Origin: Nonlabens dokdonensis DSW-6
Lineage (GTDB): Bacteria > Bacteroidota > Bacteroidia > Flavobacteriales > Flavobacteriaceae
Reading direction: 5' to 3'
NCBI RefSeq assembly: GCF_000332115.1
Contig: NC_020156.1
Location: forward strand, 3,783,501-3,847,500
DNA: 64,000 nt
Part shown: positions 1-64,000 of the stretch, piece after piece
How positions within the stretch are numbered: the first letter of the stretch is position 1
How the letters are laid out: every line of letters starts with the position of its first letter
Program-made: the position numbers and the translations under genes
The notes under the pieces: model-generated
The model's input: the letters and a program-made list of their open reading frames with translations, nothing else
Told to the model about the DNA's origin: nothing
The model's database searches: none

Positions 1-361
1 ACTGAGTAATTGTCATTATAGATATTTTCTACAAAAATAAAAAACACTATTCGCAAAATTGATGATGAAGCAGTTTATTTTGATTTAAATAACAGTCCGT
101 ATGTAGGACAATTATCCAGTTTTCTATAAAAAATATATGTGCATTCTACAAAATATGACTTTTCACTCTGTAAAAATTATCAGGCTTTTAAATTGTTTAT
201 CAAAAGATAAAATTACCGCTCTTTGAATGAAATTATTATGAACATTTAACGACTTAAAAATGGTAAATGCTTGTTATAAAAATTGATTCTTAAAGACATG
301 GAATTCCTAATATTAATATGGAATATACGTTCTTAAAATCTTTCAATCATGTCTTGGAACT

Positions 362-369
362 TATCTTTG
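362..369 (+). promoter_or_regulatory. TAnnTTTG promoter box upstream of cytochrome c gene
   Basis: TATCTTTG matches the Bacteroidota -7 consensus TAnnTTTG and lies 65 nt before the cytochrome start codon. No convincing -33 TTG element is seen at the usual spacing. The palindromic repeat at 383-404 would fall inside the resulting 5' leader. Confidence 0.4.
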
Positions 370-382
370 TAGTAAGCTTTTA

Positions 383-404
383 TTCCGCTTTCGCGAAAGC
401 GGAA
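383..404. repeat. Palindromic repeat, copy 1 (intergenic, 22-bp perfect)
   Basis: This is the longest perfect copy: 11 bp each side of a CG centre, core GCTTTCGCGAAAGC at 387-400. It lies 30 nt ahead of the cytochrome start, downstream of the promoter-like box, so it could fold as a hairpin in the leader RNA. Confidence 0.9.
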
Positions 405-434
405 ACTTTAATAATAATTAAAAAATAAACGACT

Positions 435-881
435 ATGTTTAACGATTTATCTAAGGGTCTGGCAATAATTTCTGGCTTAATATTAACCATGATTCTCGTC
501 ATATTTGGTGCTGCATTTTTTGTTGCCCAAGAACAACAAAAGTATACTATTCAAGCGCCACAAGAACCTATCGAAGTGAAACCTCCAGTAGTGCTTACAG
601 AACAACAAGAACTAGGAGAATCCCTTTTCAAAACAAATTGTGCTTCTTGTCATAAAAGATATAAAAAAGCCGTGGGACCTGCCTTGTATGGTGTAACGGA
701 GCGTCGTGATCAAGAATGGTTGTATAAATGGATAGTGAATAGTTCGCAACTTATTCAATCTGGAGATGCGCAAGCAGTTGCCATATACAATGAGTACAAT
801 CAGTCTAACATGAATGCCTTCCCGCAATTATCAAATGATGATATAGATGCCATTTTATCTTGGGTAGAGATTCCTAAATAA
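435..881 (+). CDS. Membrane-anchored c-type cytochrome (class I)
   Basis: This is a 148-residue protein with one N-terminal membrane segment (about residues 8-31), a Pro/Glu-rich linker and a mono-heme cytochrome c domain. The heme site is C69-A-S-C72-H73, and M126 in MNAFPQL is the probable sixth iron ligand. It should be anchored in the inner membrane with the heme domain in the periplasm, passing electrons in respiration. The small class I fold resembles cytochrome domains linked to terminal oxidases or nitrous-oxide/nitric-oxide systems, but no such partner is adjacent, so the redox partner is unknown. The ATG start is supported by the signal-anchor directly behind it. Confidence 0.85.
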   Translation: MFNDLSKGLAIISGLILTMILVIFGAAFFVAQEQQKYTIQAPQEPIEVKPPVVLTEQQELGESLFKTNCASCHKRYKKAVGPALYGVTERRDQEWLYKWIVNSSQLIQSGDAQAVAIYNEYNQSNMNAFPQLSNDDIDAILSWVEIPK

Positions 882-949
882 TTAACAAGACATTACAAAC
901 GCAATGCAAGGTTAATTGTAAATTTATCCTCTAATTAAAAATTAAATTC

Positions 950-1450
950 ATGGCAACGATCACAATTGGAGGAAACGAAATTTCAACTAGTGGACAACTT
1001 CCAGAAGTAGGAACCCAAGCACCAGACTTTAAACTCAAAAAAGCCGACCTTTCTGAAGCTTCTCTTAACGACTATAGTGGTAAACGTGTTATCTTAAATA
1101 TCTTTCCTAGTATAGATACAGATGTATGCGCTACATCAGTACGTAATTTTAATAAACGTGCAACAGAACTTGATAATACTGCTGTATTATGTATATCTAG
1201 AGATACTCCATTTGCTCAAAAACGATTTGCAAACGATGAAGAAATAGAGAACGTAGAGAATTTAAGCGATGTGATAGATGGTTCTTTTGGTGAAAAATAT
1301 GGTTTAACCATGACATCAGGACCTCTTGCCGGTTTTCACTCTAGAGCTGTAATTGTTCTCGACGAACAAGGAAAAGTGATGTACAACGAGCAAGTTCCAG
1401 AAATTGCAGACGAACCTAATTACCTAGAAGCTCTTAAATCGCTTTTATAA
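950..1450 (+). CDS. tpx: Thiol peroxidase Tpx
   Basis: This is a 166-residue peroxiredoxin of the Tpx class, which reduces hydrogen and alkyl peroxides. The peroxidatic site is in SIDTDVCATSVR with C60 as the attacking cysteine. C81 lies in AVLCISRDTPFAQ and matches the structural cysteine C82 of the E. coli enzyme. The resolving cysteine expected after the KRF motif (E. coli C95) is alanine (A94), and the protein has no third cysteine. It may therefore work as a 1-Cys enzyme or be resolved by another thiol. Length and the rest of the fold are normal. The next gene begins directly after its stop codon. Confidence 0.93.
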   Translation: MATITIGGNEISTSGQLPEVGTQAPDFKLKKADLSEASLNDYSGKRVILNIFPSIDTDVCATSVRNFNKRATELDNTAVLCISRDTPFAQKRFANDEEIENVENLSDVIDGSFGEKYGLTMTSGPLAGFHSRAVIVLDEQGKVMYNEQVPEIADEPNYLEALKSLL

Positions 1451-1828
1451 TTGGGATTTATTAAATTCATTACAGGCAGGATTAAGGCTATGGGATATGC
1501 CACAAAAGGCGCGATCATTCTACTTAAAACCGAACCTAGCATACAAGTACAAGCCGCAATAGCGGTAATTATGACTATTGCTGGCTTTTATTTTAATATT
1601 ACTAGTACAGAATGGATCGCCCAAACCTTTTGTATAGGTCTCGTCATGGGACTAGAAGGAATGAATACGACCGCAGAGGCTATTGCAGATTTTATCCATC
1701 CTGATTTTCATGAAAAAATAGGACACATAAAAGATATCGCTGCTGGTGCTGTCGTGATTACTGCTATTGCTGCGGCTGTCGTTGGGTTTATTATTTATAC
1801 GCCTTATGTCGTGGCACTTTTTGAGTGA
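1451..1828 (+). CDS. dgkA: Diacylglycerol/undecaprenol kinase family protein
   Basis: This is a small integral membrane kinase of the prokaryotic DAGK family, 125 residues with three membrane helices. It phosphorylates diacylglycerol or undecaprenol and so feeds lipid carriers back to envelope synthesis. The family signature is visible in GLEGMNTTAEAIAD, followed by IKDIAAGAVVI. The start is a TTG touching the tpx stop codon. It is preferred over the ATG at 1490 because the conserved GRIKAMGYATKGA segment would otherwise be cut. The tight spacing suggests cotranscription with tpx. Which lipid it uses cannot be told from sequence. Confidence 0.88.
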   Translation: MGFIKFITGRIKAMGYATKGAIILLKTEPSIQVQAAIAVIMTIAGFYFNITSTEWIAQTFCIGLVMGLEGMNTTAEAIADFIHPDFHEKIGHIKDIAAGAVVITAIAAAVVGFIIYTPYVVALFE

Positions 1829-1910
1829 ATAAAATAGAGAGCATATTTCATTTCATTTATAAGTTAACTAATAACTCACAACTACTTCTTTAAATGCCAT
1901 GCAATATTCT

Positions 1911-1918
1911 TATTTTTG
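1911..1918 (+). promoter_or_regulatory. TAnnTTTG promoter box upstream of ftsK
   Basis: TATTTTTG lies 17 nt ahead of the ftsK ATG and matches the Bacteroidota -7 box. Transcription would start only about 10 nt before the gene. Confidence 0.5.
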
Positions 1919-1935
1919 CTCGTTCACTATAGTTC

Positions 1936-4359
1936 ATGGCGCGTAAAAAATCTACAACCAAAAAATCTACAGCAAAGACTAAAAAACCTTTGCAAATCCC
2001 TAGCTTTAAACTCAATAGATTACAACAAGTAATTCTAGGTAGTGCGCTCATGGTTTTCAGCCTATTATTGTTGTTCTCCTTTACTTCCTTTTTATTTACT
2101 GGAGCTCAAGACCAGAGTATCATTGAAGAATTGGGCGGCCGCAGCGTAGTAACTCAAAACTGGATCAGCCAGCTGGGTGCATGGTTAGGACACGTATTTA
2201 TTTATAAAGGATTTGGTATTCCCGCATTTTCTATAGCGATTATGACTTTTATCTCTGGAATTTATTTATTTGCCAGTGGTGATGATGCGTTCTCGCTTTC
2301 GCGAAAGCGGATTTCTAACCTATGGTTTTGGGGATTGCTATTAATGTTGTGGTTTTCTGTCACTCTAGGATTTTTTCATAAATCTAATGCCTTGTTAGGC
2401 GGAAAAGTGGGCTATGAATTGAATGATTTCCTGCAAGATTATTTAGGTCTTATAGGTGCTGTTTTAGTCATGGTTTTCATTGCGATCGTTTATCTCGTAT
2501 TGAGATTAAAACTAACTCCTGAAATTATCAGTGCCTATTTTTCTAAGAAAGCAGGAGAAGTAAAAGAAGAATTTGACGGAATTGCATCTACCGACGAAGA
2601 GAGTGAATGGGAGAAAGCTACTGTAGAAGGCAGCTCGCTAGAAGATGAAACTGTAACAGAAGAACCTATTAACCTTTCTGGAAATGATATGGAGGTTACT
2701 GTTCCTGAAGAAGAAATTATTCCAGAACCGGTTTTAAAGAAAACGGTCGCGCCTAAAGATGAGGACGACATAGGAATGGATATCGAGCCTACTCAAGAGG
2801 AAGAAGAAGTGGATAATAAAGCTTCTAAGCTTGTGGAGGATTTTGGCGAATTTGATCCTACTTTAGAGCTGAGCAATTTTCAATTTCCACCTATTGATCT
2901 ATTGAAGGATTACACCAAAGGGAAAACCATCACGATCAATGAAGAAGAGCTGCAAGCTAATAAAGATCGTATTGTTGAAACACTCAAGAATTACAAAATT
3001 GGGATCGCAAAAATCAGTGCTACCATAGGACCTACGGTAACACTTTATGAAATTGTACCTGAGGCAGGAATACGTATTTCAAAAATCAAAAATCTAGAAG
3101 ACGATATCGCCTTATCGCTTGCTGCGCTGGGAATACGTATCATCGCTCCTATTCCAGGAAAAGGAACTATAGGAATTGAGGTGCCTAATCAAAATCCGTC
3201 CATAGTATCTATGCGATCGGTTATTGCATCGCCTAAGTTTCAAAATGCAGAGATGGAACTTCCTATCGCATTTGGTAAAAATATCTCTAATGAAACCTTT
3301 GTAGTAGACCTTGCCAAAATGCCTCACCTACTTATGGCTGGTGCGACTGGACAAGGTAAATCTGTAGGATTGAATGCGATTCTTACTTCGCTACTTTATT
3401 CCAAGCATCCAGCAGAAGTAAAGTTTGTTTTGGTAGATCCTAAAAAGGTAGAATTGACCTTATTTAATAAAATAGAGCGTCATTACCTAGCTAAATTACC
3501 TGATAGTGAAGAAGCGATCATTACTGACAACTCTAAGGTAATCAACACCTTGAACAGTCTTTGTATTGAGATGGATCAACGTTACGATATCCTGAAAGAC
3601 GCGATGTGTCGTAACTTAAAAGAATACAACGCAAAGTTTAAAGCACGCAAACTGAATCCAGCAAATGGTCATAAATTCTTACCGTACATCGTACTGGTAG
3701 TAGATGAGTTTGCCGACTTGATCATGACCGCTGGAAAAGAGGTAGAAACACCTATTGCTAGACTTGCCCAACTGGCTCGTGCGATAGGAATTCATTTAAT
3801 AATAGCAACTCAAAGACCATCGGTAAACGTAATTACTGGTATGATCAAGGCTAACTTCCCTGCAAGAATCTCCTTTAGAGTAATGCAAAAGGTAGACTCG
3901 CGCACCATTCTAGATAGTGGTGGCGCAGACCAGTTGATAGGTCGTGGAGACATGTTATACACCGCAGGAAACGAGTTGATACGTATTCAGTGTGCATTTG
4001 TGGACACTCCAGAGGTTGAAAAAATCACCGATTTCATAGGCGGTCAGAAGGCATATCCAGACGCACATTTACTGCCAGAATATGTAGGTGAAGATGGTGG
4101 CACAAGTCTTGATAATAATATAGACGATAGAGATGCAAAATTTAAAGAAGCTGCAGAAATTATTGTTGTGGCTCAACAAGGAAGTGCCTCGCTTTTACAA
4201 CGTAAATTAAAGTTGGGATACAATCGTGCCGGCCGTATTATCGATCAACTGGAGGCTGCAGGTATTGTAGGCGGCTTTGAAGGTAGTAAGGCGCGACAAG
4301 TTTTAATTCCAGATTTAGCTTCTCTAGAAGTGTTTTTAAATGAAGAAAGTAATAAATAA
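1936..4359 (+). CDS. ftsK: DNA translocase FtsK
   Basis: This 807-residue protein pumps chromosome ends across the closing division septum. The N-terminal part (to about residue 190) holds four membrane helices. An acidic, low-complexity linker (about 205-300) follows, then the RecA-like motor with Walker A GATGQGKS at 469-476 and Walker B VVDEFADL from about 588. A C-terminal winged-helix gamma domain (about 735-800) reads DNA polarity signals. Length is typical for Bacteroidota. A copy of the palindromic repeat at 2294-2309 is read in frame as part of FSLSRKRIS in the membrane domain. It is followed after 3 nt by lolA, so the two probably share a transcript. Confidence 0.97.
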   Translation: MARKKSTTKKSTAKTKKPLQIPSFKLNRLQQVILGSALMVFSLLLLFSFTSFLFTGAQDQSIIEELGGRSVVTQNWISQLGAWLGHVFIYKGFGIPAFSIAIMTFISGIYLFASGDDAFSLSRKRISNLWFWGLLLMLWFSVTLGFFHKSNALLGGKVGYELNDFLQDYLGLIGAVLVMVFIAIVYLVLRLKLTPEIISAYFSKKAGEVKEEFDGIASTDEESEWEKATVEGSSLEDETVTEEPINLSGNDMEVTVPEEEIIPEPVLKKTVAPKDEDDIGMDIEPTQEEEEVDNKASKLVEDFGEFDPTLELSNFQFPPIDLLKDYTKGKTITINEEELQANKDRIVETLKNYKIGIAKISATIGPTVTLYEIVPEAGIRISKIKNLEDDIALSLAALGIRIIAPIPGKGTIGIEVPNQNPSIVSMRSVIASPKFQNAEMELPIAFGKNISNETFVVDLAKMPHLLMAGATGQGKSVGLNAILTSLLYSKHPAEVKFVLVDPKKVELTLFNKIERHYLAKLPDSEEAIITDNSKVINTLNSLCIEMDQRYDILKDAMCRNLKEYNAKFKARKLNPANGHKFLPYIVLVVDEFADLIMTAGKEVETPIARLAQLARAIGIHLIIATQRPSVNVITGMIKANFPARISFRVMQKVDSRTILDSGGADQLIGRGDMLYTAGNELIRIQCAFVDTPEVEKITDFIGGQKAYPDAHLLPEYVGEDGGTSLDNNIDDRDAKFKEAAEIIVVAQQGSASLLQRKLKLGYNRAGRIIDQLEAAGIVGGFEGSKARQVLIPDLASLEVFLNEESNK
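2294..2309. repeat. Palindromic repeat, copy 2 (inside ftsK)
   Basis: 16-bp CGCTTTCGCGAAAGCG, translated here in the frame giving LSRK in the loop between membrane helices of FtsK. Confidence 0.9.
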
Positions 4360-4362
4360 AAA

Positions 4363-5013
4363 ATGAACATGAAAAATTATTTCCTATCTGTTTTTATGAT
4401 TTTCGCTTTCGCGAAAGCGGTAACGGCACAAGATGCTAAGGCAGATAAATTGCTTAATGAAGTAGCTGAAAAATTTAAGTCTTATGATAATGTCTCTTTT
4501 GACTATAAATTAAACATCAAAAATCCAAAGACAGGAACAGATCGAGATATGCAAGGAGATGCAAAAATGTCTGGAGAAAAATACAATGTCAATTTTGAAG
4601 GCACCAATTTAATTTTTGACGGGAAAAAGCAATATGCTATAGATAAGGCAAATGAACAAGTAGATATTTCTAAAGTAAGTAAGGATGATGATCAAGCGAT
4701 CACTCCTTCTAACATACTAACCTTTTATGAAAAAGGATACATTAAAACATGGGATATTTTACAAAATGAAGGTGGTAGAAAAATCCAATTTGTAAAATTA
4801 ACTCCCATAAAATCAGATTCTGAATATAAAAACGTTCTTTTAGGAATAGATGTTAATACAAAACATATTTATAAGGCAATCATCACAGACACTTCTGGAA
4901 ATGTTGTGACGTTTTTTATGAAGTCTCTTAAAACTAATGAACCATTACCTAAAAATTCATTTACCTACGATCCTTCTAAATACAAGAATTGGACAATCCA
5001 AGAAATGAATTAA
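4363..5013 (+). CDS. lolA: LolA-like outer-membrane lipoprotein carrier
   Basis: This 216-residue protein has a signal peptide, with likely cleavage after VTA at residue 22, and then a LolA-like half-barrel. It should carry lipoproteins across the periplasm from the LolCDE complex to the outer membrane. Family features are the N-terminal DAKADKLLNEVAEKFKSYDN segment and a C-terminal TFFMKSL-PKNSFTYD region. The palindromic repeat at 4404-4419 encodes AFAKA at residues 15-19, part of the signal peptide itself. An ATG at 4369 (Met3) is an equally possible start. The gene is 3 nt behind ftsK and 38 nt ahead of the permease gene. Confidence 0.88.
   Translation: MNMKNYFLSVFMIFAFAKAVTAQDAKADKLLNEVAEKFKSYDNVSFDYKLNIKNPKTGTDRDMQGDAKMSGEKYNVNFEGTNLIFDGKKQYAIDKANEQVDISKVSKDDDQAITPSNILTFYEKGYIKTWDILQNEGGRKIQFVKLTPIKSDSEYKNVLLGIDVNTKHIYKAIITDTSGNVVTFFMKSLKTNEPLPKNSFTYDPSKYKNWTIQEMN
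4404..4419. repeat. Palindromic repeat, copy 3 (inside lolA signal peptide)
   Basis: 16-bp perfect copy, translated as AFAKA within the hydrophobic and cleavage region of the LolA signal peptide. Confidence 0.9.
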
Positions 5014-5051
5014 GCGTTAAAAAGGAATATACTTAGTTCTTAGCCTACAAT

Positions 5052-6428
5052 TTGAAAATATTAGATCGATACATATTAAGCCAATACATAAAGACGTTTT
5101 TAAGCGTCTTTATTGTATTAATGTTTATTCTTATTCTACAAGCGATATGGTTATACATAAAAGAGCTGGCTGGTAAAGATCTAGATGTTGTTACCATAGT
5201 TAAATTTTTATACTACTCTACTCCTGTTGCTGTTCCTATTGCATTGCCGCTAAGTGTACTTCTGGCTGCCATTTTAGTTTTTGGGAATATGGCTGAGAAT
5301 TATGAGTTTGCTGCCATGAAGTCTAATGGAATTTCTTTGCAAAGAGCTATGAGGTCTCTCACTATTGTAATCTTAGGAATAGGAATAACGTCCTTTTTAT
5401 TTGCGAACTCTGTAATACCTTGGGGACATTTAAAACAACGTAATTTAAGGGGAAACATCGCAAAAATGAAGCCTGCGATGGCTATAGGAAAAGGTACCTT
5501 CAATCAATTAGGAGATATCAATATTAAAGTAGCCGACAAGTCTGGTGAGAACGGTAAATTTCTTACCGACGTTATAATCCATAAAAAGAATCCTAATAAA
5601 AATGGAAATTACACGGTCATCAAAAGTAAACGAGGTGAGTTAAAAAGTTCCCTGAAGTCTAACGTAATCCAGTTAGTCTTAGAAGAAGGTAACTATTACG
5701 AAGACTTATATTTATTGCAACCTAGAAAAGCAAGAACTTCTCCTTTTGTAAAGAGCTATTTTGATACCTACACGCTTAACATAGATGTTTCTAAATTGAA
5801 TCAAGTAGACGTAGATGAAGAGTCTGTTACTGATAATCATAGGATGCTTAAAATTAATGAGCTGTACAATCGTATAGATACGTTCTCATTAGCGCTTTCT
5901 AACAACTATAAAATTTATCGTAATAATCAACACAATGCTTGGGCTCCAAAGGCATTAGACAATAGAGTAGAATTGGATACTATTAAAGAGAATCCAGAAG
6001 ATTTCCTAGCCTCTTTAGATATTTATAATCAGCGTAGAGCATTAGAAGTGGCTCTTTCAAAAATGCGCAGTCAGCGAGCAGCTGTTCAAAATCGTGAGGC
6101 ACAACTTAAAGGTGAAGCCTCTAGACTTGCCAAACATGAAATTGAGATTCATAAAAAATATGTTTTGGGAGTCGCTTGTATTATACTTTTCTTCATAGGC
6201 GCGCCATTAGGTGCTATTATAAAAAAAGGAGGAATGGGTTTACCTCTTGTGGTTGCTACATTATTCTTTTTGACCTATCACTTTATAGGAATCTTTGCAG
6301 AAAAGGCCGCAACAGAAGGTGCTTTTCCAGCCTGGTTAGGTGCATGGATGAGTACGTTTATCATTTTTCCTATAGGTATTTATCTTACCTATAGAGCAAC
6401 TACTGATCAAGGAATTTTTAGTAGTTAA
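5052..6428 (+). CDS. LptF/LptG family LPS-export permease
   Basis: This 458-residue inner-membrane protein has a YjgP/YjgQ fold: membrane helices near residues 12-32, 55-80 and 100-120, a large periplasmic beta domain, and three more helices from about 375 to the end. In the Lpt machine such permeases pair with the LptB ATPase to extract LPS. The TTG start gives the family-typical MKILDRYILSQYIKTF. An extended, charged segment between about 260 and 360 (YNQRRALEVALSKMRSQRA) is usual in Bacteroidota versions. It follows lolA closely, making a small envelope-biogenesis unit. Whether it plays the LptF or LptG role is undetermined. Confidence 0.92.
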   Translation: MKILDRYILSQYIKTFLSVFIVLMFILILQAIWLYIKELAGKDLDVVTIVKFLYYSTPVAVPIALPLSVLLAAILVFGNMAENYEFAAMKSNGISLQRAMRSLTIVILGIGITSFLFANSVIPWGHLKQRNLRGNIAKMKPAMAIGKGTFNQLGDINIKVADKSGENGKFLTDVIIHKKNPNKNGNYTVIKSKRGELKSSLKSNVIQLVLEEGNYYEDLYLLQPRKARTSPFVKSYFDTYTLNIDVSKLNQVDVDEESVTDNHRMLKINELYNRIDTFSLALSNNYKIYRNNQHNAWAPKALDNRVELDTIKENPEDFLASLDIYNQRRALEVALSKMRSQRAAVQNREAQLKGEASRLAKHEIEIHKKYVLGVACIILFFIGAPLGAIIKKGGMGLPLVVATLFFLTYHFIGIFAEKAATEGAFPAWLGAWMSTFIIFPIGIYLTYRATTDQGIFSS

Positions 6429-6498
6429 AGCTTTAATTACTCTATTCCAAAACCTTTAAAATTAGACTAAAATATCGGAGTGGCTGCGCTTAATCCGT

Positions 6499-6506
6499 AT
6501 CTTTGT
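6499..6506 (+). promoter_or_regulatory. TAnnTTTG promoter box upstream of ribB
   Basis: TATCTTTG, 18 nt ahead of the ribB ATG. No FMN riboswitch fold or conserved RFN element was seen in the 96-nt gap. Confidence 0.45.
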
Positions 6507-6524
6507 AATTAAAGCATTTACTAT

Positions 6525-7673
6525 ATGATTACTCAAGAAAAAACTTCGACAAAAATTAAATTAGATCGAATTGAGGACGCTATTGAAGATATTAAAAATG
6601 GTAAAGTAATCATTGTAGTAGATGATGAAAACCGCGAGAACGAAGGTGATTTTCTTGCTAGTGCACAATCTGCAACTCCAGAGATGATCAATTTTATGGC
6701 CACACATGGTCGCGGTTTAATTTGTGCACCGCTCACTCAATCAAGGGCTAAAGAATTAGAACTAGCCATGATGGTTAACAATAATTCAGATCCGATGGAG
6801 ACTGCTTTTACCGTTTCTATAGACTTGAGAGGACATGGAGTGACCACTGGAATTAGTGCTAGTGATAGAGCTAAAACTATCAAAGCCATGATCCATCCAG
6901 ATACGCAACCACATGATTTTAGTAAACCTGGACATATTTTCCCGCTTAAGGCTAAAGATGGTGGTGTATTACGTAGAACTGGTCATACTGAAGCTGCTAT
7001 AGACTTCGCAAGATTAGCTGGTCATGAGCCTGCAGGAGTAATCGTTGAGATTATGAATGAGGATGGGACAATGGCAAGGCTTCCTCAACTTATGGAAGTG
7101 GCAAAACAACACGATTTGAAACTAGTTTCTATTGAAGATCTAGTAGCTTATCGTATGAAAAACGATAGCCTTATTGTAAAGAAAGAAGATTTCAAGCTCA
7201 AAACACGTTTTGGCAGTTATCGTTTACGCGCTTATCAACAAACGACTAATAATCAGATTCACATTGCGCTTACCTTAGGAGATTGGAATCAACAAGAAAC
7301 GGTTCTTACTCGTATGAATTCTACTCAAGTAAATAACGACCTCTTCTCTACCCTAACTAGTAATGCTGATAGAAAAATAGACGCGATGTTTGACCTTCTT
7401 AATAAAGAAGGAAAAGGCGCCATCGTTTTTATTAATCAGCAGTTTGAACCAGAAAACATGCTTGGTAGGCTTGAACAACTTAAAGACCTTCAAGAAAATG
7501 GTGTGGTGAAGGCGCCAAGACGCAATCTAGATAATAAGGATTATGGTATAGGTGCTCAAATTCTACATGATTTGAACATCACTAAGCTTAAATTAATGAC
7601 CAATTCAGAGCAAAGTAAGCGCATAGGAATGATAGGCTATGGTCTTGAAATCGTAGAAACTATTTCTTATTAA
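6525..7673 (+). CDS. ribB: DHBP synthase RibB with degenerate GTP-cyclohydrolase-II-like domain (RibBX type)
   Basis: Residues 1 to about 215 are 3,4-dihydroxy-2-butanone-4-phosphate synthase, making the four-carbon riboflavin precursor from ribulose 5-phosphate. The acidic loop [11 protein letters not shown] (33-43) and RRTGHTEAA are intact. Residues 215-382 align with GTP cyclohydrolase II, but the zinc cysteines are gone: the usual HSEC becomes NSTQ, the CDC pair is replaced by SNADRK, and the catalytic EGRGIGL reads EPENMLG. Only the C-terminal [10 protein letters not shown] and LTN-like segments survive. This half is therefore probably not a cyclohydrolase, as known for RibBX proteins, and a separate ribA is expected elsewhere in the genome. 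Confidence 0.93.
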
Positions 7674-7684
7674 TAAAGTGATCT

Positions 7685-7700
7685 CGCTTTCGCGAAAGCG
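7685..7700. repeat. Palindromic repeat, copy 4 (between ribB and murQ)
   Basis: 16-bp copy filling most of the 38-nt gap between ribB and murQ, ending 11 nt before the murQ ATG. Confidence 0.9.
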
Positions 7701-7711
7701 GAACTTCCATT

Positions 7712-8527
7712 ATGACATTTAAAAAAATTACAGAGCAAGATTCTCGTTACAATGATTTAGAAAAAATGACTTCTAAAGAACTGTTAGAGAATATTAATAA
7801 AGAGGATCAAACGGTAGCTGTTGCTGTAGAGAAAGTACTTCCTGCAATAGAACAACTGGTGACTGTGATAGTTGATAAAATGAAATCTGGTGGTCGTTTA
7901 TTTTATATTGGCGCTGGAACTAGTGGAAGATTAGGGATCCTAGACGCTAGTGAATGTCCACCTACTTTTGGTGTGAGTGATGATAAAATAATAGGTATCA
8001 TCGCTGGTGGAGATATTGCGATAAGAAAAGCTGTTGAAAATGCAGAGGATGATGCAAACCAAGCTTTTAAAGACCTTAAAAAACACCAAATAACTTCTAA
8101 GGATGTCGTGATAGGAATCGCTGCAAGTGGTACTACTCCATACGTCATAGGCGGATTAAAAACCTGTAATGACAATGGTATCGCTACAGGATGTATAACT
8201 TGTAATCCAGAGAGTCAACTAGATATAGTAGCTGCTTATCCTGTTGCAGTCGTAGTAGGACCAGAATTTGTGACAGGCAGCAGCCGCATGAAGGCTGGTA
8301 CTGCTCAAAAAATGATTCTCAACATGATAAGTACAAGTGTTATGATTCAATTAGGTCATGTGAAGGATAATAAAATGGTAGATATGCAGTTAAGTAATGA
8401 CAAGCTAGTCGACCGTGGTACTCGCATGATTATGGAAGCTACTGGAACTGATTACGAAATTGCTAAACGCTTATTAATGGATCATGGTAGCGTTAGAAAT
8501 GCTATTTTAAATTATGGAATTTGCTAA
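7712..8527 (+). CDS. murQ: N-acetylmuramic acid 6-phosphate etherase MurQ
   Basis: This 271-residue SIS-domain enzyme cleaves the lactyl ether of MurNAc-6-phosphate to give GlcNAc-6-phosphate and D-lactate, for recycling peptidoglycan. The phosphosugar loop GAGTSGRLG begins at residue 67, the next motif is DASECPPTFG, and ASGTTPYV and FVTGSSRMKAGTAQK are both present. Length is normal. The stop overlaps the leader of the next small gene by a few bases, so murQ and the four genes to 12488 look like one transcript. No anhydro-MurNAc kinase or dedicated sugar transporter is adjacent. Confidence 0.95.
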   Translation: MTFKKITEQDSRYNDLEKMTSKELLENINKEDQTVAVAVEKVLPAIEQLVTVIVDKMKSGGRLFYIGAGTSGRLGILDASECPPTFGVSDDKIIGIIAGGDIAIRKAVENAEDDANQAFKDLKKHQITSKDVVIGIAASGTTPYVIGGLKTCNDNGIATGCITCNPESQLDIVAAYPVAVVVGPEFVTGSSRMKAGTAQKMILNMISTSVMIQLGHVKDNKMVDMQLSNDKLVDRGTRMIMEATGTDYEIAKRLLMDHGSVRNAILNYGIC

Positions 8528-8529
8528 TT

Positions 8530-8763
8530 ATGGAACAAAAATCAACAGATCGTGATGTATTAGTAAAAGGAATTCAAAGACTTGCGATAAGTGTTTTGTT
8601 CTTGTTTGCAGGTCCTATTTTGATTTATATAGGAGCCGGATCTGATCATCCTATCATATTTTTAATGCCTGGAATTGCTTTTGCCATATTAGCAGTGGTA
8701 TTCATTTTTCAAGGAATCAATTTGATTCTAGATTCTATGTTTAAATCTAACAAAACCAGATAA
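8530..8763 (+). CDS. Small two-helix membrane protein, DUF6095-like
   Basis: This 77-residue protein (starting MEQKSTDRD) has two membrane helices, about residues 17-38 and 44-67, joined by a short polar loop. It resembles the small conserved flavobacterial family I know as DUF6095, whose function is unknown. The ATG at 8530, 3 nt after the murQ stop, is preferred over a TTG at 8521 that would overlap murQ. Its stop codon shares one base with the next start. No function is proposed. Confidence 0.7.
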   Translation: MEQKSTDRDVLVKGIQRLAISVLFLFAGPILIYIGAGSDHPIIFLMPGIAFAILAVVFIFQGINLILDSMFKSNKTR

Positions 8764-9542
8764 TGAATAAATTATTTCTCCTTTTTTTACTAATTGTGGC
8801 TAGTTGTAAAACTCCTACGTCCAATGATAAGGAAACTAAAACCACATCTAATATTGATGAAGCAGCAACAGCGATTACCTTAAAAGGAACTGTTTCTAAC
8901 CATAATGGTATGGCTGGCGATATCAATATTATGGGATATTTTGTTCAACCTGAATTCTACGGAGCGCTGAATCAAGATGGAAGTTTTGAAATTAGATTGC
9001 CAGAAGATTTTGATAAAATCACTACAAAGGCTTTTAATACTTATAACTCCTCTGATGTGGCAGATTATCAATTAAATTATAACACAGCGCTGGAAAGTTT
9101 TCCTAACGCTGCAAATGTATCGTTTAGTGGAAAAGAATCAAGACTTGCCTATGTAGGTAAATACTATAGATTTGAGGTCAATACTGGAGATAGGAGTGCT
9201 TATTTGTATCCAGCTTCAAGTGAGAATTTTGTAAAATATGTAGTAGGTACTAAAGATGCTGTACCAGAAACTGGATTCAATTATTATTACATCTATGCAA
9301 AAGAGCCATTCTCTATAGATGGAAACACCACTTATGATAACCTTTTTGAAGATGGCACAGAAGAAGTCTATACCAGAACTGATCATTATGATTTAAACAT
9401 TAAAAAAGGATGGAATTTACTGCGGTATGAAATCAATCAATTAGAAGAAAGTAGTTCAGGTACTCAAGAAATTGCAGAAACGACCGTTTCTAATGCAGAA
9501 CTCAATAGTATCCCAGAATCTTGGTTTATGAGTGCTCTTTAA
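8763..9542 (+). CDS. Predicted lipoprotein of unknown function
   Basis: This 259-residue protein has a lipoprotein signal peptide with lipobox IVASC (C15), then a Ser/Thr/Lys-rich stretch typical of tethered surface or periplasmic lipoproteins. The rest is predicted beta-rich, with a segment near residues 38-75 that resembles a carboxypeptidase-regulatory-like beta sandwich (ITLKGTVSNHNG). I do not recognise a family. It overlaps the upstream small membrane protein by 1 nt and precedes the LptA-like gene by 44 nt, so a role in the envelope is a contextual guess only. Confidence 0.7.
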   Translation: MNKLFLLFLLIVASCKTPTSNDKETKTTSNIDEAATAITLKGTVSNHNGMAGDINIMGYFVQPEFYGALNQDGSFEIRLPEDFDKITTKAFNTYNSSDVADYQLNYNTALESFPNAANVSFSGKESRLAYVGKYYRFEVNTGDRSAYLYPASSENFVKYVVGTKDAVPETGFNYYYIYAKEPFSIDGNTTYDNLFEDGTEEVYTRTDHYDLNIKKGWNLLRYEINQLEESSSGTQEIAETTVSNAELNSIPESWFMSAL

Positions 9543-9586
9543 CATGGGCTTTAAACTGCTCTATTTAACTTATCAAAATTTAATAT

Positions 9587-11284
9587 TTGAAATATAAACT
9601 TTTCATTTTTTCATTTCTCTTTACCTGTTTGGCTTTTAGTCAAAATCAGGTACAAGATTCATTGATTCAAATTACTGCTGGATTTCAGCAAATAAATGAG
9701 GATGAATTTCCTGATGCTATTATTTATTCTGGTACCAGCAGTAAGCAAGTTTATGTGCAACATAAAGGAATCAAAATGTGGTGTGATAATGCGGTTTTTT
9801 ATCGAAATGAAAATTTTGTTAGGACTTTTGGTAATGTGCGCATGAATCAAGGCGATACGATAAGAATGAGTTCTAAATATGCGGAGTACAACGGTAAAAC
9901 AAAATTTGCTTTTGCCAGTGGTAACGTAGATATGAAGAATCCGAGTACGACACTTAAAACCGATTCCTTGTTCTTCGATCGAGTAAAACAACAAGCTTAT
10001 TACAGAAGTGGCGGAACAGTACAAGACACAGCAAGTACTCTTAAAAGCCGAATAGGACGCTACTTTATGGCAGAAAAACGCTATCAATTTCTAGATAAGG
10101 TTACCGTTACAAATCCGGAATATACCATTGACAGCGACCACCTAAATTTTTACACAGAGAATGGACATGCCTATTTATATGGTCCGTCAACAATCAAGAG
10201 CGAGACCAGTACAGTCTACTGTGAACGTGGATTTTATGACACTAGAGCAGATGAAGGCTATTTTATTAAAAATTCAAGAATTGATTATAACAATAGAACT
10301 GTAACTGGAGATAGCTTGTATTTTAATCGAGGTAATTCATTTGCAAGCGCAACAAATAATATCATTGTCACTGACACGATCAATAAATCCATAATAAAAG
10401 GACATTACGCAGAAGTCTATCGGGCAAAAGATTCTGTTTTTATCAATAAAAGAGCTGTTGCCATATCGATACAAGATCAAGATAGCGTCTATATTCATGC
10501 AGATAAGTTAATGGTTACTGGTCCTGAAGATGATAGAATCGTGAGAGGTTTTTATGATGTACGACTATATAAAAGTGATTTAAGCGGCAAATGTGATTCT
10601 ATTTATACTAGACAAAGTACAGGACTTACTAAAATGATTACCCAACCTATTCTATGGAGTGGTAAAAGTCAAATGACCGGTGATAGCATTCATATTCAAA
10701 GTAATGTAGAAACTGAAAAACTAGACAGTCTGCATGTATTCTATAATGCATTTATTGTAGATCAAGATACAAGCGGCGGATTCAATCAAATAAAAGGTAA
10801 AGAACTGATAGGAAAATTCGATGATGCTAATCAGTTAGAAATAGTAAACATCAATAAAAACGTAGAAAATTTAATCTACTCTCGTAACGATGCTCAAGAA
10901 TTAGTAGGTATTAATAAAGGAACTAGTGGTAGAATGGAAATTTTATTTGAAGATAAAGAAATGAGCATCATTACTAATTTAGATAACCCAGATGACGTTA
11001 CTTATCCTCCGGATGAATTGCCAGAAAATGCTCGAAGATTAAGAGGAATGGTCTGGCGTGGTGATGAAATGATTTTAACTAAAGAAGATTTATTTAAAGG
11101 AAAGCCTATTCCAGTATTAACGCCTATAAAAGGAATACCTTTGCCTAAATTAGAAGATGATTTCTTTGATAAGAAAGCAAGTGAGAATGTCAATAAAAAC
11201 TCTAGATTAAAAAAAGCAGACTTTAAAACTAGAACAAACGATATTCCTAAAACGACAAGCAAAGCAAAAGATGACAAAGAGTGA
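9587..11284 (+). CDS. OstA/LptA-like periplasmic LPS transport protein
   Basis: This 565-residue secreted protein has a signal peptide ending at FSQ (residue 19) followed by repeated beta strands of the OstA/LptA jelly-roll type, for example NVRMNQGDTIRMSSKYAEYNG and VTVTNPEYTIDSDHLNFY. It is much longer than E. coli LptA (185 residues), as is usual in Bacteroidota, and would bridge LPS across the periplasm. The C-terminal 60 residues are lysine-rich and probably disordered. The start is a TTG. The coding region overlaps the next gene by 14 nt, indicating translational coupling. Confidence 0.82.
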   Translation: MKYKLFIFSFLFTCLAFSQNQVQDSLIQITAGFQQINEDEFPDAIIYSGTSSKQVYVQHKGIKMWCDNAVFYRNENFVRTFGNVRMNQGDTIRMSSKYAEYNGKTKFAFASGNVDMKNPSTTLKTDSLFFDRVKQQAYYRSGGTVQDTASTLKSRIGRYFMAEKRYQFLDKVTVTNPEYTIDSDHLNFYTENGHAYLYGPSTIKSETSTVYCERGFYDTRADEGYFIKNSRIDYNNRTVTGDSLYFNRGNSFASATNNIIVTDTINKSIIKGHYAEVYRAKDSVFINKRAVAISIQDQDSVYIHADKLMVTGPEDDRIVRGFYDVRLYKSDLSGKCDSIYTRQSTGLTKMITQPILWSGKSQMTGDSIHIQSNVETEKLDSLHVFYNAFIVDQDTSGGFNQIKGKELIGKFDDANQLEIVNINKNVENLIYSRNDAQELVGINKGTSGRMEILFEDKEMSIITNLDNPDDVTYPPDELPENARRLRGMVWRGDEMILTKEDLFKGKPIPVLTPIKGIPLPKLEDDFFDKKASENVNKNSRLKKADFKTRTNDIPKTTSKAKDDKE

Positions 11285-12488
11285 TTTCTACCATTATCAA
11301 GCGCAAACCACGCCATTTGCGCCAGGCTTAGAAATAGAAAGCGCATCTGGGAATTATATAGTTGATACAGCTGGAAATAAATACCTCGATATGGTAGCTG
11401 GCGTGAGTGCATTGCCATTAGGCCATTGTCATCCAGCAGTCACAAAAGCCATTAAAGATCAAGTAGATCAATACATGCACGTCATGGTTTACGGCGAGTA
11501 CACGCAACAACCTGCCGTAGAGCTATGTAAAAAGTTAGCCTCACTCCTGCCCGATCCTTTAGAAACCACCTATCTAGTTAATAGTGGTACAGAAGCGATG
11601 GAAGCCGCTATCAAACTTGCAAGAAGAGTTACTGGAGCTACAGAAATCATAGCCATGAATAAATCCTATCACGGCAATACTATGGGATCACTTAGTTTAA
11701 TGAATTATGAAGAGCGCAAGGCACCTTTTAGACCATTATTACCCAGTATATCACATATAAAATTCAATTGCCTTCAAGACTTAAGATTGATTACCGAAAA
11801 GACCGCTGGAGTAGTGATCGAAAGCATTCAAGGTGGTGCCGGATTTATAGTACCCAGAAAACAATGGATGCAAGAATTAAGAAAACGATGTACTCAAACT
11901 AACACGTTATTGATCGTAGATGAGATTCAGCCTGGAATAGGCCGCACGGGAACCATGTTTTATTTTACCCAACATGATATTATTCCAGACATGGTGATTA
12001 CTGGTAAAGGCCTAGCTGGCGGCATGCCTATAGGAGCATTAACTACCAGTAAAGAACATATGAGCCGCTTCAAAGAAGAACCCATGCTAGGTCATATCAC
12101 GACTTTTGGTGGTCATCCTGTAATAGCAGCTGCAGCCTTAGCAACACTTATAGAAATTGAAGAAGGCAAGTACATGGATAAGATGTTAGAAAAAGAGTTA
12201 CGCTTTCGCGAAAGCTTACAACACAAAAACATCAAAGAAATAAGAGGTAAAGGTCTCATGCTAGCAGCTATTCTAACAGATGATAGATTTACAGCACAAA
12301 TTGTTGAAGAGTGCCGAAATCGAGGTGTGATTTTTTTCCTTCTTTTATTTGAAAAAAGAGCCATTAGAATTACGCCACCTTATACCATAACCGATTCTGA
12401 AATTGATCACGCCTGTAAAATATTACTTGAAGTAATTGATATTTTCTACTTAAACTTATCCAAAGGACACCTGTTTATAAGTTGTTGA
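11271..12488 (+). CDS. Class III PLP-dependent aminotransferase
   Basis: This 405-residue fold-type I aminotransferase is of the ornithine/acetylornithine/4-aminobutyrate group. PLP contacts are visible in NSGTEAMEAAIKLARRVTG and DEIQPGIGRTG, with the Schiff-base lysine K246 in TGKGLAGGMPIG. The amine substrate cannot be assigned; there is no arginine-biosynthesis neighbour. The palindromic repeat at 12202-12215 is read in frame as RFRES in a surface helix. The last 15 residues after LLEVID (IFYLNLSKGHLFISC) extend past the usual family end and may reflect a lost stop or a small 3' frameshift. Confidence 0.85.
   Translation: MTKSDFYHYQAQTTPFAPGLEIESASGNYIVDTAGNKYLDMVAGVSALPLGHCHPAVTKAIKDQVDQYMHVMVYGEYTQQPAVELCKKLASLLPDPLETTYLVNSGTEAMEAAIKLARRVTGATEIIAMNKSYHGNTMGSLSLMNYEERKAPFRPLLPSISHIKFNCLQDLRLITEKTAGVVIESIQGGAGFIVPRKQWMQELRKRCTQTNTLLIVDEIQPGIGRTGTMFYFTQHDIIPDMVITGKGLAGGMPIGALTTSKEHMSRFKEEPMLGHITTFGGHPVIAAAALATLIEIEEGKYMDKMLEKELRFRESLQHKNIKEIRGKGLMLAAILTDDRFTAQIVEECRNRGVIFFLLLFEKRAIRITPPYTITDSEIDHACKILLEVIDIFYLNLSKGHLFISC
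12202..12215. repeat. Palindromic repeat, copy 5 (inside class III aminotransferase gene)
   Basis: 14-bp core only; the 16-bp form is broken by T at 12216. Translated as RFRES. Confidence 0.85.
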
Positions 12489-12566
12489 CAAGAGATTTGC
12501 TGAATTTGCCAATCCCTTGACAAAAAAAAAGAACTTAGTAAAACAAGAATTTTTAATATTCTATGT

Positions 12567-13949
12567 ATGCAATTTGATTTAAATAATGATGGAGAATTGA
12601 GTATTCAAAAATTTGAACTCATGTTAAAATCTAACGAGGTAGGATTCTTTGATAGCGATGAATTTGATCAAATAATTGAGCACTATCTTGATGAAGGAAA
12701 AATAGCGCTGGCTCGCAAAGCCATAGGTTTAGGTATTTCTCAACATCCTACATCGGTTAATTTAAAATTGTACCGTGCAGAGATGTTTATATTTGATAAT
12801 CAGTTTGATGAGGCAGAAAATGTACTCAATGAATTGTTTGAAATAGAACCTAATAATGCCGAAATTTATATTCAGAAAGCTAATATATTTTCTAAAACTG
12901 ACAGACACAGCAAATCTATCGAATTGCTCAAAAAAGCATTAGACCTTACTCACGACCAAGCAGATGTTTACAATCTTATAGGAATGGAGTTTCTCTTTAT
13001 AGAAGATTACTCTAATGCTAAGGTTAATTTTATGAAATGTCTAGAGTTAGATGATTCAGATTATTCGGCTCTTTATAATATTATTTACTGCTTTGATTTC
13101 TTAAACGAGCATGAGCGAGCTGTAGACTATTTGAATTTGTTTCTGGATAGAAACCCTTATAGTGAGGTTGCCTGGCATCAAGTCGGTAAGCAGTATTTTG
13201 ACTTGAAAATGTACGAGAAATCATTAGCTGCTTTTGAATTTGCTATAATTTCAGACGATCATTTTGTAGGTGCCTATTTAGAGAAAGGTAAAGTTCTTGA
13301 AAAGTTAGGGAGATATAATGAAGCCATAGAAAATTATCAAATTACATTAAAGTTAGATGACCCAACTTCTTTTGCATATTTAAGGCTTGGTAAATGTTTT
13401 GAGAAATTAGGCCTTGATGAAAATGCTGTCAAATACTTTAAACAATGTGTTAAAGAAGATCCTTTGCTCGATAAAGGCTGGCTTTCTATAGTTAATTATT
13501 ATACGAAAAGGTTAGATTTTCAAAACGCCCTATCTTACATTGAAAAAGCAACTGAAATTGATGCTGATAATGCCTTGTACTGGAAAAAATATGCATCAAT
13601 AAATAAGAGGTTAAATTTTATTGAAGAAGCTGAATATGGTTATCGTAGAGCTATAGAATTAGGTAATTATGAATTATCGACATGGATCAATAGATGTGAT
13701 ATTCTCATTCAATTAGGAGAAATAGAACCGGCGATTTTAAATGTAGAAAATGGATTAGAATTTTATCCTCAAGAAGTCGAGCTAGAGTATCGTTTAGCTG
13801 GTCTCCATCTCAAAAGAGGGGAATTAATTAAGGGTAAGTTTCACCTGCAAAACGCCTTAAAAAGAGATTCAGAATATATTATTATTCTAGAAGAAATATT
13901 TCCTGCCGAATATCGGCTTAAAGATGTACAAGACCTTTTAAAAAGATAA
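12567..13949 (+). CDS. Tetratricopeptide-repeat protein
   Basis: This 460-residue cytoplasmic protein is almost entirely helical, with about ten TPR units from residue 35 onward; clear ones include AEIYIQKANIFSKTDRHSKS and SFAYLRLGKCFEKLGLDENA. There is no signal peptide or enzymatic domain. TPR arrays bind other proteins, and the partner is unknown. It lies 3 nt ahead of the tyrosine phosphatase gene, so the two are probably cotranscribed. The sequence is markedly acidic at the N terminus. ATG 12567 is used because the nearby ATG at 12563 runs into a stop. Confidence 0.85.
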   Translation: MQFDLNNDGELSIQKFELMLKSNEVGFFDSDEFDQIIEHYLDEGKIALARKAIGLGISQHPTSVNLKLYRAEMFIFDNQFDEAENVLNELFEIEPNNAEIYIQKANIFSKTDRHSKSIELLKKALDLTHDQADVYNLIGMEFLFIEDYSNAKVNFMKCLELDDSDYSALYNIIYCFDFLNEHERAVDYLNLFLDRNPYSEVAWHQVGKQYFDLKMYEKSLAAFEFAIISDDHFVGAYLEKGKVLEKLGRYNEAIENYQITLKLDDPTSFAYLRLGKCFEKLGLDENAVKYFKQCVKEDPLLDKGWLSIVNYYTKRLDFQNALSYIEKATEIDADNALYWKKYASINKRLNFIEEAEYGYRRAIELGNYELSTWINRCDILIQLGEIEPAILNVENGLEFYPQEVELEYRLAGLHLKRGELIKGKFHLQNALKRDSEYIIILEEIFPAEYRLKDVQDLLKR

Positions 13950-13952
13950 TTT

Positions 13953-14690
13953 ATGTTTTTCTTTAGTAAATCAGTTTATTTAATTGATTTCTTAGACGGT
14001 ATAACTGATATACATAATCATATACTTCCTGGAATTGACGATGGATCTCCTGATATAGATACCACTCTAGACATGATTAGAGCAATGAAATCCTTAGGTT
14101 TAAAAAATTGTATCGCCACACCACATACAATGGAAGATTATTACGGTAATGATCAAAGTAAAATCAAATTAGTTTTTAATAATACGATAAGTGAATTAGA
14201 AGCAACAGATGGTAGAGGTTTTATTGTTTCTACTGCCTCAGAGTATATGATGGACAGCAAGCTTGAACAAATTGTAGAAAACAATGATTACCTATGTATT
14301 CACAAGAACTATCTTCTAACTGAGCTTTCCTACTTTCAACGCCCTGATAATCTAGAAGAATTAGTTTTTAAAATGTGCCAGAAAGGTCTTGTTCCCATAT
14401 TAGCGCACCCTGAAAGGTATCGTTATATAAAGTCAGTCGATTCATTTCAAGACTTAAAAAGTAGAGGCTTTGAATTACAACTCAATCTTCTTTCTTTATC
14501 AAAACATTACGGAGAACAAGCTTTTCAAAAGTCAAAACTCCTACTTGAAAATGGGATGTACGATTGCTTAGGAACAGATGCTCATAAAGTCTTGCATCTA
14601 GAAAAAATTAAAGAAATTAAAATAAAAGAAAAGCTTACACCGCAAATAAAAAAGCTTGTGGAAAACCACAAGCTTCGATTTAGTATATAG
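13953..14690 (+). CDS. CpsB/YwqE-type protein-tyrosine phosphatase
   Basis: This 245-residue PHP-fold metallophosphatase has metal ligands in DIHNHILPGIDDGS (H21, H23), ATPHTMED, ILAHPERYRY and GTDAHK. Members of this family dephosphorylate the tyrosine-rich tail of Wzc/CpsD-type kinases and so tune chain length or polymerisation of surface polysaccharides. It faces the Wzc-like kinase gene tail to tail with a 23-nt gap, which supports that pairing. Its last codons contain a perfect hairpin that acts as the terminator of the opposing transcript (14645-14675). Confidence 0.9.
   Translation: MFFFSKSVYLIDFLDGITDIHNHILPGIDDGSPDIDTTLDMIRAMKSLGLKNCIATPHTMEDYYGNDQSKIKLVFNNTISELEATDGRGFIVSTASEYMMDSKLEQIVENNDYLCIHKNYLLTELSYFQRPDNLEELVFKMCQKGLVPILAHPERYRYIKSVDSFQDLKSRGFELQLNLLSLSKHYGEQAFQKSKLLLENGMYDCLGTDAHKVLHLEKIKEIKIKEKLTPQIKKLVENHKLRFSI
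14645..14675 (-). terminator. Intrinsic terminator of the wzc-like operon, inside the opposing gene
   Basis: On the - strand, a perfect 10-bp stem AAGCTTGTGG/CCACAAGCTT (14675-14652) with a TTTT loop is followed by TTTTTATTT. It lies about 40 nt past the wzc-like stop and within the coding region of the phosphatase. On the + strand no U-run follows, so it should act only on the leftward transcript. Confidence 0.8.
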
Positions 14691-14713
14691 TTCTCAAATA
14701 GAACCAAATAATA

Positions 14714-17110
14714 TTATCTGAAGAAGGATTTTATTTTAGTCAATAAATTTTTCTTATCCTCACCGTATACATAACCATATTTATTACCATAACCAAAATT
14801 AGCTAATTTCACATTATTAACTATTACGGCTACATTTTTCAATTTACCAGCTTTTATTGTATCTGAAACAAAGTCAAGTAATGATTTGTCAGTGTAACTA
14901 GCTCTTGTGACATAGGCCGTAACATCAGCATATTTATTAATCAATAACGTATCAGTAACTAAAATTGTAGGAGCGCTATCAATAACAACTAGATCGTAAT
15001 TAGATTTTGCCTTATCAAACAACTCCTTAGTTCTATCTTGCATCCAAAGTTCGGCAGGATTAGGAGGAATAGCACCAGATAATAAAATATCTAAATTATC
15101 ATTTTTTGAGGAATGAATTACTAGATCATTAAGAGTTAAATCATTATTTACCAAATATTCAGTTACTCCTTTAGTTCTTTTAGATGCGTTACTAGAAGAA
15201 TATCTGTGTAGCTGAGGGTTTCTGATATCACCACCTATTAATAACACTTTCTTTCCAGAAAAAGCAAATGTATTTGCAATATTATAGGAAACCAAGGTTT
15301 TACCTTCACCTTTCACCGTAGATGTGACTAAAACAATTTTTGTTTCATTACGTTTTATAGCATTCAACTTATATTGTAAGTTAGTACGAATTATTCTAAA
15401 AGACTCAGCCAAAACTGAACGGTCATTGACAGTAATAAAATCAACCGTGTCCCTATCTAGCTTGGGTACTTCTCCAAGAATATTTACAGTTGGAAGCTGT
15501 TTTTCGATGTCTTTTCTTGACTCTATTTTATTATAAAAAATCGAACGTACATAAAGAAAAGTAACTGGAACTAGAACTCCTGCAATTAACATCGCTAAAT
15601 AAACAATTTTTCGTTTTGGCGAAACAGGATTTTTAGCAGCTAACGCATAATCAACAATTTTTGCTTTGGGTGCGGTTACGGCAAGAGAAATTGCGGTGGT
15701 TTCCTTTTTTTCGTTTAATAACAAATAAATTGCTTCAATGACTAATCGATCTCTTTCTATATCACGATTTACACGTTCGTTTCCTGGAATATTTGAAATT
15801 TTGCTTGAAACATTATTTAATTCCTTTTCTAAGCTATTTTTTTTGGTGTTAATTGAAAAGATTACATTATCTAGAGATATTAGTATCGCCTCTTTTAGAC
15901 TTTCTATTTGATTTAAAAGATTTTTTAATATTGGATTATCTTCACTAGAATTTTTCCTGAATTTCAAATACTCTTGAACTAAAAGGTTGTAGCTAGCACT
16001 ACTCGCTTGAATATCGAAATCGTTCAATCCTACATTCTCTGGAATTAATTCTATTTGACTACGTTCAAGCCTTTTTTTAAGGCTTTCGGCAATATTTAAC
16101 TGTGTCTCAGCTACAATTACCTCTCTACTTATCCCTAACTTAGATGTTAAATTAATTTCAGACTCTGCGATTAAATCAGTTAAATTTTCTGAGGTCTTAA
16201 AATTTTGAATACCTCGTTCTAAACTATCTAAATCCTTACGAACAGATGATAATCTCTCCTCAATAAATTGAGCTGTATTTTGGGCAACTTCATTTTTGTC
16301 TTTAATAGCATCCTGATTAAAAACTTTTATTAAATTATTTAGTATGTCTTGCGCTCTGAGTTTGAACTGATCTTTCAGTCGTAGTTCAAGGACACTACCT
16401 CTTCTATCTGACTTTTTAATATTTAGATTGTTTTTAATAGATTCAGTAGTCTCTCTAACAGGATTTATATTTATGAATAATTCGCTCCAATCTTTATTAG
16501 CGTTTTTCTCTCCATTATTAAATGGATTAGTTGAACCTATATTATTTGGTAGAACTAATAAATCAATATTTTGAAAAGAAAATCCTTTCCCATAAGTTTG
16601 AACGCCAATTTCTTTATCATTCAAATCATATAGTTTAAATTTCTCATCACCTATATTTTCAATTTTCATACCTATACTTTCAGGTAAAAAATAATCAATA
16701 GAATCATTTAATATTGTCAATTTGATAGGATTGTCTCTATAAAGTTGACCAGATTTAATATTCCCTTCGACAGAATAAGAAATATTTAAATCTAGCTGGT
16801 CTACAACCACATTTATTAATTTGTTAGACCTTAGTACTTCAATCTCGTTTTCTACCGTATTAAAAGAACTTCCTAAAACATCAATATCTCCTAAAGCCGC
16901 TAGTTCTGAGAACCCACCACCACCTTGCGTGTCTTTAATTAAAATTGTGGCCGTTGCTTCATATTGATTTGTCGCATACCTAAGATAAATAAAGCCTGCA
17001 ATAAGAAATAAAACTATGCTAGTTATAAACCAAGGCCAATACCTCAAATATTGATTCAATTGTTCTGACAGAGGAGATGGTTGATCTGTTTCCATATTAT
17101 TAGTACTCAT
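14714..17110 (-). CDS. wzc: Wzc-like polysaccharide co-polymerase and tyrosine autokinase
   Basis: This 798-residue inner-membrane protein controls polymerisation and export of the surface polysaccharide. A first membrane helix (about 30-50) is followed by a Wzz domain, a long periplasmic coiled-coil region with many SLEKELNNVSSKI-type heptads, a second helix (about 500-520) and a cytoplasmic BY-kinase. Walker A is STVKGEGKT with K604, the A' motif is GGDIRNPQ, and Walker B lies in VVIDSAPT. The C-terminal tail has a tyrosine cluster, GYGNKYGYVYG, the likely autophosphorylation site. It is 3 nt behind the Wza-like gene, and its phosphatase partner lies just downstream on the other strand. Confidence 0.94.
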   Translation of the reverse strand: MSTNNMETDQPSPLSEQLNQYLRYWPWFITSIVLFLIAGFIYLRYATNQYEATATILIKDTQGGGGFSELAALGDIDVLGSSFNTVENEIEVLRSNKLINVVVDQLDLNISYSVEGNIKSGQLYRDNPIKLTILNDSIDYFLPESIGMKIENIGDEKFKLYDLNDKEIGVQTYGKGFSFQNIDLLVLPNNIGSTNPFNNGEKNANKDWSELFININPVRETTESIKNNLNIKKSDRRGSVLELRLKDQFKLRAQDILNNLIKVFNQDAIKDKNEVAQNTAQFIEERLSSVRKDLDSLERGIQNFKTSENLTDLIAESEINLTSKLGISREVIVAETQLNIAESLKKRLERSQIELIPENVGLNDFDIQASSASYNLLVQEYLKFRKNSSEDNPILKNLLNQIESLKEAILISLDNVIFSINTKKNSLEKELNNVSSKISNIPGNERVNRDIERDRLVIEAIYLLLNEKKETTAISLAVTAPKAKIVDYALAAKNPVSPKRKIVYLAMLIAGVLVPVTFLYVRSIFYNKIESRKDIEKQLPTVNILGEVPKLDRDTVDFITVNDRSVLAESFRIIRTNLQYKLNAIKRNETKIVLVTSTVKGEGKTLVSYNIANTFAFSGKKVLLIGGDIRNPQLHRYSSSNASKRTKGVTEYLVNNDLTLNDLVIHSSKNDNLDILLSGAIPPNPAELWMQDRTKELFDKAKSNYDLVVIDSAPTILVTDTLLINKYADVTAYVTRASYTDKSLLDFVSDTIKAGKLKNVAVIVNNVKLANFGYGNKYGYVYGEDKKNLLTKIKSFFR

Positions 17111-17113
17111 AAA

Positions 17114-17893
17114 TTAATTTCTTGAAATAATCACTATTAGTGAAAGTAAAACGGAAGCTATAGAGACAAATAGTGAAGCGTTTCTATTAAAACCAGCCGC
17201 CTGAACTTGAGCGTAATTAGGTTCAACAACAACTACATCATTTTGCTGAAGATAATAATAGTCTGAATCAATAAAATCAGAATTAGTTAAATCTATACTA
17301 TGTGATGTTTGATTACCGTCAATATCTCTCAAAATAGTAATATTTTGTCGATTTCCATATATTGTTAAATCACCTGCGATACCAATCACTTGAAGCAAAG
17401 TTATGCGATTATGATCCAAATTAAAGGTTCCTGGATTATTTACCTCACCTAAAACAGTTACCTTAAAATTTACTATCCTGACGTCAACCACAGCATCATT
17501 AACATACTTATCGCGAATTTTATTTTGGAGAAAGTCAGTCATTTCTTCCCTAGTTTTACCTGCGGCATCAATACGGCCTAATAAAGGGTATACTATTTCA
17601 CCACTATTATCCACCAAATATCCAAAAATCTGGCTTTGACCAACAACATTTAAATTATTTTGGTTAACAGGGTTAACAAATTGATTAAATGGCTGCACCA
17701 ACTCCATATCCTTACTTGTGACTGTAATTCTTAAAATATCATCCTTTTTGATCAATGATTTGTAATTCAACTCTTTATTAGTTAAAGAACCGTCTATATC
17801 CTGCATGTATATTATTTTACTCTTAGATACACAAGAGCTGATCATGGTAACACCGATCATAATCAAAAATCCTTTCAATAATTTATTTTTCAT
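17114..17893 (-). CDS. Wza-like polysaccharide export lipoprotein
   Basis: This 259-residue outer-membrane lipoprotein has lipobox MISSC (C21), then a poly-export domain (about 40-140) with the family motif YLVDNSGEIVYPLLGRI, and one SLBB domain (about 145-220, VTVLGEVNNPGTFNLDHNRITL). A C-terminal hydrophobic helix (about 235-256) is common in Bacteroidota Wza proteins. It would form the export channel in line with the Wzc-like kinase encoded directly downstream. It is 18 nt behind the dehydratase gene, in one operon. Confidence 0.93.
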   Translation of the reverse strand: MKNKLLKGFLIMIGVTMISSCVSKSKIIYMQDIDGSLTNKELNYKSLIKKDDILRITVTSKDMELVQPFNQFVNPVNQNNLNVVGQSQIFGYLVDNSGEIVYPLLGRIDAAGKTREEMTDFLQNKIRDKYVNDAVVDVRIVNFKVTVLGEVNNPGTFNLDHNRITLLQVIGIAGDLTIYGNRQNITILRDIDGNQTSHSIDLTNSDFIDSDYYYLQQNDVVVVEPNYAQVQAAGFNRNASLFVSIASVLLSLIVIISRN

Positions 17894-17911
17894 TTCTTAA
17901 TTAAGATATTT

Positions 17912-19861
17912 TTAAAGATTTACTTTCTTATCTAGCAATTCAAATACACTGTTTTTACTTATAAATTCTGGCACTAATTGTTTGATTTTGCTTACAATGT
18001 AGACATCATTTTCAGAAATAGCCGCGTTGGATATTTCTTCAACATGAATTAATACTGTTTGATGGTCTAAAGCCTTATCCTTTGCTATCATAATTTTTTT
18101 ATGATGTGTGGGAAGTGTAGTAGAAGAATCGCTCAACAACTCCTCATATAATTTTTCACCTGGTCTTAAACCTATTATTTTAATATCTATATCTTCATAT
18201 GGTTTAAAACCAGAAAGCTTAATCATTCTTTCCGCTAAATCCATTATTCTCACAGGTTTTCCCATATCAAACACAAAAATCTCTCCACCATTACCCATTG
18301 TTCCAGCTTGAAGAACTAATTGACAAGCTTCTGGAATAGTCATAAAGAATCTAATTATATCTGGATGGGTTACTGTAACTGGACCACCATTTTCTATTTG
18401 TCTCTTAAAATATGGTATTACAGATCCATTAGACCCTAAAACATTTCCAAATCTAGTCGTGATAAATTTCGTCGTTACATTATCTTTTTGTTGTAGTGCT
18501 TGGACATAAATTTCAGCAGCTCTTTTACTAGCGCCCATGACATTAGTAGGATTAACAGCTTTATCTGTGCTAACCATAACGAACCGATCTACATTATATT
18601 GAGCTGATAAGTCTGCTAAATTCACAGTTCCTAATATATTAACCGCAACAGCCTCCTTTGGATTTTTTTCTATCATAGGCACATGCTTGTAAGCCGCAGC
18701 ATGAAAGACTACCGAAATGTTGTGAGCTTCAAAAACTTGCTGTAACCTCTCTCTGCATCTTACATCTGCCAAAATAACTTCATAATGAACCTCAGGAAAA
18801 TCTTCTTTCAATTCTAACTCTAGGTCATATAACGGAGATTCAGCTTGATCTAAAATTAAAATACAATCTGGCTTATAGGTAGAAACTTGTCTTACGATCT
18901 CACTTCCTATGGATCCCGCACCACCAGTAATCAAAACATTTCTATTTTTCAAGTAACTAGATATCTGAGAATCGTCCAAGTGTATAGAGTCTCTTTCTAG
19001 TAAGTCTTCTATTTGAATCTCCTTTATCTTTGAAGTTACGTCTTCCTTATCTGTCCATTGAGTAATTTCTGGGACATTAAATATTTTAAGGTTATTAGAT
19101 AAAGCCTTATCTACTAATTCATTTTTTTGAGTAATTGATAACTGAGAACCAGCTATAATAATTCCTGTTATTTTCATAGGAGCGATCCTATCGTAGAACT
19201 TACTACCGTATTTAATGATGGGTTTTCCTAATATCTTGATCCTCTGATGATCCTTTCTAAACGAAATAAAACCAGCTAGATTAAAATTTTGATTCTTCGA
19301 GGTTGATAACGCTTCAGCTAAGGCTATACTATCATCATTTACACCTACGATAAGAACATTATATGATTCTAATTTGCTTTGTGATACAAGAGAATACATT
19401 CTTTTGACTAGCAACCTAAAGGATAATAAAGCCACAAAGGTTATTGTAGTATTGACAAACAAAAAAGGCATTAGAAAGACCTTTTGATCAAATAAATAAT
19501 AATAAGAATAATTCACTGCTATAACGACCAAAAGTGTTGAGGTACAAGCTATAGCAATTTTAAATACATCCACAAATGTACTATGCCTGATTAAACCAGA
19601 ATAGGTACTAAATACAAAGAAGGAAGATAGGTATACTAATACGATAAATAAACCTTGCTGAAACAAAGAAAGGACTTTGTAAAACGTTGAATTTAAATTA
19701 TCAATTATTAAAAAAGATATATAAAATGAACATATAGCTATAAATAAATCAATAGCTATTACCATCCAGCGTGGAAGGTATCTTAAATTTTTGAATTGAA
19801 GATTGTTATCTCCATTCCAAAAAATCGCTGCGACTCTATTTCTGAAGTATTTTGCTTTCAT
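17912..19861 (-). CDS. Membrane-bound UDP-HexNAc 4,6-dehydratase, PglF/WbpM-like
   Basis: This 649-residue protein has four to five membrane helices (about residues 25-150), a CoA-binding-like Rossmann region (about 165-280) and a catalytic SDR domain from about 300 (NVLITGGAGSIGSEIVRQ). The active-site motif is MxxxK (NPTNVMGASK) rather than YxxxK, as in WbpM/PglF/CapD. It would convert UDP-GlcNAc to the 4-keto-6-deoxy sugar for a 4-amino or 4-reduced product. ATG 19861 is preferred to an upstream in-frame start at 19897, because the promoter box at 19872-19879 lies between them. It heads the operon with the Wza- and Wzc-like genes. Confidence 0.92.
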   Translation of the reverse strand: MKAKYFRNRVAAIFWNGDNNLQFKNLRYLPRWMVIAIDLFIAICSFYISFLIIDNLNSTFYKVLSLFQQGLFIVLVYLSSFFVFSTYSGLIRHSTFVDVFKIAIACTSTLLVVIAVNYSYYYLFDQKVFLMPFLFVNTTITFVALLSFRLLVKRMYSLVSQSKLESYNVLIVGVNDDSIALAEALSTSKNQNFNLAGFISFRKDHQRIKILGKPIIKYGSKFYDRIAPMKITGIIIAGSQLSITQKNELVDKALSNNLKIFNVPEITQWTDKEDVTSKIKEIQIEDLLERDSIHLDDSQISSYLKNRNVLITGGAGSIGSEIVRQVSTYKPDCILILDQAESPLYDLELELKEDFPEVHYEVILADVRCRERLQQVFEAHNISVVFHAAAYKHVPMIEKNPKEAVAVNILGTVNLADLSAQYNVDRFVMVSTDKAVNPTNVMGASKRAAEIYVQALQQKDNVTTKFITTRFGNVLGSNGSVIPYFKRQIENGGPVTVTHPDIIRFFMTIPEACQLVLQAGTMGNGGEIFVFDMGKPVRIMDLAERMIKLSGFKPYEDIDIKIIGLRPGEKLYEELLSDSSTTLPTHHKKIMIAKDKALDHQTVLIHVEEISNAAISENDVYIVSKIKQLVPEFISKNSVFELLDKKVNL

Positions 19862-19871
19862 TTCCCTGACG

Positions 19872-19879
19872 CAAAAATA
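19872..19879 (-). promoter_or_regulatory. TAnnTTTG promoter box for the dehydratase-wza-wzc operon
   Basis: TATTTTTG read on the - strand, 10 nt ahead of ATG 19861. The predicted leader is only a few bases, and the box favours the internal start codon. Confidence 0.45.
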
Positions 19880-19883
19880 GGAT

Positions 19884-19912
19884 AAAAAAAAAGGCAATGC
19901 GTGAACATTGCC
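19884..19912 (-). terminator. Intrinsic terminator downstream of the T9SS cargo gene
   Basis: On the - strand, the stem GGCAATG/CATTGCC (19912-19893) with a 6-nt loop is followed by nine T residues (19892-19884). It separates the T9SS gene from the export operon promoter. Confidence 0.85.
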
Positions 19913-19987
19913 CTTAAATTACTAAAATATAAGATTAATCTTTTATCAAAAAATAATTAACGCTTTAAAAGCATTTAAAAAATTTAT

Positions 19988-22900
19988 TTAATTTTTTATA
20001 AATCTTTTTACCACAGTTCTAGTAGCTTGCTCAATATTCAATAAATAAATACCACTTTCTAATATCTGAAGGTTTTTAATTTCAATAACGCCATTCGCCG
20101 GTGATTCTTTAAATGATTTTACGACTTGACCTAAAGAGTTAAGCACTTTAATATTCACATCTTGACCAGAATCAAGATTTTCTATAGTTAAAATTGAATT
20201 GCCTAAAGGATTAGGGTATAATGTTACCGCTTTCGCGAAAGCGGAATCATCAACCGATAACGTACTATCACTAAACTTTATAGAAAACCTATCTGCTGCA
20301 TAGCTCGATGGCTGTGAAGGATCAAAAACGACTGAAAAGCTATTAAGACCTTGGTTTAAAACTGTTTCTGTAAGTAGGTAGTGATCCACCCAAATTGCTT
20401 GAAGACTAGAGAAATCATTATTCACCTCAACGGTATAGTCGTTACCAGTTAATCCATTCAATTCTAAATTAATAATTTCACCATCTGAAGGTGTATTTGA
20501 TTTAAGGATACTTAAAAATTGGTTGTTTTTAGATATTGCTAGGTTCTCATCTGGATTTTGAAACTTGACTGCACCAGCATCTATTACCTGATTAGCATCA
20601 AATCCCATTATAACACCATCTCTTGCAAGACCTGTATTCAACTCAGTATCTTTATACAATGAAATTGCTATCATCTCACCATTGTTAGAATTACGGTAAA
20701 CATTGTTAGTGTCTGTAGAACTTACTTTGAAAGATTGCTTGAATCTCATACCAGGTGTTAAACCTGCATTATCACCATCTTCAGAAGTGACTACAAATAC
20801 TGCTTGACCAGGCTGAAGAAATTGATCTACCTCAGAGCCTCCTACATTGTTCATGCTCAATCCAAAATCATATGTCACATAAGCTCCATTATCTCCTATC
20901 GTTGGGTCCCAAGCATAGTATACTGTTTCATTAATATCTTCCGTATCAGCATCTGCCATAAGGGTAGCAAAATTTACTTGAGCTTGATAAGGATTTGCAA
21001 TGAAGTTGAACGCACCATCTGTAGTAGATAGATTGTTAATATCAACAAAGCTATTTGACAAAGCACCTTTAGTTCTTAAAATTGTACTCGTTGAAGGTGC
21101 GTTTGCTGTAGTAAGAGAAACACTTCTATCACCTCTTATAAATAATCTGTATGCATTTCCTGGCGATAGAGAATTTGCATTTGTATTAGTCACTCCTTGC
21201 CAAACTTGGCTTACATTGCTGTAAGTAAACATAGAAACCGCATTTGATCCAGATTGATCAAAACCATTAGCTAGAGTACCACCGGTAATATGCGTTCCAA
21301 AACCACTTTCATAACCCAAATCACCTGGGTTAAGTCCACTTTGTTGCCAGTTATCAAAGATACTTCCTGTAGAAGTCTCTACTGTAGATCCAACTAATCG
21401 ATAAGCTCTTTTATCAGAATAATATTGTTCCACAGTTACATCTCCGATAATTGAACCGCTCAGTACAGGGGCAACAACAGCGCTTTTACCAGCGCTACTT
21501 GTTAATTTAAGATTACTATTAGTATTTAATGCGCCATTTGATAATGTAAGCACGCCTTCTAAACTAACTGCACCATTGAGACTAACACCGTTTGCATTGT
21601 TTAAAATTAAGTTTTCTAATATAATATTATCGACATTTAAGTTTTGTAAGTCTACGCCTGCAAAATTTATCGAGGCTTCACTACCCATTAATGTACTACC
21701 GGCTGGCGAACTTACATCACCTACTAAATTTAAAGTATTAGCTCCTAGGTCTAAACTTGAAGATCCTAAAAGTGTTAAATTATTCATATCCACATCTCCT
21801 GTAAATGCTATAGAGCCTTCTGCTATTAGAACATTATTGCTAGTTGTAGAATTACCTTCTGGAGTAGATGGTGTCCATGAAGAATTATTATAAACGTAAT
21901 ACGGAATACCTCTCAAATTACTTATTAGTGCATTATTTAAATCTCCATTCCCAAATCCAGGAGTTGCATTAGAAGCTGCGACTGTAGACCAGTTAGCTTC
22001 CATTGCTAACTCTGATAATGATACCAAATTGCTATTATAGCCCTTAGCGTTACCACTACCAGGACTCTCAACAGAAGCATTAGGATGTGTAATCGCCATA
22101 TCATGAATTATATTTGAGCTTGCATCTCTAATTACAGCTGTATCATCACCATCAGAATTACCAAACGATCCCCAAGAGCCAGTAAAATAAGTTGCATTGT
22201 TAGAAGCAATAGTAACAGATAGGTCGGAAAAATCAGTATCAGGAGTAATAACTCCATCCACGTCACTGGCATTATAAACTACAATAATCGTTCCCGCTGA
22301 TACAGCAGACCATGCCATGTCATTGCTAAAAGTCACAAAAGAGGTGAAGCTTCCATCGTCATTATCACCTAATTCAAAGCCACGCATATCAAGATTATTT
22401 TGAACTACTAATAATTCAGCCCATTCTTTTGACCCACCACTACCTTGAGACATTTCATTAATAATAACGCTTATAGCGACTGGATCTTGAACAAGGTAAG
22501 ATTGCTCAGCAGATGTTGTTGTTTCTCTATCCATTACATTCATAACATTATCTGTTGCAACAATTTGAAAGTATACATTAGTACCGTCGGCTTGTGTAGG
22601 AATTTGAGCAAAATAAGTATCACCTCTATCGAGCATCATAGTTATAGGAGCTTGATCATAAACACCAGGTGAAAAACCATATTGAATTTCTACATTTGAT
22701 AAACCCTCAGCATCAGTTACATCTGCTGCTACTCCTACTAGGTCTGATGATGTAGGACTACTAGGATTAATATCAATATTGGAAATTACAGGTGCTGGAT
22801 TACTTGTACTTGAAGTATCTGTAACTTGAAATACCGATATGTCGTATCCATCACCTCCACCATTTTCGTTAAATTCAAATCCTACAATTAGACTAGTAGC

Positions 22901-23380
22901 ACTTGAAACATCTAAACCTACTACTGAGTAATTTATCGAATCTCCGTTACTAGATGCTCCAATAGAAGTTTCTACTCTAGAACCTCCATCTAAAATATAG
23001 AAATAAGTAAAATTATCATCATTAGCTCCAGAATTTACTCCTGTAGCCATTATATTAGTTGATGATATGGAAGATACATCTATGTTCTGACTGAGAAATA
23101 TTCCCTGACCACCCCAGTCGTCACTTTGTAATTCTCCAGACACAACTTTAAAACTATTTGCGGAACCATCAGTGCTTGGCGTTGTTGAGTAAGATAATTC
23201 CCAAGAATTGGGACTTAATCCAAATGGCCCAACTGATGTAGGACCAGCAACAGGTGGTGCCGAAGAAGTATGATCAGGAAAACCGTCTCCGTTATTGGAG
23301 AAATCAGCGTTATAAATAATCGTCTGAGCGTTTGAAAAAACAGCTGCACAAAAGGCTGCTAGTAGTAGTATTTTTTTCAT
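19988..23380 (-). CDS. T9SS-sorted surface protein with lamin-tail domain
   Basis: This 1130-residue secreted protein has a signal peptide (cleavage near SNA-Q19), an N-terminal beta-sandwich region resembling MAM/jelly-roll ligand domains (about 20-190), an Ig-like segment (about 195-300), a lamin-tail (LTD) domain starting at VIINEMSQGSGGSKEWAELL (about 305-445) and a long beta-helix-like stretch (about 500-680). The C-terminal sorting domain begins at TLYPNPLGN, about 75 residues from the end, with the usual LNSLGQVVK and GIYLLNI motifs. It should leave the cell by type IX secretion and stay on the surface. The palindromic repeat at 20228-20243 encodes AFAKA just ahead of the sorting domain. 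Confidence 0.88.
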   Translation of the reverse strand: MKKILLLAAFCAAVFSNAQTIIYNADFSNNGDGFPDHTSSAPPVAGPTSVGPFGLSPNSWELSYSTTPSTDGSANSFKVVSGELQSDDWGGQGIFLSQNIDVSSISSTNIMATGVNSGANDDNFTYFYILDGGSRVETSIGASSNGDSINYSVVGLDVSSATSLIVGFEFNENGGGDGYDISVFQVTDTSSTSNPAPVISNIDINPSSPTSSDLVGVAADVTDAEGLSNVEIQYGFSPGVYDQAPITMMLDRGDTYFAQIPTQADGTNVYFQIVATDNVMNVMDRETTTSAEQSYLVQDPVAISVIINEMSQGSGGSKEWAELLVVQNNLDMRGFELGDNDDGSFTSFVTFSNDMAWSAVSAGTIIVVYNASDVDGVITPDTDFSDLSVTIASNNATYFTGSWGSFGNSDGDDTAVIRDASSNIIHDMAITHPNASVESPGSGNAKGYNSNLVSLSELAMEANWSTVAASNATPGFGNGDLNNALISNLRGIPYYVYNNSSWTPSTPEGNSTTSNNVLIAEGSIAFTGDVDMNNLTLLGSSSLDLGANTLNLVGDVSSPAGSTLMGSEASINFAGVDLQNLNVDNIILENLILNNANGVSLNGAVSLEGVLTLSNGALNTNSNLKLTSSAGKSAVVAPVLSGSIIGDVTVEQYYSDKRAYRLVGSTVETSTGSIFDNWQQSGLNPGDLGYESGFGTHITGGTLANGFDQSGSNAVSMFTYSNVSQVWQGVTNTNANSLSPGNAYRLFIRGDRSVSLTTANAPSTSTILRTKGALSNSFVDINNLSTTDGAFNFIANPYQAQVNFATLMADADTEDINETVYYAWDPTIGDNGAYVTYDFGLSMNNVGGSEVDQFLQPGQAVFVVTSEDGDNAGLTPGMRFKQSFKVSSTDTNNVYRNSNNGEMIAISLYKDTELNTGLARDGVIMGFDANQVIDAGAVKFQNPDENLAISKNNQFLSILKSNTPSDGEIINLELNGLTGNDYTVEVNNDFSSLQAIWVDHYLLTETVLNQGLNSFSVVFDPSQPSSYAADRFSIKFSDSTLSVDDSAFAKAVTLYPNPLGNSILTIENLDSGQDVNIKVLNSLGQVVKSFKESPANGVIEIKNLQILESGIYLLNIEQATRTVVKRFIKN
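20228..20243. repeat. Palindromic repeat, copy 6 (inside T9SS cargo gene)
   Basis: Extends to 18 bp (20227-20244). Translated as AFAKA at the linker between the body and the C-terminal sorting domain. Confidence 0.9.
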
Positions 23381-23400
23381 TGTATAAATTTTTACGTCTT

Positions 23401-23408
23401 CAAAAATA
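23401..23408 (-). promoter_or_regulatory. TAnnTTTG promoter box for the T9SS cargo gene
   Basis: TATTTTTG on the - strand, 20 nt ahead of ATG 23380. It suggests the cargo gene is transcribed separately from the sugar genes, which end in a terminator just upstream. Confidence 0.5.
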
Positions 23409-23553
23409 AGAACTTAACAGTTTATCCCACTATTAAAAGTATTAACACTAGGTTAAGTTATTAAGTAGTATAGCAATAAATCTATTTATTTATAAATTCA
23501 AATAATACTTTTAAACTGAATTTATGGCTGTTTATCTTGATATTGGTAAACAT

Positions 23554-23589
23554 AAAAAAGACAGTCGCTGTTTAAGAAATAGCGGCTGT
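23554..23589 (-). terminator. Intrinsic terminator at the end of the long sugar-gene cluster
   Basis: On the - strand, a 9-bp stem with one G-U pair (23589-23561; ACAGCCGCT/AGCGACTGT) is followed by C and six T residues. It lies 28 nt past the aminotransferase stop and is the first clear terminator of the 30-kb leftward cluster. Confidence 0.85.
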
Positions 23590-23616
23590 TGATAAATATC
23601 AGATTATATTCTAAGT

Positions 23617-24756
23617 TTACTTCTTAAAAACCTTCAATATAGAACTTTTGATTCGCGATCTATCATTGTCGTTTAGATTAGAGCCAGAAGGTAGACAGAG
23701 CCCGTTTTCAAATAGTGTTTCACACACTTTATTCCCATAATAAGGAAAATCTTCACATAATGGCTGTAAATGCATAGGTTTCCAAAGTGGTCTGGACTCA
23801 ATATTGTCTGCCTTTAGGGCTAGTCTTAAATCTTCTCTAGTGATACCGCCTGTTTTTGAGGAATCTACAAGAATTACAGTCAACCAGTGGTTAGACGCAA
23901 TATCCTTACTGTATTCTTTTTGAACCCTTACTCCTTCAATATCCTTAAATATTTCTTGATAAAATTTGTTCATTCTTTGTCTCAAAACAATGTACTTATC
24001 AAGCACTTCCATTTGTCCACGACCTATTCCAGCGCTGATGTTGCTAAGCCTATAATTATAACCTACTTCACTATGTTGATAATGAGGAGCTTGATCTCTT
24101 GCTTGAGTAGCTAGAAAAACGGTCTTATCTTTTGTTTCTTTAGAATGACACACCAAGGCTCCACCACCGCTGGTAGTTATTACCTTGTTACCATTAAAGC
24201 TTAAAACTCCATAATCTCCAAATGTCCCACATTTTCTACTTTTATATGTGCTACCTAGCGCCTCTGCACTATCTTCTATAACTGGTATTTTGTGCGCTTT
24301 CGCGAAAGCATGAACCTCATCGATCTTATAAGGCATGCCGTATAAGTGGACGGCTAGTATTGCTTTAGGCTTTTTACCTTTAGAAATACGGTCTTCAACG
24401 GCTTCCTTGAGCGCTTTAGGGCAAATATTCCACGTATCTTTCTCACTATCTACTAAGATAGGTCTAGCTCCTAAATAAATTATAGGATTTACAGTTGCAC
24501 AGAATGAAAAGCTTTGACATATAACTTCATCATCAGGACCAACACCTGCCTGAACAAGAGCTAAATGAATAGCTGCAGTTCCACTAGAAAGTGCTGCTAT
24601 ATGAGTATTTTCTTTTAAATATGACTCTAAATCTTTTTCAAACCCATTAATATTAGGACCGATAGGTGCAACCCAATTAGTATCAAAGGCTTGTTTTACA
24701 AAATTTAATTCTGATCCTGAAAGATGTGGGGATGAGAGCCATATTTTATTATCCAT
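23617..24756 (-). CDS. DegT/DnrJ/EryC1-type sugar aminotransferase
   Basis: This 379-residue PLP enzyme adds an amino group to a keto-sugar nucleotide. The cofactor loop is ALSSGTAAIHLAL, the aspartate lies in VIEDSAEALGS, and the Schiff-base lysine is K191 in LSFNGNK. It resembles PglE-type 4-aminotransferases, and the PglF-like dehydratase at 17912-19861 could supply a UDP-4-keto substrate; an RmlB product (dTDP-4-keto) is the alternative. ATG 24756 is preferred over TTG 24765. The palindromic repeat at 24296-24309 encodes AFAKA at residues 150-154, in a helix before the PLP aspartate. It is the last gene of the leftward cluster. Confidence 0.88.
   Translation of the reverse strand: MDNKIWLSSPHLSGSELNFVKQAFDTNWVAPIGPNINGFEKDLESYLKENTHIAALSSGTAAIHLALVQAGVGPDDEVICQSFSFCATVNPIIYLGARPILVDSEKDTWNICPKALKEAVEDRISKGKKPKAILAVHLYGMPYKIDEVHAFAKAHKIPVIEDSAEALGSTYKSRKCGTFGDYGVLSFNGNKVITTSGGGALVCHSKETKDKTVFLATQARDQAPHYQHSEVGYNYRLSNISAGIGRGQMEVLDKYIVLRQRMNKFYQEIFKDIEGVRVQKEYSKDIASNHWLTVILVDSSKTGGITREDLRLALKADNIESRPLWKPMHLQPLCEDFPYYGNKVCETLFENGLCLPSGSNLNDNDRSRIKSSILKVFKK
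24296..24309. repeat. Palindromic repeat, copy 7 (inside DegT aminotransferase gene)
   Basis: 14-bp core only (outer pair C/A does not match). Translated as AFAKA in EVHAFAKAHKIP. Confidence 0.85.
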
Positions 24757-24768
24757 TAGAGTCAATCA

Positions 24769-25278
24769 TTACTTAAAAATAGCTAAAATAGTTCTAAGAA
24801 CGATAATCGTATCCAATTTGAGGCTCTTATTATCATAATATTCTAAATTCATTTTTACTTTATCGGGAAATAGAACCTCATCATTATATTTTTGAGGATT
24901 TTCCTGTTGCGCTAAAATTTGTTCCTCATTGCGGTATTTTAAGGCTGCAGAACTAGTTAAACCTGGTTTGAGAAGTAATACTCGTCTATCGCTTCCTTTT
25001 AATTGATCATAATAACCAGGTACATCAGGTCTTGGGCCTACAATAGCCATGTCACCTTTCCATATATTATAAAGCTGCGGTAATTCGTCTAACTTAGTTT
25101 TGCGTAAAATCTTACCTAGAGGTGTAACCTCACCCTCAAGCATTGTTTGTAATTTATAAATCGTAAATGGCTTTCCATACTGACCGATTCTTACCTGAGT
25201 AAATATCTTAATATGATAGATTAAATAACATAGACCTATCGTTATTAAACAGAATAATACAGTAATTAAATAAAACAT
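24769..25278 (-). CDS. Short monotopic phosphoglycosyl transferase (sugar transferase)
   Basis: This 169-residue member of the PglC/WcaJ catalytic family moves a phosphosugar from a nucleotide sugar to undecaprenyl phosphate. The core is present: GKPFTIYKLQTM, the Asp-Glu dyad in KLDELPQLYN, VGPRPD and KPGLTSSAALKYRNEE. The N terminus is about 18 residues shorter than usual, lacks the K-R-x-F-D start and the Ser-Pro kink of the re-entrant helix, and has instead one plain hydrophobic stretch (about 2-22). There is no in-frame extension upstream because a TGA lies 15 nt before the start. It follows a 210-nt gap in which nothing was recognised. Function may be altered or lost. Confidence 0.78.
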   Translation of the reverse strand: MFYLITVLFCLITIGLCYLIYHIKIFTQVRIGQYGKPFTIYKLQTMLEGEVTPLGKILRKTKLDELPQLYNIWKGDMAIVGPRPDVPGYYDQLKGSDRRVLLLKPGLTSSAALKYRNEEQILAQQENPQKYNDEVLFPDKVKMNLEYYDNKSLKLDTIIVLRTILAIFK

Positions 25279-25488
25279 TGCGCTTTTAATTATTCACTAA
25301 ATCATATTTCTAAAAATAGTGTGTAAACAAATATGTGAAAATAAGTTACATCACTCATAACAGCTCGAGATCAATTTTAAATTCAATAAAAATTATATGA
25401 TTATAAGCAAACGCCAGCAATCGCATAAATCAAATGGTAATTTGTATCATATAGTCAGTTTCATATCAAGAATAATTAAGAAAGGACT

Positions 25489-26325
25489 CTACAAAATTAC
25501 AGATTCAAAATCATCACTATAAAAATAACCATCATTTAATTTAAATTCATAGTACAATTCATCAATGATTGCTTTTTTGGAAGTAAAGCCACTCCAGAAA
25601 ATGACCTTAATTTTATCATTCTGTATAAAAGCTCCTGGATAAGGTCTTGAAGTAGCTCTAACTAATCTATCTACATATAGCATCGTCATATCTTGCGTTA
25701 TTAATCCATCGGCTGGTTTTCTACCTTCCCAATAAGAAGCGTTTGCTTCATTTTGTTCATGAGCCGTCACCGTTCCTGCTAGAAGTTGAGGATATAATTT
25801 TTTAATGAGTATTTCATGAGCTTTATTTACTTTACTATACAAGGTGGTTGCATTCTCAGTACTCGCAATGGGAACTTCCTCTTGACCTAATATTAAACCG
25901 GTATCAACGCCTTCATCCATTTTAAAAAAAGTGACTCCTGTTTTATCAAGTCCTTTTAAAATAGCCCATGGAATAGCAGCTCGACCTCTACCTTCTGGTA
26001 GTAATGTAGGATGTGCGCCTATGGCACCTATTTTAGTTGCATTGATAACTTCCTTAGAAGCAATTTGTGACCAGCCTATAATAAACAACCAGTCTATATT
26101 GTGCTCCTTAATTGCATCAATTGCACTTTGATCATTAATATGATTTATTTTAATTAATGGTATATTTTTACTTTGCGCAAATTCATCTAAATAAATTCTT
26201 CCAGATTTTTTTACGGATTTATCATCTGGTAAAGTCATTAAAAGATCTAATGAACCATTGATCTCATAAATAGATTCTATACAACTTAACCCTATTTGTA
26301 CACAGGTAACGAATGCAAATTTCAT
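25489..26325 (-). CDS. Sugar N-formyltransferase
   Basis: This 278-residue protein has the formyltransferase fold, using N10-formyl-tetrahydrofolate to formylate a sugar amine. Catalytic H105 sits in IGAHPTLLPEGRGRA and the aspartate D141 in DEGVDTGLI. The C-terminal part carries the RLVRATSRPYPGAF motif shared with ArnA and methionyl-tRNA formyltransferase OB-like domains. It is too short and too divergent to be the housekeeping Fmt, and its place next to an aminotransferase and two sugar transferases points to an N-formylated amino sugar in the repeat unit. The exact acceptor is unknown. Confidence 0.82.
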   Translation of the reverse strand: MKFAFVTCVQIGLSCIESIYEINGSLDLLMTLPDDKSVKKSGRIYLDEFAQSKNIPLIKINHINDQSAIDAIKEHNIDWLFIIGWSQIASKEVINATKIGAIGAHPTLLPEGRGRAAIPWAILKGLDKTGVTFFKMDEGVDTGLILGQEEVPIASTENATTLYSKVNKAHEILIKKLYPQLLAGTVTAHEQNEANASYWEGRKPADGLITQDMTMLYVDRLVRATSRPYPGAFIQNDKIKVIFWSGFTSKKAIIDELYYEFKLNDGYFYSDDFESVIL

Positions 26326-26336
26326 AAATTAAAATA

Positions 26337-26900
26337 TTAATATGTTGGTGGTTTTTTAGTAAAGTAAACTACAGTCTTTAAAAGAATTTTTAAATCCATT
26401 TTTAAAGAAATTTTGTCGTAGTACTCGCCGTCAAATTTTGCTTTAATATTCTCGGGCATGTTATCATAAGAATTAACTTGAGCCCATCCAGTTAACCCAG
26501 GTCTTAAATTTAACGAACCATTTTCTTTTCTCAATTTAATTAATGAAAGTTGTTTCAATATAGGTGGTCTAGGGCCTATAAAACTCATATCGCCTACAAG
26601 TACATTAAAAAATTGAGGTAGTTCATCTAGATTTGTGCGCCTTATAAAAGTACCAAACGGAGTGATTTCTAGTTTATCTCTTTCTTTTGACTCTAAGTCA
26701 GGAGTATCAAGTGGCATACTTCTAAATTTGTAAAAAAGAAATTCTTCACCATTTTTACCCAGTCTTTTTTGTTTAAAAATAGGAGTACCAAAATCTTGAA
26801 TATAAATAATTAAAGCGATAACCGTAAAAAGAGGCAGTAATATTATAAGTAAAAGAATTGATAACACTATATCAAAAAAACGCTTGAACAGTAAATACAT
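26337..26900 (-). CDS. Phosphoglycosyl transferase initiating repeat-unit synthesis
   Basis: This 187-residue full-length monotopic phosphoglycosyl transferase starts with the family-typical FKRFFDIVLSILLLIILLP and its re-entrant helix. Then come FLFYKFRSM, the catalytic Asp-Glu in NLDELPQFFN, FIGPRPP and LRPGLTGWAQVNS. It would load the first sugar of the repeat unit onto undecaprenyl phosphate on the cytoplasmic face. The neighbours (deacetylase, reductase-like SDR) suggest an N-acetylated 6-deoxy hexose such as QuiNAc or FucNAc, which is an inference. It is 7 nt behind the deacetylase gene and 11 nt ahead of the formyltransferase gene. Confidence 0.92.
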   Translation of the reverse strand: MYLLFKRFFDIVLSILLLIILLPLFTVIALIIYIQDFGTPIFKQKRLGKNGEEFLFYKFRSMPLDTPDLESKERDKLEITPFGTFIRRTNLDELPQFFNVLVGDMSFIGPRPPILKQLSLIKLRKENGSLNLRPGLTGWAQVNSYDNMPENIKAKFDGEYYDKISLKMDLKILLKTVVYFTKKPPTY

Positions 26901-26907
26901 AATTGCT

Positions 26908-27591
26908 TTAGAAATTTATTATATTCATAGCTGTTTGAAATGACTCACAATACATTTTACCAGCTTGTGATCCTCTTAAAACTGCTAGTGCAGTGATCGC
27001 CTCGTCACTTCTAGGATGGGGATAAGGTCTCATAACACCTTCATAAGCGTGTAGTGCTTTTAGCTTTTGCTCTACACCTATCTTTCCTACTTCTATAAAA
27101 GTATCTGGTCTAAAAGTCTGTCCATCTACAGGAAATGCCCAGTCTGTAGAAGAAGGAATTTCCATGAAATAAAATGCTTCAATAGGTTTAGTTGGTTTTC
27201 TTTGAAATAGTCTAGCTGCCGCTTGACATGCTTTAGAGGTATGGTAATGATCATTGTTGAGATCATAAGGGTGATGCGTTATGAGAACATCTGGTTCTAT
27301 TTCTTCTATAATTTTTTCTATGTACTGGACTAATTCTAAATGCGCAACCGTATTGAACTTGATGTTAGGAAAATTTCCTAAAATAGGTTTTTCAGCACCC
27401 ATATATTCTTGAGCCTTATTAGTATGAATTTTCAAATCCTCTTGATCTGGTTTATGTCTTCTAGCGTCTACAGAACCTGATAAAATGCAGTTATAAACTT
27501 TGTGCCCTTTTTGCGATAAGACATAAGAACTCGCGCCGAATCCTAAAGCCTCATCATCTGGATGAGCAGTAATTGTAAGAAATGTTTTCAT
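26908..27591 (-). CDS. PIG-L family deacetylase (LmbE-like)
   Basis: This 227-residue zinc hydrolase has metal motifs AHPDDE (9-14) and HHPYDLNNDHYHT. The family removes N-acetyl groups from GlcNAc-type sugars. In this context it may deacetylate a nucleotide sugar or lipid-linked intermediate, perhaps preparing a free amine for the N-formyltransferase two genes downstream; that link is inferred from position only. No signal peptide is present, so it acts in the cytoplasm. Confidence 0.88.
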   Translation of the reverse strand: MKTFLTITAHPDDEALGFGASSYVLSQKGHKVYNCILSGSVDARRHKPDQEDLKIHTNKAQEYMGAEKPILGNFPNIKFNTVAHLELVQYIEKIIEEIEPDVLITHHPYDLNNDHYHTSKACQAAARLFQRKPTKPIEAFYFMEIPSSTDWAFPVDGQTFRPDTFIEVGKIGVEQKLKALHAYEGVMRPYPHPRSDEAITALAVLRGSQAGKMYCESFQTAMNIINF

Positions 27592-27647
27592 AAGAATATT
27601 TTAAATTTTTAACCCAATTTTTACTACGTAAGCAACGTCCATTAGGA

Positions 27648-28553
27648 TTATAACCAGTTGTTTGGGTAATCAATTATTTTTTTGGGATTCCATCCAATTT
27701 TTCTCGCCTTTTGATCACTGAAAGTTAATGAGTTAGTCATCTTTAAAAGTTGCCTTTTATTTATCGGCATTTTCTTTTTTAATATTTTTTGTAACATATC
27801 AGCACAATTTGCAATAATGAAAATAAAAAAATATGGTAAAGATATTGGTTTACGAACATTATAATGACTTGCAATTATGACTGATAACTGCTTAAATGAT
27901 GGGTGATGTCCATCAGTTAGATTGTAAATACCTCCATAAGTAGCTACTTTAGGTAGAAAAGAAGCTACATCACTAGCGAATACCATTGATTTTCTTACGT
28001 TACCATCATCTATATTAAAATAATATCCTTTTCTAATTGCATTTATCATAGAATTTAAATTACCGGGAGGATTAACACCAAAAAGAAGTGGTAACCTTAA
28101 TATTGTAATGACGACGTTATGCTTCTCTCCCCATTCTAACACGCTTTTCTCTGCCATTAATTTACTTTGACCATAAGGCTCTAAAGAATTTAAAGGCATA
28201 TCTTCATTTATATCTTTTCCTACATCTAAGCCGTAAACCGAAACGGTACTGATAAAAATAAAATACTTTGGTTTTTTTATCAAGGCATTTAATAAGTTGG
28301 TAGTCCCTTTTAAATTGACATCATAGAATTCTTTCCTTTCCAAAGAGGTCTTAGGAATTGAATGAGCCTTTCCTGCAACATGTATGATACAATCATAGTG
28401 TTGCTCTATATTAAAATCATCCATTACAAGATCGGCAAAAATAGTAGAACTTTTTTTTCTTCCTAAAGTATGTACCTTAAAACCTAACTCTATCAACTCA
28501 CTTAAGATATATTTACCTAAAAAACCAGAACTACCTGTAACCAAAACTTTCAT
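27648..28553 (-). CDS. SDR-family 4-keto sugar reductase/epimerase, WbpV-like
   Basis: This 301-residue extended SDR has the NAD(P) loop GSSGFLGKYIL and the catalytic YGQSK motif (YxxxK). The C-terminal region (PINKRQLLKMTNSLTFSDQKARKIGW) resembles the WbpV/WreQ group, which reduces UDP-4-keto-6-deoxy-GlcNAc to UDP-QuiNAc or FucNAc. It sits next to an initiating sugar transferase, the arrangement usual for such reductases. An epimerase role cannot be excluded. A 56-nt gap separates it from the deacetylase gene. Confidence 0.8.
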   Translation of the reverse strand: MKVLVTGSSGFLGKYILSELIELGFKVHTLGRKKSSTIFADLVMDDFNIEQHYDCIIHVAGKAHSIPKTSLERKEFYDVNLKGTTNLLNALIKKPKYFIFISTVSVYGLDVGKDINEDMPLNSLEPYGQSKLMAEKSVLEWGEKHNVVITILRLPLLFGVNPPGNLNSMINAIRKGYYFNIDDGNVRKSMVFASDVASFLPKVATYGGIYNLTDGHHPSFKQLSVIIASHYNVRKPISLPYFFIFIIANCADMLQKILKKKMPINKRQLLKMTNSLTFSDQKARKIGWNPKKIIDYPNNWL

Positions 28554-28559
28554 CCCGTA

Positions 28560-29741
28560 CTAATCTTTAAAAATTTCTACAAAACGAGATAAAACAATTT
28601 TCTTATCATAGCGTTCAACAGACAAATTTCGTGCATTTAATGACATTTTCCTCAGTGTATTAAAATCTGTATTGATTATTTCCATAATCGTTGTACAAAT
28701 CATTTCTGTACTGCCCGATTCTACAAACCAGCCTATATTATTCTCCTTTAAAACATAATAAAGCTCAGAATATAAATCCCCAATATATAATATAGGTTTA
28801 CCAGCAGCCAAAAGGTTATAAAATTTAGAAGGTACACCTAGTCCTACCATTCCTTTTTTTAAAGTAACAACGCCAATCGTAGAATTTGCTAGAAACTCAT
28901 TCTGTTTAGAGCGTTCAATCCAACCCAATTTTTCTATATGAGAAAGATTATTATTTTTTATGAAATTATCTATAGTTGCTGAAAAGGCTCCATTACCAAT
29001 AAAGGTAAAAGTATAATCTTCATTTCTAGTTTTATACAAAGCACTTAAAAGAGAATCAATTCCTTGCAATCTGCCTAAGTTACCTGCAAAAAGTAAGTTT
29101 TTAGATGACTGCTCATTTAAAATACTAGCTGAAATCCTCTCAGTATCAGCCCAATTCTCAATCACGTGAATTTGTACTTTATTGGCTACTTTATTTTGAA
29201 ATATTGCTTTCATGTCCCTTCCCAACACAATAATACTGTGCATTTTTTTGAATGAACGATTAAAGAAAATTTCTAAAATTTTAAAAATAAAATTCTTAGA
29301 TTTAAGAACATTCGATAGCAATAGATTTTCTGGAAAAACATCGTGAACTAATAAATTAATTTTCCACTTTTTAGATTTTGAATAAAAGCTTGCAATTAAT
29401 AATAAAAAAATAGGATTAGTAACCATTAGGACTTTAGAGTCTGATGGAATCTCACTTTTCATTAATTGGAATAATTTGAAGGAAACTAAAAAATTACCAA
29501 AAACTCTAGAAAGTAGTTTATTTTTATTGTACCCATTTGATTTGATCCTAAAAATATCTATATCTGGTAGGGAATCAACTTTTTCAACTTTATCTTTCTT
29601 TTCATAATACTCAGGTCCACAGATAACCTTTACATTATAAGTTTTAGCCATTTCTGCAGCAATCTCAGTCATTATATATCCTGTAGAGATTGTTTCTGGA
29701 TAAAAAAGTTCAGAAACTATATAAACATCTTGTTTACTCAC
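28560..29741 (-). CDS. GT4-family glycosyltransferase, WbuB-like
   Basis: This 393-residue GT-B enzyme has N-terminal SELFYPETISTGYIMTEIA and the donor-binding C-terminal half LLFAGNLGRLQGIDSLL, then GVPSKFYNLLAAGKPIL. It resembles WbuB, the transferase found beside UDP-L-FucNAc genes in Escherichia and other genera. Here it overlaps the CapG-like gene by 8 nt and follows the complete FucNAc pathway, so L-FucNAc transfer is the likely job. It probably acts second, after the initiating phosphoglycosyl transferase. Confidence 0.87.
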   Translation of the reverse strand: MSKQDVYIVSELFYPETISTGYIMTEIAAEMAKTYNVKVICGPEYYEKKDKVEKVDSLPDIDIFRIKSNGYNKNKLLSRVFGNFLVSFKLFQLMKSEIPSDSKVLMVTNPIFLLLIASFYSKSKKWKINLLVHDVFPENLLLSNVLKSKNFIFKILEIFFNRSFKKMHSIIVLGRDMKAIFQNKVANKVQIHVIENWADTERISASILNEQSSKNLLFAGNLGRLQGIDSLLSALYKTRNEDYTFTFIGNGAFSATIDNFIKNNNLSHIEKLGWIERSKQNEFLANSTIGVVTLKKGMVGLGVPSKFYNLLAAGKPILYIGDLYSELYYVLKENNIGWFVESGSTEMICTTIMEIINTDFNTLRKMSLNARNLSVERYDKKIVLSRFVEIFKD

Positions 29742-30867
29742 GCCAAACTACTTTTTTGATATAATCAGTGTAGCTAATTATTATTCTAACCACTTTTTCA
29801 CTTACGTTAGGCATTGAATAGTCAGACACCAATCGTAAATTTCTTTTATCATCAATATCTTGAAATTGAAGATGTTCTAAACCTTGTATAATGCGTTCTT
29901 TTTCTAATCCTACCATCATGACTGCACCTTCTTCCATTGCCTCTGGCCTTTCATGAGCTTCTCTAATGTTTAAAGCTCTAAAATTAAGAATACTTGATTC
30001 TTCAGAAATTGTACCACTATCTGATAAAACAGCAAAGGCATTAGCTTGAAGGTGATTGTAATCATTAAAACCTAGAGGTTTTAAAAATTTAATATTTTCA
30101 TGCAATTTTAACTCAGCTTGGTCTATTCTGTTTTTAGTTCTTGGATGAGTAGAAAATATAATAGGGTAATTATATTTTTCGGCTATTTCATTAAGCGTGT
30201 CAAACAAGTTGAAAAAATTTCTATCACTGTTTATGTTTTCTTGTCTATGAGCTGAAATAACAAAATACTTACCATTTTCAAGATTTTGCTCTTTCAAGAC
30301 GTTAGATTCTTTAATTTCCTTCATATAATAGTTAAGAACCTCAAACATAGGTGACCCAGTTTTGATGATTCTATCTGCTGGAAGACCTTCTCTCAACAAA
30401 TATTCTCTTGCTATATCACTGTAAGTTAAATTAACGTCAGCTGTGTGATCTACAATTTTTCTATTTGTTTCTTCAGGTACTCGTTGATCAAAACACCTAT
30501 TTCCTGCTTCCATGTGAAAAATGGGGATCTGACGCTTTTTAGCAGGAATAGCACATAAACAGCTGTTTGTATCACCTAAAACAAGAAAAGCTTCTGGCTT
30601 TAACTTCTCTAGTAATACATCTATCTTAATCATGATGTTACCCACAGTCTCCGCTGCATTTTTACCTGCTGCCTCTAAGAAATAATCTGGTTTACGTAAT
30701 CCTAAATCATCAAAAAAGATTTGATTCAATTCATAGTCATAATTTTGTCCAGTATGAATTAATGTATGCTCAATTGCTGGAGATGCATCTAATGCTGCAA
30801 GAACTCTTGATAATCTTATTATTTCAGGTCGTGTTCCTACAACCGTGGCTACTTTTAATTTTTTCAT
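29734..30867 (-). CDS. UDP-HexNAc C2-epimerase, CapG/FnlC-like (UDP-L-FucNAc synthesis)
   Basis: This 377-residue non-hydrolysing UDP-N-acetylglucosamine 2-epimerase fold protein has family motifs VLGDTNSCLCAIPAKK, HMEAGNRCFDQRVPEE and SDSGTISEESSIL. Sitting directly behind CapF- and CapE-like genes (3-nt gap), it should make the last step of UDP-L-FucNAc, epimerising UDP-L-PneNAc at C2. A plain WecB role (ManNAc) is less likely in this setting. Confidence 0.88.
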   Translation of the reverse strand: MKKLKVATVVGTRPEIIRLSRVLAALDASPAIEHTLIHTGQNYDYELNQIFFDDLGLRKPDYFLEAAGKNAAETVGNIMIKIDVLLEKLKPEAFLVLGDTNSCLCAIPAKKRQIPIFHMEAGNRCFDQRVPEETNRKIVDHTADVNLTYSDIAREYLLREGLPADRIIKTGSPMFEVLNYYMKEIKESNVLKEQNLENGKYFVISAHRQENINSDRNFFNLFDTLNEIAEKYNYPIIFSTHPRTKNRIDQAELKLHENIKFLKPLGFNDYNHLQANAFAVLSDSGTISEESSILNFRALNIREAHERPEAMEEGAVMMVGLEKERIIQGLEHLQFQDIDDKRNLRLVSDYSMPNVSEKVVRIIISYTDYIKKVVWRE

Positions 30868-30870
30868 TTT

Positions 30871-31992
30871 TTAAACTGTTTCAAAGTAAGTGTCTGCATC
30901 ATTAGGATTATAAAATTCATTGATCCAAAACATTGTATATAATTCTTCATCACCTATATTTTTAATATTATGAGTATACCATATAGGCATATCCACGTAG
31001 GAAGGTTGATCACCATCAAGATAAAAGCTTAAAATTTCATCTGTATTTATTTTACGAAGTTCTATTAAAGCTTTTCCTTTAATCACAGAAAATCTTTCTA
31101 TCTTTCTAGTATGGTAATGATTACCTCTGGTAACACCTGGTACGGTAGTAGAAAATGAAACTTGTCCATGTTGTTCTAATCTAATGATTTCTACAAAAGC
31201 TCCTCTATCGTCTTTATGTTGAGTGTAAACAACTGGAAAATGGTTCTTATGATCAATGAAACTCCTAAAAGTATTGAACATATTGAGCTCAAATTGATTC
31301 TCTAATGACGGCATTATACCTTTATTTAGGTAATCATTTTTATATCTATTTAATAAGTGAAGAACCTCGGTCACTTTATACGTCCCATCTTCAGGTACTG
31401 CAATCCTATTTATAGAACCTTGTTTATTATTTAATGGTTTTAACATCGCGTTAACGAGATTTTGAACATAAATCAAGTTAACCTCACTATCATTGACAAC
31501 CTCTGGCGTACCATCATTGTTCAAAAGGTGACAAAAGGTAGAAACAAAAGAATTATAAAAAGGACTTCCAAAAGGTCCGTAAACATTAGGAATAATAAAA
31601 CCTGTAAAACTAGCATTATTTTCTTTTGCCCAAAACTCTAACAGCTCTCTCCCTTTAAGTTTTGATTTACCGTATAAATTATCTTGAACTTCCTGAGAGG
31701 ATGACGAAAACAAAATGTGTGGTTGTGAGCTAGTTCTATTTAATGATTCGATCAATTCTTTTACCAAATTAACATTAGTATCATATATAAATTGCTGATC
31801 TTCATGTCTATTCATAGCTGCAAGATGGTAAATAACGTCACAACTTGAAACAAATTGATCTAAAGAGCTTTTATCTGCAAAAAAAGATTTATCATAATTA
31901 ATGATTTCATACTCATCTGGAAACAACTTTAAATTATTAAGAATATGACGTCCTAAAAATCCTTCTTGTCCAGTAATTCCAATTTTTTTCAT
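30871..31992 (-). CDS. CapF/FnlB-like bifunctional epimerase-reductase with cupin
   Basis: This 373-residue two-domain enzyme has an N-terminal SDR (residues 1 to about 250; GITGQEGFLGRHIL and the LYGKSK motif) and a C-terminal zinc cupin (about 255-370; DDRGAFVEII, TRGNHYHTRKIERF). In Staphylococcus CapF the cupin epimerises C3 and the SDR reduces C4 of the CapE product. All recognisable parts are present and length matches. It overlaps the upstream cupin gene by 4 nt. Confidence 0.92.
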   Translation of the reverse strand: MKKIGITGQEGFLGRHILNNLKLFPDEYEIINYDKSFFADKSSLDQFVSSCDVIYHLAAMNRHEDQQFIYDTNVNLVKELIESLNRTSSQPHILFSSSSQEVQDNLYGKSKLKGRELLEFWAKENNASFTGFIIPNVYGPFGSPFYNSFVSTFCHLLNNDGTPEVVNDSEVNLIYVQNLVNAMLKPLNNKQGSINRIAVPEDGTYKVTEVLHLLNRYKNDYLNKGIMPSLENQFELNMFNTFRSFIDHKNHFPVVYTQHKDDRGAFVEIIRLEQHGQVSFSTTVPGVTRGNHYHTRKIERFSVIKGKALIELRKINTDEILSFYLDGDQPSYVDMPIWYTHNIKNIGDEELYTMFWINEFYNPNDADTYFETV

Positions 31993-32447
31993 TGTCGTTT
32001 TTCTATTATAGTATCAAAATAGTCCAATTCAAATCTTACCTCATCTTTAATCGCATTAAGAGAGTAATTTGAGAATACTCCCAAACAGTGTTCTTTAGTC
32101 TTTGCTTTTATACAAGAAACATAACCAGGTGGGACGTATAAAACCTGAGGTTTATCGCATGACAATTCAAATAGGCTACATCTAACCTTATCACCTTTTT
32201 TATAATCTTCAAAAGCAATTAAACTTAATGAAATAGTTCCTTTCAGAGATTGAAACCACCTGCTTTCTATTTTATGGCCTTGCCATCCTCTCTCAAAGTT
32301 AGTATCACAGTTAGAAATTTGATAAAATCTTCGTATTTCTTTTAAATCAAAATCATTAACAAAAATCACGCTGCCACGACTATCTTCCACACTGCCTCCG
32401 TTAATTATATAGGGTTCTTTTATTTTATTGCTTTCGCGAAAGCGCAT
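31989..32447 (-). CDS. RmlC-like cupin, sugar epimerase/isomerase family
   Basis: This is a 152-residue single cupin domain. DSRGSVIFVNDFDL and RGWQGHKIESRWFQSLKG resemble dTDP-4-keto-rhamnose 3,5-epimerases and 3,4-ketoisomerases, but the metal-site pattern differs from both, so the substrate is open. It is inserted between CapE and CapF, which already carry all activities needed for FucNAc, and could act on that or on an RmlB product, as no true rmlC is present. Its start lies within the end of the CapE gene, and its first residues, RFRES, come from the palindromic repeat. Confidence 0.72.
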   Translation of the reverse strand: MRFRESNKIKEPYIINGGSVEDSRGSVIFVNDFDLKEIRRFYQISNCDTNFERGWQGHKIESRWFQSLKGTISLSLIAFEDYKKGDKVRCSLFELSCDKPQVLYVPPGYVSCIKAKTKEHCLGVFSNYSLNAIKDEVRFELDYFDTIIEKRQ

Positions 32448-33435
32448 CCTTAATTATTTTTAGTTTTTCTATAAGCACTTTCATGCCAGTTGCATCTAAC
32501 TGTTGGGTATTATGAGAGTGATAGTCATCCACAGTGGATATATCTTGTTCACCTTCTGAAAAGAATTGAGCATAATTAAGATCCCGATTATCTGCAGGTA
32601 TTCTAAAGAAATCACCCATATCTTCTGCTTTCAACATCTCCTCTCTAGTACAAAGGGTTTCGTATAATTTCTCACCATGTCTAGTGCCTATTACTTTAAC
32701 AGGATTTTCTACATTAAATATTTGTTTCATGGCAGTTACAAGATCTCCTATCGTTCCTGCTGGGGCTTTGTTTACAAATAAATCTCCAGATTTACCGTGC
32801 TCAAAAGCAAACAGAACTAATTCTACAGCGTCATCGAGTGACATAAGAAATCTTGTCATATTAGGGTCTGTGACGGTAAGACTTTCTCCTGATTCTATTT
32901 GATCTATAAATAATGGTATTACAGATCCTCGACTTGCCATCACATTTCCATATCTCGTAAGGCAAACTGTGGTTTTAGTGAGATTACGTGATGCTGCTAT
33001 TGCAACTTTCTCCATCAATGCTTTAGAAATTCCCATAGCATTTATAGGGTAAGCTGCTTTATCTGTGCTAAGGCAAATAACCTTATTTACTTCACATATC
33101 TCAGCGGCATCGATTACATTTTGCGTTCCTATTACATTTGTTCTAGTTGCCTCCATAGGAAAAAACTCACAGGAAGGAACTTGTTTTAATGCAGCTGCAT
33201 GAAATACATAGTCTACTCCACGCATAGCTTTTAAAATACTATCACTATTCCTAACATCGCCTATGTAGAACTTTAATTTAGGATTATTGAATGCCTTACG
33301 CATGTCATGCTGCTTTTTCTCATCTCTAGAAAAAATTCGTATTTCTTTAAAATGGTCAGTATCAATAAATCTTTTAAGAACTGCATTTCCAAATGAACCT
33401 GTTCCTCCTGTAATTAACAATGTCTTACTCTTCAT
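32425..33435 (-). CDS. UDP-GlcNAc 4,6-dehydratase/5-epimerase, CapE/FnlA-like
   Basis: This 336-residue SDR starts MKSKTLLITGGTGSFGNAVL, matching FnlA and CapE, and makes the first intermediate of UDP-L-FucNAc from UDP-GlcNAc. The active-site tyrosine is replaced by methionine (INAMGISK), as in characterised CapE. ATG 33435 is chosen by homology; ATG 33465 would add ten residues. The last residues (DALSRKQ) are encoded by the palindromic repeat, whose other reading frame starts the next gene, giving a 23-nt overlap. Confidence 0.9.
   Translation of the reverse strand: MKSKTLLITGGTGSFGNAVLKRFIDTDHFKEIRIFSRDEKKQHDMRKAFNNPKLKFYIGDVRNSDSILKAMRGVDYVFHAAALKQVPSCEFFPMEATRTNVIGTQNVIDAAEICEVNKVICLSTDKAAYPINAMGISKALMEKVAIAASRNLTKTTVCLTRYGNVMASRGSVIPLFIDQIESGESLTVTDPNMTRFLMSLDDAVELVLFAFEHGKSGDLFVNKAPAGTIGDLVTAMKQIFNVENPVKVIGTRHGEKLYETLCTREEMLKAEDMGDFFRIPADNRDLNYAQFFSEGEQDISTVDDYHSHNTQQLDATGMKVLIEKLKIIKDALSRKQ
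32430..32443. repeat. Palindromic repeat, copy 8 (in the CapE/cupin gene overlap)
   Basis: The 14-bp core is read in two frames: LSRK at the C terminus of the CapE-like protein and RFRES directly after the start Met of the cupin. Confidence 0.9.
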
Positions 33436-33496
33436 TTCTTTAAATTCTGGTCTGTTTACAACCATCAAGTGGTTGAGTTATAAACAATTTGATTTA

Positions 33497-34123
33497 CTAT
33501 TGAATTACTAATCTTTCAAAACTATTGATATATGAATCACTAACACTTTTCAAGGAAGTATTGTTAAAACCATAAAATGTCAAGCTATTTGCCACGGCAG
33601 CTTCATAGTCGTTAATTGAATCTCCAATGAGTATAGTTTCATTTGAATCATATTTATTCTCAAACATTAAATCTGAAACAAGTTTGTTTTTAGGTGTAGG
33701 AGACCCATGAATAGAATTAAAGTAAACTGCTAAGCCTAATTCCTTACAGATAAATCTCAGTTCTTCTTGATCAGATCCCGAGACAATGTGAAAATTATAA
33801 TTTGAATGGTTTGCTTCAATAAAATCTACTGTTTCTTTAATAAGGTTTTTTTTATCAGTTAATTCACTCCTCATTAAATCAGAAAAAGCGGTGGCGTGAA
33901 CTAATACTTCTTCGTCAGAAATATTTTTATTTAAAATAGACTCATAAAAGTATCTAATTTTAACATATCTAGAAAGACCTCCATTCACACGATGATAATC
34001 TATCAGTTTGTCAACCTTTTCCTTATCAAAATGTTCAAAAATCTCTCTAAATCCCCAATCTCTAACTTTCATTGAATCTAAAATGACACCATCAAAATCC
34101 CAAAGTATGTTTTTTATTTTCAT
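33497..34123 (-). CDS. HAD-superfamily phosphatase
   Basis: This 208-residue HAD hydrolase has nucleophile motif I WDFDGVILDS (D9, D11), motif II VSGSD, and motif IV LIGDSINDYEAA. The helical cap (about 20-90) places it with phosphoglycolate-phosphatase-like enzymes rather than the capless KdsC. By context it could remove the phosphate of an ulosonic acid 8- or 9-phosphate made by the adjacent aldolase-like gene. It overlaps the cytidylyltransferase gene by 4 nt. Confidence 0.85.
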   Translation of the reverse strand: MKIKNILWDFDGVILDSMKVRDWGFREIFEHFDKEKVDKLIDYHRVNGGLSRYVKIRYFYESILNKNISDEEVLVHATAFSDLMRSELTDKKNLIKETVDFIEANHSNYNFHIVSGSDQEELRFICKELGLAVYFNSIHGSPTPKNKLVSDLMFENKYDSNETILIGDSINDYEAAVANSLTFYGFNNTSLKSVSDSYINSFERLVIQ

Positions 34124-34857
34124 TGTAATTTTTTTAAGGCATTCTCTACTTTAATTATGTCTCCAGGATTATCTACCGCTATGGTTTCGGTTTCCATCAT
34201 TACCATTCTAATTTTTATATCAAAATCCATAAATCTCAAGATTTCAATATCTTCAAAACTTTCAAATAAACTTTTTGTATTATTTGAACCATAGATCTCT
34301 AGCTCTTCATAGCTAAAGGCATAGATACAAACCTGTTTTAGGTAAGTAGGTTTAAATTTCATGTTACTGTCTTTAATACCAGGAATAGGTAAACGAGACA
34401 TATAAATCAAATCATTATGTTTATTTACAAGAACTTTAGGAATATTAATATCTTTAGGATCTTCTTGAGTTGACATGGGTAGCATGCCATTCACAACGAG
34501 ATTCATGTTTACTTTTTTTTCTACGATGATTTTGAGAATATCTTCAGGAGATACCATAGGTTCATCTCCTTGAACATTTAAGTAAATATCAGCGTTGACT
34601 ATTTTTGCAAATTCCCAAATCCTGTCAGTTCCAGTTTTGCAATTATCTGGAGTCATGACACACTGATATCCTGAGGAAATGACTAGATCATAAATCCTTT
34701 GGTCGTCGGTAGCCACAAATGTATTATCCTTACCTATAGCTTTTTCAACTTGCTCTGCAACATGAATGATCATAGGTTTTTTATTTATCAACGCAAGTGG
34801 CTTACCTTCAAATCTGGAAGACTTATATCTTGCTGGGATTACTCCTACAACTTTCAT
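34120..34857 (-). CDS. KdsB-like CMP-sugar-acid synthetase
   Basis: This 245-residue cytidylyltransferase resembles CMP-Kdo synthetase: GVIPARYKSSRFEGKPL (CTP loop), VATDDQRI, NVQGDEPMV and a C-terminal VDNPGDI segment. It would activate a 2-keto-3-deoxy sugar acid as its CMP derivative. It is the middle gene of a three-gene module with an aldolase-like and a HAD gene and is distinct from the NeuA/LegF-type gene at 41840-42535. Whether it is the cell's only Kdo synthetase cannot be told, but its position argues for a capsule-specific acid. Confidence 0.85.
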   Translation of the reverse strand: MKVVGVIPARYKSSRFEGKPLALINKKPMIIHVAEQVEKAIGKDNTFVATDDQRIYDLVISSGYQCVMTPDNCKTGTDRIWEFAKIVNADIYLNVQGDEPMVSPEDILKIIVEKKVNMNLVVNGMLPMSTQEDPKDINIPKVLVNKHNDLIYMSRLPIPGIKDSNMKFKPTYLKQVCIYAFSYEELEIYGSNNTKSLFESFEDIEILRFMDFDIKIRMVMMETETIAVDNPGDIIKVENALKKLQ

Positions 34858-34859
34858 TA

Positions 34860-36404
34860 TTATTTTATTTTGCTATAGATAGAACTTTCCTTTATTTGAT
34901 ACTTTGTGCTTGTAAGAGAAGAAAAGTTGATGTCTTGAGACTTAATTTTATCAAATAAATATTGGTTTTCTTTTGCTATATCAAATTCAGATTTATTTAC
35001 AGTGATATCGTAACCATCAAAGCCAATAAAATCTAAGTTTTTAATACTTAAATAAAGACATATATCTATGGCTATAGCAAGAGGTGAGTCTTGATATTGA
35101 TCGGTAAAGGTAGCTTCTGATAGCTCGAAGGTGTGATTCAATATTTCTTTCGGGACAAAAGACCCCATACTTCTTTTAGACGGTAATACACATTTATGCT
35201 CAATTAAAGATAAATTATCAAATACTTTTTGCAGTCTATAACCTTCATTACCAGCTAAACAATAAAATTGAGGAACTTCAAAGGTGTTAAAAACCTCTGC
35301 GTACCTTGTTCCCGCATGTATAATACAAAGACCATCATCTTTGTAAAGCTCTATATACGATTTAACAGCTTTAAAATTAGACAAGGTAGAATCGCCTCCT
35401 CCAATAATAATAGCCCTATTAAAAGATGCGTCACGAGGAAGAAGATCAAAACTATTAACATCTCCTTCTATTACTTGTTCTTGTAATGCGTTTACAATTC
35501 CACCTATCGAATATCTCCTTTTTGATATCCAACTCATTACATCTTTTTGAGGAAGAGAGTATGCACCAGAAATCATGTAAGGTAAATTTGTTCCCCATTT
35601 ATGATATTCTTGTAATTTCTCAAAATCTGCGACCACATCACTGAGTTTGTCAAAAGACACATCCCAATTCAATTTAGATGCAAAATAAGTCATTAGAAGT
35701 TCCGTTTTGAGGTTTCCAGCACCTCTTCCCATCCCTGTTATAGTAGAATCTATTATACTACAACCACAGTCAATTGCTGTTATACTATTTATCAAACCCA
35801 TTTCAAGATTATCGTGACCGTGAAAACCAATTTGACAATTAGTTTTTGATTTAACTAACTTTGCTATTTGTTCTACATCTTTAGGGAAAACACCTCCATA
35901 AGAGTCTACCATATAAAAGTAGTCAACAAGACCATCTATTAAAGGAATCTTTTCAATAAAATCCTTGTTTTCAATCCATGATGACATGTACATTATATTA
36001 AAACCTACTTCAAATCCTTTTTCTTTAATTGCCTTTGCTAGAGGAATTGCTTTATCAAAACTATTTGGAGAGATCGCAATTCTAACCATTGATATAAAAT
36101 TGACACAAGGATCTAATAGATCATCAATATCTTGAATACCTACATTTTTCTCGTCTAAAATGATCACCAGTTTTTTGTTAGGCATCATACCCTTAAGCTC
36201 TTTCATCTTATAGACTGGACAATAAAAATATTCTCCTAAATAACCATCTAATTCTACACTACGATATCCTATTTCCACATAGTCTATAGGTAGCGATTCC
36301 ATAGCAGAGCAATAATCCTTAACTAATTGCTTATCAAAATCCCAATTAGTGTAGTATCCTCCATCTCTTAAAGTACAGTCGAGTAATTTAAGTCCTTTTT
36401 TCAT
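34860..36404 (-). CDS. DRE-TIM pyruvate-aldolase-like protein with C-terminal DUF115-like domain
   Basis: This is a 514-residue protein. Residues 1 to about 275 form a DRE-TIM metallolyase barrel like 4-hydroxy-2-oxovalerate aldolase: LLDCTLRDGGYYTNWDF (D9, R13, D14), metal ligands H195 and H197 in FHGHDNLEMGL, and GMGRGAGNLKTE. Such enzymes make or break C-C bonds of pyruvate with aldehydes. Residues about 330-470 (IIIGGGDSTLSNF, IDICLYLSIKNLDFIGFDGYD) resemble MptE/DUF115-like domains found in surface-glycan proteins. Next to KdsB-like and HAD genes, it may build a 2-keto-3-deoxy sugar acid in place of a KdsA/NeuB synthase. The substrate is unknown. Confidence 0.75.
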   Translation of the reverse strand: MKKGLKLLDCTLRDGGYYTNWDFDKQLVKDYCSAMESLPIDYVEIGYRSVELDGYLGEYFYCPVYKMKELKGMMPNKKLVIILDEKNVGIQDIDDLLDPCVNFISMVRIAISPNSFDKAIPLAKAIKEKGFEVGFNIMYMSSWIENKDFIEKIPLIDGLVDYFYMVDSYGGVFPKDVEQIAKLVKSKTNCQIGFHGHDNLEMGLINSITAIDCGCSIIDSTITGMGRGAGNLKTELLMTYFASKLNWDVSFDKLSDVVADFEKLQEYHKWGTNLPYMISGAYSLPQKDVMSWISKRRYSIGGIVNALQEQVIEGDVNSFDLLPRDASFNRAIIIGGGDSTLSNFKAVKSYIELYKDDGLCIIHAGTRYAEVFNTFEVPQFYCLAGNEGYRLQKVFDNLSLIEHKCVLPSKRSMGSFVPKEILNHTFELSEATFTDQYQDSPLAIAIDICLYLSIKNLDFIGFDGYDITVNKSEFDIAKENQYLFDKIKSQDINFSSLTSTKYQIKESSIYSKIK

Positions 36405-37779
36405 CTATTTTCTTTTTATATGATTCTATTATCCAACTCTCGAGTTCGTGAAAACTAAAAGCTTGATTTATCTCTTCAGTCTGTAACGATGGGAAATTGG
36501 AAAAAAAAGTTCTATCCTTGTTATTCAACAAAATAGCCGATGACATAGAATTATTATATAACGCCTCTAATAAAATTGTAGATTTTCTTGAAAAACAAAT
36601 ATTTCCAGTTATTGCATTGTTAAAATTTTCAATTATTTCTACATCATAATCATCATAATCTTCCTCTCGTTCTTTAGGATGGAGCTTTAAACTTAATATC
36701 ATGTTTTGCTTTTTAAAAAGCGGTAATAGACCTCTTATTATATCATGGTTAACAAAACTTTCTCTAGGCTCAGAAAAATAAACAATTTTAATATCATTAT
36801 TATCAGTTTGTTTTTTTCTAAATATAGAAGTAATGAACTCCTTATCAAATACAAACTTACTGGTTTTATAAAGATTATTGAAGTATTTAACTGCAAAATC
36901 GCTAGTTGCATAAAATATATCACCAGTGAAGCACTTCGGGAATTTAAACCCATATTCTAGACCGTGTGGAATACCTATCAATTGAACCTTATATTTTTTA
37001 GCTAATTTTGACTCCACCATAGCAAAGCGATCTAAGTTATTGCTCGTAAAAAGTCTATCCAAATTATTTTGTTTAAGATAGGCATCTAGAACTTTTTTGT
37101 ACAAGTTTAAATGTACTAATCGTTTTCCGTAAAATTCATTAATCAAATGAATTGAATTAGTACCTTGATAAGATATGATTAATTTTTTAAGAGAGCTGTA
37201 TTGATTGAATGAAGTAAACAGGGATGTGCATACCCATGAACATCGTATGGTTCTACTAAAATATTTATAAATAGAAGTTTTATCATAAGGATCTTCATAC
37301 TCACATCTCATGTTTAAAGACTCGACTTTATTTTTTAGAGCCGTTGTTCTAACGATGGTGATATCTCCTTTAATCTTTTTAAGTTTTTTCTTCGATATTT
37401 TTATCATTAAAAAAATTAGGAAAATACTTGAACTGAAAATATGAAAAAAAAACATACACCAGTTCAAAAACTTTACAAAATAGAAAGAACCTTTAATATA
37501 TAAATCATGCTTGCTTGCGATATCAGAAAGATAAAAAAACAGCATATTAGATGATTGAAGTGCGTCAATCTCAGTAATTTTATTAGTTACTACAAAAGAT
37601 TCTAAAACAAGAAAATTCTGAGTAAAGTTCAAATAAAGCTCATTAACGAAAAAGGAATCGTTATTGTAATCTTCGACATTTCCTTTAGCTTTTTCGAAAA
37701 ATTCAAGGTCGTATAAATCCTCCAATATGAAAGATTCACCTTGAAAATTAATTGTATCACCAACGATTACTACTTTCAT
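36388..37779 (-). CDS. Unrecognised GT-B-like glycosyltransferase candidate
   Basis: This 463-residue protein matches no family I can name firmly. A hydrophobic segment near residues 108-128 may anchor it at the membrane. The second half has GT-B-like features: IPHGLEYGFKFP (about 270-282), then IVYFSEPRESFVN, then LSLKLHPKERE with a His-Pro pair at 367-368 and a late SRKSTILLEALY segment. An HP motif in this position is typical of sialyltransferase-like and Kdo/capsule transferases that use CMP sugars. The gene overlaps the aldolase-like gene by 17 nt and the flippase gene by 4 nt, so it is a good candidate for transferring that module's product. Confidence 0.6.
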   Translation of the reverse strand: MKVVIVGDTINFQGESFILEDLYDLEFFEKAKGNVEDYNNDSFFVNELYLNFTQNFLVLESFVVTNKITEIDALQSSNMLFFYLSDIASKHDLYIKGSFYFVKFLNWCMFFFHIFSSSIFLIFLMIKISKKKLKKIKGDITIVRTTALKNKVESLNMRCEYEDPYDKTSIYKYFSRTIRCSWVCTSLFTSFNQYSSLKKLIISYQGTNSIHLINEFYGKRLVHLNLYKKVLDAYLKQNNLDRLFTSNNLDRFAMVESKLAKKYKVQLIGIPHGLEYGFKFPKCFTGDIFYATSDFAVKYFNNLYKTSKFVFDKEFITSIFRKKQTDNNDIKIVYFSEPRESFVNHDIIRGLLPLFKKQNMILSLKLHPKEREEDYDDYDVEIIENFNNAITGNICFSRKSTILLEALYNNSMSSAILLNNKDRTFFSNFPSLQTEEINQAFSFHELESWIIESYKKKIDEKRT

Positions 37780-39002
37780 AAGCTTGATTTAATATATTTC
37801 CTTTCCATACGGTAACTAACGATTAACATCACCAATGCCATAAATAGGTTTGAAGAAAGTATAGACAAAGGCGCGACAATAATTCCTTGAAGTGGCAAAA
37901 AAACACTTAAAATTATTATGTTAAGTATTGCTCCTAGAAAATAAATCAACAATGTTATGTGCGTTTTCAAAGCGTAAGTAAGATATATTCCCATAACACC
38001 GGCAAAGACAACAAAGAACTCAGAAATTACTAGCAAGCTATATAAATAGCTATAATCGGTGTAACTAGAAGCGCCCATTAACCAATATATTTCGTCTCGA
38101 AATATAATTGATAAAATAGATATTATTATCATAATCAAAAGAACTCCCAAACGTATTCTATGTATAAATCTAATGTTTTTTAGTTTAATTTCTCTAAAAT
38201 ATAAAACAGGGAAAAACATTAATAAAAGACTTGAAAAAAGCTTGACACTCAGTAAGACACGAGTGGAAATTGCATATTTAGAAAGTTCAACTAAATCAAA
38301 CTCATTTTTAATTAAGAATTGAGAGGAGACATCTAAAGACAATCTTACAATCACAGCTCCTAAACCTGGTAAGGAATAAAAAAGGATCTTTTTCCAAGTA
38401 ATCACCTCCAAATTGACTTTAATTTTCTCTTTAGTGAAATAGAAAAAAAGAGCTAATGCAAAACCCAACCCATATGCAAATAAAACATAATTAGGTTTTA
38501 TTGATTTAAAATACAAAAGTATTAATAATGTTATCAATGTAAAAACAGCAACAATTATCTTAAGAAAGTTAACCTTTTTTACTTTCATTAAAGATCTAAA
38601 AAAATATAACCGCTCTTCGTAAAAAATAAAAAATGGGAATAATAAAGCGATATAACTTTTAGTCAAGTAAAAAGCAAACAACTCTAAACAAACAAAGGCT
38701 ATAAAATTAACAATTTTGACTTTTTTAAATAGCGAAATGTTATTTCCCGCAATGTTAAACCTAAGATATCCCCTATACAGTAACATAGATGAAACATAGG
38801 CTGCAAACTCTAAAACACTTTTATTGTAGTTATAAAGACCCAATTCGGCTTTTGACATATTTTTATTCACAATAATAGAAATACATAGAGCTATTGCTGA
38901 AGAAATAAAAAAACCAATTCCAAATGCAATAAAATCAATTAAATATTTTGCTTTTTCTTTGGATAATTTTGACAATACAAATCTTAAAATTTTCAATTTC
39001 AT
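37776..39002 (-). CDS. wzx: Wzx-like polysaccharide flippase
   Basis: This 408-residue membrane protein has about 12 predicted helices, from FIAFGIGFFISSAIALCISI at the N terminus to LIVSY near the C terminus. The helix pattern and the N-terminal MSKAELGLYNYNKSVLEF motif match MATE/MVF-type Wzx flippases, which turn lipid-linked repeat units to the periplasmic side. It is the only flippase in the locus. Sequence between homologues is poorly conserved, so the call rests on topology, motif and neighbours. Confidence 0.82.
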   Translation of the reverse strand: MKLKILRFVLSKLSKEKAKYLIDFIAFGIGFFISSAIALCISIIVNKNMSKAELGLYNYNKSVLEFAAYVSSMLLYRGYLRFNIAGNNISLFKKVKIVNFIAFVCLELFAFYLTKSYIALLFPFFIFYEERLYFFRSLMKVKKVNFLKIIVAVFTLITLLILLYFKSIKPNYVLFAYGLGFALALFFYFTKEKIKVNLEVITWKKILFYSLPGLGAVIVRLSLDVSSQFLIKNEFDLVELSKYAISTRVLLSVKLFSSLLLMFFPVLYFREIKLKNIRFIHRIRLGVLLIMIIISILSIIFRDEIYWLMGASSYTDYSYLYSLLVISEFFVVFAGVMGIYLTYALKTHITLLIYFLGAILNIIILSVFLPLQGIIVAPLSILSSNLFMALVMLIVSYRMERKYIKSSL

Positions 39003-39003
39003 G

Positions 39004-40545
39004 TCACTCCTCCTTTTTAGGTAACGAAAATTTATCGGGAAACAACAGTAAACTCAAAAACTTCAAACCTGCTATGTAGTAAGCTCGAAGCTTAGTTGAA
39101 TTGAATAATTTTTGATAATGATAACCAACTGCAATCTTATTAAATAATTGATATTTTATAGGATTGTAATTGAAATAACTATAAACAGGATTGCTCTCTA
39201 TGTAAGTAGATTTTCTGTAGTAAAAAAATAATCCCAGCTTAAGAACATTAGAATTATATTTAGGTTTCAACTCTTGCTTTATCAATTTAAGAAACTCATT
39301 AGTAGTTTTGGGAATATAACAAACGTCTTCATAATAATACCATGAGCAACCCAAGAGAATTACTGGTTTACCCCAATACACTGCTTCTAGTCCCATTGTA
39401 GAACCAAAAACAATCACCTTTTCACTAGCGTCAAGCAAGTCATAAGAGTTTATTGATTCCTCAGCACCAATTATGGTGACATTTGAATATTCCTTCTCAA
39501 ATTCGTAAAGATTTTGATGATACTTATAAGCTATCCCTTTCAAATTAGGATGTACTCTCAAATAAAAATGAAAGCTTTCATCATTTTTATAAGATTCAAA
39601 GGTGAACTTTAAGCCTTCTATTTGCTCTTTGAATAAAGTTAAGCTTTCCCATTCTTCACCTATAGATACATATTCATCTTCAGAAGAGTTAAATATCACT
39701 ATATTTCTCTTATTTGAGTTCCAGTTATCTGGCAATTTACCTGTAGTTGTACCTTTTACATAAACTTTATCACCAGCAGCTATTCCATTTCTTTTATTAT
39801 GAAAAAATTCTTCAGAAAGCTTAACGTTTTCACCAGGAACTAAATTACTGTCGTTCCAACAATGTTCAAATTTCCATTTATTACCTACAATACTATGCGG
39901 AAGAACATTTTTAAAAACTACTTTTGCACTTTGACCGTTTCCAAGAGGTTCAAATTCATATAAATAAGCCTCTACTTTTTTGATTAGGGCAATTTCAAAA
40001 ACAGGTCTAATCTCGTTAAATCTACCATTAAAACTACATACTCTATCAGGTTTTATGTCGTCAATTAAGTTAGAAAAGGCATCAATTAGCTTCATAGACT
40101 GTAATAATTGATTCTTAAAATAATCTATGGAATCTTTATCTATCTTTGGTTTTTGATTTCTTGTTAAATGTACGTAGCTAGAAAGGGCGCTGTATCCTAT
40201 ACCAATATCCTTATAATTGAATTTTTTAAATTCCTCTGATGTACTAATAGATATCTTGTCTTTACTTAGTTTTGAGTCATAATAATCAGATAATTTTAAA
40301 ATAGTTGCTTGATCTCCTAAAGTATTGCTAATAATTTTTTTTGTTTGACTTTTACAAAGCGCACATATTCCTGTATTACCGGTGGGATTTGTTAAACAGT
40401 GGTCAAAAAAACCTTCACACATAACTATGTAAACTTTACTCTTTTTAGCTTCGATCAACTTTTTAGCTTCATCAAGTAAAACCCCAAACATAGATCCATT
40501 TAGCGATGAATAGAAATAGAAAACAACGGTATTCATAGAATTCAC
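39004..40545 (-). CDS. Capsule-type glycosyltransferase with N-terminal cysteine cluster
   Basis: This 513-residue protein resembles capsule-synthesis transferases of the KpsC/KpsS or CDP-glycerol-transferase-like group in its second half: FYLRVHPNLKG with a His-Pro pair, then VIVFGSTMGLEAVYWGKPVILLG. The N-terminal part has an unusual cysteine array C43-x6-C50-x10-C61-x2-C64 that could bind a metal. The GTG at 40545 overlaps the wzy stop as GTGA; ATG 40536 is an alternative start nine bases in. It may transfer one of the CMP-activated acids. Acceptor and donor are unknown. Confidence 0.65.
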   Translation of the reverse strand: MNSMNTVVFYFYSSLNGSMFGVLLDEAKKLIEAKKSKVYIVMCEGFFDHCLTNPTGNTGICALCKSQTKKIISNTLGDQATILKLSDYYDSKLSKDKISISTSEEFKKFNYKDIGIGYSALSSYVHLTRNQKPKIDKDSIDYFKNQLLQSMKLIDAFSNLIDDIKPDRVCSFNGRFNEIRPVFEIALIKKVEAYLYEFEPLGNGQSAKVVFKNVLPHSIVGNKWKFEHCWNDSNLVPGENVKLSEEFFHNKRNGIAAGDKVYVKGTTTGKLPDNWNSNKRNIVIFNSSEDEYVSIGEEWESLTLFKEQIEGLKFTFESYKNDESFHFYLRVHPNLKGIAYKYHQNLYEFEKEYSNVTIIGAEESINSYDLLDASEKVIVFGSTMGLEAVYWGKPVILLGCSWYYYEDVCYIPKTTNEFLKLIKQELKPKYNSNVLKLGLFFYYRKSTYIESNPVYSYFNYNPIKYQLFNKIAVGYHYQKLFNSTKLRAYYIAGLKFLSLLLFPDKFSLPKKEE

Positions 40546-41774
40546 AGTTTTATACGTTTAAGCAAATAAACAAATATTATATAGAAGACAACTCCAATAT
40601 TGATTGCTAGGTTGGAGTATACATTATTGGAAAAAAAGAGTAAAGGTAACGGTATTAAAAAAGCAAAAGACATGAAATTAGATAAAGAAACTTTTCCATT
40701 AGAAGGTCCTGTAATTCTAGAAAATTTATTAAAAACAAGGGCAAAAATAAAAGTGAATATGTAACCAAAGTCATACAATAGAGTGGCGACTACACCATTA
40801 AAGGTATGATCATAATCATCAGTCAAATATATTTCCCTAAGCTCAGGAAGCCTACTAACCTCTAATCCTATTCTTTCTGCGGTAAAATCAACGATAGGTA
40901 GAGTTGACTTTCCATACATAAGTTTATCATAAGAAAAATTCCCCATGACCTTTATACCATTATGATTCCACTGTGATGCATAATCTATTGAAGAATAATA
41001 AATAGGGTCTTGAATCGTACTTTCGATAGGAATATTGTAAAATTTAGAAAATCTAGAATCTGTAATAGAATTGAGCAGTGACAAGAGGCACAACGCAGCT
41101 GTACCGCCAAAAATAAAGATAAACCTTCTTGATTTTTGACTCAGAGCTGGTAGGATATACAACAAATAAAAAAAATACGTCAGTAAGAACTGAACAGCTG
41201 CTGATCTTGATAACCCATGAAATCCAAGCAACGGTATGTTTAATGAGATTAAAAAGAAAAGAAAGCTGAACCATTTTTTCTTTTTGAGCAAAAAGAAAAA
41301 ATGAAGCCCAAAAGCTAGATATCCTATGGGAGAAATAAGCCTAGAATATAACAATAAAATAGGGTTTACCCAACCTGCTAACATATCAGCAGCACCTCCA
41401 TCATTTTTGTATTCAGTAACGTTGACACTTTGATTAAATAAAGCGCTAAATGCTTTAAAAGTTATAAAAATATTTATCAGTAAAACACTTAATCCCAGTA
41501 TTAAAATTACATTCACTATTTTAACTAAGTTTTCATTTCTTCCTGAAAATTGAATCTGTTCAAGTTTTTTATAGGAGTTAAATCCATGAATAAAAATCAA
41601 AAGAATTGCAGAAGTAAAAATTACATTTAATACATCTTGTACATTATTAACCTCGTATTCTTTGCTAATTAGAATTGAACCCAAGTACGAAACTAAAACC
41701 AATCCCAAAAGGAATAAAACTATTAAACTCTTCTTTCTAGCTAGAAATAAATATGAAGTGAATATGTATAACAT
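40542..41774 (-). CDS. wzy: Wzy-like oligosaccharide repeat-unit polymerase
   Basis: This 410-residue membrane protein has about 11 helices and a large periplasmic loop between about residues 250 and 330 (YASQWNHNGIKVMGNFSYDK), the pattern of O-antigen polymerases. It would join repeat units on the periplasmic side under control of the Wzc-like protein. Sequence motifs of Wzy proteins are weak, so the call depends on topology and on sitting between the flippase and sugar genes. ATG 41774 is used; a TTG at 41831 would add 19 residues. Confidence 0.8.
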   Translation of the reverse strand: MLYIFTSYLFLARKKSLIVLFLLGLVLVSYLGSILISKEYEVNNVQDVLNVIFTSAILLIFIHGFNSYKKLEQIQFSGRNENLVKIVNVILILGLSVLLINIFITFKAFSALFNQSVNVTEYKNDGGAADMLAGWVNPILLLYSRLISPIGYLAFGLHFFFLLKKKKWFSFLFFLISLNIPLLGFHGLSRSAAVQFLLTYFFYLLYILPALSQKSRRFIFIFGGTAALCLLSLLNSITDSRFSKFYNIPIESTIQDPIYYSSIDYASQWNHNGIKVMGNFSYDKLMYGKSTLPIVDFTAERIGLEVSRLPELREIYLTDDYDHTFNGVVATLLYDFGYIFTFIFALVFNKFSRITGPSNGKVSLSNFMSFAFLIPLPLLFFSNNVYSNLAINIGVVFYIIFVYLLKRIKL

Positions 41775-41839
41775 TTTTTTCTTTTTATAAAGAGAATCTA
41801 TAAAGTTGAGAACTAGAACAACAAAAAACAAATATTGTT

Positions 41840-42535
41840 TTAAATGTCATTCTCTTGGTTCAATAAAAACTCAATCCATTTCCAGTCAAGTGGATCATCA
41901 ATGTCTGCAGAATATTTATTATCCATTTCAAATTTTATGATGTTTTGGAAATCAATTAACGCCTTTTGTTTTAAAGCTTTTACGTTATAAATATAAATTG
42001 CTCCATTATATTCATAAACAGCAGGTAAGTCTTGCCTTCTTGTGCTAGTGGATTGCATGCACTTTTCAAGATAACCCATTGAATTTTCCTCAACAAGTAC
42101 ATAATACGGATTCGCATCTGTTTTCTTTACAGATGCAAGCATTTCAACGTCCTTATTGCTTTTCATGTATAAACTTAACGCCTGCTTTATATGTTCACCA
42201 TTTCTCAACGGTGATGTAGGTTGTAAAAGAACTACATGCTCTACAATTTGACCCTTAGATTCATAAAAATTTATTGCATGTCTTAGCATGGATTCACTAG
42301 TTGCAGTGTCTGTAGCTAACTCACTTGGTCTTATGAAAGGAACCCTCAAACCTGTTTTCTCTACTACATCTATTATTTCTTCACTATCTGTACTGACACA
42401 AATTTGGTCATCATTGAAACATGATCTAGCTGCTTCAATAGTGTAATAAATCAAAGGCTTGTTATTCAAACTTTTGATGTTTTTTTTAGGAATTCCTTTA
42501 GATCCTCCTCTAGCGGGAATTACAACTAATATCAT
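41840..42535 (-). CDS. legF: CMP-legionaminic/neuraminic acid synthetase
   Basis: This 231-residue acylneuraminate cytidylyltransferase (NeuA/LegF/PtmB type) has the CTP loop VVIPARGGSKGIPKKN, STDSEEI, LLQPTSPLRN and YEYNGAIYIYN. It makes CMP-legionaminic acid (or a related nonulosonate) for transfer into the polysaccharide. Its gene overlaps the PtmE-like gene by 4 nt, and the neighbours define a GDP-sugar-based legionaminic route, so Leg is favoured over Neu5Ac. Confidence 0.9.
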   Translation of the reverse strand: MILVVIPARGGSKGIPKKNIKSLNNKPLIYYTIEAARSCFNDDQICVSTDSEEIIDVVEKTGLRVPFIRPSELATDTATSESMLRHAINFYESKGQIVEHVVLLQPTSPLRNGEHIKQALSLYMKSNKDVEMLASVKKTDANPYYVLVEENSMGYLEKCMQSTSTRRQDLPAVYEYNGAIYIYNVKALKQKALIDFQNIIKFEMDNKYSADIDDPLDWKWIEFLLNQENDI

Positions 42536-43575
42536 TTAAAATGTTTTATAAATTCTTGAGCTTGTTTATAGTCTGACGGTTTACCTATATCAATCCAAAA
42601 TCCAAGAATAGGATCATATACTAGCTTACCTCCATCACTAACTAACTTTTCCATAACATCGGTTATATCGCAGTATTCATTTTTATTCATTTGTTCTATA
42701 AGTGACCTTTTTAAAATATAAATTCCCGCATTAGACTGATAAATGTAAGAAGGTTTTTCTTTAAAAGCTTTAACTTTATTATCTTCTGTCTCAAAAACAG
42801 CATAAGGTACATCAACCTTATATTCTGTAGAAGCTACAACCATATCTGCGTTCTCTTGAAGCATTAGTAAATACATGTCTTCAAAGTTAACGCTAGTGAA
42901 AAGATCACTGTTCATTAATAGAACATGTTCAGAGTTGAATCTATCTACTAAAGCAAGAGCTCCAGCGGTGCCTAGAGGTTGATCTTCCCATACATATTCA
43001 ATCTCTATGCCTTTTGAACTACCATCACCAAAATAGGTCTCCAATTGATCGCCTAAATATTTAACAGATATATATATTTTCTTAATACCGTAACTAATTA
43101 AGCGGTCTATATTGTGTTCTATAATCGGTTTATTTCCTAACGGTAACATAGGTTTAGGTACGGTATCAGTTAAAGGACTTAATCTCTTACCTCTTCCACC
43201 AGCCATGATCATGCATTCTAAAGGAAGAGTAGACTCAATAACATCTAAGTCAAGAACTCTGGATAAAGTCATATCTTCATTAAGAATAGGCAGTATCTTA
43301 ATATTTTGTTCTCGATAAACTGAAAGATCTATAAAATTACCATCTTCTATATGATGAACAAAATTTTTGAAACAGACTTCTTCTACCGGTTTTTGCAAAT
43401 CTTGATTAATAGTTATAGATCTTCGAATATCACCGTCTGTTATAGACCCAATTATTTTGTTTTTCTTATCCTTAACAAAAAGTATCAATCTACTTACACT
43501 CCTAACTTGATTAAGTTGATGAAGTGCGTCCAGTATTGTTGCGTTGGATGGTATAGTAATTTGATTAATGTCCAT
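42532..43575 (-). CDS. ptmE: CBS-domain nucleotidyltransferase, PtmE-like GlcN-1-P guanylyltransferase
   Basis: In this 347-residue protein residues 1 to about 115 are a pair of CBS domains (IIGSITDGDIRRSI) and the rest is a sugar-phosphate nucleotidyltransferase (MIMAGGRGKRLSPLTDTVPK, MNSDLFTSVNFEDM). The same architecture is known from PtmE of Campylobacter, which makes GDP-GlcN for legionaminic acid. It is followed by LegF and preceded, across a 272-nt gap carrying only a palindrome copy, by LegG. No clear promoter box was found in that gap. Confidence 0.87.
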   Translation of the reverse strand: MDINQITIPSNATILDALHQLNQVRSVSRLILFVKDKKNKIIGSITDGDIRRSITINQDLQKPVEEVCFKNFVHHIEDGNFIDLSVYREQNIKILPILNEDMTLSRVLDLDVIESTLPLECMIMAGGRGKRLSPLTDTVPKPMLPLGNKPIIEHNIDRLISYGIKKIYISVKYLGDQLETYFGDGSSKGIEIEYVWEDQPLGTAGALALVDRFNSEHVLLMNSDLFTSVNFEDMYLLMLQENADMVVASTEYKVDVPYAVFETEDNKVKAFKEKPSYIYQSNAGIYILKRSLIEQMNKNEYCDITDVMEKLVSDGGKLVYDPILGFWIDIGKPSDYKQAQEFIKHFK

Positions 43576-43680
43576 AAAGATACTTTATTGTTTATTTGAT
43601 TGGTTTTTAATGATAATTCGTTTTGCAATAAAAACTTATAATAATAGAATTTGATAGTTTTAATACTAGTTATTTTATTC

Positions 43681-43696
43681 CGCTTTCGCGAAAGCG
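43681..43696. repeat. Palindromic repeat, copy 9 (between LegG and PtmE genes)
   Basis: 16-bp copy in the largest gap (272 nt) of the sugar cluster. The rest of the gap is AT-rich with no recognised gene, promoter box or terminator. Confidence 0.9.
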
Positions 43697-43847
43697 TGAT
43701 AATTAAAAAACTAAATAAAACATCGATAATTCTTAATTAATACACGCAATGAACTTAAAATCCAAAATATTTTAACTCCAGCGTAATTAAAGGAAATGAA
43801 ATATGGATTACTTTTTTAACAATAGGTTCCAATCTTAAAATCCTAAT

Positions 43848-44960
43848 CTAATTATTTTTATATTTTTTTAATATTCTTATAATGCTTTCTACACTATTAT
43901 GACGGTAGTACACATTATCACCATAGTACGTACCTCGTTTTACCGCTTCATTGTACTTGTCTAGTATGTCGACCGAGTTAAAAGTAGCATTTAAAACGTT
44001 ATCACTTTGTGCCCTACCTTTTTGTCTATCTCCTACATTCACTGTTAATTTACCGAAAGATGCGGCTTCAACAATGCCACTAGATGTATTTCCTATTAAA
44101 AGCTTTGCATGATACATAGCCGAAAAATAATTTTTCTTTCCAAAATTTTCTACTAAAAATATCTTATCTGGTTTATTACTTCTTGTTTCAAATAGCTTAT
44201 CTCTGTATAACGACCCCATAGTATCTGCATTAGGCATAGTAACTACTACGTTACTTGATTCAGCAATTTTAAGCAATGATACTTTCATTTCTTCAGCATA
44301 CAGCTCGTTTTCTTCTGTGGCGATAGTTTCTGGATGAAATGTCACCAAAACATAATCATCAACAGGTATATTATATTCAGTAAGTAAGTCTTTTTTTGAA
44401 ACTGGCTTGAAAGATGCAATTTCATTAAGACTTATTGTTCCTATAGTAAAAATGTTTTCTACCTGATTAGTTATTTTCTGAATTTTTTTTGAATGATCTT
44501 CTGTAGCTGTAAAATGCAAAAAGGATGCAAGGGTTATTTGATTACGATAAATATCGTCTATGGCACCGAGTGTAGTATCTCCACCATATAAATGAACAAA
44601 TTTAATTCCAAAGGGAATTCCTGCTTGAACTGCTGCACTCATTTCAAATCGATCTCCAAGACAGAAGACCATTTCATATTCATGATTGTGTTCCCAGAAC
44701 TCTGCAAACTTTAAGGTAGTTAATCCGTAAGAACTAGATATAGAAACTGCATTATCGTTAGCGATTAATGCACTAATCTCATGAATTTTCTTGTATCCGT
44801 GTGATTTAACCTTAGATAATGTATAGCCATGAGCTTTTGAGCAATGCGTTCCAAAACAGATAACCTCAAGGTCAAAGAAGCTGTCATTTTTTATTTTTTC
44901 TAGAAGTGGAAAATAAATTCCATAATCAGCCCTAGAGCTTGTAAGTACAGCTATTTTCAT
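43848..44960 (-). CDS. legG: Hydrolysing UDP/GDP-HexNAc 2-epimerase, LegG/NeuC-like
   Basis: This 370-residue enzyme releases the nucleotide while inverting C2 to give the free 6-deoxy-ManNAc-type sugar that feeds the nonulosonate synthase. Motifs include SSRADYGIY, CLGDRFEMSAAV, LYGGDTTLGAIDD and GNTSSGIVEAAS. In the legionaminic route the substrate is the LegC/LegH product (2,4-diacetamido-2,4,6-trideoxy). It overlaps the LegI gene by 4 nt. Confidence 0.92.
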   Translation of the reverse strand: MKIAVLTSSRADYGIYFPLLEKIKNDSFFDLEVICFGTHCSKAHGYTLSKVKSHGYKKIHEISALIANDNAVSISSSYGLTTLKFAEFWEHNHEYEMVFCLGDRFEMSAAVQAGIPFGIKFVHLYGGDTTLGAIDDIYRNQITLASFLHFTATEDHSKKIQKITNQVENIFTIGTISLNEIASFKPVSKKDLLTEYNIPVDDYVLVTFHPETIATEENELYAEEMKVSLLKIAESSNVVVTMPNADTMGSLYRDKLFETRSNKPDKIFLVENFGKKNYFSAMYHAKLLIGNTSSGIVEAASFGKLTVNVGDRQKGRAQSDNVLNATFNSVDILDKYNEAVKRGTYYGDNVYYRHNSVESIIRILKKYKNN

Positions 44961-45979
44961 ACAAAATCAATCCAAGATAATTTTTCAAATTTAGTTTTAT
45001 TTCCCTTCAACTTCTTTCCTATAATGTCATCCCATTTCATAGGAGAAATACCATCACCAGGTCTCAATGCGATAATGTCATCCTCTGTAATGATTTTTCC
45101 AGAAACAAGGTCTGTTTTAGTATGGATGCTTTTTCTTGCGATTGAAACATTCTTAGATTCACTTGGGCTTCTTTCTTTACGACCGCTGCCGCCTATTGCT
45201 TGTTCAATGTTTCTAATCGCTTTAACCATTGCAACAAGTTCCTCAGGCTCGAGAGAGGCATTATGATCTGGGCCAGGTAACGTCCTGTCTAAAGTAAAGT
45301 GTTTCTCTATGACTTTTGCTCCTAACGCTACAGCTGCAGTTGGTACTTCAATTCCTAAAGTATGGTCGGAATAGCCTATTCTCACTCCAAAACAATCTCC
45401 TATGACATTCATTGCTTTTAAATTGACGTCATTCATTGGGGTTGGATACTCAGTGTTGCAATGTAGAACAGTAATATTTTCCCTATCCACCCCATATCTT
45501 AGAAGAACTTCGAGCGCGTTTTCTATTTCTCCAAGTGAGGCCATCCCAGTAGAAAGTATAATCCTCTTTCCCTTTTGAGCTATCGCTTTTAAAAAAGAGT
45601 AATTTGTAATTTCTCCACTTGGTATTTTAAAATATTTTGGATTAAAAGAATCTAAAAAGTCAATACTTGGTAAATCAAAAGCCGTAGACATGAACCCCAC
45701 GTTGAACTCTCTGCATTTTTCTTCAACGATTAAAAATTCTTCATAGGTGAGCTCTAGTTTTTTTACCATTTCATACTGGTTTTCTTCTTTTTCAGTATTA
45801 TTTTTCTGGTATTCGGCTTTTTTAGCAGATTTTGAAATATTCAATTCAGTTTTAAATGTTTGAAACTTCACATAATCTACTCCAGCCTGTGCAGCAACTT
45901 TTATTAATTCAATAGCTCTATCTAAACTACCGTTATGATTTACTCCAGCTTCTGCTATTATAAGAGTTTTTTCTTGCAT
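44957..45979 (-). CDS. legI: N,N'-diacetyllegionaminic acid synthase (NeuB family)
   Basis: This 340-residue synthase condenses the LegG product with phosphoenolpyruvate. The TIM-barrel signature IIAEAGVNHNGSL opens the protein, STGMASLGEIENAL and GYSDHT follow, and a C-terminal antifreeze-like SAF domain (about 278-340) ends it. The N-x-H-N motif and the PEP-binding lysines are intact. It cannot be told from NeuB or PseI by motifs alone; neighbours LegB, LegC and PtmE favour legionaminic acid. Confidence 0.92.
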   Translation of the reverse strand: MQEKTLIIAEAGVNHNGSLDRAIELIKVAAQAGVDYVKFQTFKTELNISKSAKKAEYQKNNTEKEENQYEMVKKLELTYEEFLIVEEKCREFNVGFMSTAFDLPSIDFLDSFNPKYFKIPSGEITNYSFLKAIAQKGKRIILSTGMASLGEIENALEVLLRYGVDRENITVLHCNTEYPTPMNDVNLKAMNVIGDCFGVRIGYSDHTLGIEVPTAAVALGAKVIEKHFTLDRTLPGPDHNASLEPEELVAMVKAIRNIEQAIGGSGRKERSPSESKNVSIARKSIHTKTDLVSGKIITEDDIIALRPGDGISPMKWDDIIGKKLKGNKTKFEKLSWIDFV

Positions 45980-46620
45980 TATAACCTATTTTTAGCAGGA
46001 ATTCCTACCATTACACTATTGTTTTCAATGCTTTTAGTTAATAGGGATGAAGCACCTACAATATTATTATCTCCCACGGTAAGCAACTGTAATACCGTTG
46101 AGTTTACACCAAATAAATTATTAGAACCTATCTCGACCTGTCCGCTAATATTAGTAACTGGATTGAAAATATTACAATCTCCAATGTTTACATCGTGACC
46201 TATCGTTGATGAAAGATTGAAAATATTAAAAGAGCCTATTTGTATGTCCACTGTTAATATACATCCAGAGGTAAGAATATTTCCTTTACCAAACCTCACT
46301 GAACTGGAATCAAAAATAACTGTAGGATGTATTAAATTAGGAAATAAATAATTTTCAAAAGTCTTAGAAAGCTTATTTAATAGTTTAGGATCTCCAACAC
46401 CGAAATATAGATTAATATCATTATTGGGGTCAACGTTATTTAAAAACAAATCTTCATCAATTACGGGAAGTCTCTTCCCTCTTGCATGGACAAAATTGTT
46501 GACTGGTTTATAATCAATAAAACCCTTAAAACGATTGGTTTCATCTAAACATTGATCTGCCAGAAAGTATACTTCCTTAGCAAACCCTCCTGAACCTATT
46601 ATATAATAATCTTTTTTCAT
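45979..46620 (-). CDS. legH: Sugar O/N-acetyltransferase, LegH/NeuD-like
   Basis: This 213-residue protein has a PglD-type N-terminal Rossmann half (YYIIGSGGFAKEVYFLADQ) and a left-handed beta-helix of hexapeptide repeats (about 100-200), the trimeric acetyl-CoA-dependent fold. It would acetylate the 4-amine made by LegC. ATG 46620 is chosen because it gives the conserved MKKDYYIIG start; an in-frame TTG at 46656 is unlikely. The stop overlaps the LegI start by 1 nt. Confidence 0.87.
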   Translation of the reverse strand: MKKDYYIIGSGGFAKEVYFLADQCLDETNRFKGFIDYKPVNNFVHARGKRLPVIDEDLFLNNVDPNNDINLYFGVGDPKLLNKLSKTFENYLFPNLIHPTVIFDSSSVRFGKGNILTSGCILTVDIQIGSFNIFNLSSTIGHDVNIGDCNIFNPVTNISGQVEIGSNNLFGVNSTVLQLLTVGDNNIVGASSLLTKSIENNSVMVGIPAKNRL

Positions 46621-46721
46621 CTCTATACTGATTAATTTTAAAAAACTTTCCGACAACCAAATTTATATAAAATTTAGCTTCAAAAAGTACTCTTTAATTG
46701 ACAATAACTACCTATCAACTT

Positions 46722-47882
46722 TCATTTCAATCTTCTACTGATTACACTACTTGGTATATTCACAACTCTTTCAGAAAGCCATTTAGCATTTTTTAAGTCA
46801 GATTTTTGACAATCTTTGAACATAATCATATCAGTCATAAGCTCCCAGATAGGACGACACATCACTCCGGCATCATTTAGTTCTGTTAAAAATTGCTGTT
46901 GTGCTGTATTATCTTCCAAAATAACGGCATTCAACCAATAGTTCGATGTTTCATTTTCTCTTTCCTGAAAGACATCGATACCTATAGAGGTAAAAAAATC
47001 GATATAAACCTCTGCTAAGGCTCTTTTTCTATCAAGAATATAGTTAAGATTCTCAATTTGCGCTAGCCCAAGAGCCGCATTTATGTTCGGCATCCTATAA
47101 TTATAACCTATTTCATTGTGCTCATATTTCCATTTATGAGGAATTTTTGCTTGCGTGCTTAAATGCTTTATTTTATCTGCTAACTCTTCATTATCTGTAA
47201 TAATAGCACCACCGCCACCTGTAGTCATCGTCTTATTGCCGTTGAAACTAAAAGTTCCTAGCAATCCATAGGTTCCTAAATGTTTTCCGTTATAAATGCT
47301 ACCTATGGCTTCAGCAGCGTCCTCTATCAATGTAAGGTTATAATCTTGACATATTCTTGCAATTTCGTTGATACGAGCTGCATGACCAAAAGTGTGCATA
47401 GGTAAACAAGCTTTTATCCTACGCCCAGATGTTTTATTATAGCAATAGCCATTTTTCATTATGGTTTCTTCTTCCAAAAACCGTTTCAATGAAGATGGAG
47501 ATAGCCCCATAGTGTCTCTATCCACGTCCACAAAAACAGGAGTGGCTCGCGCATATGATATTGCATTAACAGTAGCAATAAAAGTTAAAGGTTGTGTTAT
47601 TACTTCATCTTCCTCATTGACTCCACTTGCTAGCAAAGCAAGGTGGATTGCATTAGTTCCATTAACACAAACAACACACCTTTTTGCTCCAGTTAAATTC
47701 TCGATCGATTTTTCAAAATCATTAACAAATTGTCCGACGCTTGAAACAAATGTGGATTCAATACATTCAAGAACATATTTTTTTTCATTCCCAGAAAAGT
47801 GAGGGATATGAAGAGGAATAAACTCCGTAGACTCATTAAATAAGTCTCTTATTTTTTGAATTACATTTTTATAATCCTTCAT
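46722..47882 (-). CDS. legC: LegC-like 4-aminotransferase
   Basis: This 386-residue DegT-type PLP aminotransferase of the LegC group has VCVNGTNAIHLAL, the aspartate in LIEDAAEAIGS and the Schiff-base lysine K217 in FSFNGNK. It installs the C4 amino group on the LegB product. It is 4 nt behind the LegB gene and differs clearly from the second aminotransferase at 23617-24756, which lacks the roughly 20-residue N-terminal extension seen here. Confidence 0.9.
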   Translation of the reverse strand: MKDYKNVIQKIRDLFNESTEFIPLHIPHFSGNEKKYVLECIESTFVSSVGQFVNDFEKSIENLTGAKRCVVCVNGTNAIHLALLASGVNEEDEVITQPLTFIATVNAISYARATPVFVDVDRDTMGLSPSSLKRFLEEETIMKNGYCYNKTSGRRIKACLPMHTFGHAARINEIARICQDYNLTLIEDAAEAIGSIYNGKHLGTYGLLGTFSFNGNKTMTTGGGGAIITDNEELADKIKHLSTQAKIPHKWKYEHNEIGYNYRMPNINAALGLAQIENLNYILDRKRALAEVYIDFFTSIGIDVFQERENETSNYWLNAVILEDNTAQQQFLTELNDAGVMCRPIWELMTDMIMFKDCQKSDLKNAKWLSERVVNIPSSVISRRLK

Positions 47883-47886
47883 TGAT

Positions 47887-49074
47887 CTACATTTTACTGT
47901 CTAAGAACTTACCTTTTTCTTCATGTACAAAATTTGGTAAAGTCTGTTTGAATAAATCTACTATTTGAGACTTTTGCCACTTCTTAGCAACTTGCATTTT
48001 ATCAATCGCATTTTCAAAATTATTAATTTTATCATCGTGATCAAGAAATTCATTTTTGATCACCCCTAAGTTTTCAAATCGATCTAAATCAATTATTTCA
48101 TTCTCAGTATAAAATTCTTCGTATGGTTTTTCTCCTGTAGTGTCAGAAACTGTAAAGTAACAAGGCCATTTTCCTTCTTTAGGTAAGATAACCATTAAAT
48201 CTCTAGCTTGCTGTTCAGAGTCACATAAAAAAGGCTCGTATCCTTTTTGTTTCAAATAATTGATAGCGATATCTGCAAAAGAAATTAAGTCTAAACCTTC
48301 TTTCAAATCAGGAAAAAATATATCTCGATTATCTCCTAATATACAAGACATTAAACATAATTCCCCTGCTTCTTGAGGCACCACAAAATATCTAGTAACA
48401 TCTGTAGGGGCAACTATAGGTTGTAATTTCTCAATTCTTTTATTAAAACCATGTAATAGAGATCCATCAGAAAACGCAACATTTGCAAATCTAGCAGTTG
48501 AAATATTTATACTCTGGCTAGACTTCATTATAAACATCTCCATTATTCGCTTAGAAGCTCCCATCATGTTAACAGGATTTGCAGCCTTATCAGTAGAAAC
48601 ACAGAAATACTTTTTTACTCCTTTATTTACTGATTGTTGAATAGATTTGTATGTGTTGAAAATATTAACATTAATCATTCTCATGAGAGTGAAAGGATCC
48701 TTTTCACTTCTTACATGTTTCAAGGCACTTAGATTCAATACATAATCATATTGACCATCAGCCTCGATAAATGCATCATACTCTACACTTCCTATATCTA
48801 AAGCAAATGTTTGAAAATCTCCATCTATATAACCTATGGAACTTCTAATATCCCTAACTAGTTCGACCATATTATTTTCACTTATGTCAACTACGTGTAA
48901 TTTAACTGGATTACGTTTAAATATTTCTTTCACAACCGCTTGACCAATTGACCCTGCGCCTCCTAGGACAAGAAAAGAACTTGAACCAACTTTATTAGAT
49001 AACACTTTTTCATTATCTTCTATATCAGTTTTAAATAGAAGATGATTGCGACCTATGAGATTTAAAATATTCAT
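47887..49074 (-). CDS. legB: LegB-like GDP/UDP-GlcNAc 4,6-dehydratase
   Basis: This 395-residue SDR opens the legionaminic acid branch by oxidising C4 and dehydrating C6. The cofactor loop is VLGGAGSIGQAVV, and the active site is MxxxK (NPVNMMGASK) with STDKAANP. The C-terminal region (about 300-395) carries KPYEEFYTENEIID, usual in LegB. Together with the PtmE-like gene it points to a GDP-linked substrate as in Campylobacter. An 83-nt gap separates it from the dehydrogenase gene upstream. Confidence 0.9.
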   Translation of the reverse strand: MNILNLIGRNHLLFKTDIEDNEKVLSNKVGSSSFLVLGGAGSIGQAVVKEIFKRNPVKLHVVDISENNMVELVRDIRSSIGYIDGDFQTFALDIGSVEYDAFIEADGQYDYVLNLSALKHVRSEKDPFTLMRMINVNIFNTYKSIQQSVNKGVKKYFCVSTDKAANPVNMMGASKRIMEMFIMKSSQSINISTARFANVAFSDGSLLHGFNKRIEKLQPIVAPTDVTRYFVVPQEAGELCLMSCILGDNRDIFFPDLKEGLDLISFADIAINYLKQKGYEPFLCDSEQQARDLMVILPKEGKWPCYFTVSDTTGEKPYEEFYTENEIIDLDRFENLGVIKNEFLDHDDKINNFENAIDKMQVAKKWQKSQIVDLFKQTLPNFVHEEKGKFLDSKM

Positions 49075-49157
49075 TGTTTATTTTTTGTAACTTTATCTGC
49101 CATTATGATTATAAGATGAAAGTAAATTAATATATCGATAATTTTACGTTCTAGTCT

Positions 49158-50555
49158 TTACTCACCTCTACCTATCGTGTAAACATTAAAGCCAATATCT
49201 TCCAATTCATTATGATTAAGAAGTATTCGACCGTCAAATAAAAATGCTGGTTTTAACATATTATTATATATAATTTCCCAATCGAAATGCTTGAACTCAT
49301 CCCATTCAGTCAATATAGCAGCGGCATGAGCTTTATGAACAGCTTCCAAAGGGTTTTTTACTACTTTTAATAATCTTCTATTCTCCTCATGAGATCTTGT
49401 CCCTAAATAATCTAGGTCACTATATATTTGTTCAGAAGTAACCTTGGGATCATAAACTACGACTTCGGCTTGCTCGTTTAACAAATAATCAGCTACATAT
49501 ATAGAAGCAGACTCTCTAGTATCGTTTGTGTCTTTCTTAAAAGCCCAACCCATAAGAGCTATTTTCTTACCGGAAACAGTATTAAACAATGTTTTTACTA
49601 TTTTTTTTGCAAACCTTCTTTTTTGGTGATCATTCATTATGATCACCTGTTCCCAGTAATCTGCAACCTCATTGAGACCGTAAGTTTGGGCTATATACAC
49701 GAGGTTCAATATATCTTTTTGAAAACAAGAACCTCCAAAACCGACTGAAGCTTTCAAGAATTTAGATCCAATTCTAGAATCAGAACCTATTGCTCTAGCT
49801 ACTTCATTCACATCTGCTTCCGTAACTTCACATAGTTCTGATAAGGCATTAATACTGCTAACGCGTTGCGCTAAAAATGCATTTGCAGTTAATTTAGAAA
49901 GCTCAGAAGACCAGACATTAGTAGTTAGAATTTGCTTTTTTGGTACCCAATTAGCATAAACATCTACAAGAGCTTGCTGTGCTGCTCTGCCTCGATCAGA
50001 ATCTTCTCCTCCAATTAACACTCTATCAGGATTCAACAAATCTGTGACAGCGGTCCCTTCCGCTAAAAATTCAGGATTTGAAAGGATATCAAAATTCACC
50101 CCATTACCAGTATTGTCTAAAATACTCCTCAAAGCTTCGGCAGTTCTTACTGGTAAAGTAGATTTTTCTACTATTATCTTATCACTTGTTGCGACAGCTG
50201 CTATTTGTCTTGCACAAAGCTCAATGTATTTCAAGTCTGCTGCCATACCTTTTCCTACCCCATAAGTTTTTGTAGGAGTATTTACAGATATAAAAATCAT
50301 ATCTGCTTGGTGGATTGCAGCGTTCACATCCGTAGAGAAAAAGAGGTTTTTTCCTCTAGTTTGACCAACTAATTCTGATAACCCAGGCTCGTAAATTGGA
50401 ATATTATCGACATTAGAATCATTCCATAGAGCAATTCTATCATTATTGATATCTACCACATTAACCTTAATATGAGGACATTTTGCTGCAATCATGGTCA
50501 TCGTAGGTCCTCCAACATATCCTGCGCCAATGCAACAAATATTCTTAATCTTCAT
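49158..50555 (-). CDS. ugd: UDP-glucose 6-dehydrogenase (animal-like subtype)
   Basis: This 465-residue enzyme oxidises UDP-glucose to UDP-glucuronate with two NAD+. [20 protein letters not shown] begins the protein, the catalytic cysteine lies in [11 protein letters not shown], and the C-terminal domain is in place. The GGPT loop and overall length resemble eukaryotic UGDH more than the shorter bacterial type. ATG 50555 directly follows the preceding stop; a TTG at 50576 would overlap that gene. Confidence 0.9.
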
Positions 50556-50556
50556 A

Positions 50557-51837
50557 TTATAAATTTTGGTCTGCAAACTTACCTAAAATCCCTTTAACAT
50601 CATAAACAACAGTTAAATGATTCATGAATTGTTTGATATCAAATGAATGATAATAACTGTGTGCCACCGTCAAAACTATGGCATCATACGTTTTAATGGT
50701 AAGTGATGATTCACACTTGACACCGTATTCTTTGTAAACCTCAGCTGGACTTGCGATAGGGTCATGAAGTGTTACTTTCATTCCGTACTCTTTCAATTGA
50801 TTTACAACGTCGATAGATTTAGTATTTCTGACATCGGGACAGTTCTCTTTAAATGTGACTCCTAATACTAAAACTTCACTATTTTTTACAGAGATGTCAT
50901 TTTTAAGCATCAATTTCACAACTTGACTGGCAACATAAGAGGCCATACTGTCATTCATGCGCCTACCTGCCAAGATTATTTCTGGATGATAACCCACTTG
51001 TTGGGCTTTTTGTGCTAAATAGTAGGGATCGACTCCTATACAATGACCTCCTACAAGCCCTGGAGTAAAAGGCAGAAAATTCCATTTGGTTCTTGCGGCT
51101 TCTAAGACATCATTGGTATTTATTTCAAGAAGGTTAAATATTTTAGCCAGTTCATTTACAAATGCGATATTTATATCTCGTTGAGAATTTTCAATCACTT
51201 TTGCAGCCTCTGCTACCTTGATAGAAGGTGCAAGATGTGTTCCAGCTGAAATCACACTTTTGTATAAATCGTTTACCTTAACCCCAATATCTTCTGTACT
51301 TCCTGAGGTTACTTTAAGAATTTTATCAATTGTATGCTCCTTGTCCCCTGGATTAATTCGCTCAGGAGAATAACCAACAAAAAAATCTACATTGAAATTT
51401 AAACCGCTATTTTTTTCCAAAACAGGAACACATTCGTCTTCGGTAGCACCAGGGTAAACCGTTGATTCATAAACAACAATATCGTTTTTACTCAACGCTT
51501 TACCAACAGTTTCACTAGCTTTAAACAAGGGTGATAATATTGGTTTATTATTCTTATCGACTGGTGTGGGAACAGTAATTACGTATATATTAGAATCTTT
51601 TATCTCATTAACGTCTGATGTGCAATAAAGGCCCTCTTCATGAGAATTATCTTCCTTAAGAACGTCCTGTAATATATTTTTCTCTACTTCTAAGGTTTTA
51701 TCAATTCCCGCTCTTAACTCCTTTACTCTTGCCTTACTGATATCATAGCCTACTACCGCATATTTTGTTGCAAATAGTCTTGCCAAAGGTAGTCCGACGT
51801 AGCCTAAACCTATAATAGTAATTTTATCTTTTTTCAT
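50557..51837 (-). CDS. UDP-N-acetylhexosamine dehydrogenase, TviB/WbpO-like
   Basis: This 426-residue UDP-sugar dehydrogenase has [18 protein letters not shown] at the N terminus and the catalytic cysteine in [19 protein letters not shown]. The sequence pattern is of the Vi-antigen TviB/WbpO group, which makes UDP-GalNAcA or GlcNAcA. The adjacent 4-epimerase gene supports UDP-GalNAcA. The palindromic repeat at 51853-51868 lies 16 nt ahead of its start. Confidence 0.9.
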
Positions 51838-51852
51838 TTCTGGTTCGTTTCT

Positions 51853-51868
51853 CGCTTTCGCGAAAGCG
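51853..51868. repeat. Palindromic repeat, copy 10 (between 4-epimerase and dehydrogenase genes)
   Basis: 16-bp copy in a 38-nt gap, just ahead of the TviB-like start codon. Confidence 0.9.
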
Positions 51869-51875
51869 TAATTAA

Positions 51876-52844
51876 TTACAAATTATTCCAATACCAATCT
51901 ACTGCCAGATTTAGCCCTTTTTTGATATCGTATTTAGGGTCATACTCAATGATTTCTTTTGCTTTCTGGATGGAGGCTAATGAATGTGGTATATCTCCAT
52001 CTCTTGTAGGACCGTAAATAACCTCGACATCTTTTATTGACTCATCATATCGAGAAAGAGCTTCTTTAAGTAGGTCAACTAAGGAATTCAAATCGGTTTG
52101 TTCTCCGCACGCTACATTAAAAATATTATTAGCTGATTTAGGGTTAGTAGAAAGCATTGCTCTTTCGTTAGCTTGAATCACATTATCTATATAGGTAAAA
52201 TCGCGTGAAAAAGAACCATCACCATTAATAATTGGAGATTCTTTGTTCATAAGCTTTTTTGTAAAAAGAGGTATTACTGCGGCATAAGCGCCTTCGGGAC
52301 TTTGTTTTCTACCAAAAACATTAAAATAACGTAAACCTATCGCATTAAACCCATAAGATTTATAAAAAACACCAGCATATAGCTCGTTAACAAATTTAGT
52401 AACAGCATAAGGGGATAAAGGCTTACCTATAATCCCTTCCTTCTTAGGTAGTTCCTGAGAATCTCCATAGGTAGAAGAACTTGCAGCGTAAATCATTTTT
52501 TTAACTCCTGCGTTATTAGAAGCGACTAGCATATTCAAGAAACCTCCAACGTTAACTTCGTTAGAGGTTATAGGATCTTTGAGTGACCTTGGCACGCTTC
52601 CTAACGCCGCTTGATGCATAACAAAATCTCTTCCTTTAACAGCTGCATCACATGTTGTTACATCTCTAATATCTCCTTCAATAAATTTAAAATTAGGATA
52701 GCTTGCTAGATGCTCAATATTCTTAAAATGACCAGTAGAAAGATTATCAAGAGCTAAAACATCGTAACCTTTTTTACAAAAGTATTCTGATAAATTACTA
52801 CCTATGAAACCTGCTGCTCCTGTAATTAATAGGTTGTTTTTCAT
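51876..52844 (-). CDS. UDP-GlcNAc 4-epimerase, TviC/WbpP-like
   Basis: This 322-residue SDR interconverts UDP-GlcNAc and UDP-GalNAc. It shows ITGAAGFIGSNLSEYF, AASSSTYGD, the catalytic YAVTK and RYFNVFGRKQSPEGAYAAVI. The last motif is characteristic of the WbpP/TviC group. Paired with the following dehydrogenase it would supply UDP-GalNAcA. A 73-nt gap separates it from rmlA. Confidence 0.9.
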   Translation of the reverse strand: MKNNLLITGAAGFIGSNLSEYFCKKGYDVLALDNLSTGHFKNIEHLASYPNFKFIEGDIRDVTTCDAAVKGRDFVMHQAALGSVPRSLKDPITSNEVNVGGFLNMLVASNNAGVKKMIYAASSSTYGDSQELPKKEGIIGKPLSPYAVTKFVNELYAGVFYKSYGFNAIGLRYFNVFGRKQSPEGAYAAVIPLFTKKLMNKESPIINGDGSFSRDFTYIDNVIQANERAMLSTNPKSANNIFNVACGEQTDLNSLVDLLKEALSRYDESIKDVEVIYGPTRDGDIPHSLASIQKAKEIIEYDPKYDIKKGLNLAVDWYWNNL

Positions 52845-52917
52845 TAAAGCAAAATTTACAGCAAAAATAAGGTTATTAAACGTTTTTACTAATCATTAAA
52901 AAGGACAACTCTTCAGA

Positions 52918-53790
52918 TTAATGCCTACAAAGCCTTTTTACATAATCATAGTAGTCTCCTTTAAGATTTTTCACTCTGTTTAATAATTGGTTCTTATCAA
53001 TCCAACCATTATTTAAAGCAATCTCTTCAATGCAAGCTATTTTTAAACCTGTACGTTTTTCAACAGCCTTGACAAACTCTGTTGCTTCGGTTAAAGCTTC
53101 GTGAGTCCCGGTATCAAGCCACGCAAAACCCCTACTAAGAATTTTCATCTCTAACATCTCTTTTGTAAGATAATGCTGATTGACAGATGTTATCTCTAAC
53201 TCTCCTCGTTTTGAAGGTTTTAAACCTTTAGCTATCTCAATTACAGAATTAGGATAAAAATATAAGCCTACAACTGCGTAATTAGATTTTGGCGACAGTG
53301 GCTTTTCCTCTATAGAAGTAACTTTACCAGAGTTGTCAAAGGAGGCTACACCGTAACGTTCTGGATCGTTTACATAATTGCCAAAGACAATTGCTTTTTT
53401 ATTATCTACAACTTCCTTTATAGCACTTTGTAATTTTGCTTGCAAGCCAGCTCCATAAAAAATATTATCCCCTAAAACTAACGCAACAGAATCATTACTT
53501 ATAAATTCTTCTCCTAAAATAAAAGCTTGTGCTAGCCCATCAGGACTCGGTTGTACCTTATAGAATAATCGTAGACCTAATTGATTTCCATCTCCTAACA
53601 ACCTTTCAAAACTCGGTAAGTCATGAGGAGTAGATATAATCAAGATATCCCTGATACCAGATAGCATAAGCACCGATAATGGATAATAAATCATAGGCTT
53701 ATCATAGATAGGTAATAACTGTTTACTAACTGCTAATGTTAATGGATGTAACCTTGTTCCTGAGCCACCTGCTAAAATAATTCCTTTCAT
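52918..53790 (-). CDS. rmlA: Glucose-1-phosphate thymidylyltransferase RmlA
   Basis: This 290-residue nucleotidyltransferase makes dTDP-glucose. [16 protein letters not shown] at the N terminus, VLGDNIFYG and [15 protein letters not shown] are all typical, and length is standard. It overlaps rmlB by 4 nt. No rmlC or rmlD follows, so the final dTDP sugar is uncertain. Confidence 0.96.
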
Positions 53791-54836
53791 TTTTGAGAGT
53801 ATTGTTGATTATAGTAATTTAGGTATTCTCCATTTACGATATTCTCAAGCCACTTTTGATTTTCTAAATACCACTTTATCGTTTTCTCAAGACCTTCCTC
53901 AAAATTTAAAGAAGGTTGCCAACCTAATTCATTATTAATCTTAGATGCGTCGATTGCATATCTCAAATCATGACCTGGCCTATCCTTTACAAAAGTTATT
54001 AATTTCTCACTTTCCCCTTTCTTACGATTCAAAAACATGTCCATTTTAGTACAAAGTAATCGAACGAGATCGATATTCTTCCATTCATTGTGACCACCTA
54101 TGTTGTATGTTTCACCGTTAACACCATTATGAAAAACAACATCAATGGCATCTGCATGATCCTTCACATATAACCAGTCACGAGTATAATTACCATCGCC
54201 ATAAACAGGCAGATTTTTATTATTAATGATATTATTGATAAAAAGCGGGATTAATTTTTCTGGAAATTGAAAGGAACCATAATTATTTGAACAGTTTGAA
54301 ATAACGTATGGCATTTTATAAGTTTCTCCATAGGCTCTTACAAAGTGGTCAGAACTTGCCTTTGATGCAGAATAGGGAGAATTGGGATCATATGCGGTTT
54401 GCTCTGTAAACAATCCCTCAGCGCCGAGACTACCATAAACTTCATCAGTACTAATGTGGTAGAATAGACCATCTTTGAAGTCACTGTACTTCTTGAAGGC
54501 TTCCAATAAATTTAAAGTGCCTAAAATATTAGTTTTTGCAAAAATCAAAGGATCTTTTATAGATCGATCAACATGAGATTCGGCAGCTAAATGGATGACA
54601 TAATCAAACTCATTCTCTTTGAAGAGGCTTTCAATAAAACTGCTATCCGTAATGTTTCCTTTTATAAAAAAATAATTCTCGAAATCTTGAATATCGGTTA
54701 AATTTTGCAGATTTCCGGCATATGTTAAGGCATCTAAATTATATATTAAATAATCTGGATATTTTAAGAGAAATTTTCGAATAACATGAGAACCTATAAA
54801 TCCGGCTCCACCAGAGATTAAAATTTTTTTAGACAT
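53787..54836 (-). CDS. rmlB: dTDP-glucose 4,6-dehydratase RmlB
   Basis: This 349-residue SDR makes dTDP-4-keto-6-deoxyglucose. [25 protein letters not shown] and the catalytic YSASK are present, and the HDLRYAID and [12 protein letters not shown] segments complete the family pattern. It is the first gene of the leftward sugar cluster, with a promoter-like box just upstream. Confidence 0.96.
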
Positions 54837-54859
54837 AGTAATAATGAAATTTTGAATAA

Positions 54860-54867
54860 CAAACTTA
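54860..54867 (-). promoter_or_regulatory. TAnnTTTG promoter box for the rmlB-led sugar cluster
   Basis: TAAGTTTG on the - strand, 23 nt ahead of the rmlB ATG, in a 223-nt gap shared with the divergent ompA promoter. No strong -33 element is seen. If real, it may drive many kilobases, since no terminator was seen before 23589. Confidence 0.35.
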
Positions 54868-55027
54868 CAAACATCAAAACAAAATAGGATCCCTTACAAT
54901 TAAAAAGAATTTCAACGCATAAAAGTATCTAGCAATGAAATGATTACAAAAATCAAAACGTTGAATGGATAATTATTTTTTTTTATAAAAATTACTTAAT
55001 AAAGAGTGTCCCTTTTTAATTAATTTA

Positions 55028-55035
55028 TATCTTTG
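55028..55035 (+). promoter_or_regulatory. TAnnTTTG promoter box for the OmpA-family gene
   Basis: TATCTTTG, 24 nt ahead of ATG 55060. It overlaps the upstream in-frame TTG at 55033, which argues for the downstream ATG as the true start. Confidence 0.5.
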
Positions 55036-55059
55036 CCATTGAAAGCAAGAATAATACTT

Positions 55060-56352
55060 ATGAAAAAATTACTTACATTATCGTTATTGGCGTTTAGCCT
55101 CGTGTTAAATGCACAAACGACAGAAGACACAGAATCAAAATCTCAACAGTTAAAAAAATGGGCAATAGACATAGGCGCTGGTGTTCATAAACCAGTGAGA
55201 CCTGTTTCTACAGGTTCTTTCACTAACACTCCATCTTTATTTCAAGTCGATTTAGGTGTGAGATATATGTTTAACAATAAATTTGGTTTAAATGCAGATT
55301 TTGGATACAACGATTTTAGAGCTGATGAGAATAGCCGAAATGAATTTGATTCCAACTACTATAGATTCACTTTAGAAGGTGTTATAAATGCAGGACAATT
55401 TTTTGGATTGAATGAAGTTTCAAACAGCAAAGTTGGAATTCTTTTGCATGGTGGTATGGGTGTATCGATATTAAATGTAGAGGTGCCTATAGATGATAGA
55501 GATCATATGTTAAATTTTCAAGCAGGTATAACACCACAATTACGCTTGACTGATAATTTAGTTCTTTTCGGTGATTTATCCGCGATAGGACATGTAAGAC
55601 AAGATTATACTTTTGATGGATTACCACGCAGAGAGTTAAGAGGTTTCGATGGTTTTTTAGTTAATGCATCAATAGGTTTAACTTTTTACTTAGGTGACGG
55701 AAACGTTCCTGCAGACTTTGCTGATGATCCTTTGAAAGCTAAAGTGGATGAAATAGCAGCGAAAATGGATAAAATGGCTATGGAAAATGCTGATGACGAT
55801 CAAGATGGTGTACCAAACTACTTAGATAGAGACAACACTACTGAAAGTGGTGTACGTGTTGATAACAAAGGTAGAGCTCTTGATCTTAACAAAAATGGAA
55901 TTCCAGATGATATGGAAAGTGGTCTAGATACAAGATATGCTACATCTTCAGATCTTCAAGCAGCAGTTTCTGGTAATAATGGAGCAAATGGAAATAGTAG
56001 AGATTTAATTAAGCAATTAATTAATGAAGGTTATGTAAATGTATACTTCAAATTCAATAGTACAAAACCAGCGACTTATTCTTTAAGTGCAATGAATACT
56101 ATTGTTAAGTACATGAAAGACAATCCATCTGCAAGCGCAACTTTAACTGGTTATGCTGATGAAATCGGTAGTCCAGAATATAACAAAAATCTTTCTGAGC
56201 GTAGAGCAAAAATGGTTTATGACGTATTGATTGCGGCTGGAATAGATGCAAATAGATTATCTCATAACGGTGATGGTGAAGACGCTTCTGTAAATAAAAA
56301 CAGCGCTGAAGCTAGACAATTAGTAAGAAGAGTTACTTTTAGAGTAAACTAA
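55060..56352 (+). CDS. OmpA-family outer-membrane protein
   Basis: This 430-residue protein has a signal peptide (MKKLLTLSLLAFSLVLNAQ), an eight-strand beta-barrel-like N-terminal region (about 25-220), a linker with calcium-binding-like repeats (NADDDQDGVPNYLDRDN, LDLNKNGIPDDM) and a C-terminal OmpA peptidoglycan-binding domain (about 315-430, VYFKFNST, LTGYADEIGSPEYNKNLSERRA). It should tether the outer membrane to the cell wall and is likely abundant. It stands alone, with its own promoter box and a strong terminator. Confidence 0.92.
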   Translation: MKKLLTLSLLAFSLVLNAQTTEDTESKSQQLKKWAIDIGAGVHKPVRPVSTGSFTNTPSLFQVDLGVRYMFNNKFGLNADFGYNDFRADENSRNEFDSNYYRFTLEGVINAGQFFGLNEVSNSKVGILLHGGMGVSILNVEVPIDDRDHMLNFQAGITPQLRLTDNLVLFGDLSAIGHVRQDYTFDGLPRRELRGFDGFLVNASIGLTFYLGDGNVPADFADDPLKAKVDEIAAKMDKMAMENADDDQDGVPNYLDRDNTTESGVRVDNKGRALDLNKNGIPDDMESGLDTRYATSSDLQAAVSGNNGANGNSRDLIKQLINEGYVNVYFKFNSTKPATYSLSAMNTIVKYMKDNPSASATLTGYADEIGSPEYNKNLSERRAKMVYDVLIAAGIDANRLSHNGDGEDASVNKNSAEARQLVRRVTFRVN

Positions 56353-56375
56353 TCTTAAAATACAATTTTCAAAAA

Positions 56376-56401
56376 GGGTCGCAAATTGCGACCCTTTTTT
56401 T
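56376..56401 (+). terminator. Intrinsic terminator after the OmpA-family gene
   Basis: Inverted repeat GGGTCGCAA/TTGCGACCC (56376-56394) followed by seven T residues, 24 nt past the stop codon. A run of A on the other side would let it work in both directions. Confidence 0.9.
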
Positions 56402-56900
56402 ATGCTCCCAATTTATTATGATTACAAAATAGTTGGCCTTTCAAAAAAAGTAACAGAACAACAACAATTAGCTGTCGACATCCTTAATGGACTTTAAACT
56501 CAATTATAAGATAGATGTTTAGTTACAAATGAAGTAGACTACCAATATTTTCTAAAATACATAGTCGTCACAACGTCTGCTATTAGATAACGACTTACAT
56601 TTAATTAAATTTATAAGGTTTAAAACTAGAAATTAAAAGTTTTGCTAGGATAGAATTACCATTGAATTATGCAACTTCATAACTTATCTATTAGTCTTAC
56701 TAAGATTCATACTAGTTTATTCTAGACTACGGCAAACTTGAAATAGCAGTAGTCTCTAAATGGATCAGAAATACTTTCAACGTTATTTTAAAATACCTGT
56801 AAACAATTATAAAAAAATTCACTTTGCTTCGAATTTAGAATGGACTACCATTTTTTGAAAATTGATTATCGACTGTCGTATCAAAACTAAATGAAGTAAA
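56402..56900. other. Non-coding gap between OmpA-family gene and dsbD
   Basis: About 500 AT-rich bases with no recognised gene. An ATG-started frame at 56402-56497 (31 residues, MLPIYYDYKIVGLSKK...) follows the ompA terminator without any promoter box and is probably not a gene. Two imperfect direct repeats starting GACTACCA occur at 56537-56567 and 56843-56875. Neither an insertion sequence nor an RNA gene could be identified. Confidence 0.5.
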
Positions 56901-56906
56901 TAAATA

Positions 56907-56933
56907 AACCGACTCCCTTAGAAGAAGTCGGTT
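56907..56933 (-). terminator. Probable terminator of the pabB-tilS-dsbD operon
   Basis: On the - strand, an 8-bp stem AACCGACT/AGTCGGTT (56933-56907) with an 11-nt loop is followed by TATTTATTTA. It lies 33 nt past the dsbD stop. The T tract is interrupted, so it is weaker than the others. Confidence 0.6.
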
Positions 56934-56966
56934 ATGATACAAATAACTGAAAAACCTCTCTTAAAG

Positions 56967-59012
56967 TTATTTAATTCCTTTCCTTAACCAAGCTTCGTAA
57001 ATATCTACCTCTGGAGTATAATCTATTGGATCTCCTACATCATTACCTTTGGAATCTTTAATTACATACAAAGGTTGCGCAGCAGTCTCATAATTATTTC
57101 TTTGAAATTCCATCCACTTGTCTCCAATTGTCCTTACCTTTTTTCCAGTCTCTTTTGAAACATATTGTTCATTCTCAGGAAGCTTATTTCTGTCATCCAC
57201 ATAAAGCGATATGAGTACAAAATCATTCTTTAACATGTTTAAAATTCTTGGCTCACTCCATACACGCTCTTCCATTTTACGACAGTTCACACATGCCCAA
57301 CCTGTGAAATCGATTAATATAGGCTTATCAACTTTTTGGGCATAAGCAAGACCTTTATCATAATCATGAAAGGCTATGATATCATGAACAGCTAGATGAG
57401 CGCCTTCAGGAACTTTCTTATTCAATTCAAGTTTTGTGTACCCTACTCCATATGGAGATTCAGCATAATTTAAAGGTGGCGGAAAACCTGAAATAATTTT
57501 TAAAGGTGCTCCCCAAAGACCTGGAATCATGTAAATCGTAAAAGTGAGAACCACTAATCCTAATATCAGTCTACCTACAGAAATACTTTCCTCGGGACCG
57601 TCATGAGGTAACTTAATCTTACCAAATAAATAAAGAGCTAACCCACCAAAAATTGCTATCCAGATGGTAATAAAGACTTCCCTTTCTATAAAATGAGTTT
57701 GATAAACCAAGTCTGCAGCAGATAAGAATTTGAGTGCTAAAGCGAGTTCTAAAAATCCTAATACCACTTTTACTGTATTCAACCAGCCACCAGATTTAGG
57801 CAACGAATTCATCCAACCTGGAAAGATCGCAAATAAGGCAAACGGCAATGCAATCGCTAGTGAAAAACCAAGCATTCCTATAACTGGAGCTAATCCTCCT
57901 TTAGAAGCTGCCTCTACAATTAAAGAACCTACTATTGGCCCTGTACAAGAGAATGAAACTATAGCGAGTGCTAACGCCATAAAGAAAATTCCAGCTATGC
58001 CGCCTCGATTTGCTTTTTCGTCTGCTTTGTTAGCCCAAGATTGTGGTAACGTAATTTCAAAAGCTCCAAGAAACGATATCGCAAAAACCACAAGAATCAA
58101 AAAAAACACAATATTAAAGTACACATTGGTACTTAATTCATTTAACGACTCCGAACCAAATATAGCAGTAACAACAGTTCCTAATAAGACGTAAATAACA
58201 ATTATGAAAATACCATATAAAATAGCATTGGAAATTCCCTTTGCTCTATTCTTACTCTGCTTAGTGAAAAAACTCACCGTAAGAGGAATCATAGGAAAAA
58301 CACAAGGTGTTAACAAGGCAGCAAAACCTGACAAAAATGCAATGATAAAAATTCCCCAAAGACTACGATCTTCCTCCTCGTCCTCTTCTAAAGCTTCTTC
58401 TTTATCTTTTTTTTTTGGTGTTTCTACTTCTTGATCAGGCGCTTTATGGCCATCCTTAACTGGGATTTCTGATTCTGGAGCTGCTTGTGCTAGCATAGGT
58501 TCTAGCTCTTCGTCTAAATAACGTTCTATGACATCCTCAGCACCTTCTGGTACTTGTGCATTAGAATCTAACTTGTAAATAAGCGGTTTTCCTGTAGGTC
58601 TTAAACAACGTTCCTCATCACAAGTCATGAAATAAGCTTCACCTACAATATATTTTAAATTAGGATCGAGCACCTTAATTTTTTGCTTAAAAACAGCAAT
58701 ATCTGAAAATTGATACACGTTAAATTCCCATACCGGAGAAAACTCAGCATAAGAACCAGTTTCCTTATTAATTCCCACCAACTCGATTTTATTCTCTACT
58801 TCATAAAAACTAATAGTTGTTGCAATAGGACCTCGATCACCTACAGATGTTTGTGAATATAAATGCCATCCTGGTTCTATAATAGCAGTTGTTACCAGTT
58901 CATATTCTGTATCAGACAATTTATTTACCTCAGTAGTCCACGTTGTAGGATCTTCTTGTGCAAATAGTTGTAAAGAAATGAGGGCTGTTAAAGCAAATAG
59001 AAGCTTTCTCAT
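56967..59012 (-). CDS. dsbD: Thiol:disulfide interchange protein DsbD
   Basis: This 681-residue inner-membrane protein has a signal peptide and an N-terminal DsbD-alpha-like domain (about 20-165), then an acidic lysine-rich linker, and an eight-helix CcdA-type domain (about 215-490) whose redox cysteines lie in LTPCVFPMIPL and VSFSCTGPIVGS. A C-terminal thioredoxin domain (about 540-681) has active site C574-V-N-C577. It passes electrons from cytoplasmic thioredoxin to the periplasm for cytochrome maturation and disulfide isomerisation. It overlaps tilS by 4 nt. Confidence 0.94.
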   Translation of the reverse strand: MRKLLFALTALISLQLFAQEDPTTWTTEVNKLSDTEYELVTTAIIEPGWHLYSQTSVGDRGPIATTISFYEVENKIELVGINKETGSYAEFSPVWEFNVYQFSDIAVFKQKIKVLDPNLKYIVGEAYFMTCDEERCLRPTGKPLIYKLDSNAQVPEGAEDVIERYLDEELEPMLAQAAPESEIPVKDGHKAPDQEVETPKKKDKEEALEEDEEEDRSLWGIFIIAFLSGFAALLTPCVFPMIPLTVSFFTKQSKNRAKGISNAILYGIFIIVIYVLLGTVVTAIFGSESLNELSTNVYFNIVFFLILVVFAISFLGAFEITLPQSWANKADEKANRGGIAGIFFMALALAIVSFSCTGPIVGSLIVEAASKGGLAPVIGMLGFSLAIALPFALFAIFPGWMNSLPKSGGWLNTVKVVLGFLELALALKFLSAADLVYQTHFIEREVFITIWIAIFGGLALYLFGKIKLPHDGPEESISVGRLILGLVVLTFTIYMIPGLWGAPLKIISGFPPPLNYAESPYGVGYTKLELNKKVPEGAHLAVHDIIAFHDYDKGLAYAQKVDKPILIDFTGWACVNCRKMEERVWSEPRILNMLKNDFVLISLYVDDRNKLPENEQYVSKETGKKVRTIGDKWMEFQRNNYETAAQPLYVIKDSKGNDVGDPIDYTPEVDIYEAWLRKGIK

Positions 59013-60340
59013 AATTCTAGGGTTATTTCTATAATTGATTTTGTGTTTTCTGTAATGCTGTAATGTTTACTGGCTCTTATTCCTAATAGCCAGATGATGT
59101 CGCTACCGTTTTCCAATACTAATGATTTTTCTCGTTTTAAAGAAGAAATTTTAGCATCTGTTAATATATCACTTATTAATTTAGTTCCCTTCATACCATA
59201 AGGACTCATGCGATCACCATGTTTCCAAGTTCTCAACTTTAAGATACCTTGAACCAAACTAGCATCTAGAAGTAATTTATTTGGGTTTGGTAAAACGGTT
59301 TGTAAAAACTTTTTAGGCTCCTCGGTTGATATTATATTGATACTTAATTGCCCTTCTGGAATTGATACAACACCGTTTTTAAGTTCAATTTCTTGATCAA
59401 CTATGGGAATTGCCTCGATCTTTCTTAGTTCCAAAAAAGAATTATTCTTAATTAATTGCATAGAACCAGCAACTAAATACTTTCCGTTTTCGGCATCTAG
59501 TAATTCTAGAGCATCAGGCATATGAAATGAGTATTCTCTGAGAAGCTCAAAAAGATAAGCACTTGGCTGGACAGTAGCTTTTAACTTTTCAATATTTATA
59601 AAGAGATTACCATTATTTATTTTAGTTCCGCTTTCGCGAAAGCGGGCTACCTCAACATCTAATAACAATTCTGAATCTTTAAGATAACTAAGAGTTTTTG
59701 AAAAGTTATTATCTAGATGAGGCAAAACTTCCTTAAGCAAGGGAATTAGATCGTGACGTAGTTTATTGCGCAGGTATTTTGTTGAGGCGTTGCTACTGTC
59801 TTCTCGCCATTTGATTTTGTTTTGAAGTGCATACTCCTCAATTTCCTTACTAGAAAAATCTAATAAAGGGCGTAAGATGATGCCATTGCGATCTCTTATA
59901 CCAGTCAAACCATGAATTCCAGCGCCACGACCTAAGTTAATTAGAAAGGTTTCTAATTGATCGTCTATGTGATGTGCTACTAATACATGAGCTATTTTAT
60001 TATCTGACACTATAGTATTAAATGCCTCATATCTCAAATCTCTAGCTGCCATTTGAATACTGATTCCTCCTTGCTCAGCAACATTAGTGGTGTCAAAATG
60101 AACAATATGTATTTTATGTTCTAAACGAGTTGCAAGTGCTTTGACAAAATCCTCATCTTGATCACTCTCTGCTCCTCTCAAATTAAAATTACAGTGAATG
60201 AGTTCCAACTTGAGCTTACATGCATGTAATAGATGGGCCAACACAACACTATCCTTTCCTCCACTACAAGCCACGGCAATTTCACTGGAAAGAATCTCAG
60301 GAAAGTTAGTTTTGATATGTTTTTTGAACCTTTCTAGCAT
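59009..60340 (-). CDS. tilS: tRNA(Ile)-lysidine synthase TilS
   Basis: This 443-residue ATP-dependent enzyme converts the CAU anticodon wobble C of minor tRNA-Ile to lysidine, an essential step. The PP-loop ACSGGKDS spans 24-31. The N-terminal catalytic half (RGAGIHGLTGI) and the C-terminal TilS domain (about 365-440, WKHGDRMSPYGMKGTKLISD) are both present. The palindromic repeat at 59629-59644 encodes RFRES in VARFRESGTK. It overlaps pabB by 1 nt and dsbD by 4 nt. Confidence 0.95.
   Translation of the reverse strand: MLERFKKHIKTNFPEILSSEIAVACSGGKDSVVLAHLLHACKLKLELIHCNFNLRGAESDQDEDFVKALATRLEHKIHIVHFDTTNVAEQGGISIQMAARDLRYEAFNTIVSDNKIAHVLVAHHIDDQLETFLINLGRGAGIHGLTGIRDRNGIILRPLLDFSSKEIEEYALQNKIKWREDSSNASTKYLRNKLRHDLIPLLKEVLPHLDNNFSKTLSYLKDSELLLDVEVARFRESGTKINNGNLFINIEKLKATVQPSAYLFELLREYSFHMPDALELLDAENGKYLVAGSMQLIKNNSFLELRKIEAIPIVDQEIELKNGVVSIPEGQLSINIISTEEPKKFLQTVLPNPNKLLLDASLVQGILKLRTWKHGDRMSPYGMKGTKLISDILTDAKISSLKREKSLVLENGSDIIWLLGIRASKHYSITENTKSIIEITLEL
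59629..59644. repeat. Palindromic repeat, copy 11 (inside tilS)
   Basis: Extends to 18 bp (59628-59645). Read as RFRES between the catalytic and middle domains of TilS. Confidence 0.9.
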
Positions 60341-61665
60341 TAGGATAAATCTTCAAATTCAAAACCTTGTTTTGCAAGCACCTCAAAAAGAGCTTTTGCT
60401 TTAAGCAAACACTCCTCATATTCCTTTTCTGGAAGAGCAGCAGCCGTTATAGCACTTCCTACTGAAAATGAAAGAGTTTTCTTTTCTTGGTTATACAAAA
60501 TCGTTCTTATGACTACATTAAAATCAAAATCATCCTCAGGTGTAAAATAGCCTATCGCACCACTATACAAACCTCTTTTAAAGGATTCATTTTGCTCAAT
60601 AATTTCCATCGCACTTATTTTAGGCGCTCCGGTCATGCTTCCCATGGGGAAAGTACTTTTTATCGCATCAATTGCGGTATATTCTTCACCTAACTCAGAA
60701 ACTACCGTACTGATCATTTGGTGTACTTGCTTGAACGTATATATTCCAAAAAGTTCCTCAACCTTAACAGAGCCTTTGACTGCTGTTTTAGAAAGATCAT
60801 TTCTTACTAAGTCTACAATCATTACATTTTCTGATCTTTCCTTTGGGTCATGATAAAGTTGATCCTTGAAAATATCATCTTCAATGATGTGAAAAGATCT
60901 TTTTGCTGTTCCCTTGATAGGTTGAGAAATGAGTTGCTTCCCTATCTTTTTTAAATACCTTTCTGGACTTGCACTCATTATATGATAGGAGCCTAATTGA
61001 GCATAAACAGCAAATGGTGGTTCACTAATATTATTTAGGTCGTAAAATGCCTGTTGCGAATTTAAAGAAGCCTCTCTTGCATAAAACTGAGTACAAAAAT
61101 TTGCTTCATAGATATCTCCACGATGAATATGATCTAGAAACCTTTGCGCTTTTGCCAGATAAGCAGCTTTAGAATCTCTAGCAATCAAAAGTCCTTGCTC
61201 TGGAAAATTTGCATCGACTGGAACATTACTGTTTTTAATATTCTCTATAATTCTATTTGCCGCTGGTTGAGAAGTAATATAACTATGAATCTTTACTTGA
61301 GATGCTGCAAATTCAAAAACCAGTTCTGGGACAAAAAAATACAAATCTGGAAACTCGGTAACATCTTCATGAACACTTTTTAATTGCTCTAGCTCGTTTT
61401 TAAGATCATAGCCTAAAAACCCAAACATCCAGTCTTGATAATCTTTCCTAAATAACTCTAAACGTTCAAAAGCATTACCAGAATCACACTTAATGTAATC
61501 TATGGCTCCTACAGCAATAAGGGCAGAATAAGTATCGTGTTTCAGGTTTCCATGATTACTTTCTAGATATATCAAATGTTTTTCTGAAGCATAAAAAGCC
61601 AGCAATTTCTTTTTAAAAATTGCTGGCTTATCTATTGTAAAACTATGAATTTGTCTTTGCTTCAT
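60340..61665 (-). CDS. pabB: Aminodeoxychorismate synthase component I (PabB-like)
   Basis: This 441-residue chorismate-utilising enzyme makes 4-amino-4-deoxychorismate for folate. The C-terminal chorismate-binding domain shows FPMGSMTGAPKISAMEIIE, YSGAIGYF and RSENVMIVDLVRNDLS. The N-terminal region is shorter than in anthranilate synthase TrpE, and no trp genes are nearby, which favours PabB. A glutaminase partner (PabA) is not in the window. It starts the pabB-tilS-dsbD operon. Confidence 0.88.
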   Translation of the reverse strand: MKQRQIHSFTIDKPAIFKKKLLAFYASEKHLIYLESNHGNLKHDTYSALIAVGAIDYIKCDSGNAFERLELFRKDYQDWMFGFLGYDLKNELEQLKSVHEDVTEFPDLYFFVPELVFEFAASQVKIHSYITSQPAANRIIENIKNSNVPVDANFPEQGLLIARDSKAAYLAKAQRFLDHIHRGDIYEANFCTQFYAREASLNSQQAFYDLNNISEPPFAVYAQLGSYHIMSASPERYLKKIGKQLISQPIKGTAKRSFHIIEDDIFKDQLYHDPKERSENVMIVDLVRNDLSKTAVKGSVKVEELFGIYTFKQVHQMISTVVSELGEEYTAIDAIKSTFPMGSMTGAPKISAMEIIEQNESFKRGLYSGAIGYFTPEDDFDFNVVIRTILYNQEKKTLSFSVGSAITAAALPEKEYEECLLKAKALFEVLAKQGFEFEDLS

Positions 61666-61672
61666 GAGATCT

Positions 61673-61680
61673 CAAAGGTA
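61673..61680 (-). promoter_or_regulatory. TAnnTTTG promoter box for pabB-tilS-dsbD
   Basis: TACCTTTG on the - strand, only 7 nt ahead of the pabB ATG. The transcript would be leaderless or nearly so. Confidence 0.4.
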
Positions 61681-61699
61681 AGATTTGTGAAGAAAGCAT

Positions 61700-61727
61700 A
61701 ATGCTATTTTGATTAAAAAATAGCATT
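61700..61727 (-). terminator. Possible terminator downstream of the TonB receptor gene
   Basis: Inverted repeat AATGCTATTTT/AAAATAGCATT (61700-61727) with a 6-nt loop, in the 77-nt gap after the receptor gene. No T-run follows on the - strand, so it may be a processing hairpin or weak terminator. Confidence 0.4.
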
Positions 61728-61742
61728 TTAAAGACTTAAATT

Positions 61743-63992
61743 TTAAAACGAATACTGCAAAGTACCTCGTATGAAAAAAGGAGTTCCTGGAGTAAAATGT
61801 ATTTCTTCTACAGATTGTGACTCATTTGCAAGTCTAGACTCTGTAGCAAATTGAGTTTCATTCCATTCTACATCAAAAAGGTTTTGTACCGCGATTCCTA
61901 ACCTTAAATTATTAGATAGATCATAATTGACATTGAAATCTGTCACAAAATAGCCTTCGGCAACAATAGAATTATCTTCATTTGCAGCTCGATCTCCTAT
62001 GTATCGGTATCTTAAACCAGCATTAAATTTTTTATAATTTTTTAAACTAATTCCGCCTACTAGAGTAAGCTCTGGCGCAAGAGGTATAAAATCTTCGCCA
62101 TCTGGTTCTTCAATTGCTCTTGCATGAGCATAATTGATGTTACTGTCTAAGAACAAATACTGTGATAGTTGATATTTAAAACCAAGATCAAATCCATAAC
62201 GTTCTGTCTTACCGCTAGGCTCTACAATTCCTGCATCTCCCACGTACACAAATTCTTGTTCTAAAAATAAATACCATAATGCACTGTTTAAAATAAACTT
62301 ATCACTTACTTTCCAGATCGAGCCTAAATCACTTCCATAAGACTTTGGTAAAATTTTATCAGCACTGTTTTCTAACACTACTCTTGTGTCATTACTGTGC
62401 AATCCTACTCCATTTCTCAAGTACAATTTTAAGCTATTACTAACTTCATAATTAAAATTTAGTTTAGGTAATAAAGCTTCGGCAGTTTGTGATTGAGTAT
62501 TATAAGTGGTCGCTAGCGCATCTTTATAGTTAAATTTAAATCTTTCAAATCTCAGACCAGCATCTATCATTAAGTTGTCAATAAACCACTCTGCTCCTAC
62601 AAAAGCAGATGCATTTGTTTCATTAATATCACCTAACTGTATATTTTCTAGAGTTTGTCTTCTGTTTAAAGTTCGTGATAATCCAGAAGATTCAGTTCTA
62701 TCATTACGCAATCCTAGACCAGCTTTAATATTGAATCGATTACCTGCGAGCTCTGTTTTATATTTATAATCTGCCTTAAAACCTAGCATGTCACGAGATT
62801 CTTGTTGTCTTATTTGATCGCCATTGATAGGGTCTTCAAGAAAAAATGTGAAGTTAGAAAATAGTAGAAAGTCATAGTGAGAATAAAATAAGGTAGTTTG
62901 TAATTCTTCTTTATCACTTACATCCATATCATAATTAAGTACCAAACTTGTTCTAGAAGTCTCTCCACCTTCGGTATCATCTATGGCGCCAAATCTGTTG
63001 ATAATTCCCTGATCAACTGCTCTTTGAGGAATTTGACCGCTAGCATCCCATTCACTGTCAAAATGAGAAACACTCATACTGAAGCGGTCTCCATTATCTG
63101 CAGTATGTTGTAGTTTACCAAAAAGGTTAATCCTATCAAAATTCTGCGGACTTTCAAAAGGGCCATCAAAGGTCAAATACTCAGTAGCCACATAAGCTGA
63201 AGTATGTGAGTTATCTACTAGTTGCGCTAGCCCTAAATAACGCTGATAATTAAAGTCTCCTATTTCAAAAGTTATATTGCTCTTATCTAAGTAATTTTTA
63301 GTTCTAAAATCTACATGTCCAGCAGTGGCAAAATTACCTACGGTTTCATCATAACTTCCTACACCGTATGAAATGTTATTGATAGTTTCTGGAATCACAA
63401 AATGAAGATCTGCATATCCTTGTCCATGAGCATGAGATACCATGTTTACCGGCATTCCATCTACATTAATTGCGATATCAGTACCATGATCTATATCAAA
63501 ACCTCTCAGAAAAATTTGTTCTGCTTTCCCGCCACCAGCGTGTTGACCTATAAAAAGTCCTGGTACCGTTCTCAGTAATTCTTGAGTAGAAGTTACTGGA
63601 TTAATTTTTAAATCTACATTAGCAAGTACATTAAGCGTTTCTACGTCATTACTAATTGTTATGGCATCCAGATCAAGAGAAGCTAATTTCAGCACTACTT
63701 GCTGGATTTCTTTCTCGTCGTTCACAATAACTGTGGTTGCCTCATAACCTATATGTGAAAAGCGTAATTCATCATTTTTCTCAACATCGTCTAGTGAAAA
63801 ATATCCTTTTGCGTTAGTATGTGTGTGATTGCCAGACTCCATATGCAATACATAAACGTCTTTGAGTGGTTTACCAGTTTCGTCTTTTACAAAACCAGTA
63901 ATGTTGTGTGCTACAATGAAGTGTGAAATGAAGAAAAATACTGTTGTTAATGCCGCTTTCGCGAAAGCGGGAAAAGTAAATTTAAAAGTCAT
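61743..63992 (-). CDS. TonB-dependent outer-membrane receptor
   Basis: This 749-residue protein has a signal peptide (to about residue 29, IVAHN), a carboxypeptidase-regulatory-like domain (about 30-110, ITGFVKDETGKPLKDVYVL), a plug domain (about 120-225, TSTQELLRTVPGLFIGQ, IFLRGFDIDHGTDIAINVDGM) and a 22-strand barrel ending in FIRGTLQYSF. His-rich segments (HMESGNHTHT, MVSHAHGQGYADLH) hint at a metal or metal-chelate ligand, but the substrate is unassigned. The palindromic repeat at 63954-63969 encodes AFAKA at residues 9-13, inside the signal peptide. Its promoter lies outside the window. Confidence 0.93.
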   Translation of the reverse strand: MTFKFTFPAFAKAALTTVFFFISHFIVAHNITGFVKDETGKPLKDVYVLHMESGNHTHTNAKGYFSLDDVEKNDELRFSHIGYEATTVIVNDEKEIQQVVLKLASLDLDAITISNDVETLNVLANVDLKINPVTSTQELLRTVPGLFIGQHAGGGKAEQIFLRGFDIDHGTDIAINVDGMPVNMVSHAHGQGYADLHFVIPETINNISYGVGSYDETVGNFATAGHVDFRTKNYLDKSNITFEIGDFNYQRYLGLAQLVDNSHTSAYVATEYLTFDGPFESPQNFDRINLFGKLQHTADNGDRFSMSVSHFDSEWDASGQIPQRAVDQGIINRFGAIDDTEGGETSRTSLVLNYDMDVSDKEELQTTLFYSHYDFLLFSNFTFFLEDPINGDQIRQQESRDMLGFKADYKYKTELAGNRFNIKAGLGLRNDRTESSGLSRTLNRRQTLENIQLGDINETNASAFVGAEWFIDNLMIDAGLRFERFKFNYKDALATTYNTQSQTAEALLPKLNFNYEVSNSLKLYLRNGVGLHSNDTRVVLENSADKILPKSYGSDLGSIWKVSDKFILNSALWYLFLEQEFVYVGDAGIVEPSGKTERYGFDLGFKYQLSQYLFLDSNINYAHARAIEEPDGEDFIPLAPELTLVGGISLKNYKKFNAGLRYRYIGDRAANEDNSIVAEGYFVTDFNVNYDLSNNLRLGIAVQNLFDVEWNETQFATESRLANESQSVEEIHFTPGTPFFIRGTLQYSF
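63954..63969. repeat. Palindromic repeat, copy 12 (inside TonB receptor signal peptide)
   Basis: Extends to 18 bp (63953-63970). Read as AFAKA in the N-terminal part of the signal peptide, the same peptide as in lolA. Confidence 0.9.
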
Positions 63993-64000
63993 GGTGATCT

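Follow-up and report, generated by a model that had tools for sequence, protein, structure and literature searches.

Copies of the palindrome in the window

The palindrome GCTTTCGCGAAAGC occurs twelve times, always as an exact copy, in the 64-kb stretch of the Nonlabens dokdonensis DSW-6 chromosome analysed here (the window), which holds no other word within two mismatches of it. One hundred dinucleotide-preserving shuffles of the window contained a mean of 0.08 words within two mismatches. An earlier note, made from the sequence alone, had listed twelve positions, and an exact copy was found at every one. Recounting also returned the palindrome lengths that it gave (at least 16 bp in nine of the twelve copies and 18 to 22 bp in four) and its number of copies inside genes: eight lie in open reading frames (ORFs) and the other four between ORFs as called mechanically (Table 1).

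Several of these copies are found again in related genomes. The copy at 2295, in an 807-aa gene that we take to be of the FtsK type, is exact in eight of nine Nonlabens-clade loci (L021-L029), and the ninth (L024) carries two substitutions. The copy at 12202 is exact in L022, L023, L025, L026, L027 and L029, with the first base changed in L028, and the copy at 4405 is exact in L021 and L027 and substituted at the same place in L022 and L023.

Table 1. Copies of the core palindrome in the window, with one example of the full element
Feature	Position	Strand	Description
core palindrome	387..400		22-bp palindrome, arms TTCC/GGAA; between ORFs
core palindrome	2295..2308		16-bp palindrome; within the 807-aa FtsK-type gene (presumed)
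core palindrome	4405..4418		16-bp palindrome; gene after ftsK, N-terminal (signal-peptide-like) part, codes AFAKA
core palindrome	7686..7699		16-bp palindrome; between ORFs; exact in L022, L023 and L028
core palindrome	12202..12215		14-bp palindrome; ORF 11271-12488
core palindrome	20229..20242		18-bp palindrome; ORF 19988-23380
core palindrome	24296..24309		14-bp palindrome; ORF 23617-24765
core palindrome	32430..32443		14-bp palindrome; overlap of ORFs 31989-32447 and 32425-33468
core palindrome	43682..43695		16-bp palindrome; between ORFs
core palindrome	51854..51867		16-bp palindrome; short gap between ORFs 50557-51837 and 51876-52844
core palindrome	59630..59643		18-bp palindrome; ORF 59009-60340
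core palindrome	63955..63968		18-bp palindrome; near start of ORF 61743-63992, codes AFAKA
full element (about 40 bp), example	374..413		core plus 13-bp arms; arm consensus from 161 sites

Copy number in the genome and among relatives

The earlier note took the palindrome for a genome-wide signal present both in and between genes, and the whole genome bears this out with 857 copies against none for the reversed control. This count is far from what base composition would give, and the copies are not clustered in the window, since 12 in 64 kb is a slightly lower density than 857 in the 3.91 Mb of the whole genome. A sample of 744 kb, consisting of the window and 34 further stretches of 20 kb from the same genome, contains 163 copies; under a first-order Markov model the expected number is 0.0017.

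All 22 further Nonlabens genomes searched carry the 14-mer, at 288 to 787 copies each. Among 397 genomes sampled across the family, more than 19 copies were found only in Nonlabens, in a Dokdonia-clade genome (857) and in one further genus (408). The 14-mer is therefore limited to certain taxa and common to Nonlabens and Dokdonia, with hundreds of copies. Loci of other genera (68 loci of about 20 kb each, 1.39 Mb) yielded no iterated palindrome of their own, defined as a palindrome of 10, 12 or 14 bp that includes four or more G/C and occurs three times in one locus.

Exactness, symmetric arms and the comparison with HIP1

In the 744-kb sample, words with zero, one, two and three mismatches number 163, 8, 5 and 17 against expectations of 0.0017, 0.075, 1.56 and 19.8. 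The ratios of observed to expected are thus 97829, 106, 3.2 and 0.9, with three-mismatch words at expectation. Beyond the core, conservation extends symmetrically to about 13 bp on each side and is strongest between genes (161 sites; two of the 163 were dropped because they lie near stretch ends). The arm consensus reads C-1, Y-2, Y-3, T-4, T-7, T-10 and T-13, mirrored on the opposite side. At the 60 intergenic sites the frequencies are 0.92 for T-4, 0.79 for T-10, 0.72 for T-13 and 0.94 for C-1, and at the 101 genic sites they are weaker (0.66, 0.71, 0.60 and 0.89, respectively). A T-rich arm pattern was seen again in another genome, G242.

Arms are preferentially unequal at the 60 intergenic sites, TTCC being paired with TCTC across the core (26 versus 7; permutation mean 15.5, P 3.5e-4), a preference explained equally well by avoidance of longer perfect palindromes. 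The 37 TTCC/TCTC sites are divided between the two orientations (17 and 20), which are intermixed along the chromosome, and an oriented site was rejected on this ground. With an asymmetric mixture model the gain was 78.7 log units, against 63.4 +/- 4.6 (maximum 73.2) for shuffled data. Three window copies folded as hairpins gave -5.6 to -9.1 kcal/mol, one of them not clearly better than its shuffles (31 of 200 were as good), and a single-strand hairpin was rejected.

The earlier note had likened the palindrome in style to the cyanobacterial element HIP1, GCGATCGC, and as regards style the comparison stands: both are highly iterated palindromes, the present one lies far above its genome-wide expectation in and between genes, and some HIP1 genomes have conserved extensions, according to an excerpt of PMC4390886, which also links HIP1 to GATC and CGATCG methyltransferases. 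An orphan methyltransferase with a short target within the core, such as TCGCGA, could in principle account for such an element. Support does not extend to a short methyltransferase target in an 8-mer, however. HIP1 measures 8-10 bp, whereas the conserved unit here is a 14-bp core within a symmetric element of about 40 bp, and no sub-target is enriched outside the motif: TCGCGA occurs 44 times there against 44.8 expected, GCTTTC 172 times against 186.5, CGAAAG near expectation, and CGCG 437 times against 713 (observed/expected 0.61), below expectation. These counts speak against an internal methylase word; they appear to weaken the methylation reading and leave it quite improbable.

Gene context and turnover of the sites

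Intergenic DNA holds 60 of the 161 sites although only 9.3% of the DNA is non-coding. Tandem, convergent and divergent gaps contain 32, 11 and 13 of these sites, against 35.7, 7.7 and 12.6 expected by length (four of the 60, without two flanking ORFs, were left out), so that neither promoter nor terminator gaps are markedly preferred. An intrinsic terminator was rejected, since the excess in convergent gaps is not strong and T runs are few, with TTTT no more than 14 nt away, on one strand or the other, at 4 of the 60 intergenic sites.

In ortholog comparisons the exact 14-mer was retained in 142 of 193 cases at a mean flank identity of 73.8%, whereas 5.9% of random aligned 14-mers were identical. 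The exact word is missing from the other 51 orthologous places; 33 of these depart from it at one, two or three positions when gaps are scored as differences (17 of the 51 contain alignment gaps). Aligned loci with and without the site are mostly of equal length. Sites are thus gained and lost mostly by substitution. In one gene the signal-peptide-like stretch bears sites at different offsets in Nonlabens and in Dokdonia, which we read as separate gains.

Near-identical words in high copy number could also arise if a repeat of the REP or MITE type, or the product of a transposase, were spread by copying. Copies made in this way are difficult to reconcile with flanks that have little in common past roughly 13 bp (intergenic sites reach no more than 0.21 bits at any position out to -30), with sites that lie in frame within conserved genes, and with the 33 of 51 places noted above. 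REP/MITE copying was rejected because substitutions account for most of the differences between places that have the site and those that lack it, and spread by copying is very improbable.

Spacing, acquired DNA and the comparison with Chi

The spacing of the sites is strikingly even in the studied genome (G000) outside a few long gaps. In its first 546 kb, for which the full site list was used, the 98 gaps that remain when a 91-kb desert is dropped have a mean of 4585 bp and a coefficient of variation (CV) of 0.42 (0.36-0.47), and the lowest CV in 100,000 exponential simulations was 0.67. With the 91-kb gap retained the CV is 1.63; pooled with two further stretches, the desert still dropped, it is 0.50. 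Across 34 stretches of 20 kb, none of them inside the desert and with the 64-kb window excluded, site counts have a variance/mean ratio of 0.32 (P 4e-5). Spacing in G242 (240 kb) is less even, with a CV of 0.70 (14-mer) or 0.58 (10-mer); the CV is 0.76 in G226 (120 kb; 10-mer, 20 gaps) and 0.92 in G003 with deserts included. Long siteless stretches, of 91 kb and 19 kb in G000 and of about 16-30 kb in G003, imply that local absence of the site is tolerated. Even spacing is named as an expected trait of compaction sites in an excerpt of PMC1939737, but as the same excerpt reports it for uptake sequences too, spacing does not single out an architectural role.

The site is absent from islands that appear to have been acquired. 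It is carried by some phage contigs (viral stretches above 45% G+C were dropped before counting), whereas no copy occurs in the Nonlabens phages P12024S and P12024L, whose annotations include an ERF-domain recombination protein along with one of the YqaJ type.

Density and phage distribution invite comparison with Chi, which is an asymmetric octamer recognised as a single strand by RecBCD/AddAB. A bidirectional Chi-like site would shield DNA ends against the helicase-nuclease of the host and initiate recombination. The density of 0.22 per kb is close to the approximately 0.2 per kb of E. coli Chi (PMC3784561), both are scarce in acquired DNA, and the pattern among phages resembles that in the same paper, with recombinases checked only in part in the motif-bearing phage contigs, as these are partial sequences. 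Unlike the short oriented word that is Chi, however, the core is a long and perfect 14-bp palindrome with unequal arms in both orientations, and such symmetry and 13-bp arms would not be expected of a single-strand signal. Spacing also differs: 29 Chi sites in a 200-kb sample of E. coli K-12 gave a CV of 1.26 (27 gaps, 95% 0.86-1.60), or 1.10 and 1.01 without the one or two largest gaps, against 0.42 for the motif with the desert dropped. A Chi-like role is therefore improbable.

A DNA-uptake label as the main rival

Uptake, repair and chromosome organisation had been raised in the earlier note as conjectures. The main rival to an architectural role is a DNA-uptake label, by which competent cells would prefer motif-bearing DNA and recombination would spread the motif by molecular drive, as for DUS (Neisseriaceae) and USS (Pasteurellaceae). 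Features that the motif shares with these, as described in an excerpt of PMC1939737, are a copy number near 10^3, turnover mainly through substitution, intergenic excess, even spacing (in G000 with the desert dropped) and confinement to certain lineages. One apparently acquired cluster lacks the site, over-representation declines stepwise over zero, one and two mismatches, and the inner-membrane channel ComEC is present in 13 of 13 genomes tested, motif-rich or not. Riemerella columbina is reported to prefer self-DNA (excerpt of PMC7965970).

The motif nevertheless departs from uptake sequences in several ways. Those described in the excerpt of PMC1939737 are not palindromes; their over-representation drops 82-92-fold from zero to one mismatch and 7-9-fold at the next step, and their excess persists over several mismatches. 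The motif here is palindromic and has fewer one-mismatch forms, with a fall of about 920-fold from zero to one mismatch (97829 to 106) and an excess that is gone at three; as the words compared differ in length, part of the steeper fall arises because the word here is longer. Site-bearing phage contigs are no obvious prediction of uptake. In Neisseria and Haemophilus DNA is taken up by type IV pili (excerpt of PMC7965970), but a T2SSE/PilB-type ATPase above the Pfam cut-off is absent from six of the eight motif-rich genomes tested (G000, G005, G013, G014, G226 and G242; present in G003 and G006). As the GspE/PilB-type ATPase is patchy in the family (74 of 397 genomes) and missing from the studied genome, the type IV pilus was rejected as uptake partner. 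Since other uptake machines are named, such as type IV secretion in Helicobacter (same excerpt), the missing ATPase weakens an uptake label but does not exclude it; overall, that explanation is possible but rather doubtful.

A putative chromosome-organising protein

The reading that we favour, at a probability of roughly 0.4, is that the palindrome is the binding site of a putative dimeric chromosome-organising protein. It builds on the observed copy number, exactness, symmetric arms and mainly substitutional turnover, on the retention of sites from one species to another, and on their even spacing in the studied genome outside deserts. From these we infer a reader protein whose job would be architectural. 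The palindrome would form the core of a two-fold symmetric site of about 40 bp on duplex DNA, read by a sequence-specific dimer (or tetramer) that acts along the entire chromosome, in nucleoid loops, compaction or a similar role. Such a task would need about one anchor per 4-5 kb, with little gained from a second close by. New sites would arise by point mutation where coding allows, as in intergenic DNA and at AFAKA in signal peptides, and decayed sites would be cleared by selection or conversion.

The ParB family offers a comparison, as parS/Noc-binding sites are 14-16-bp palindromes with TTTC...GAAA half-sites. The motif is similar in palindrome size and half-sites but differs in half-site spacing. 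A parS/Noc-like site was rejected, as parS words are present elsewhere (G000:C1:1525833 and 1527726 in the studied genome), with separate parS-like pairs in G226, G242 and each of the five Nonlabens genomes tested, and no ParB paralogue tied to the motif turned up: ParB_N genes number one in seven of eight motif-rich genomes tested, two in G014, and one to three in 22 motif-poor genomes. Four tight site pairs, checked as self-regulated promoters of the reader gene, showed nothing recurrent.

To our knowledge only a few chromosomal motifs are highly iterated, among them HIP1, USS/DUS and Chi, and we know of no agreed function for HIP1 as yet. The present motif is longer and sharper than published uptake sequences, and its spacing in the studied genome outside deserts is far more even than that of the Chi sample. 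The site could double as a tracer: siteless gaps can flag acquired DNA, and metal-efflux genes that bear the site in other Flavobacteriaceae point to motif-rich donors. A bolder and more doubtful proposal is that, in Nonlabens, Dokdonia and the third genus, a putative sequence-specific protein anchors the chromosome at intervals of about 4.6 kb by way of the symmetric site of about 40 bp, whose arms carry a T pattern of 3-bp period, and that the spacing itself is selected; if so, a dense ruler of exact anchor sites would be seen here for the first time in a bacterial chromosome. As the motif is common to genera with cultured marine strains, its reader could be accessible by a single probe.

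Copy number and exactness of the motif

All 12 copies that the earlier note had placed in the window are present and exact, and a recount agrees with its palindrome lengths and its numbers of copies within and between open reading frames (ORFs). Beyond these 12, the window contains no word within two mismatches of the motif. The window occupies positions 3,783,501-3,847,500 of the genome's single contig of 3,914,632 bp. On this contig there are 857 exact copies and none of the reversed control (the motif word read backwards); allowing up to two mismatches yields 956 words (99 extra) and 15 for the control. In a 744-kb sample of the genome, composed of the window and 34 further stretches, there are 163, 8, 5 and 17 words with 0, 1, 2 and 3 mismatches, where a first-order Markov model predicts 0.0017, 0.075, 1.56 and 19.8.

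The 14-mer and its inner 12-mer do not occur in the full-text literature searched (subscription papers and preprints lie outside its coverage), and a search there for highly iterated palindromes in flavobacteria found no paper. Papers retrieved for Nonlabens and palindromes concern, by their titles, other matters, and a paper on HIPs (PMC4390886) never mentions 'bacteroid' or 'flavobacter'.

Anatomy of the element

Conservation of the flanks across 161 sites is symmetric: position -1 is C, -2 and -3 are pyrimidines, and -4, -7, -10 and -13 are T, mirrored on the other side. The arms are more strongly conserved at the 60 intergenic than at the 101 genic sites, and the 3-bp step is therefore not a codon effect. 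Intergenic DNA, as delimited by mechanical ORF calling, makes up 9.3% of the sample yet holds 37% of the sites; 59 of the 101 genic sites lie in the frame that encodes the peptide AFAKA. Where the arms read TTCC or TCTC, mixed pairing is preferred over like pairing (26 versus 7), and the unequal arms have no visible polarity along the chromosome. A related arm pattern is found in the Dokdonia-clade genome G242 and, more weakly, in G226, which represents a third motif-rich genus. The full 14-mer is present at 59 of 79 ten-mer sites in G242 and 48 of 65 in G226; conservation of the outer bases is thus looser there.

In the window, GC skew changes from positive to negative near a switch from plus- to minus-strand genes at a polysaccharide-type cluster. 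The parS sequence was excluded as the identity of the motif word; two parS-like words, both exact, are separated by 1.9 kb in the genome, a spacing that recurs in several other genera, with one mismatch there.

Spacing and motif-free stretches

Spacing was measured over the first 100 of the 857 places. With one 91-kb gap dropped, the remaining 98 gaps average 4585 bp with a coefficient of variation (CV) of 0.42; two are shorter than 1 kb (19 expected) and none exceeds 10 kb (11 expected). None of 100,000 exponential simulations gave a CV below 0.67. The CV is 0.50 when two further stretches are pooled, again without the 91-kb gap, and 1.63 when that gap is kept. Counts in thirty-four 20-kb windows round the chromosome, none of them in this desert, have a variance-to-mean ratio of 0.32 (P 4e-5). 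Spacing is less even in G242 (240 kb; CV 0.70 for the 14-mer, 0.58 for the 10-mer), in G226 (120 kb; 0.76) and in another Nonlabens genome, G003 (0.92, deserts included). Chi sites over 200 kb of E. coli K-12 have a CV of 1.26 (27 gaps), or 1.10 and 1.01 without the largest one and two gaps. A Chi-like role for the motif is favoured by its density and by the phage pattern described in PMC3784561, but the symmetry and spacing do not fit.

The 91-kb desert was apparently acquired; two of its ORFs that were scanned encode PKS and NRPS modules. A 19-kb gap in the same genome contains one transposase in three copies. The long gaps of G003 contain a relaxase gene, an operon of Wadjet type with a JetD_C domain, and a secretin/T2SSE operon with large proteins that we take to be of extracellular type. 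They also contain what is presumably a ribosomal-protein operon, which is not foreign, and protein constraint therefore makes gaps too.

Coordinates of features discussed in the text (G000, own genome; C1, its contig; L, extracted loci)
Feature	Location	Content
91-kb desert	G000:C1:131678-222907 (L015-L019)	~71 kb in very large ORFs of NRPS/PKS type (two scanned)
Wadjet-type operon, motif-free G003 stretch	L327:3345-9397	JetD_C, SMC-like and DUF3375 proteins
Type IV pilus/T2SS-like operon, motif-free G003 stretch	L330:105-5872	Secretin, T2SSE ATPase and neighbours
Three ORFs in 19-kb G000 gap	L333:4758-13338	518 aa each, same start; the one scanned is a DDE transposase
Motif-bearing metagenomic phage contigs	L186, L207, L176, L135, L139, L144, L213, L147, L143	Tailed, integrase-bearing and Mu-like; several with host-type arms
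Efflux outer-membrane protein copy	L007:4036-5334	No N-terminal site
One-mismatch copies, Leeuwenhoekiella FtsK-type genes	L030 near 10579; L045 near 10519	
parS-like words	G000:C1:1525833 and 1527726	Exact
GC-skew switch	Window 12001-20000	Around 16 kb

Distribution among genomes

Each of the 22 congeners searched carries 288-787 copies; no copy was found in the 16 other-genus genomes searched with them. At least one copy is present in 80 of 397 Flavobacteriaceae genomes sampled; beyond Nonlabens, more than 19 are found in G242 (857) and G226 (408) only. The inner 10-mer TTTCGCGAAA recovers the same three groups (own genome, 893; G242, 1107; G226, 559), the next highest count outside these groups being 34. 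In a phylum sample, 22 of 395 genomes have a match and, own genome aside, none exceeds 6.

By its FtsK-type gene, the genome has Nonlabens dokdonensis isolate 35_9_T64 (98%) as its closest named relative. In 80 named loci surrounding this gene, the motif is present in 8 of 9 from the Nonlabens clade and 3 of 3 from Dokdonia, and absent from the other 68. A tree of the FtsK protein (one gene, quick method, with the motif-poor label of L087 taken from 13 kb) places G242 within the Dokdonia clade, leaves G226 without placement, and requires four changes between motif-rich and motif-poor labels, at least three of them forced by well-supported branches. The motif trait is therefore patchy, through several gains, transfer of the protein proposed to recognise it, or losses. 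FtsK-type genes of Leeuwenhoekiella carry a one-mismatch copy at a place different from that in Nonlabens, and two genomes of that clade have 9 (G180) and 6 (G364) exact copies; these are possible remnants of a lost system.

Many of the low-copy clusters inspected in other genera lie in metal-efflux genes (L001-L004, L006-L008, L011-L014), as labelled by scanning one copy per kind and two for ATPases; others, such as L005, L009 and L020, do not. An efflux outer-membrane protein has two sites 933 bp apart in L002, L003, L004 and L006, a distance found in a fifth genome, G196, and one of the two encodes AFAKA in the N-terminal stretch. RND pumps, P-type ATPases and a CusB-like protein also bear the motif. 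We infer that these clusters are transfers from motif-rich donors. The L007 copy of the outer-membrane protein has a longer in-frame stretch in place of the N-terminal site, as if another repeat had been inserted.

The Nonlabens phages P12024S and P12024L (35.7 kb each) contain no copy, nor does Cellulophaga phage phi39:1, a distant relative of one motif-bearing contig (capsid identity 45%). A viral scan covered at least 120 stretches; among those listed with at most 45% G+C, some have the site between arms of host type, others not. Three motif-bearing contigs were typed from 30 chosen proteins of partial sequence: one encodes portal, prohead-protease-like, capsid and terminase proteins, another an integrase and a primase, and the third is Mu-like, with transposase and tail sheath. 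One phage-contig site falls inside a prohead-protease-like gene.

Turnover and function

Across the window and nine FtsK-type loci of the Nonlabens clade (L021-L029), ten sequences in all, the exact 14-mer is kept in 142 of 193 ordered, non-independent comparisons at a mean flank identity of 73.8%; random aligned 14-mers match exactly in 5.9% of cases. The other 51 comparisons include 33 that differ at one to three positions and 17 with alignment gaps; clear cases of site loss or gain are substitutions without length change. In the gene after ftsK, AFAKA lies in the N-terminal stretch in the window, L021, L027 and the Dokdonia loci L032 and L035. Because its distance to the mature protein, judged from translations, varies among loci, these sites were probably gained separately.

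The 40-bp duplex symmetry, the few misspelled copies and the mostly substitutional turnover point to a putative protein that would read the motif duplex as a dimer. A DNA-uptake label comes close behind the best-fitting role, since the motif has its even spacing and its turnover in common with uptake sequences, and since the genomes tested have ComEC. Against this label, the pilus ATPase was not found in six of eight motif-rich genomes tested (this T2SSE ATPase is patchy in the family, at 74 of 397 genomes). Over-representation also falls more steeply with mismatches than PMC1939737 gives for uptake sequences, in part because the motif is the longer word. An architectural role fits best, because the spacing is even, without visible polarity or preference for gene position.
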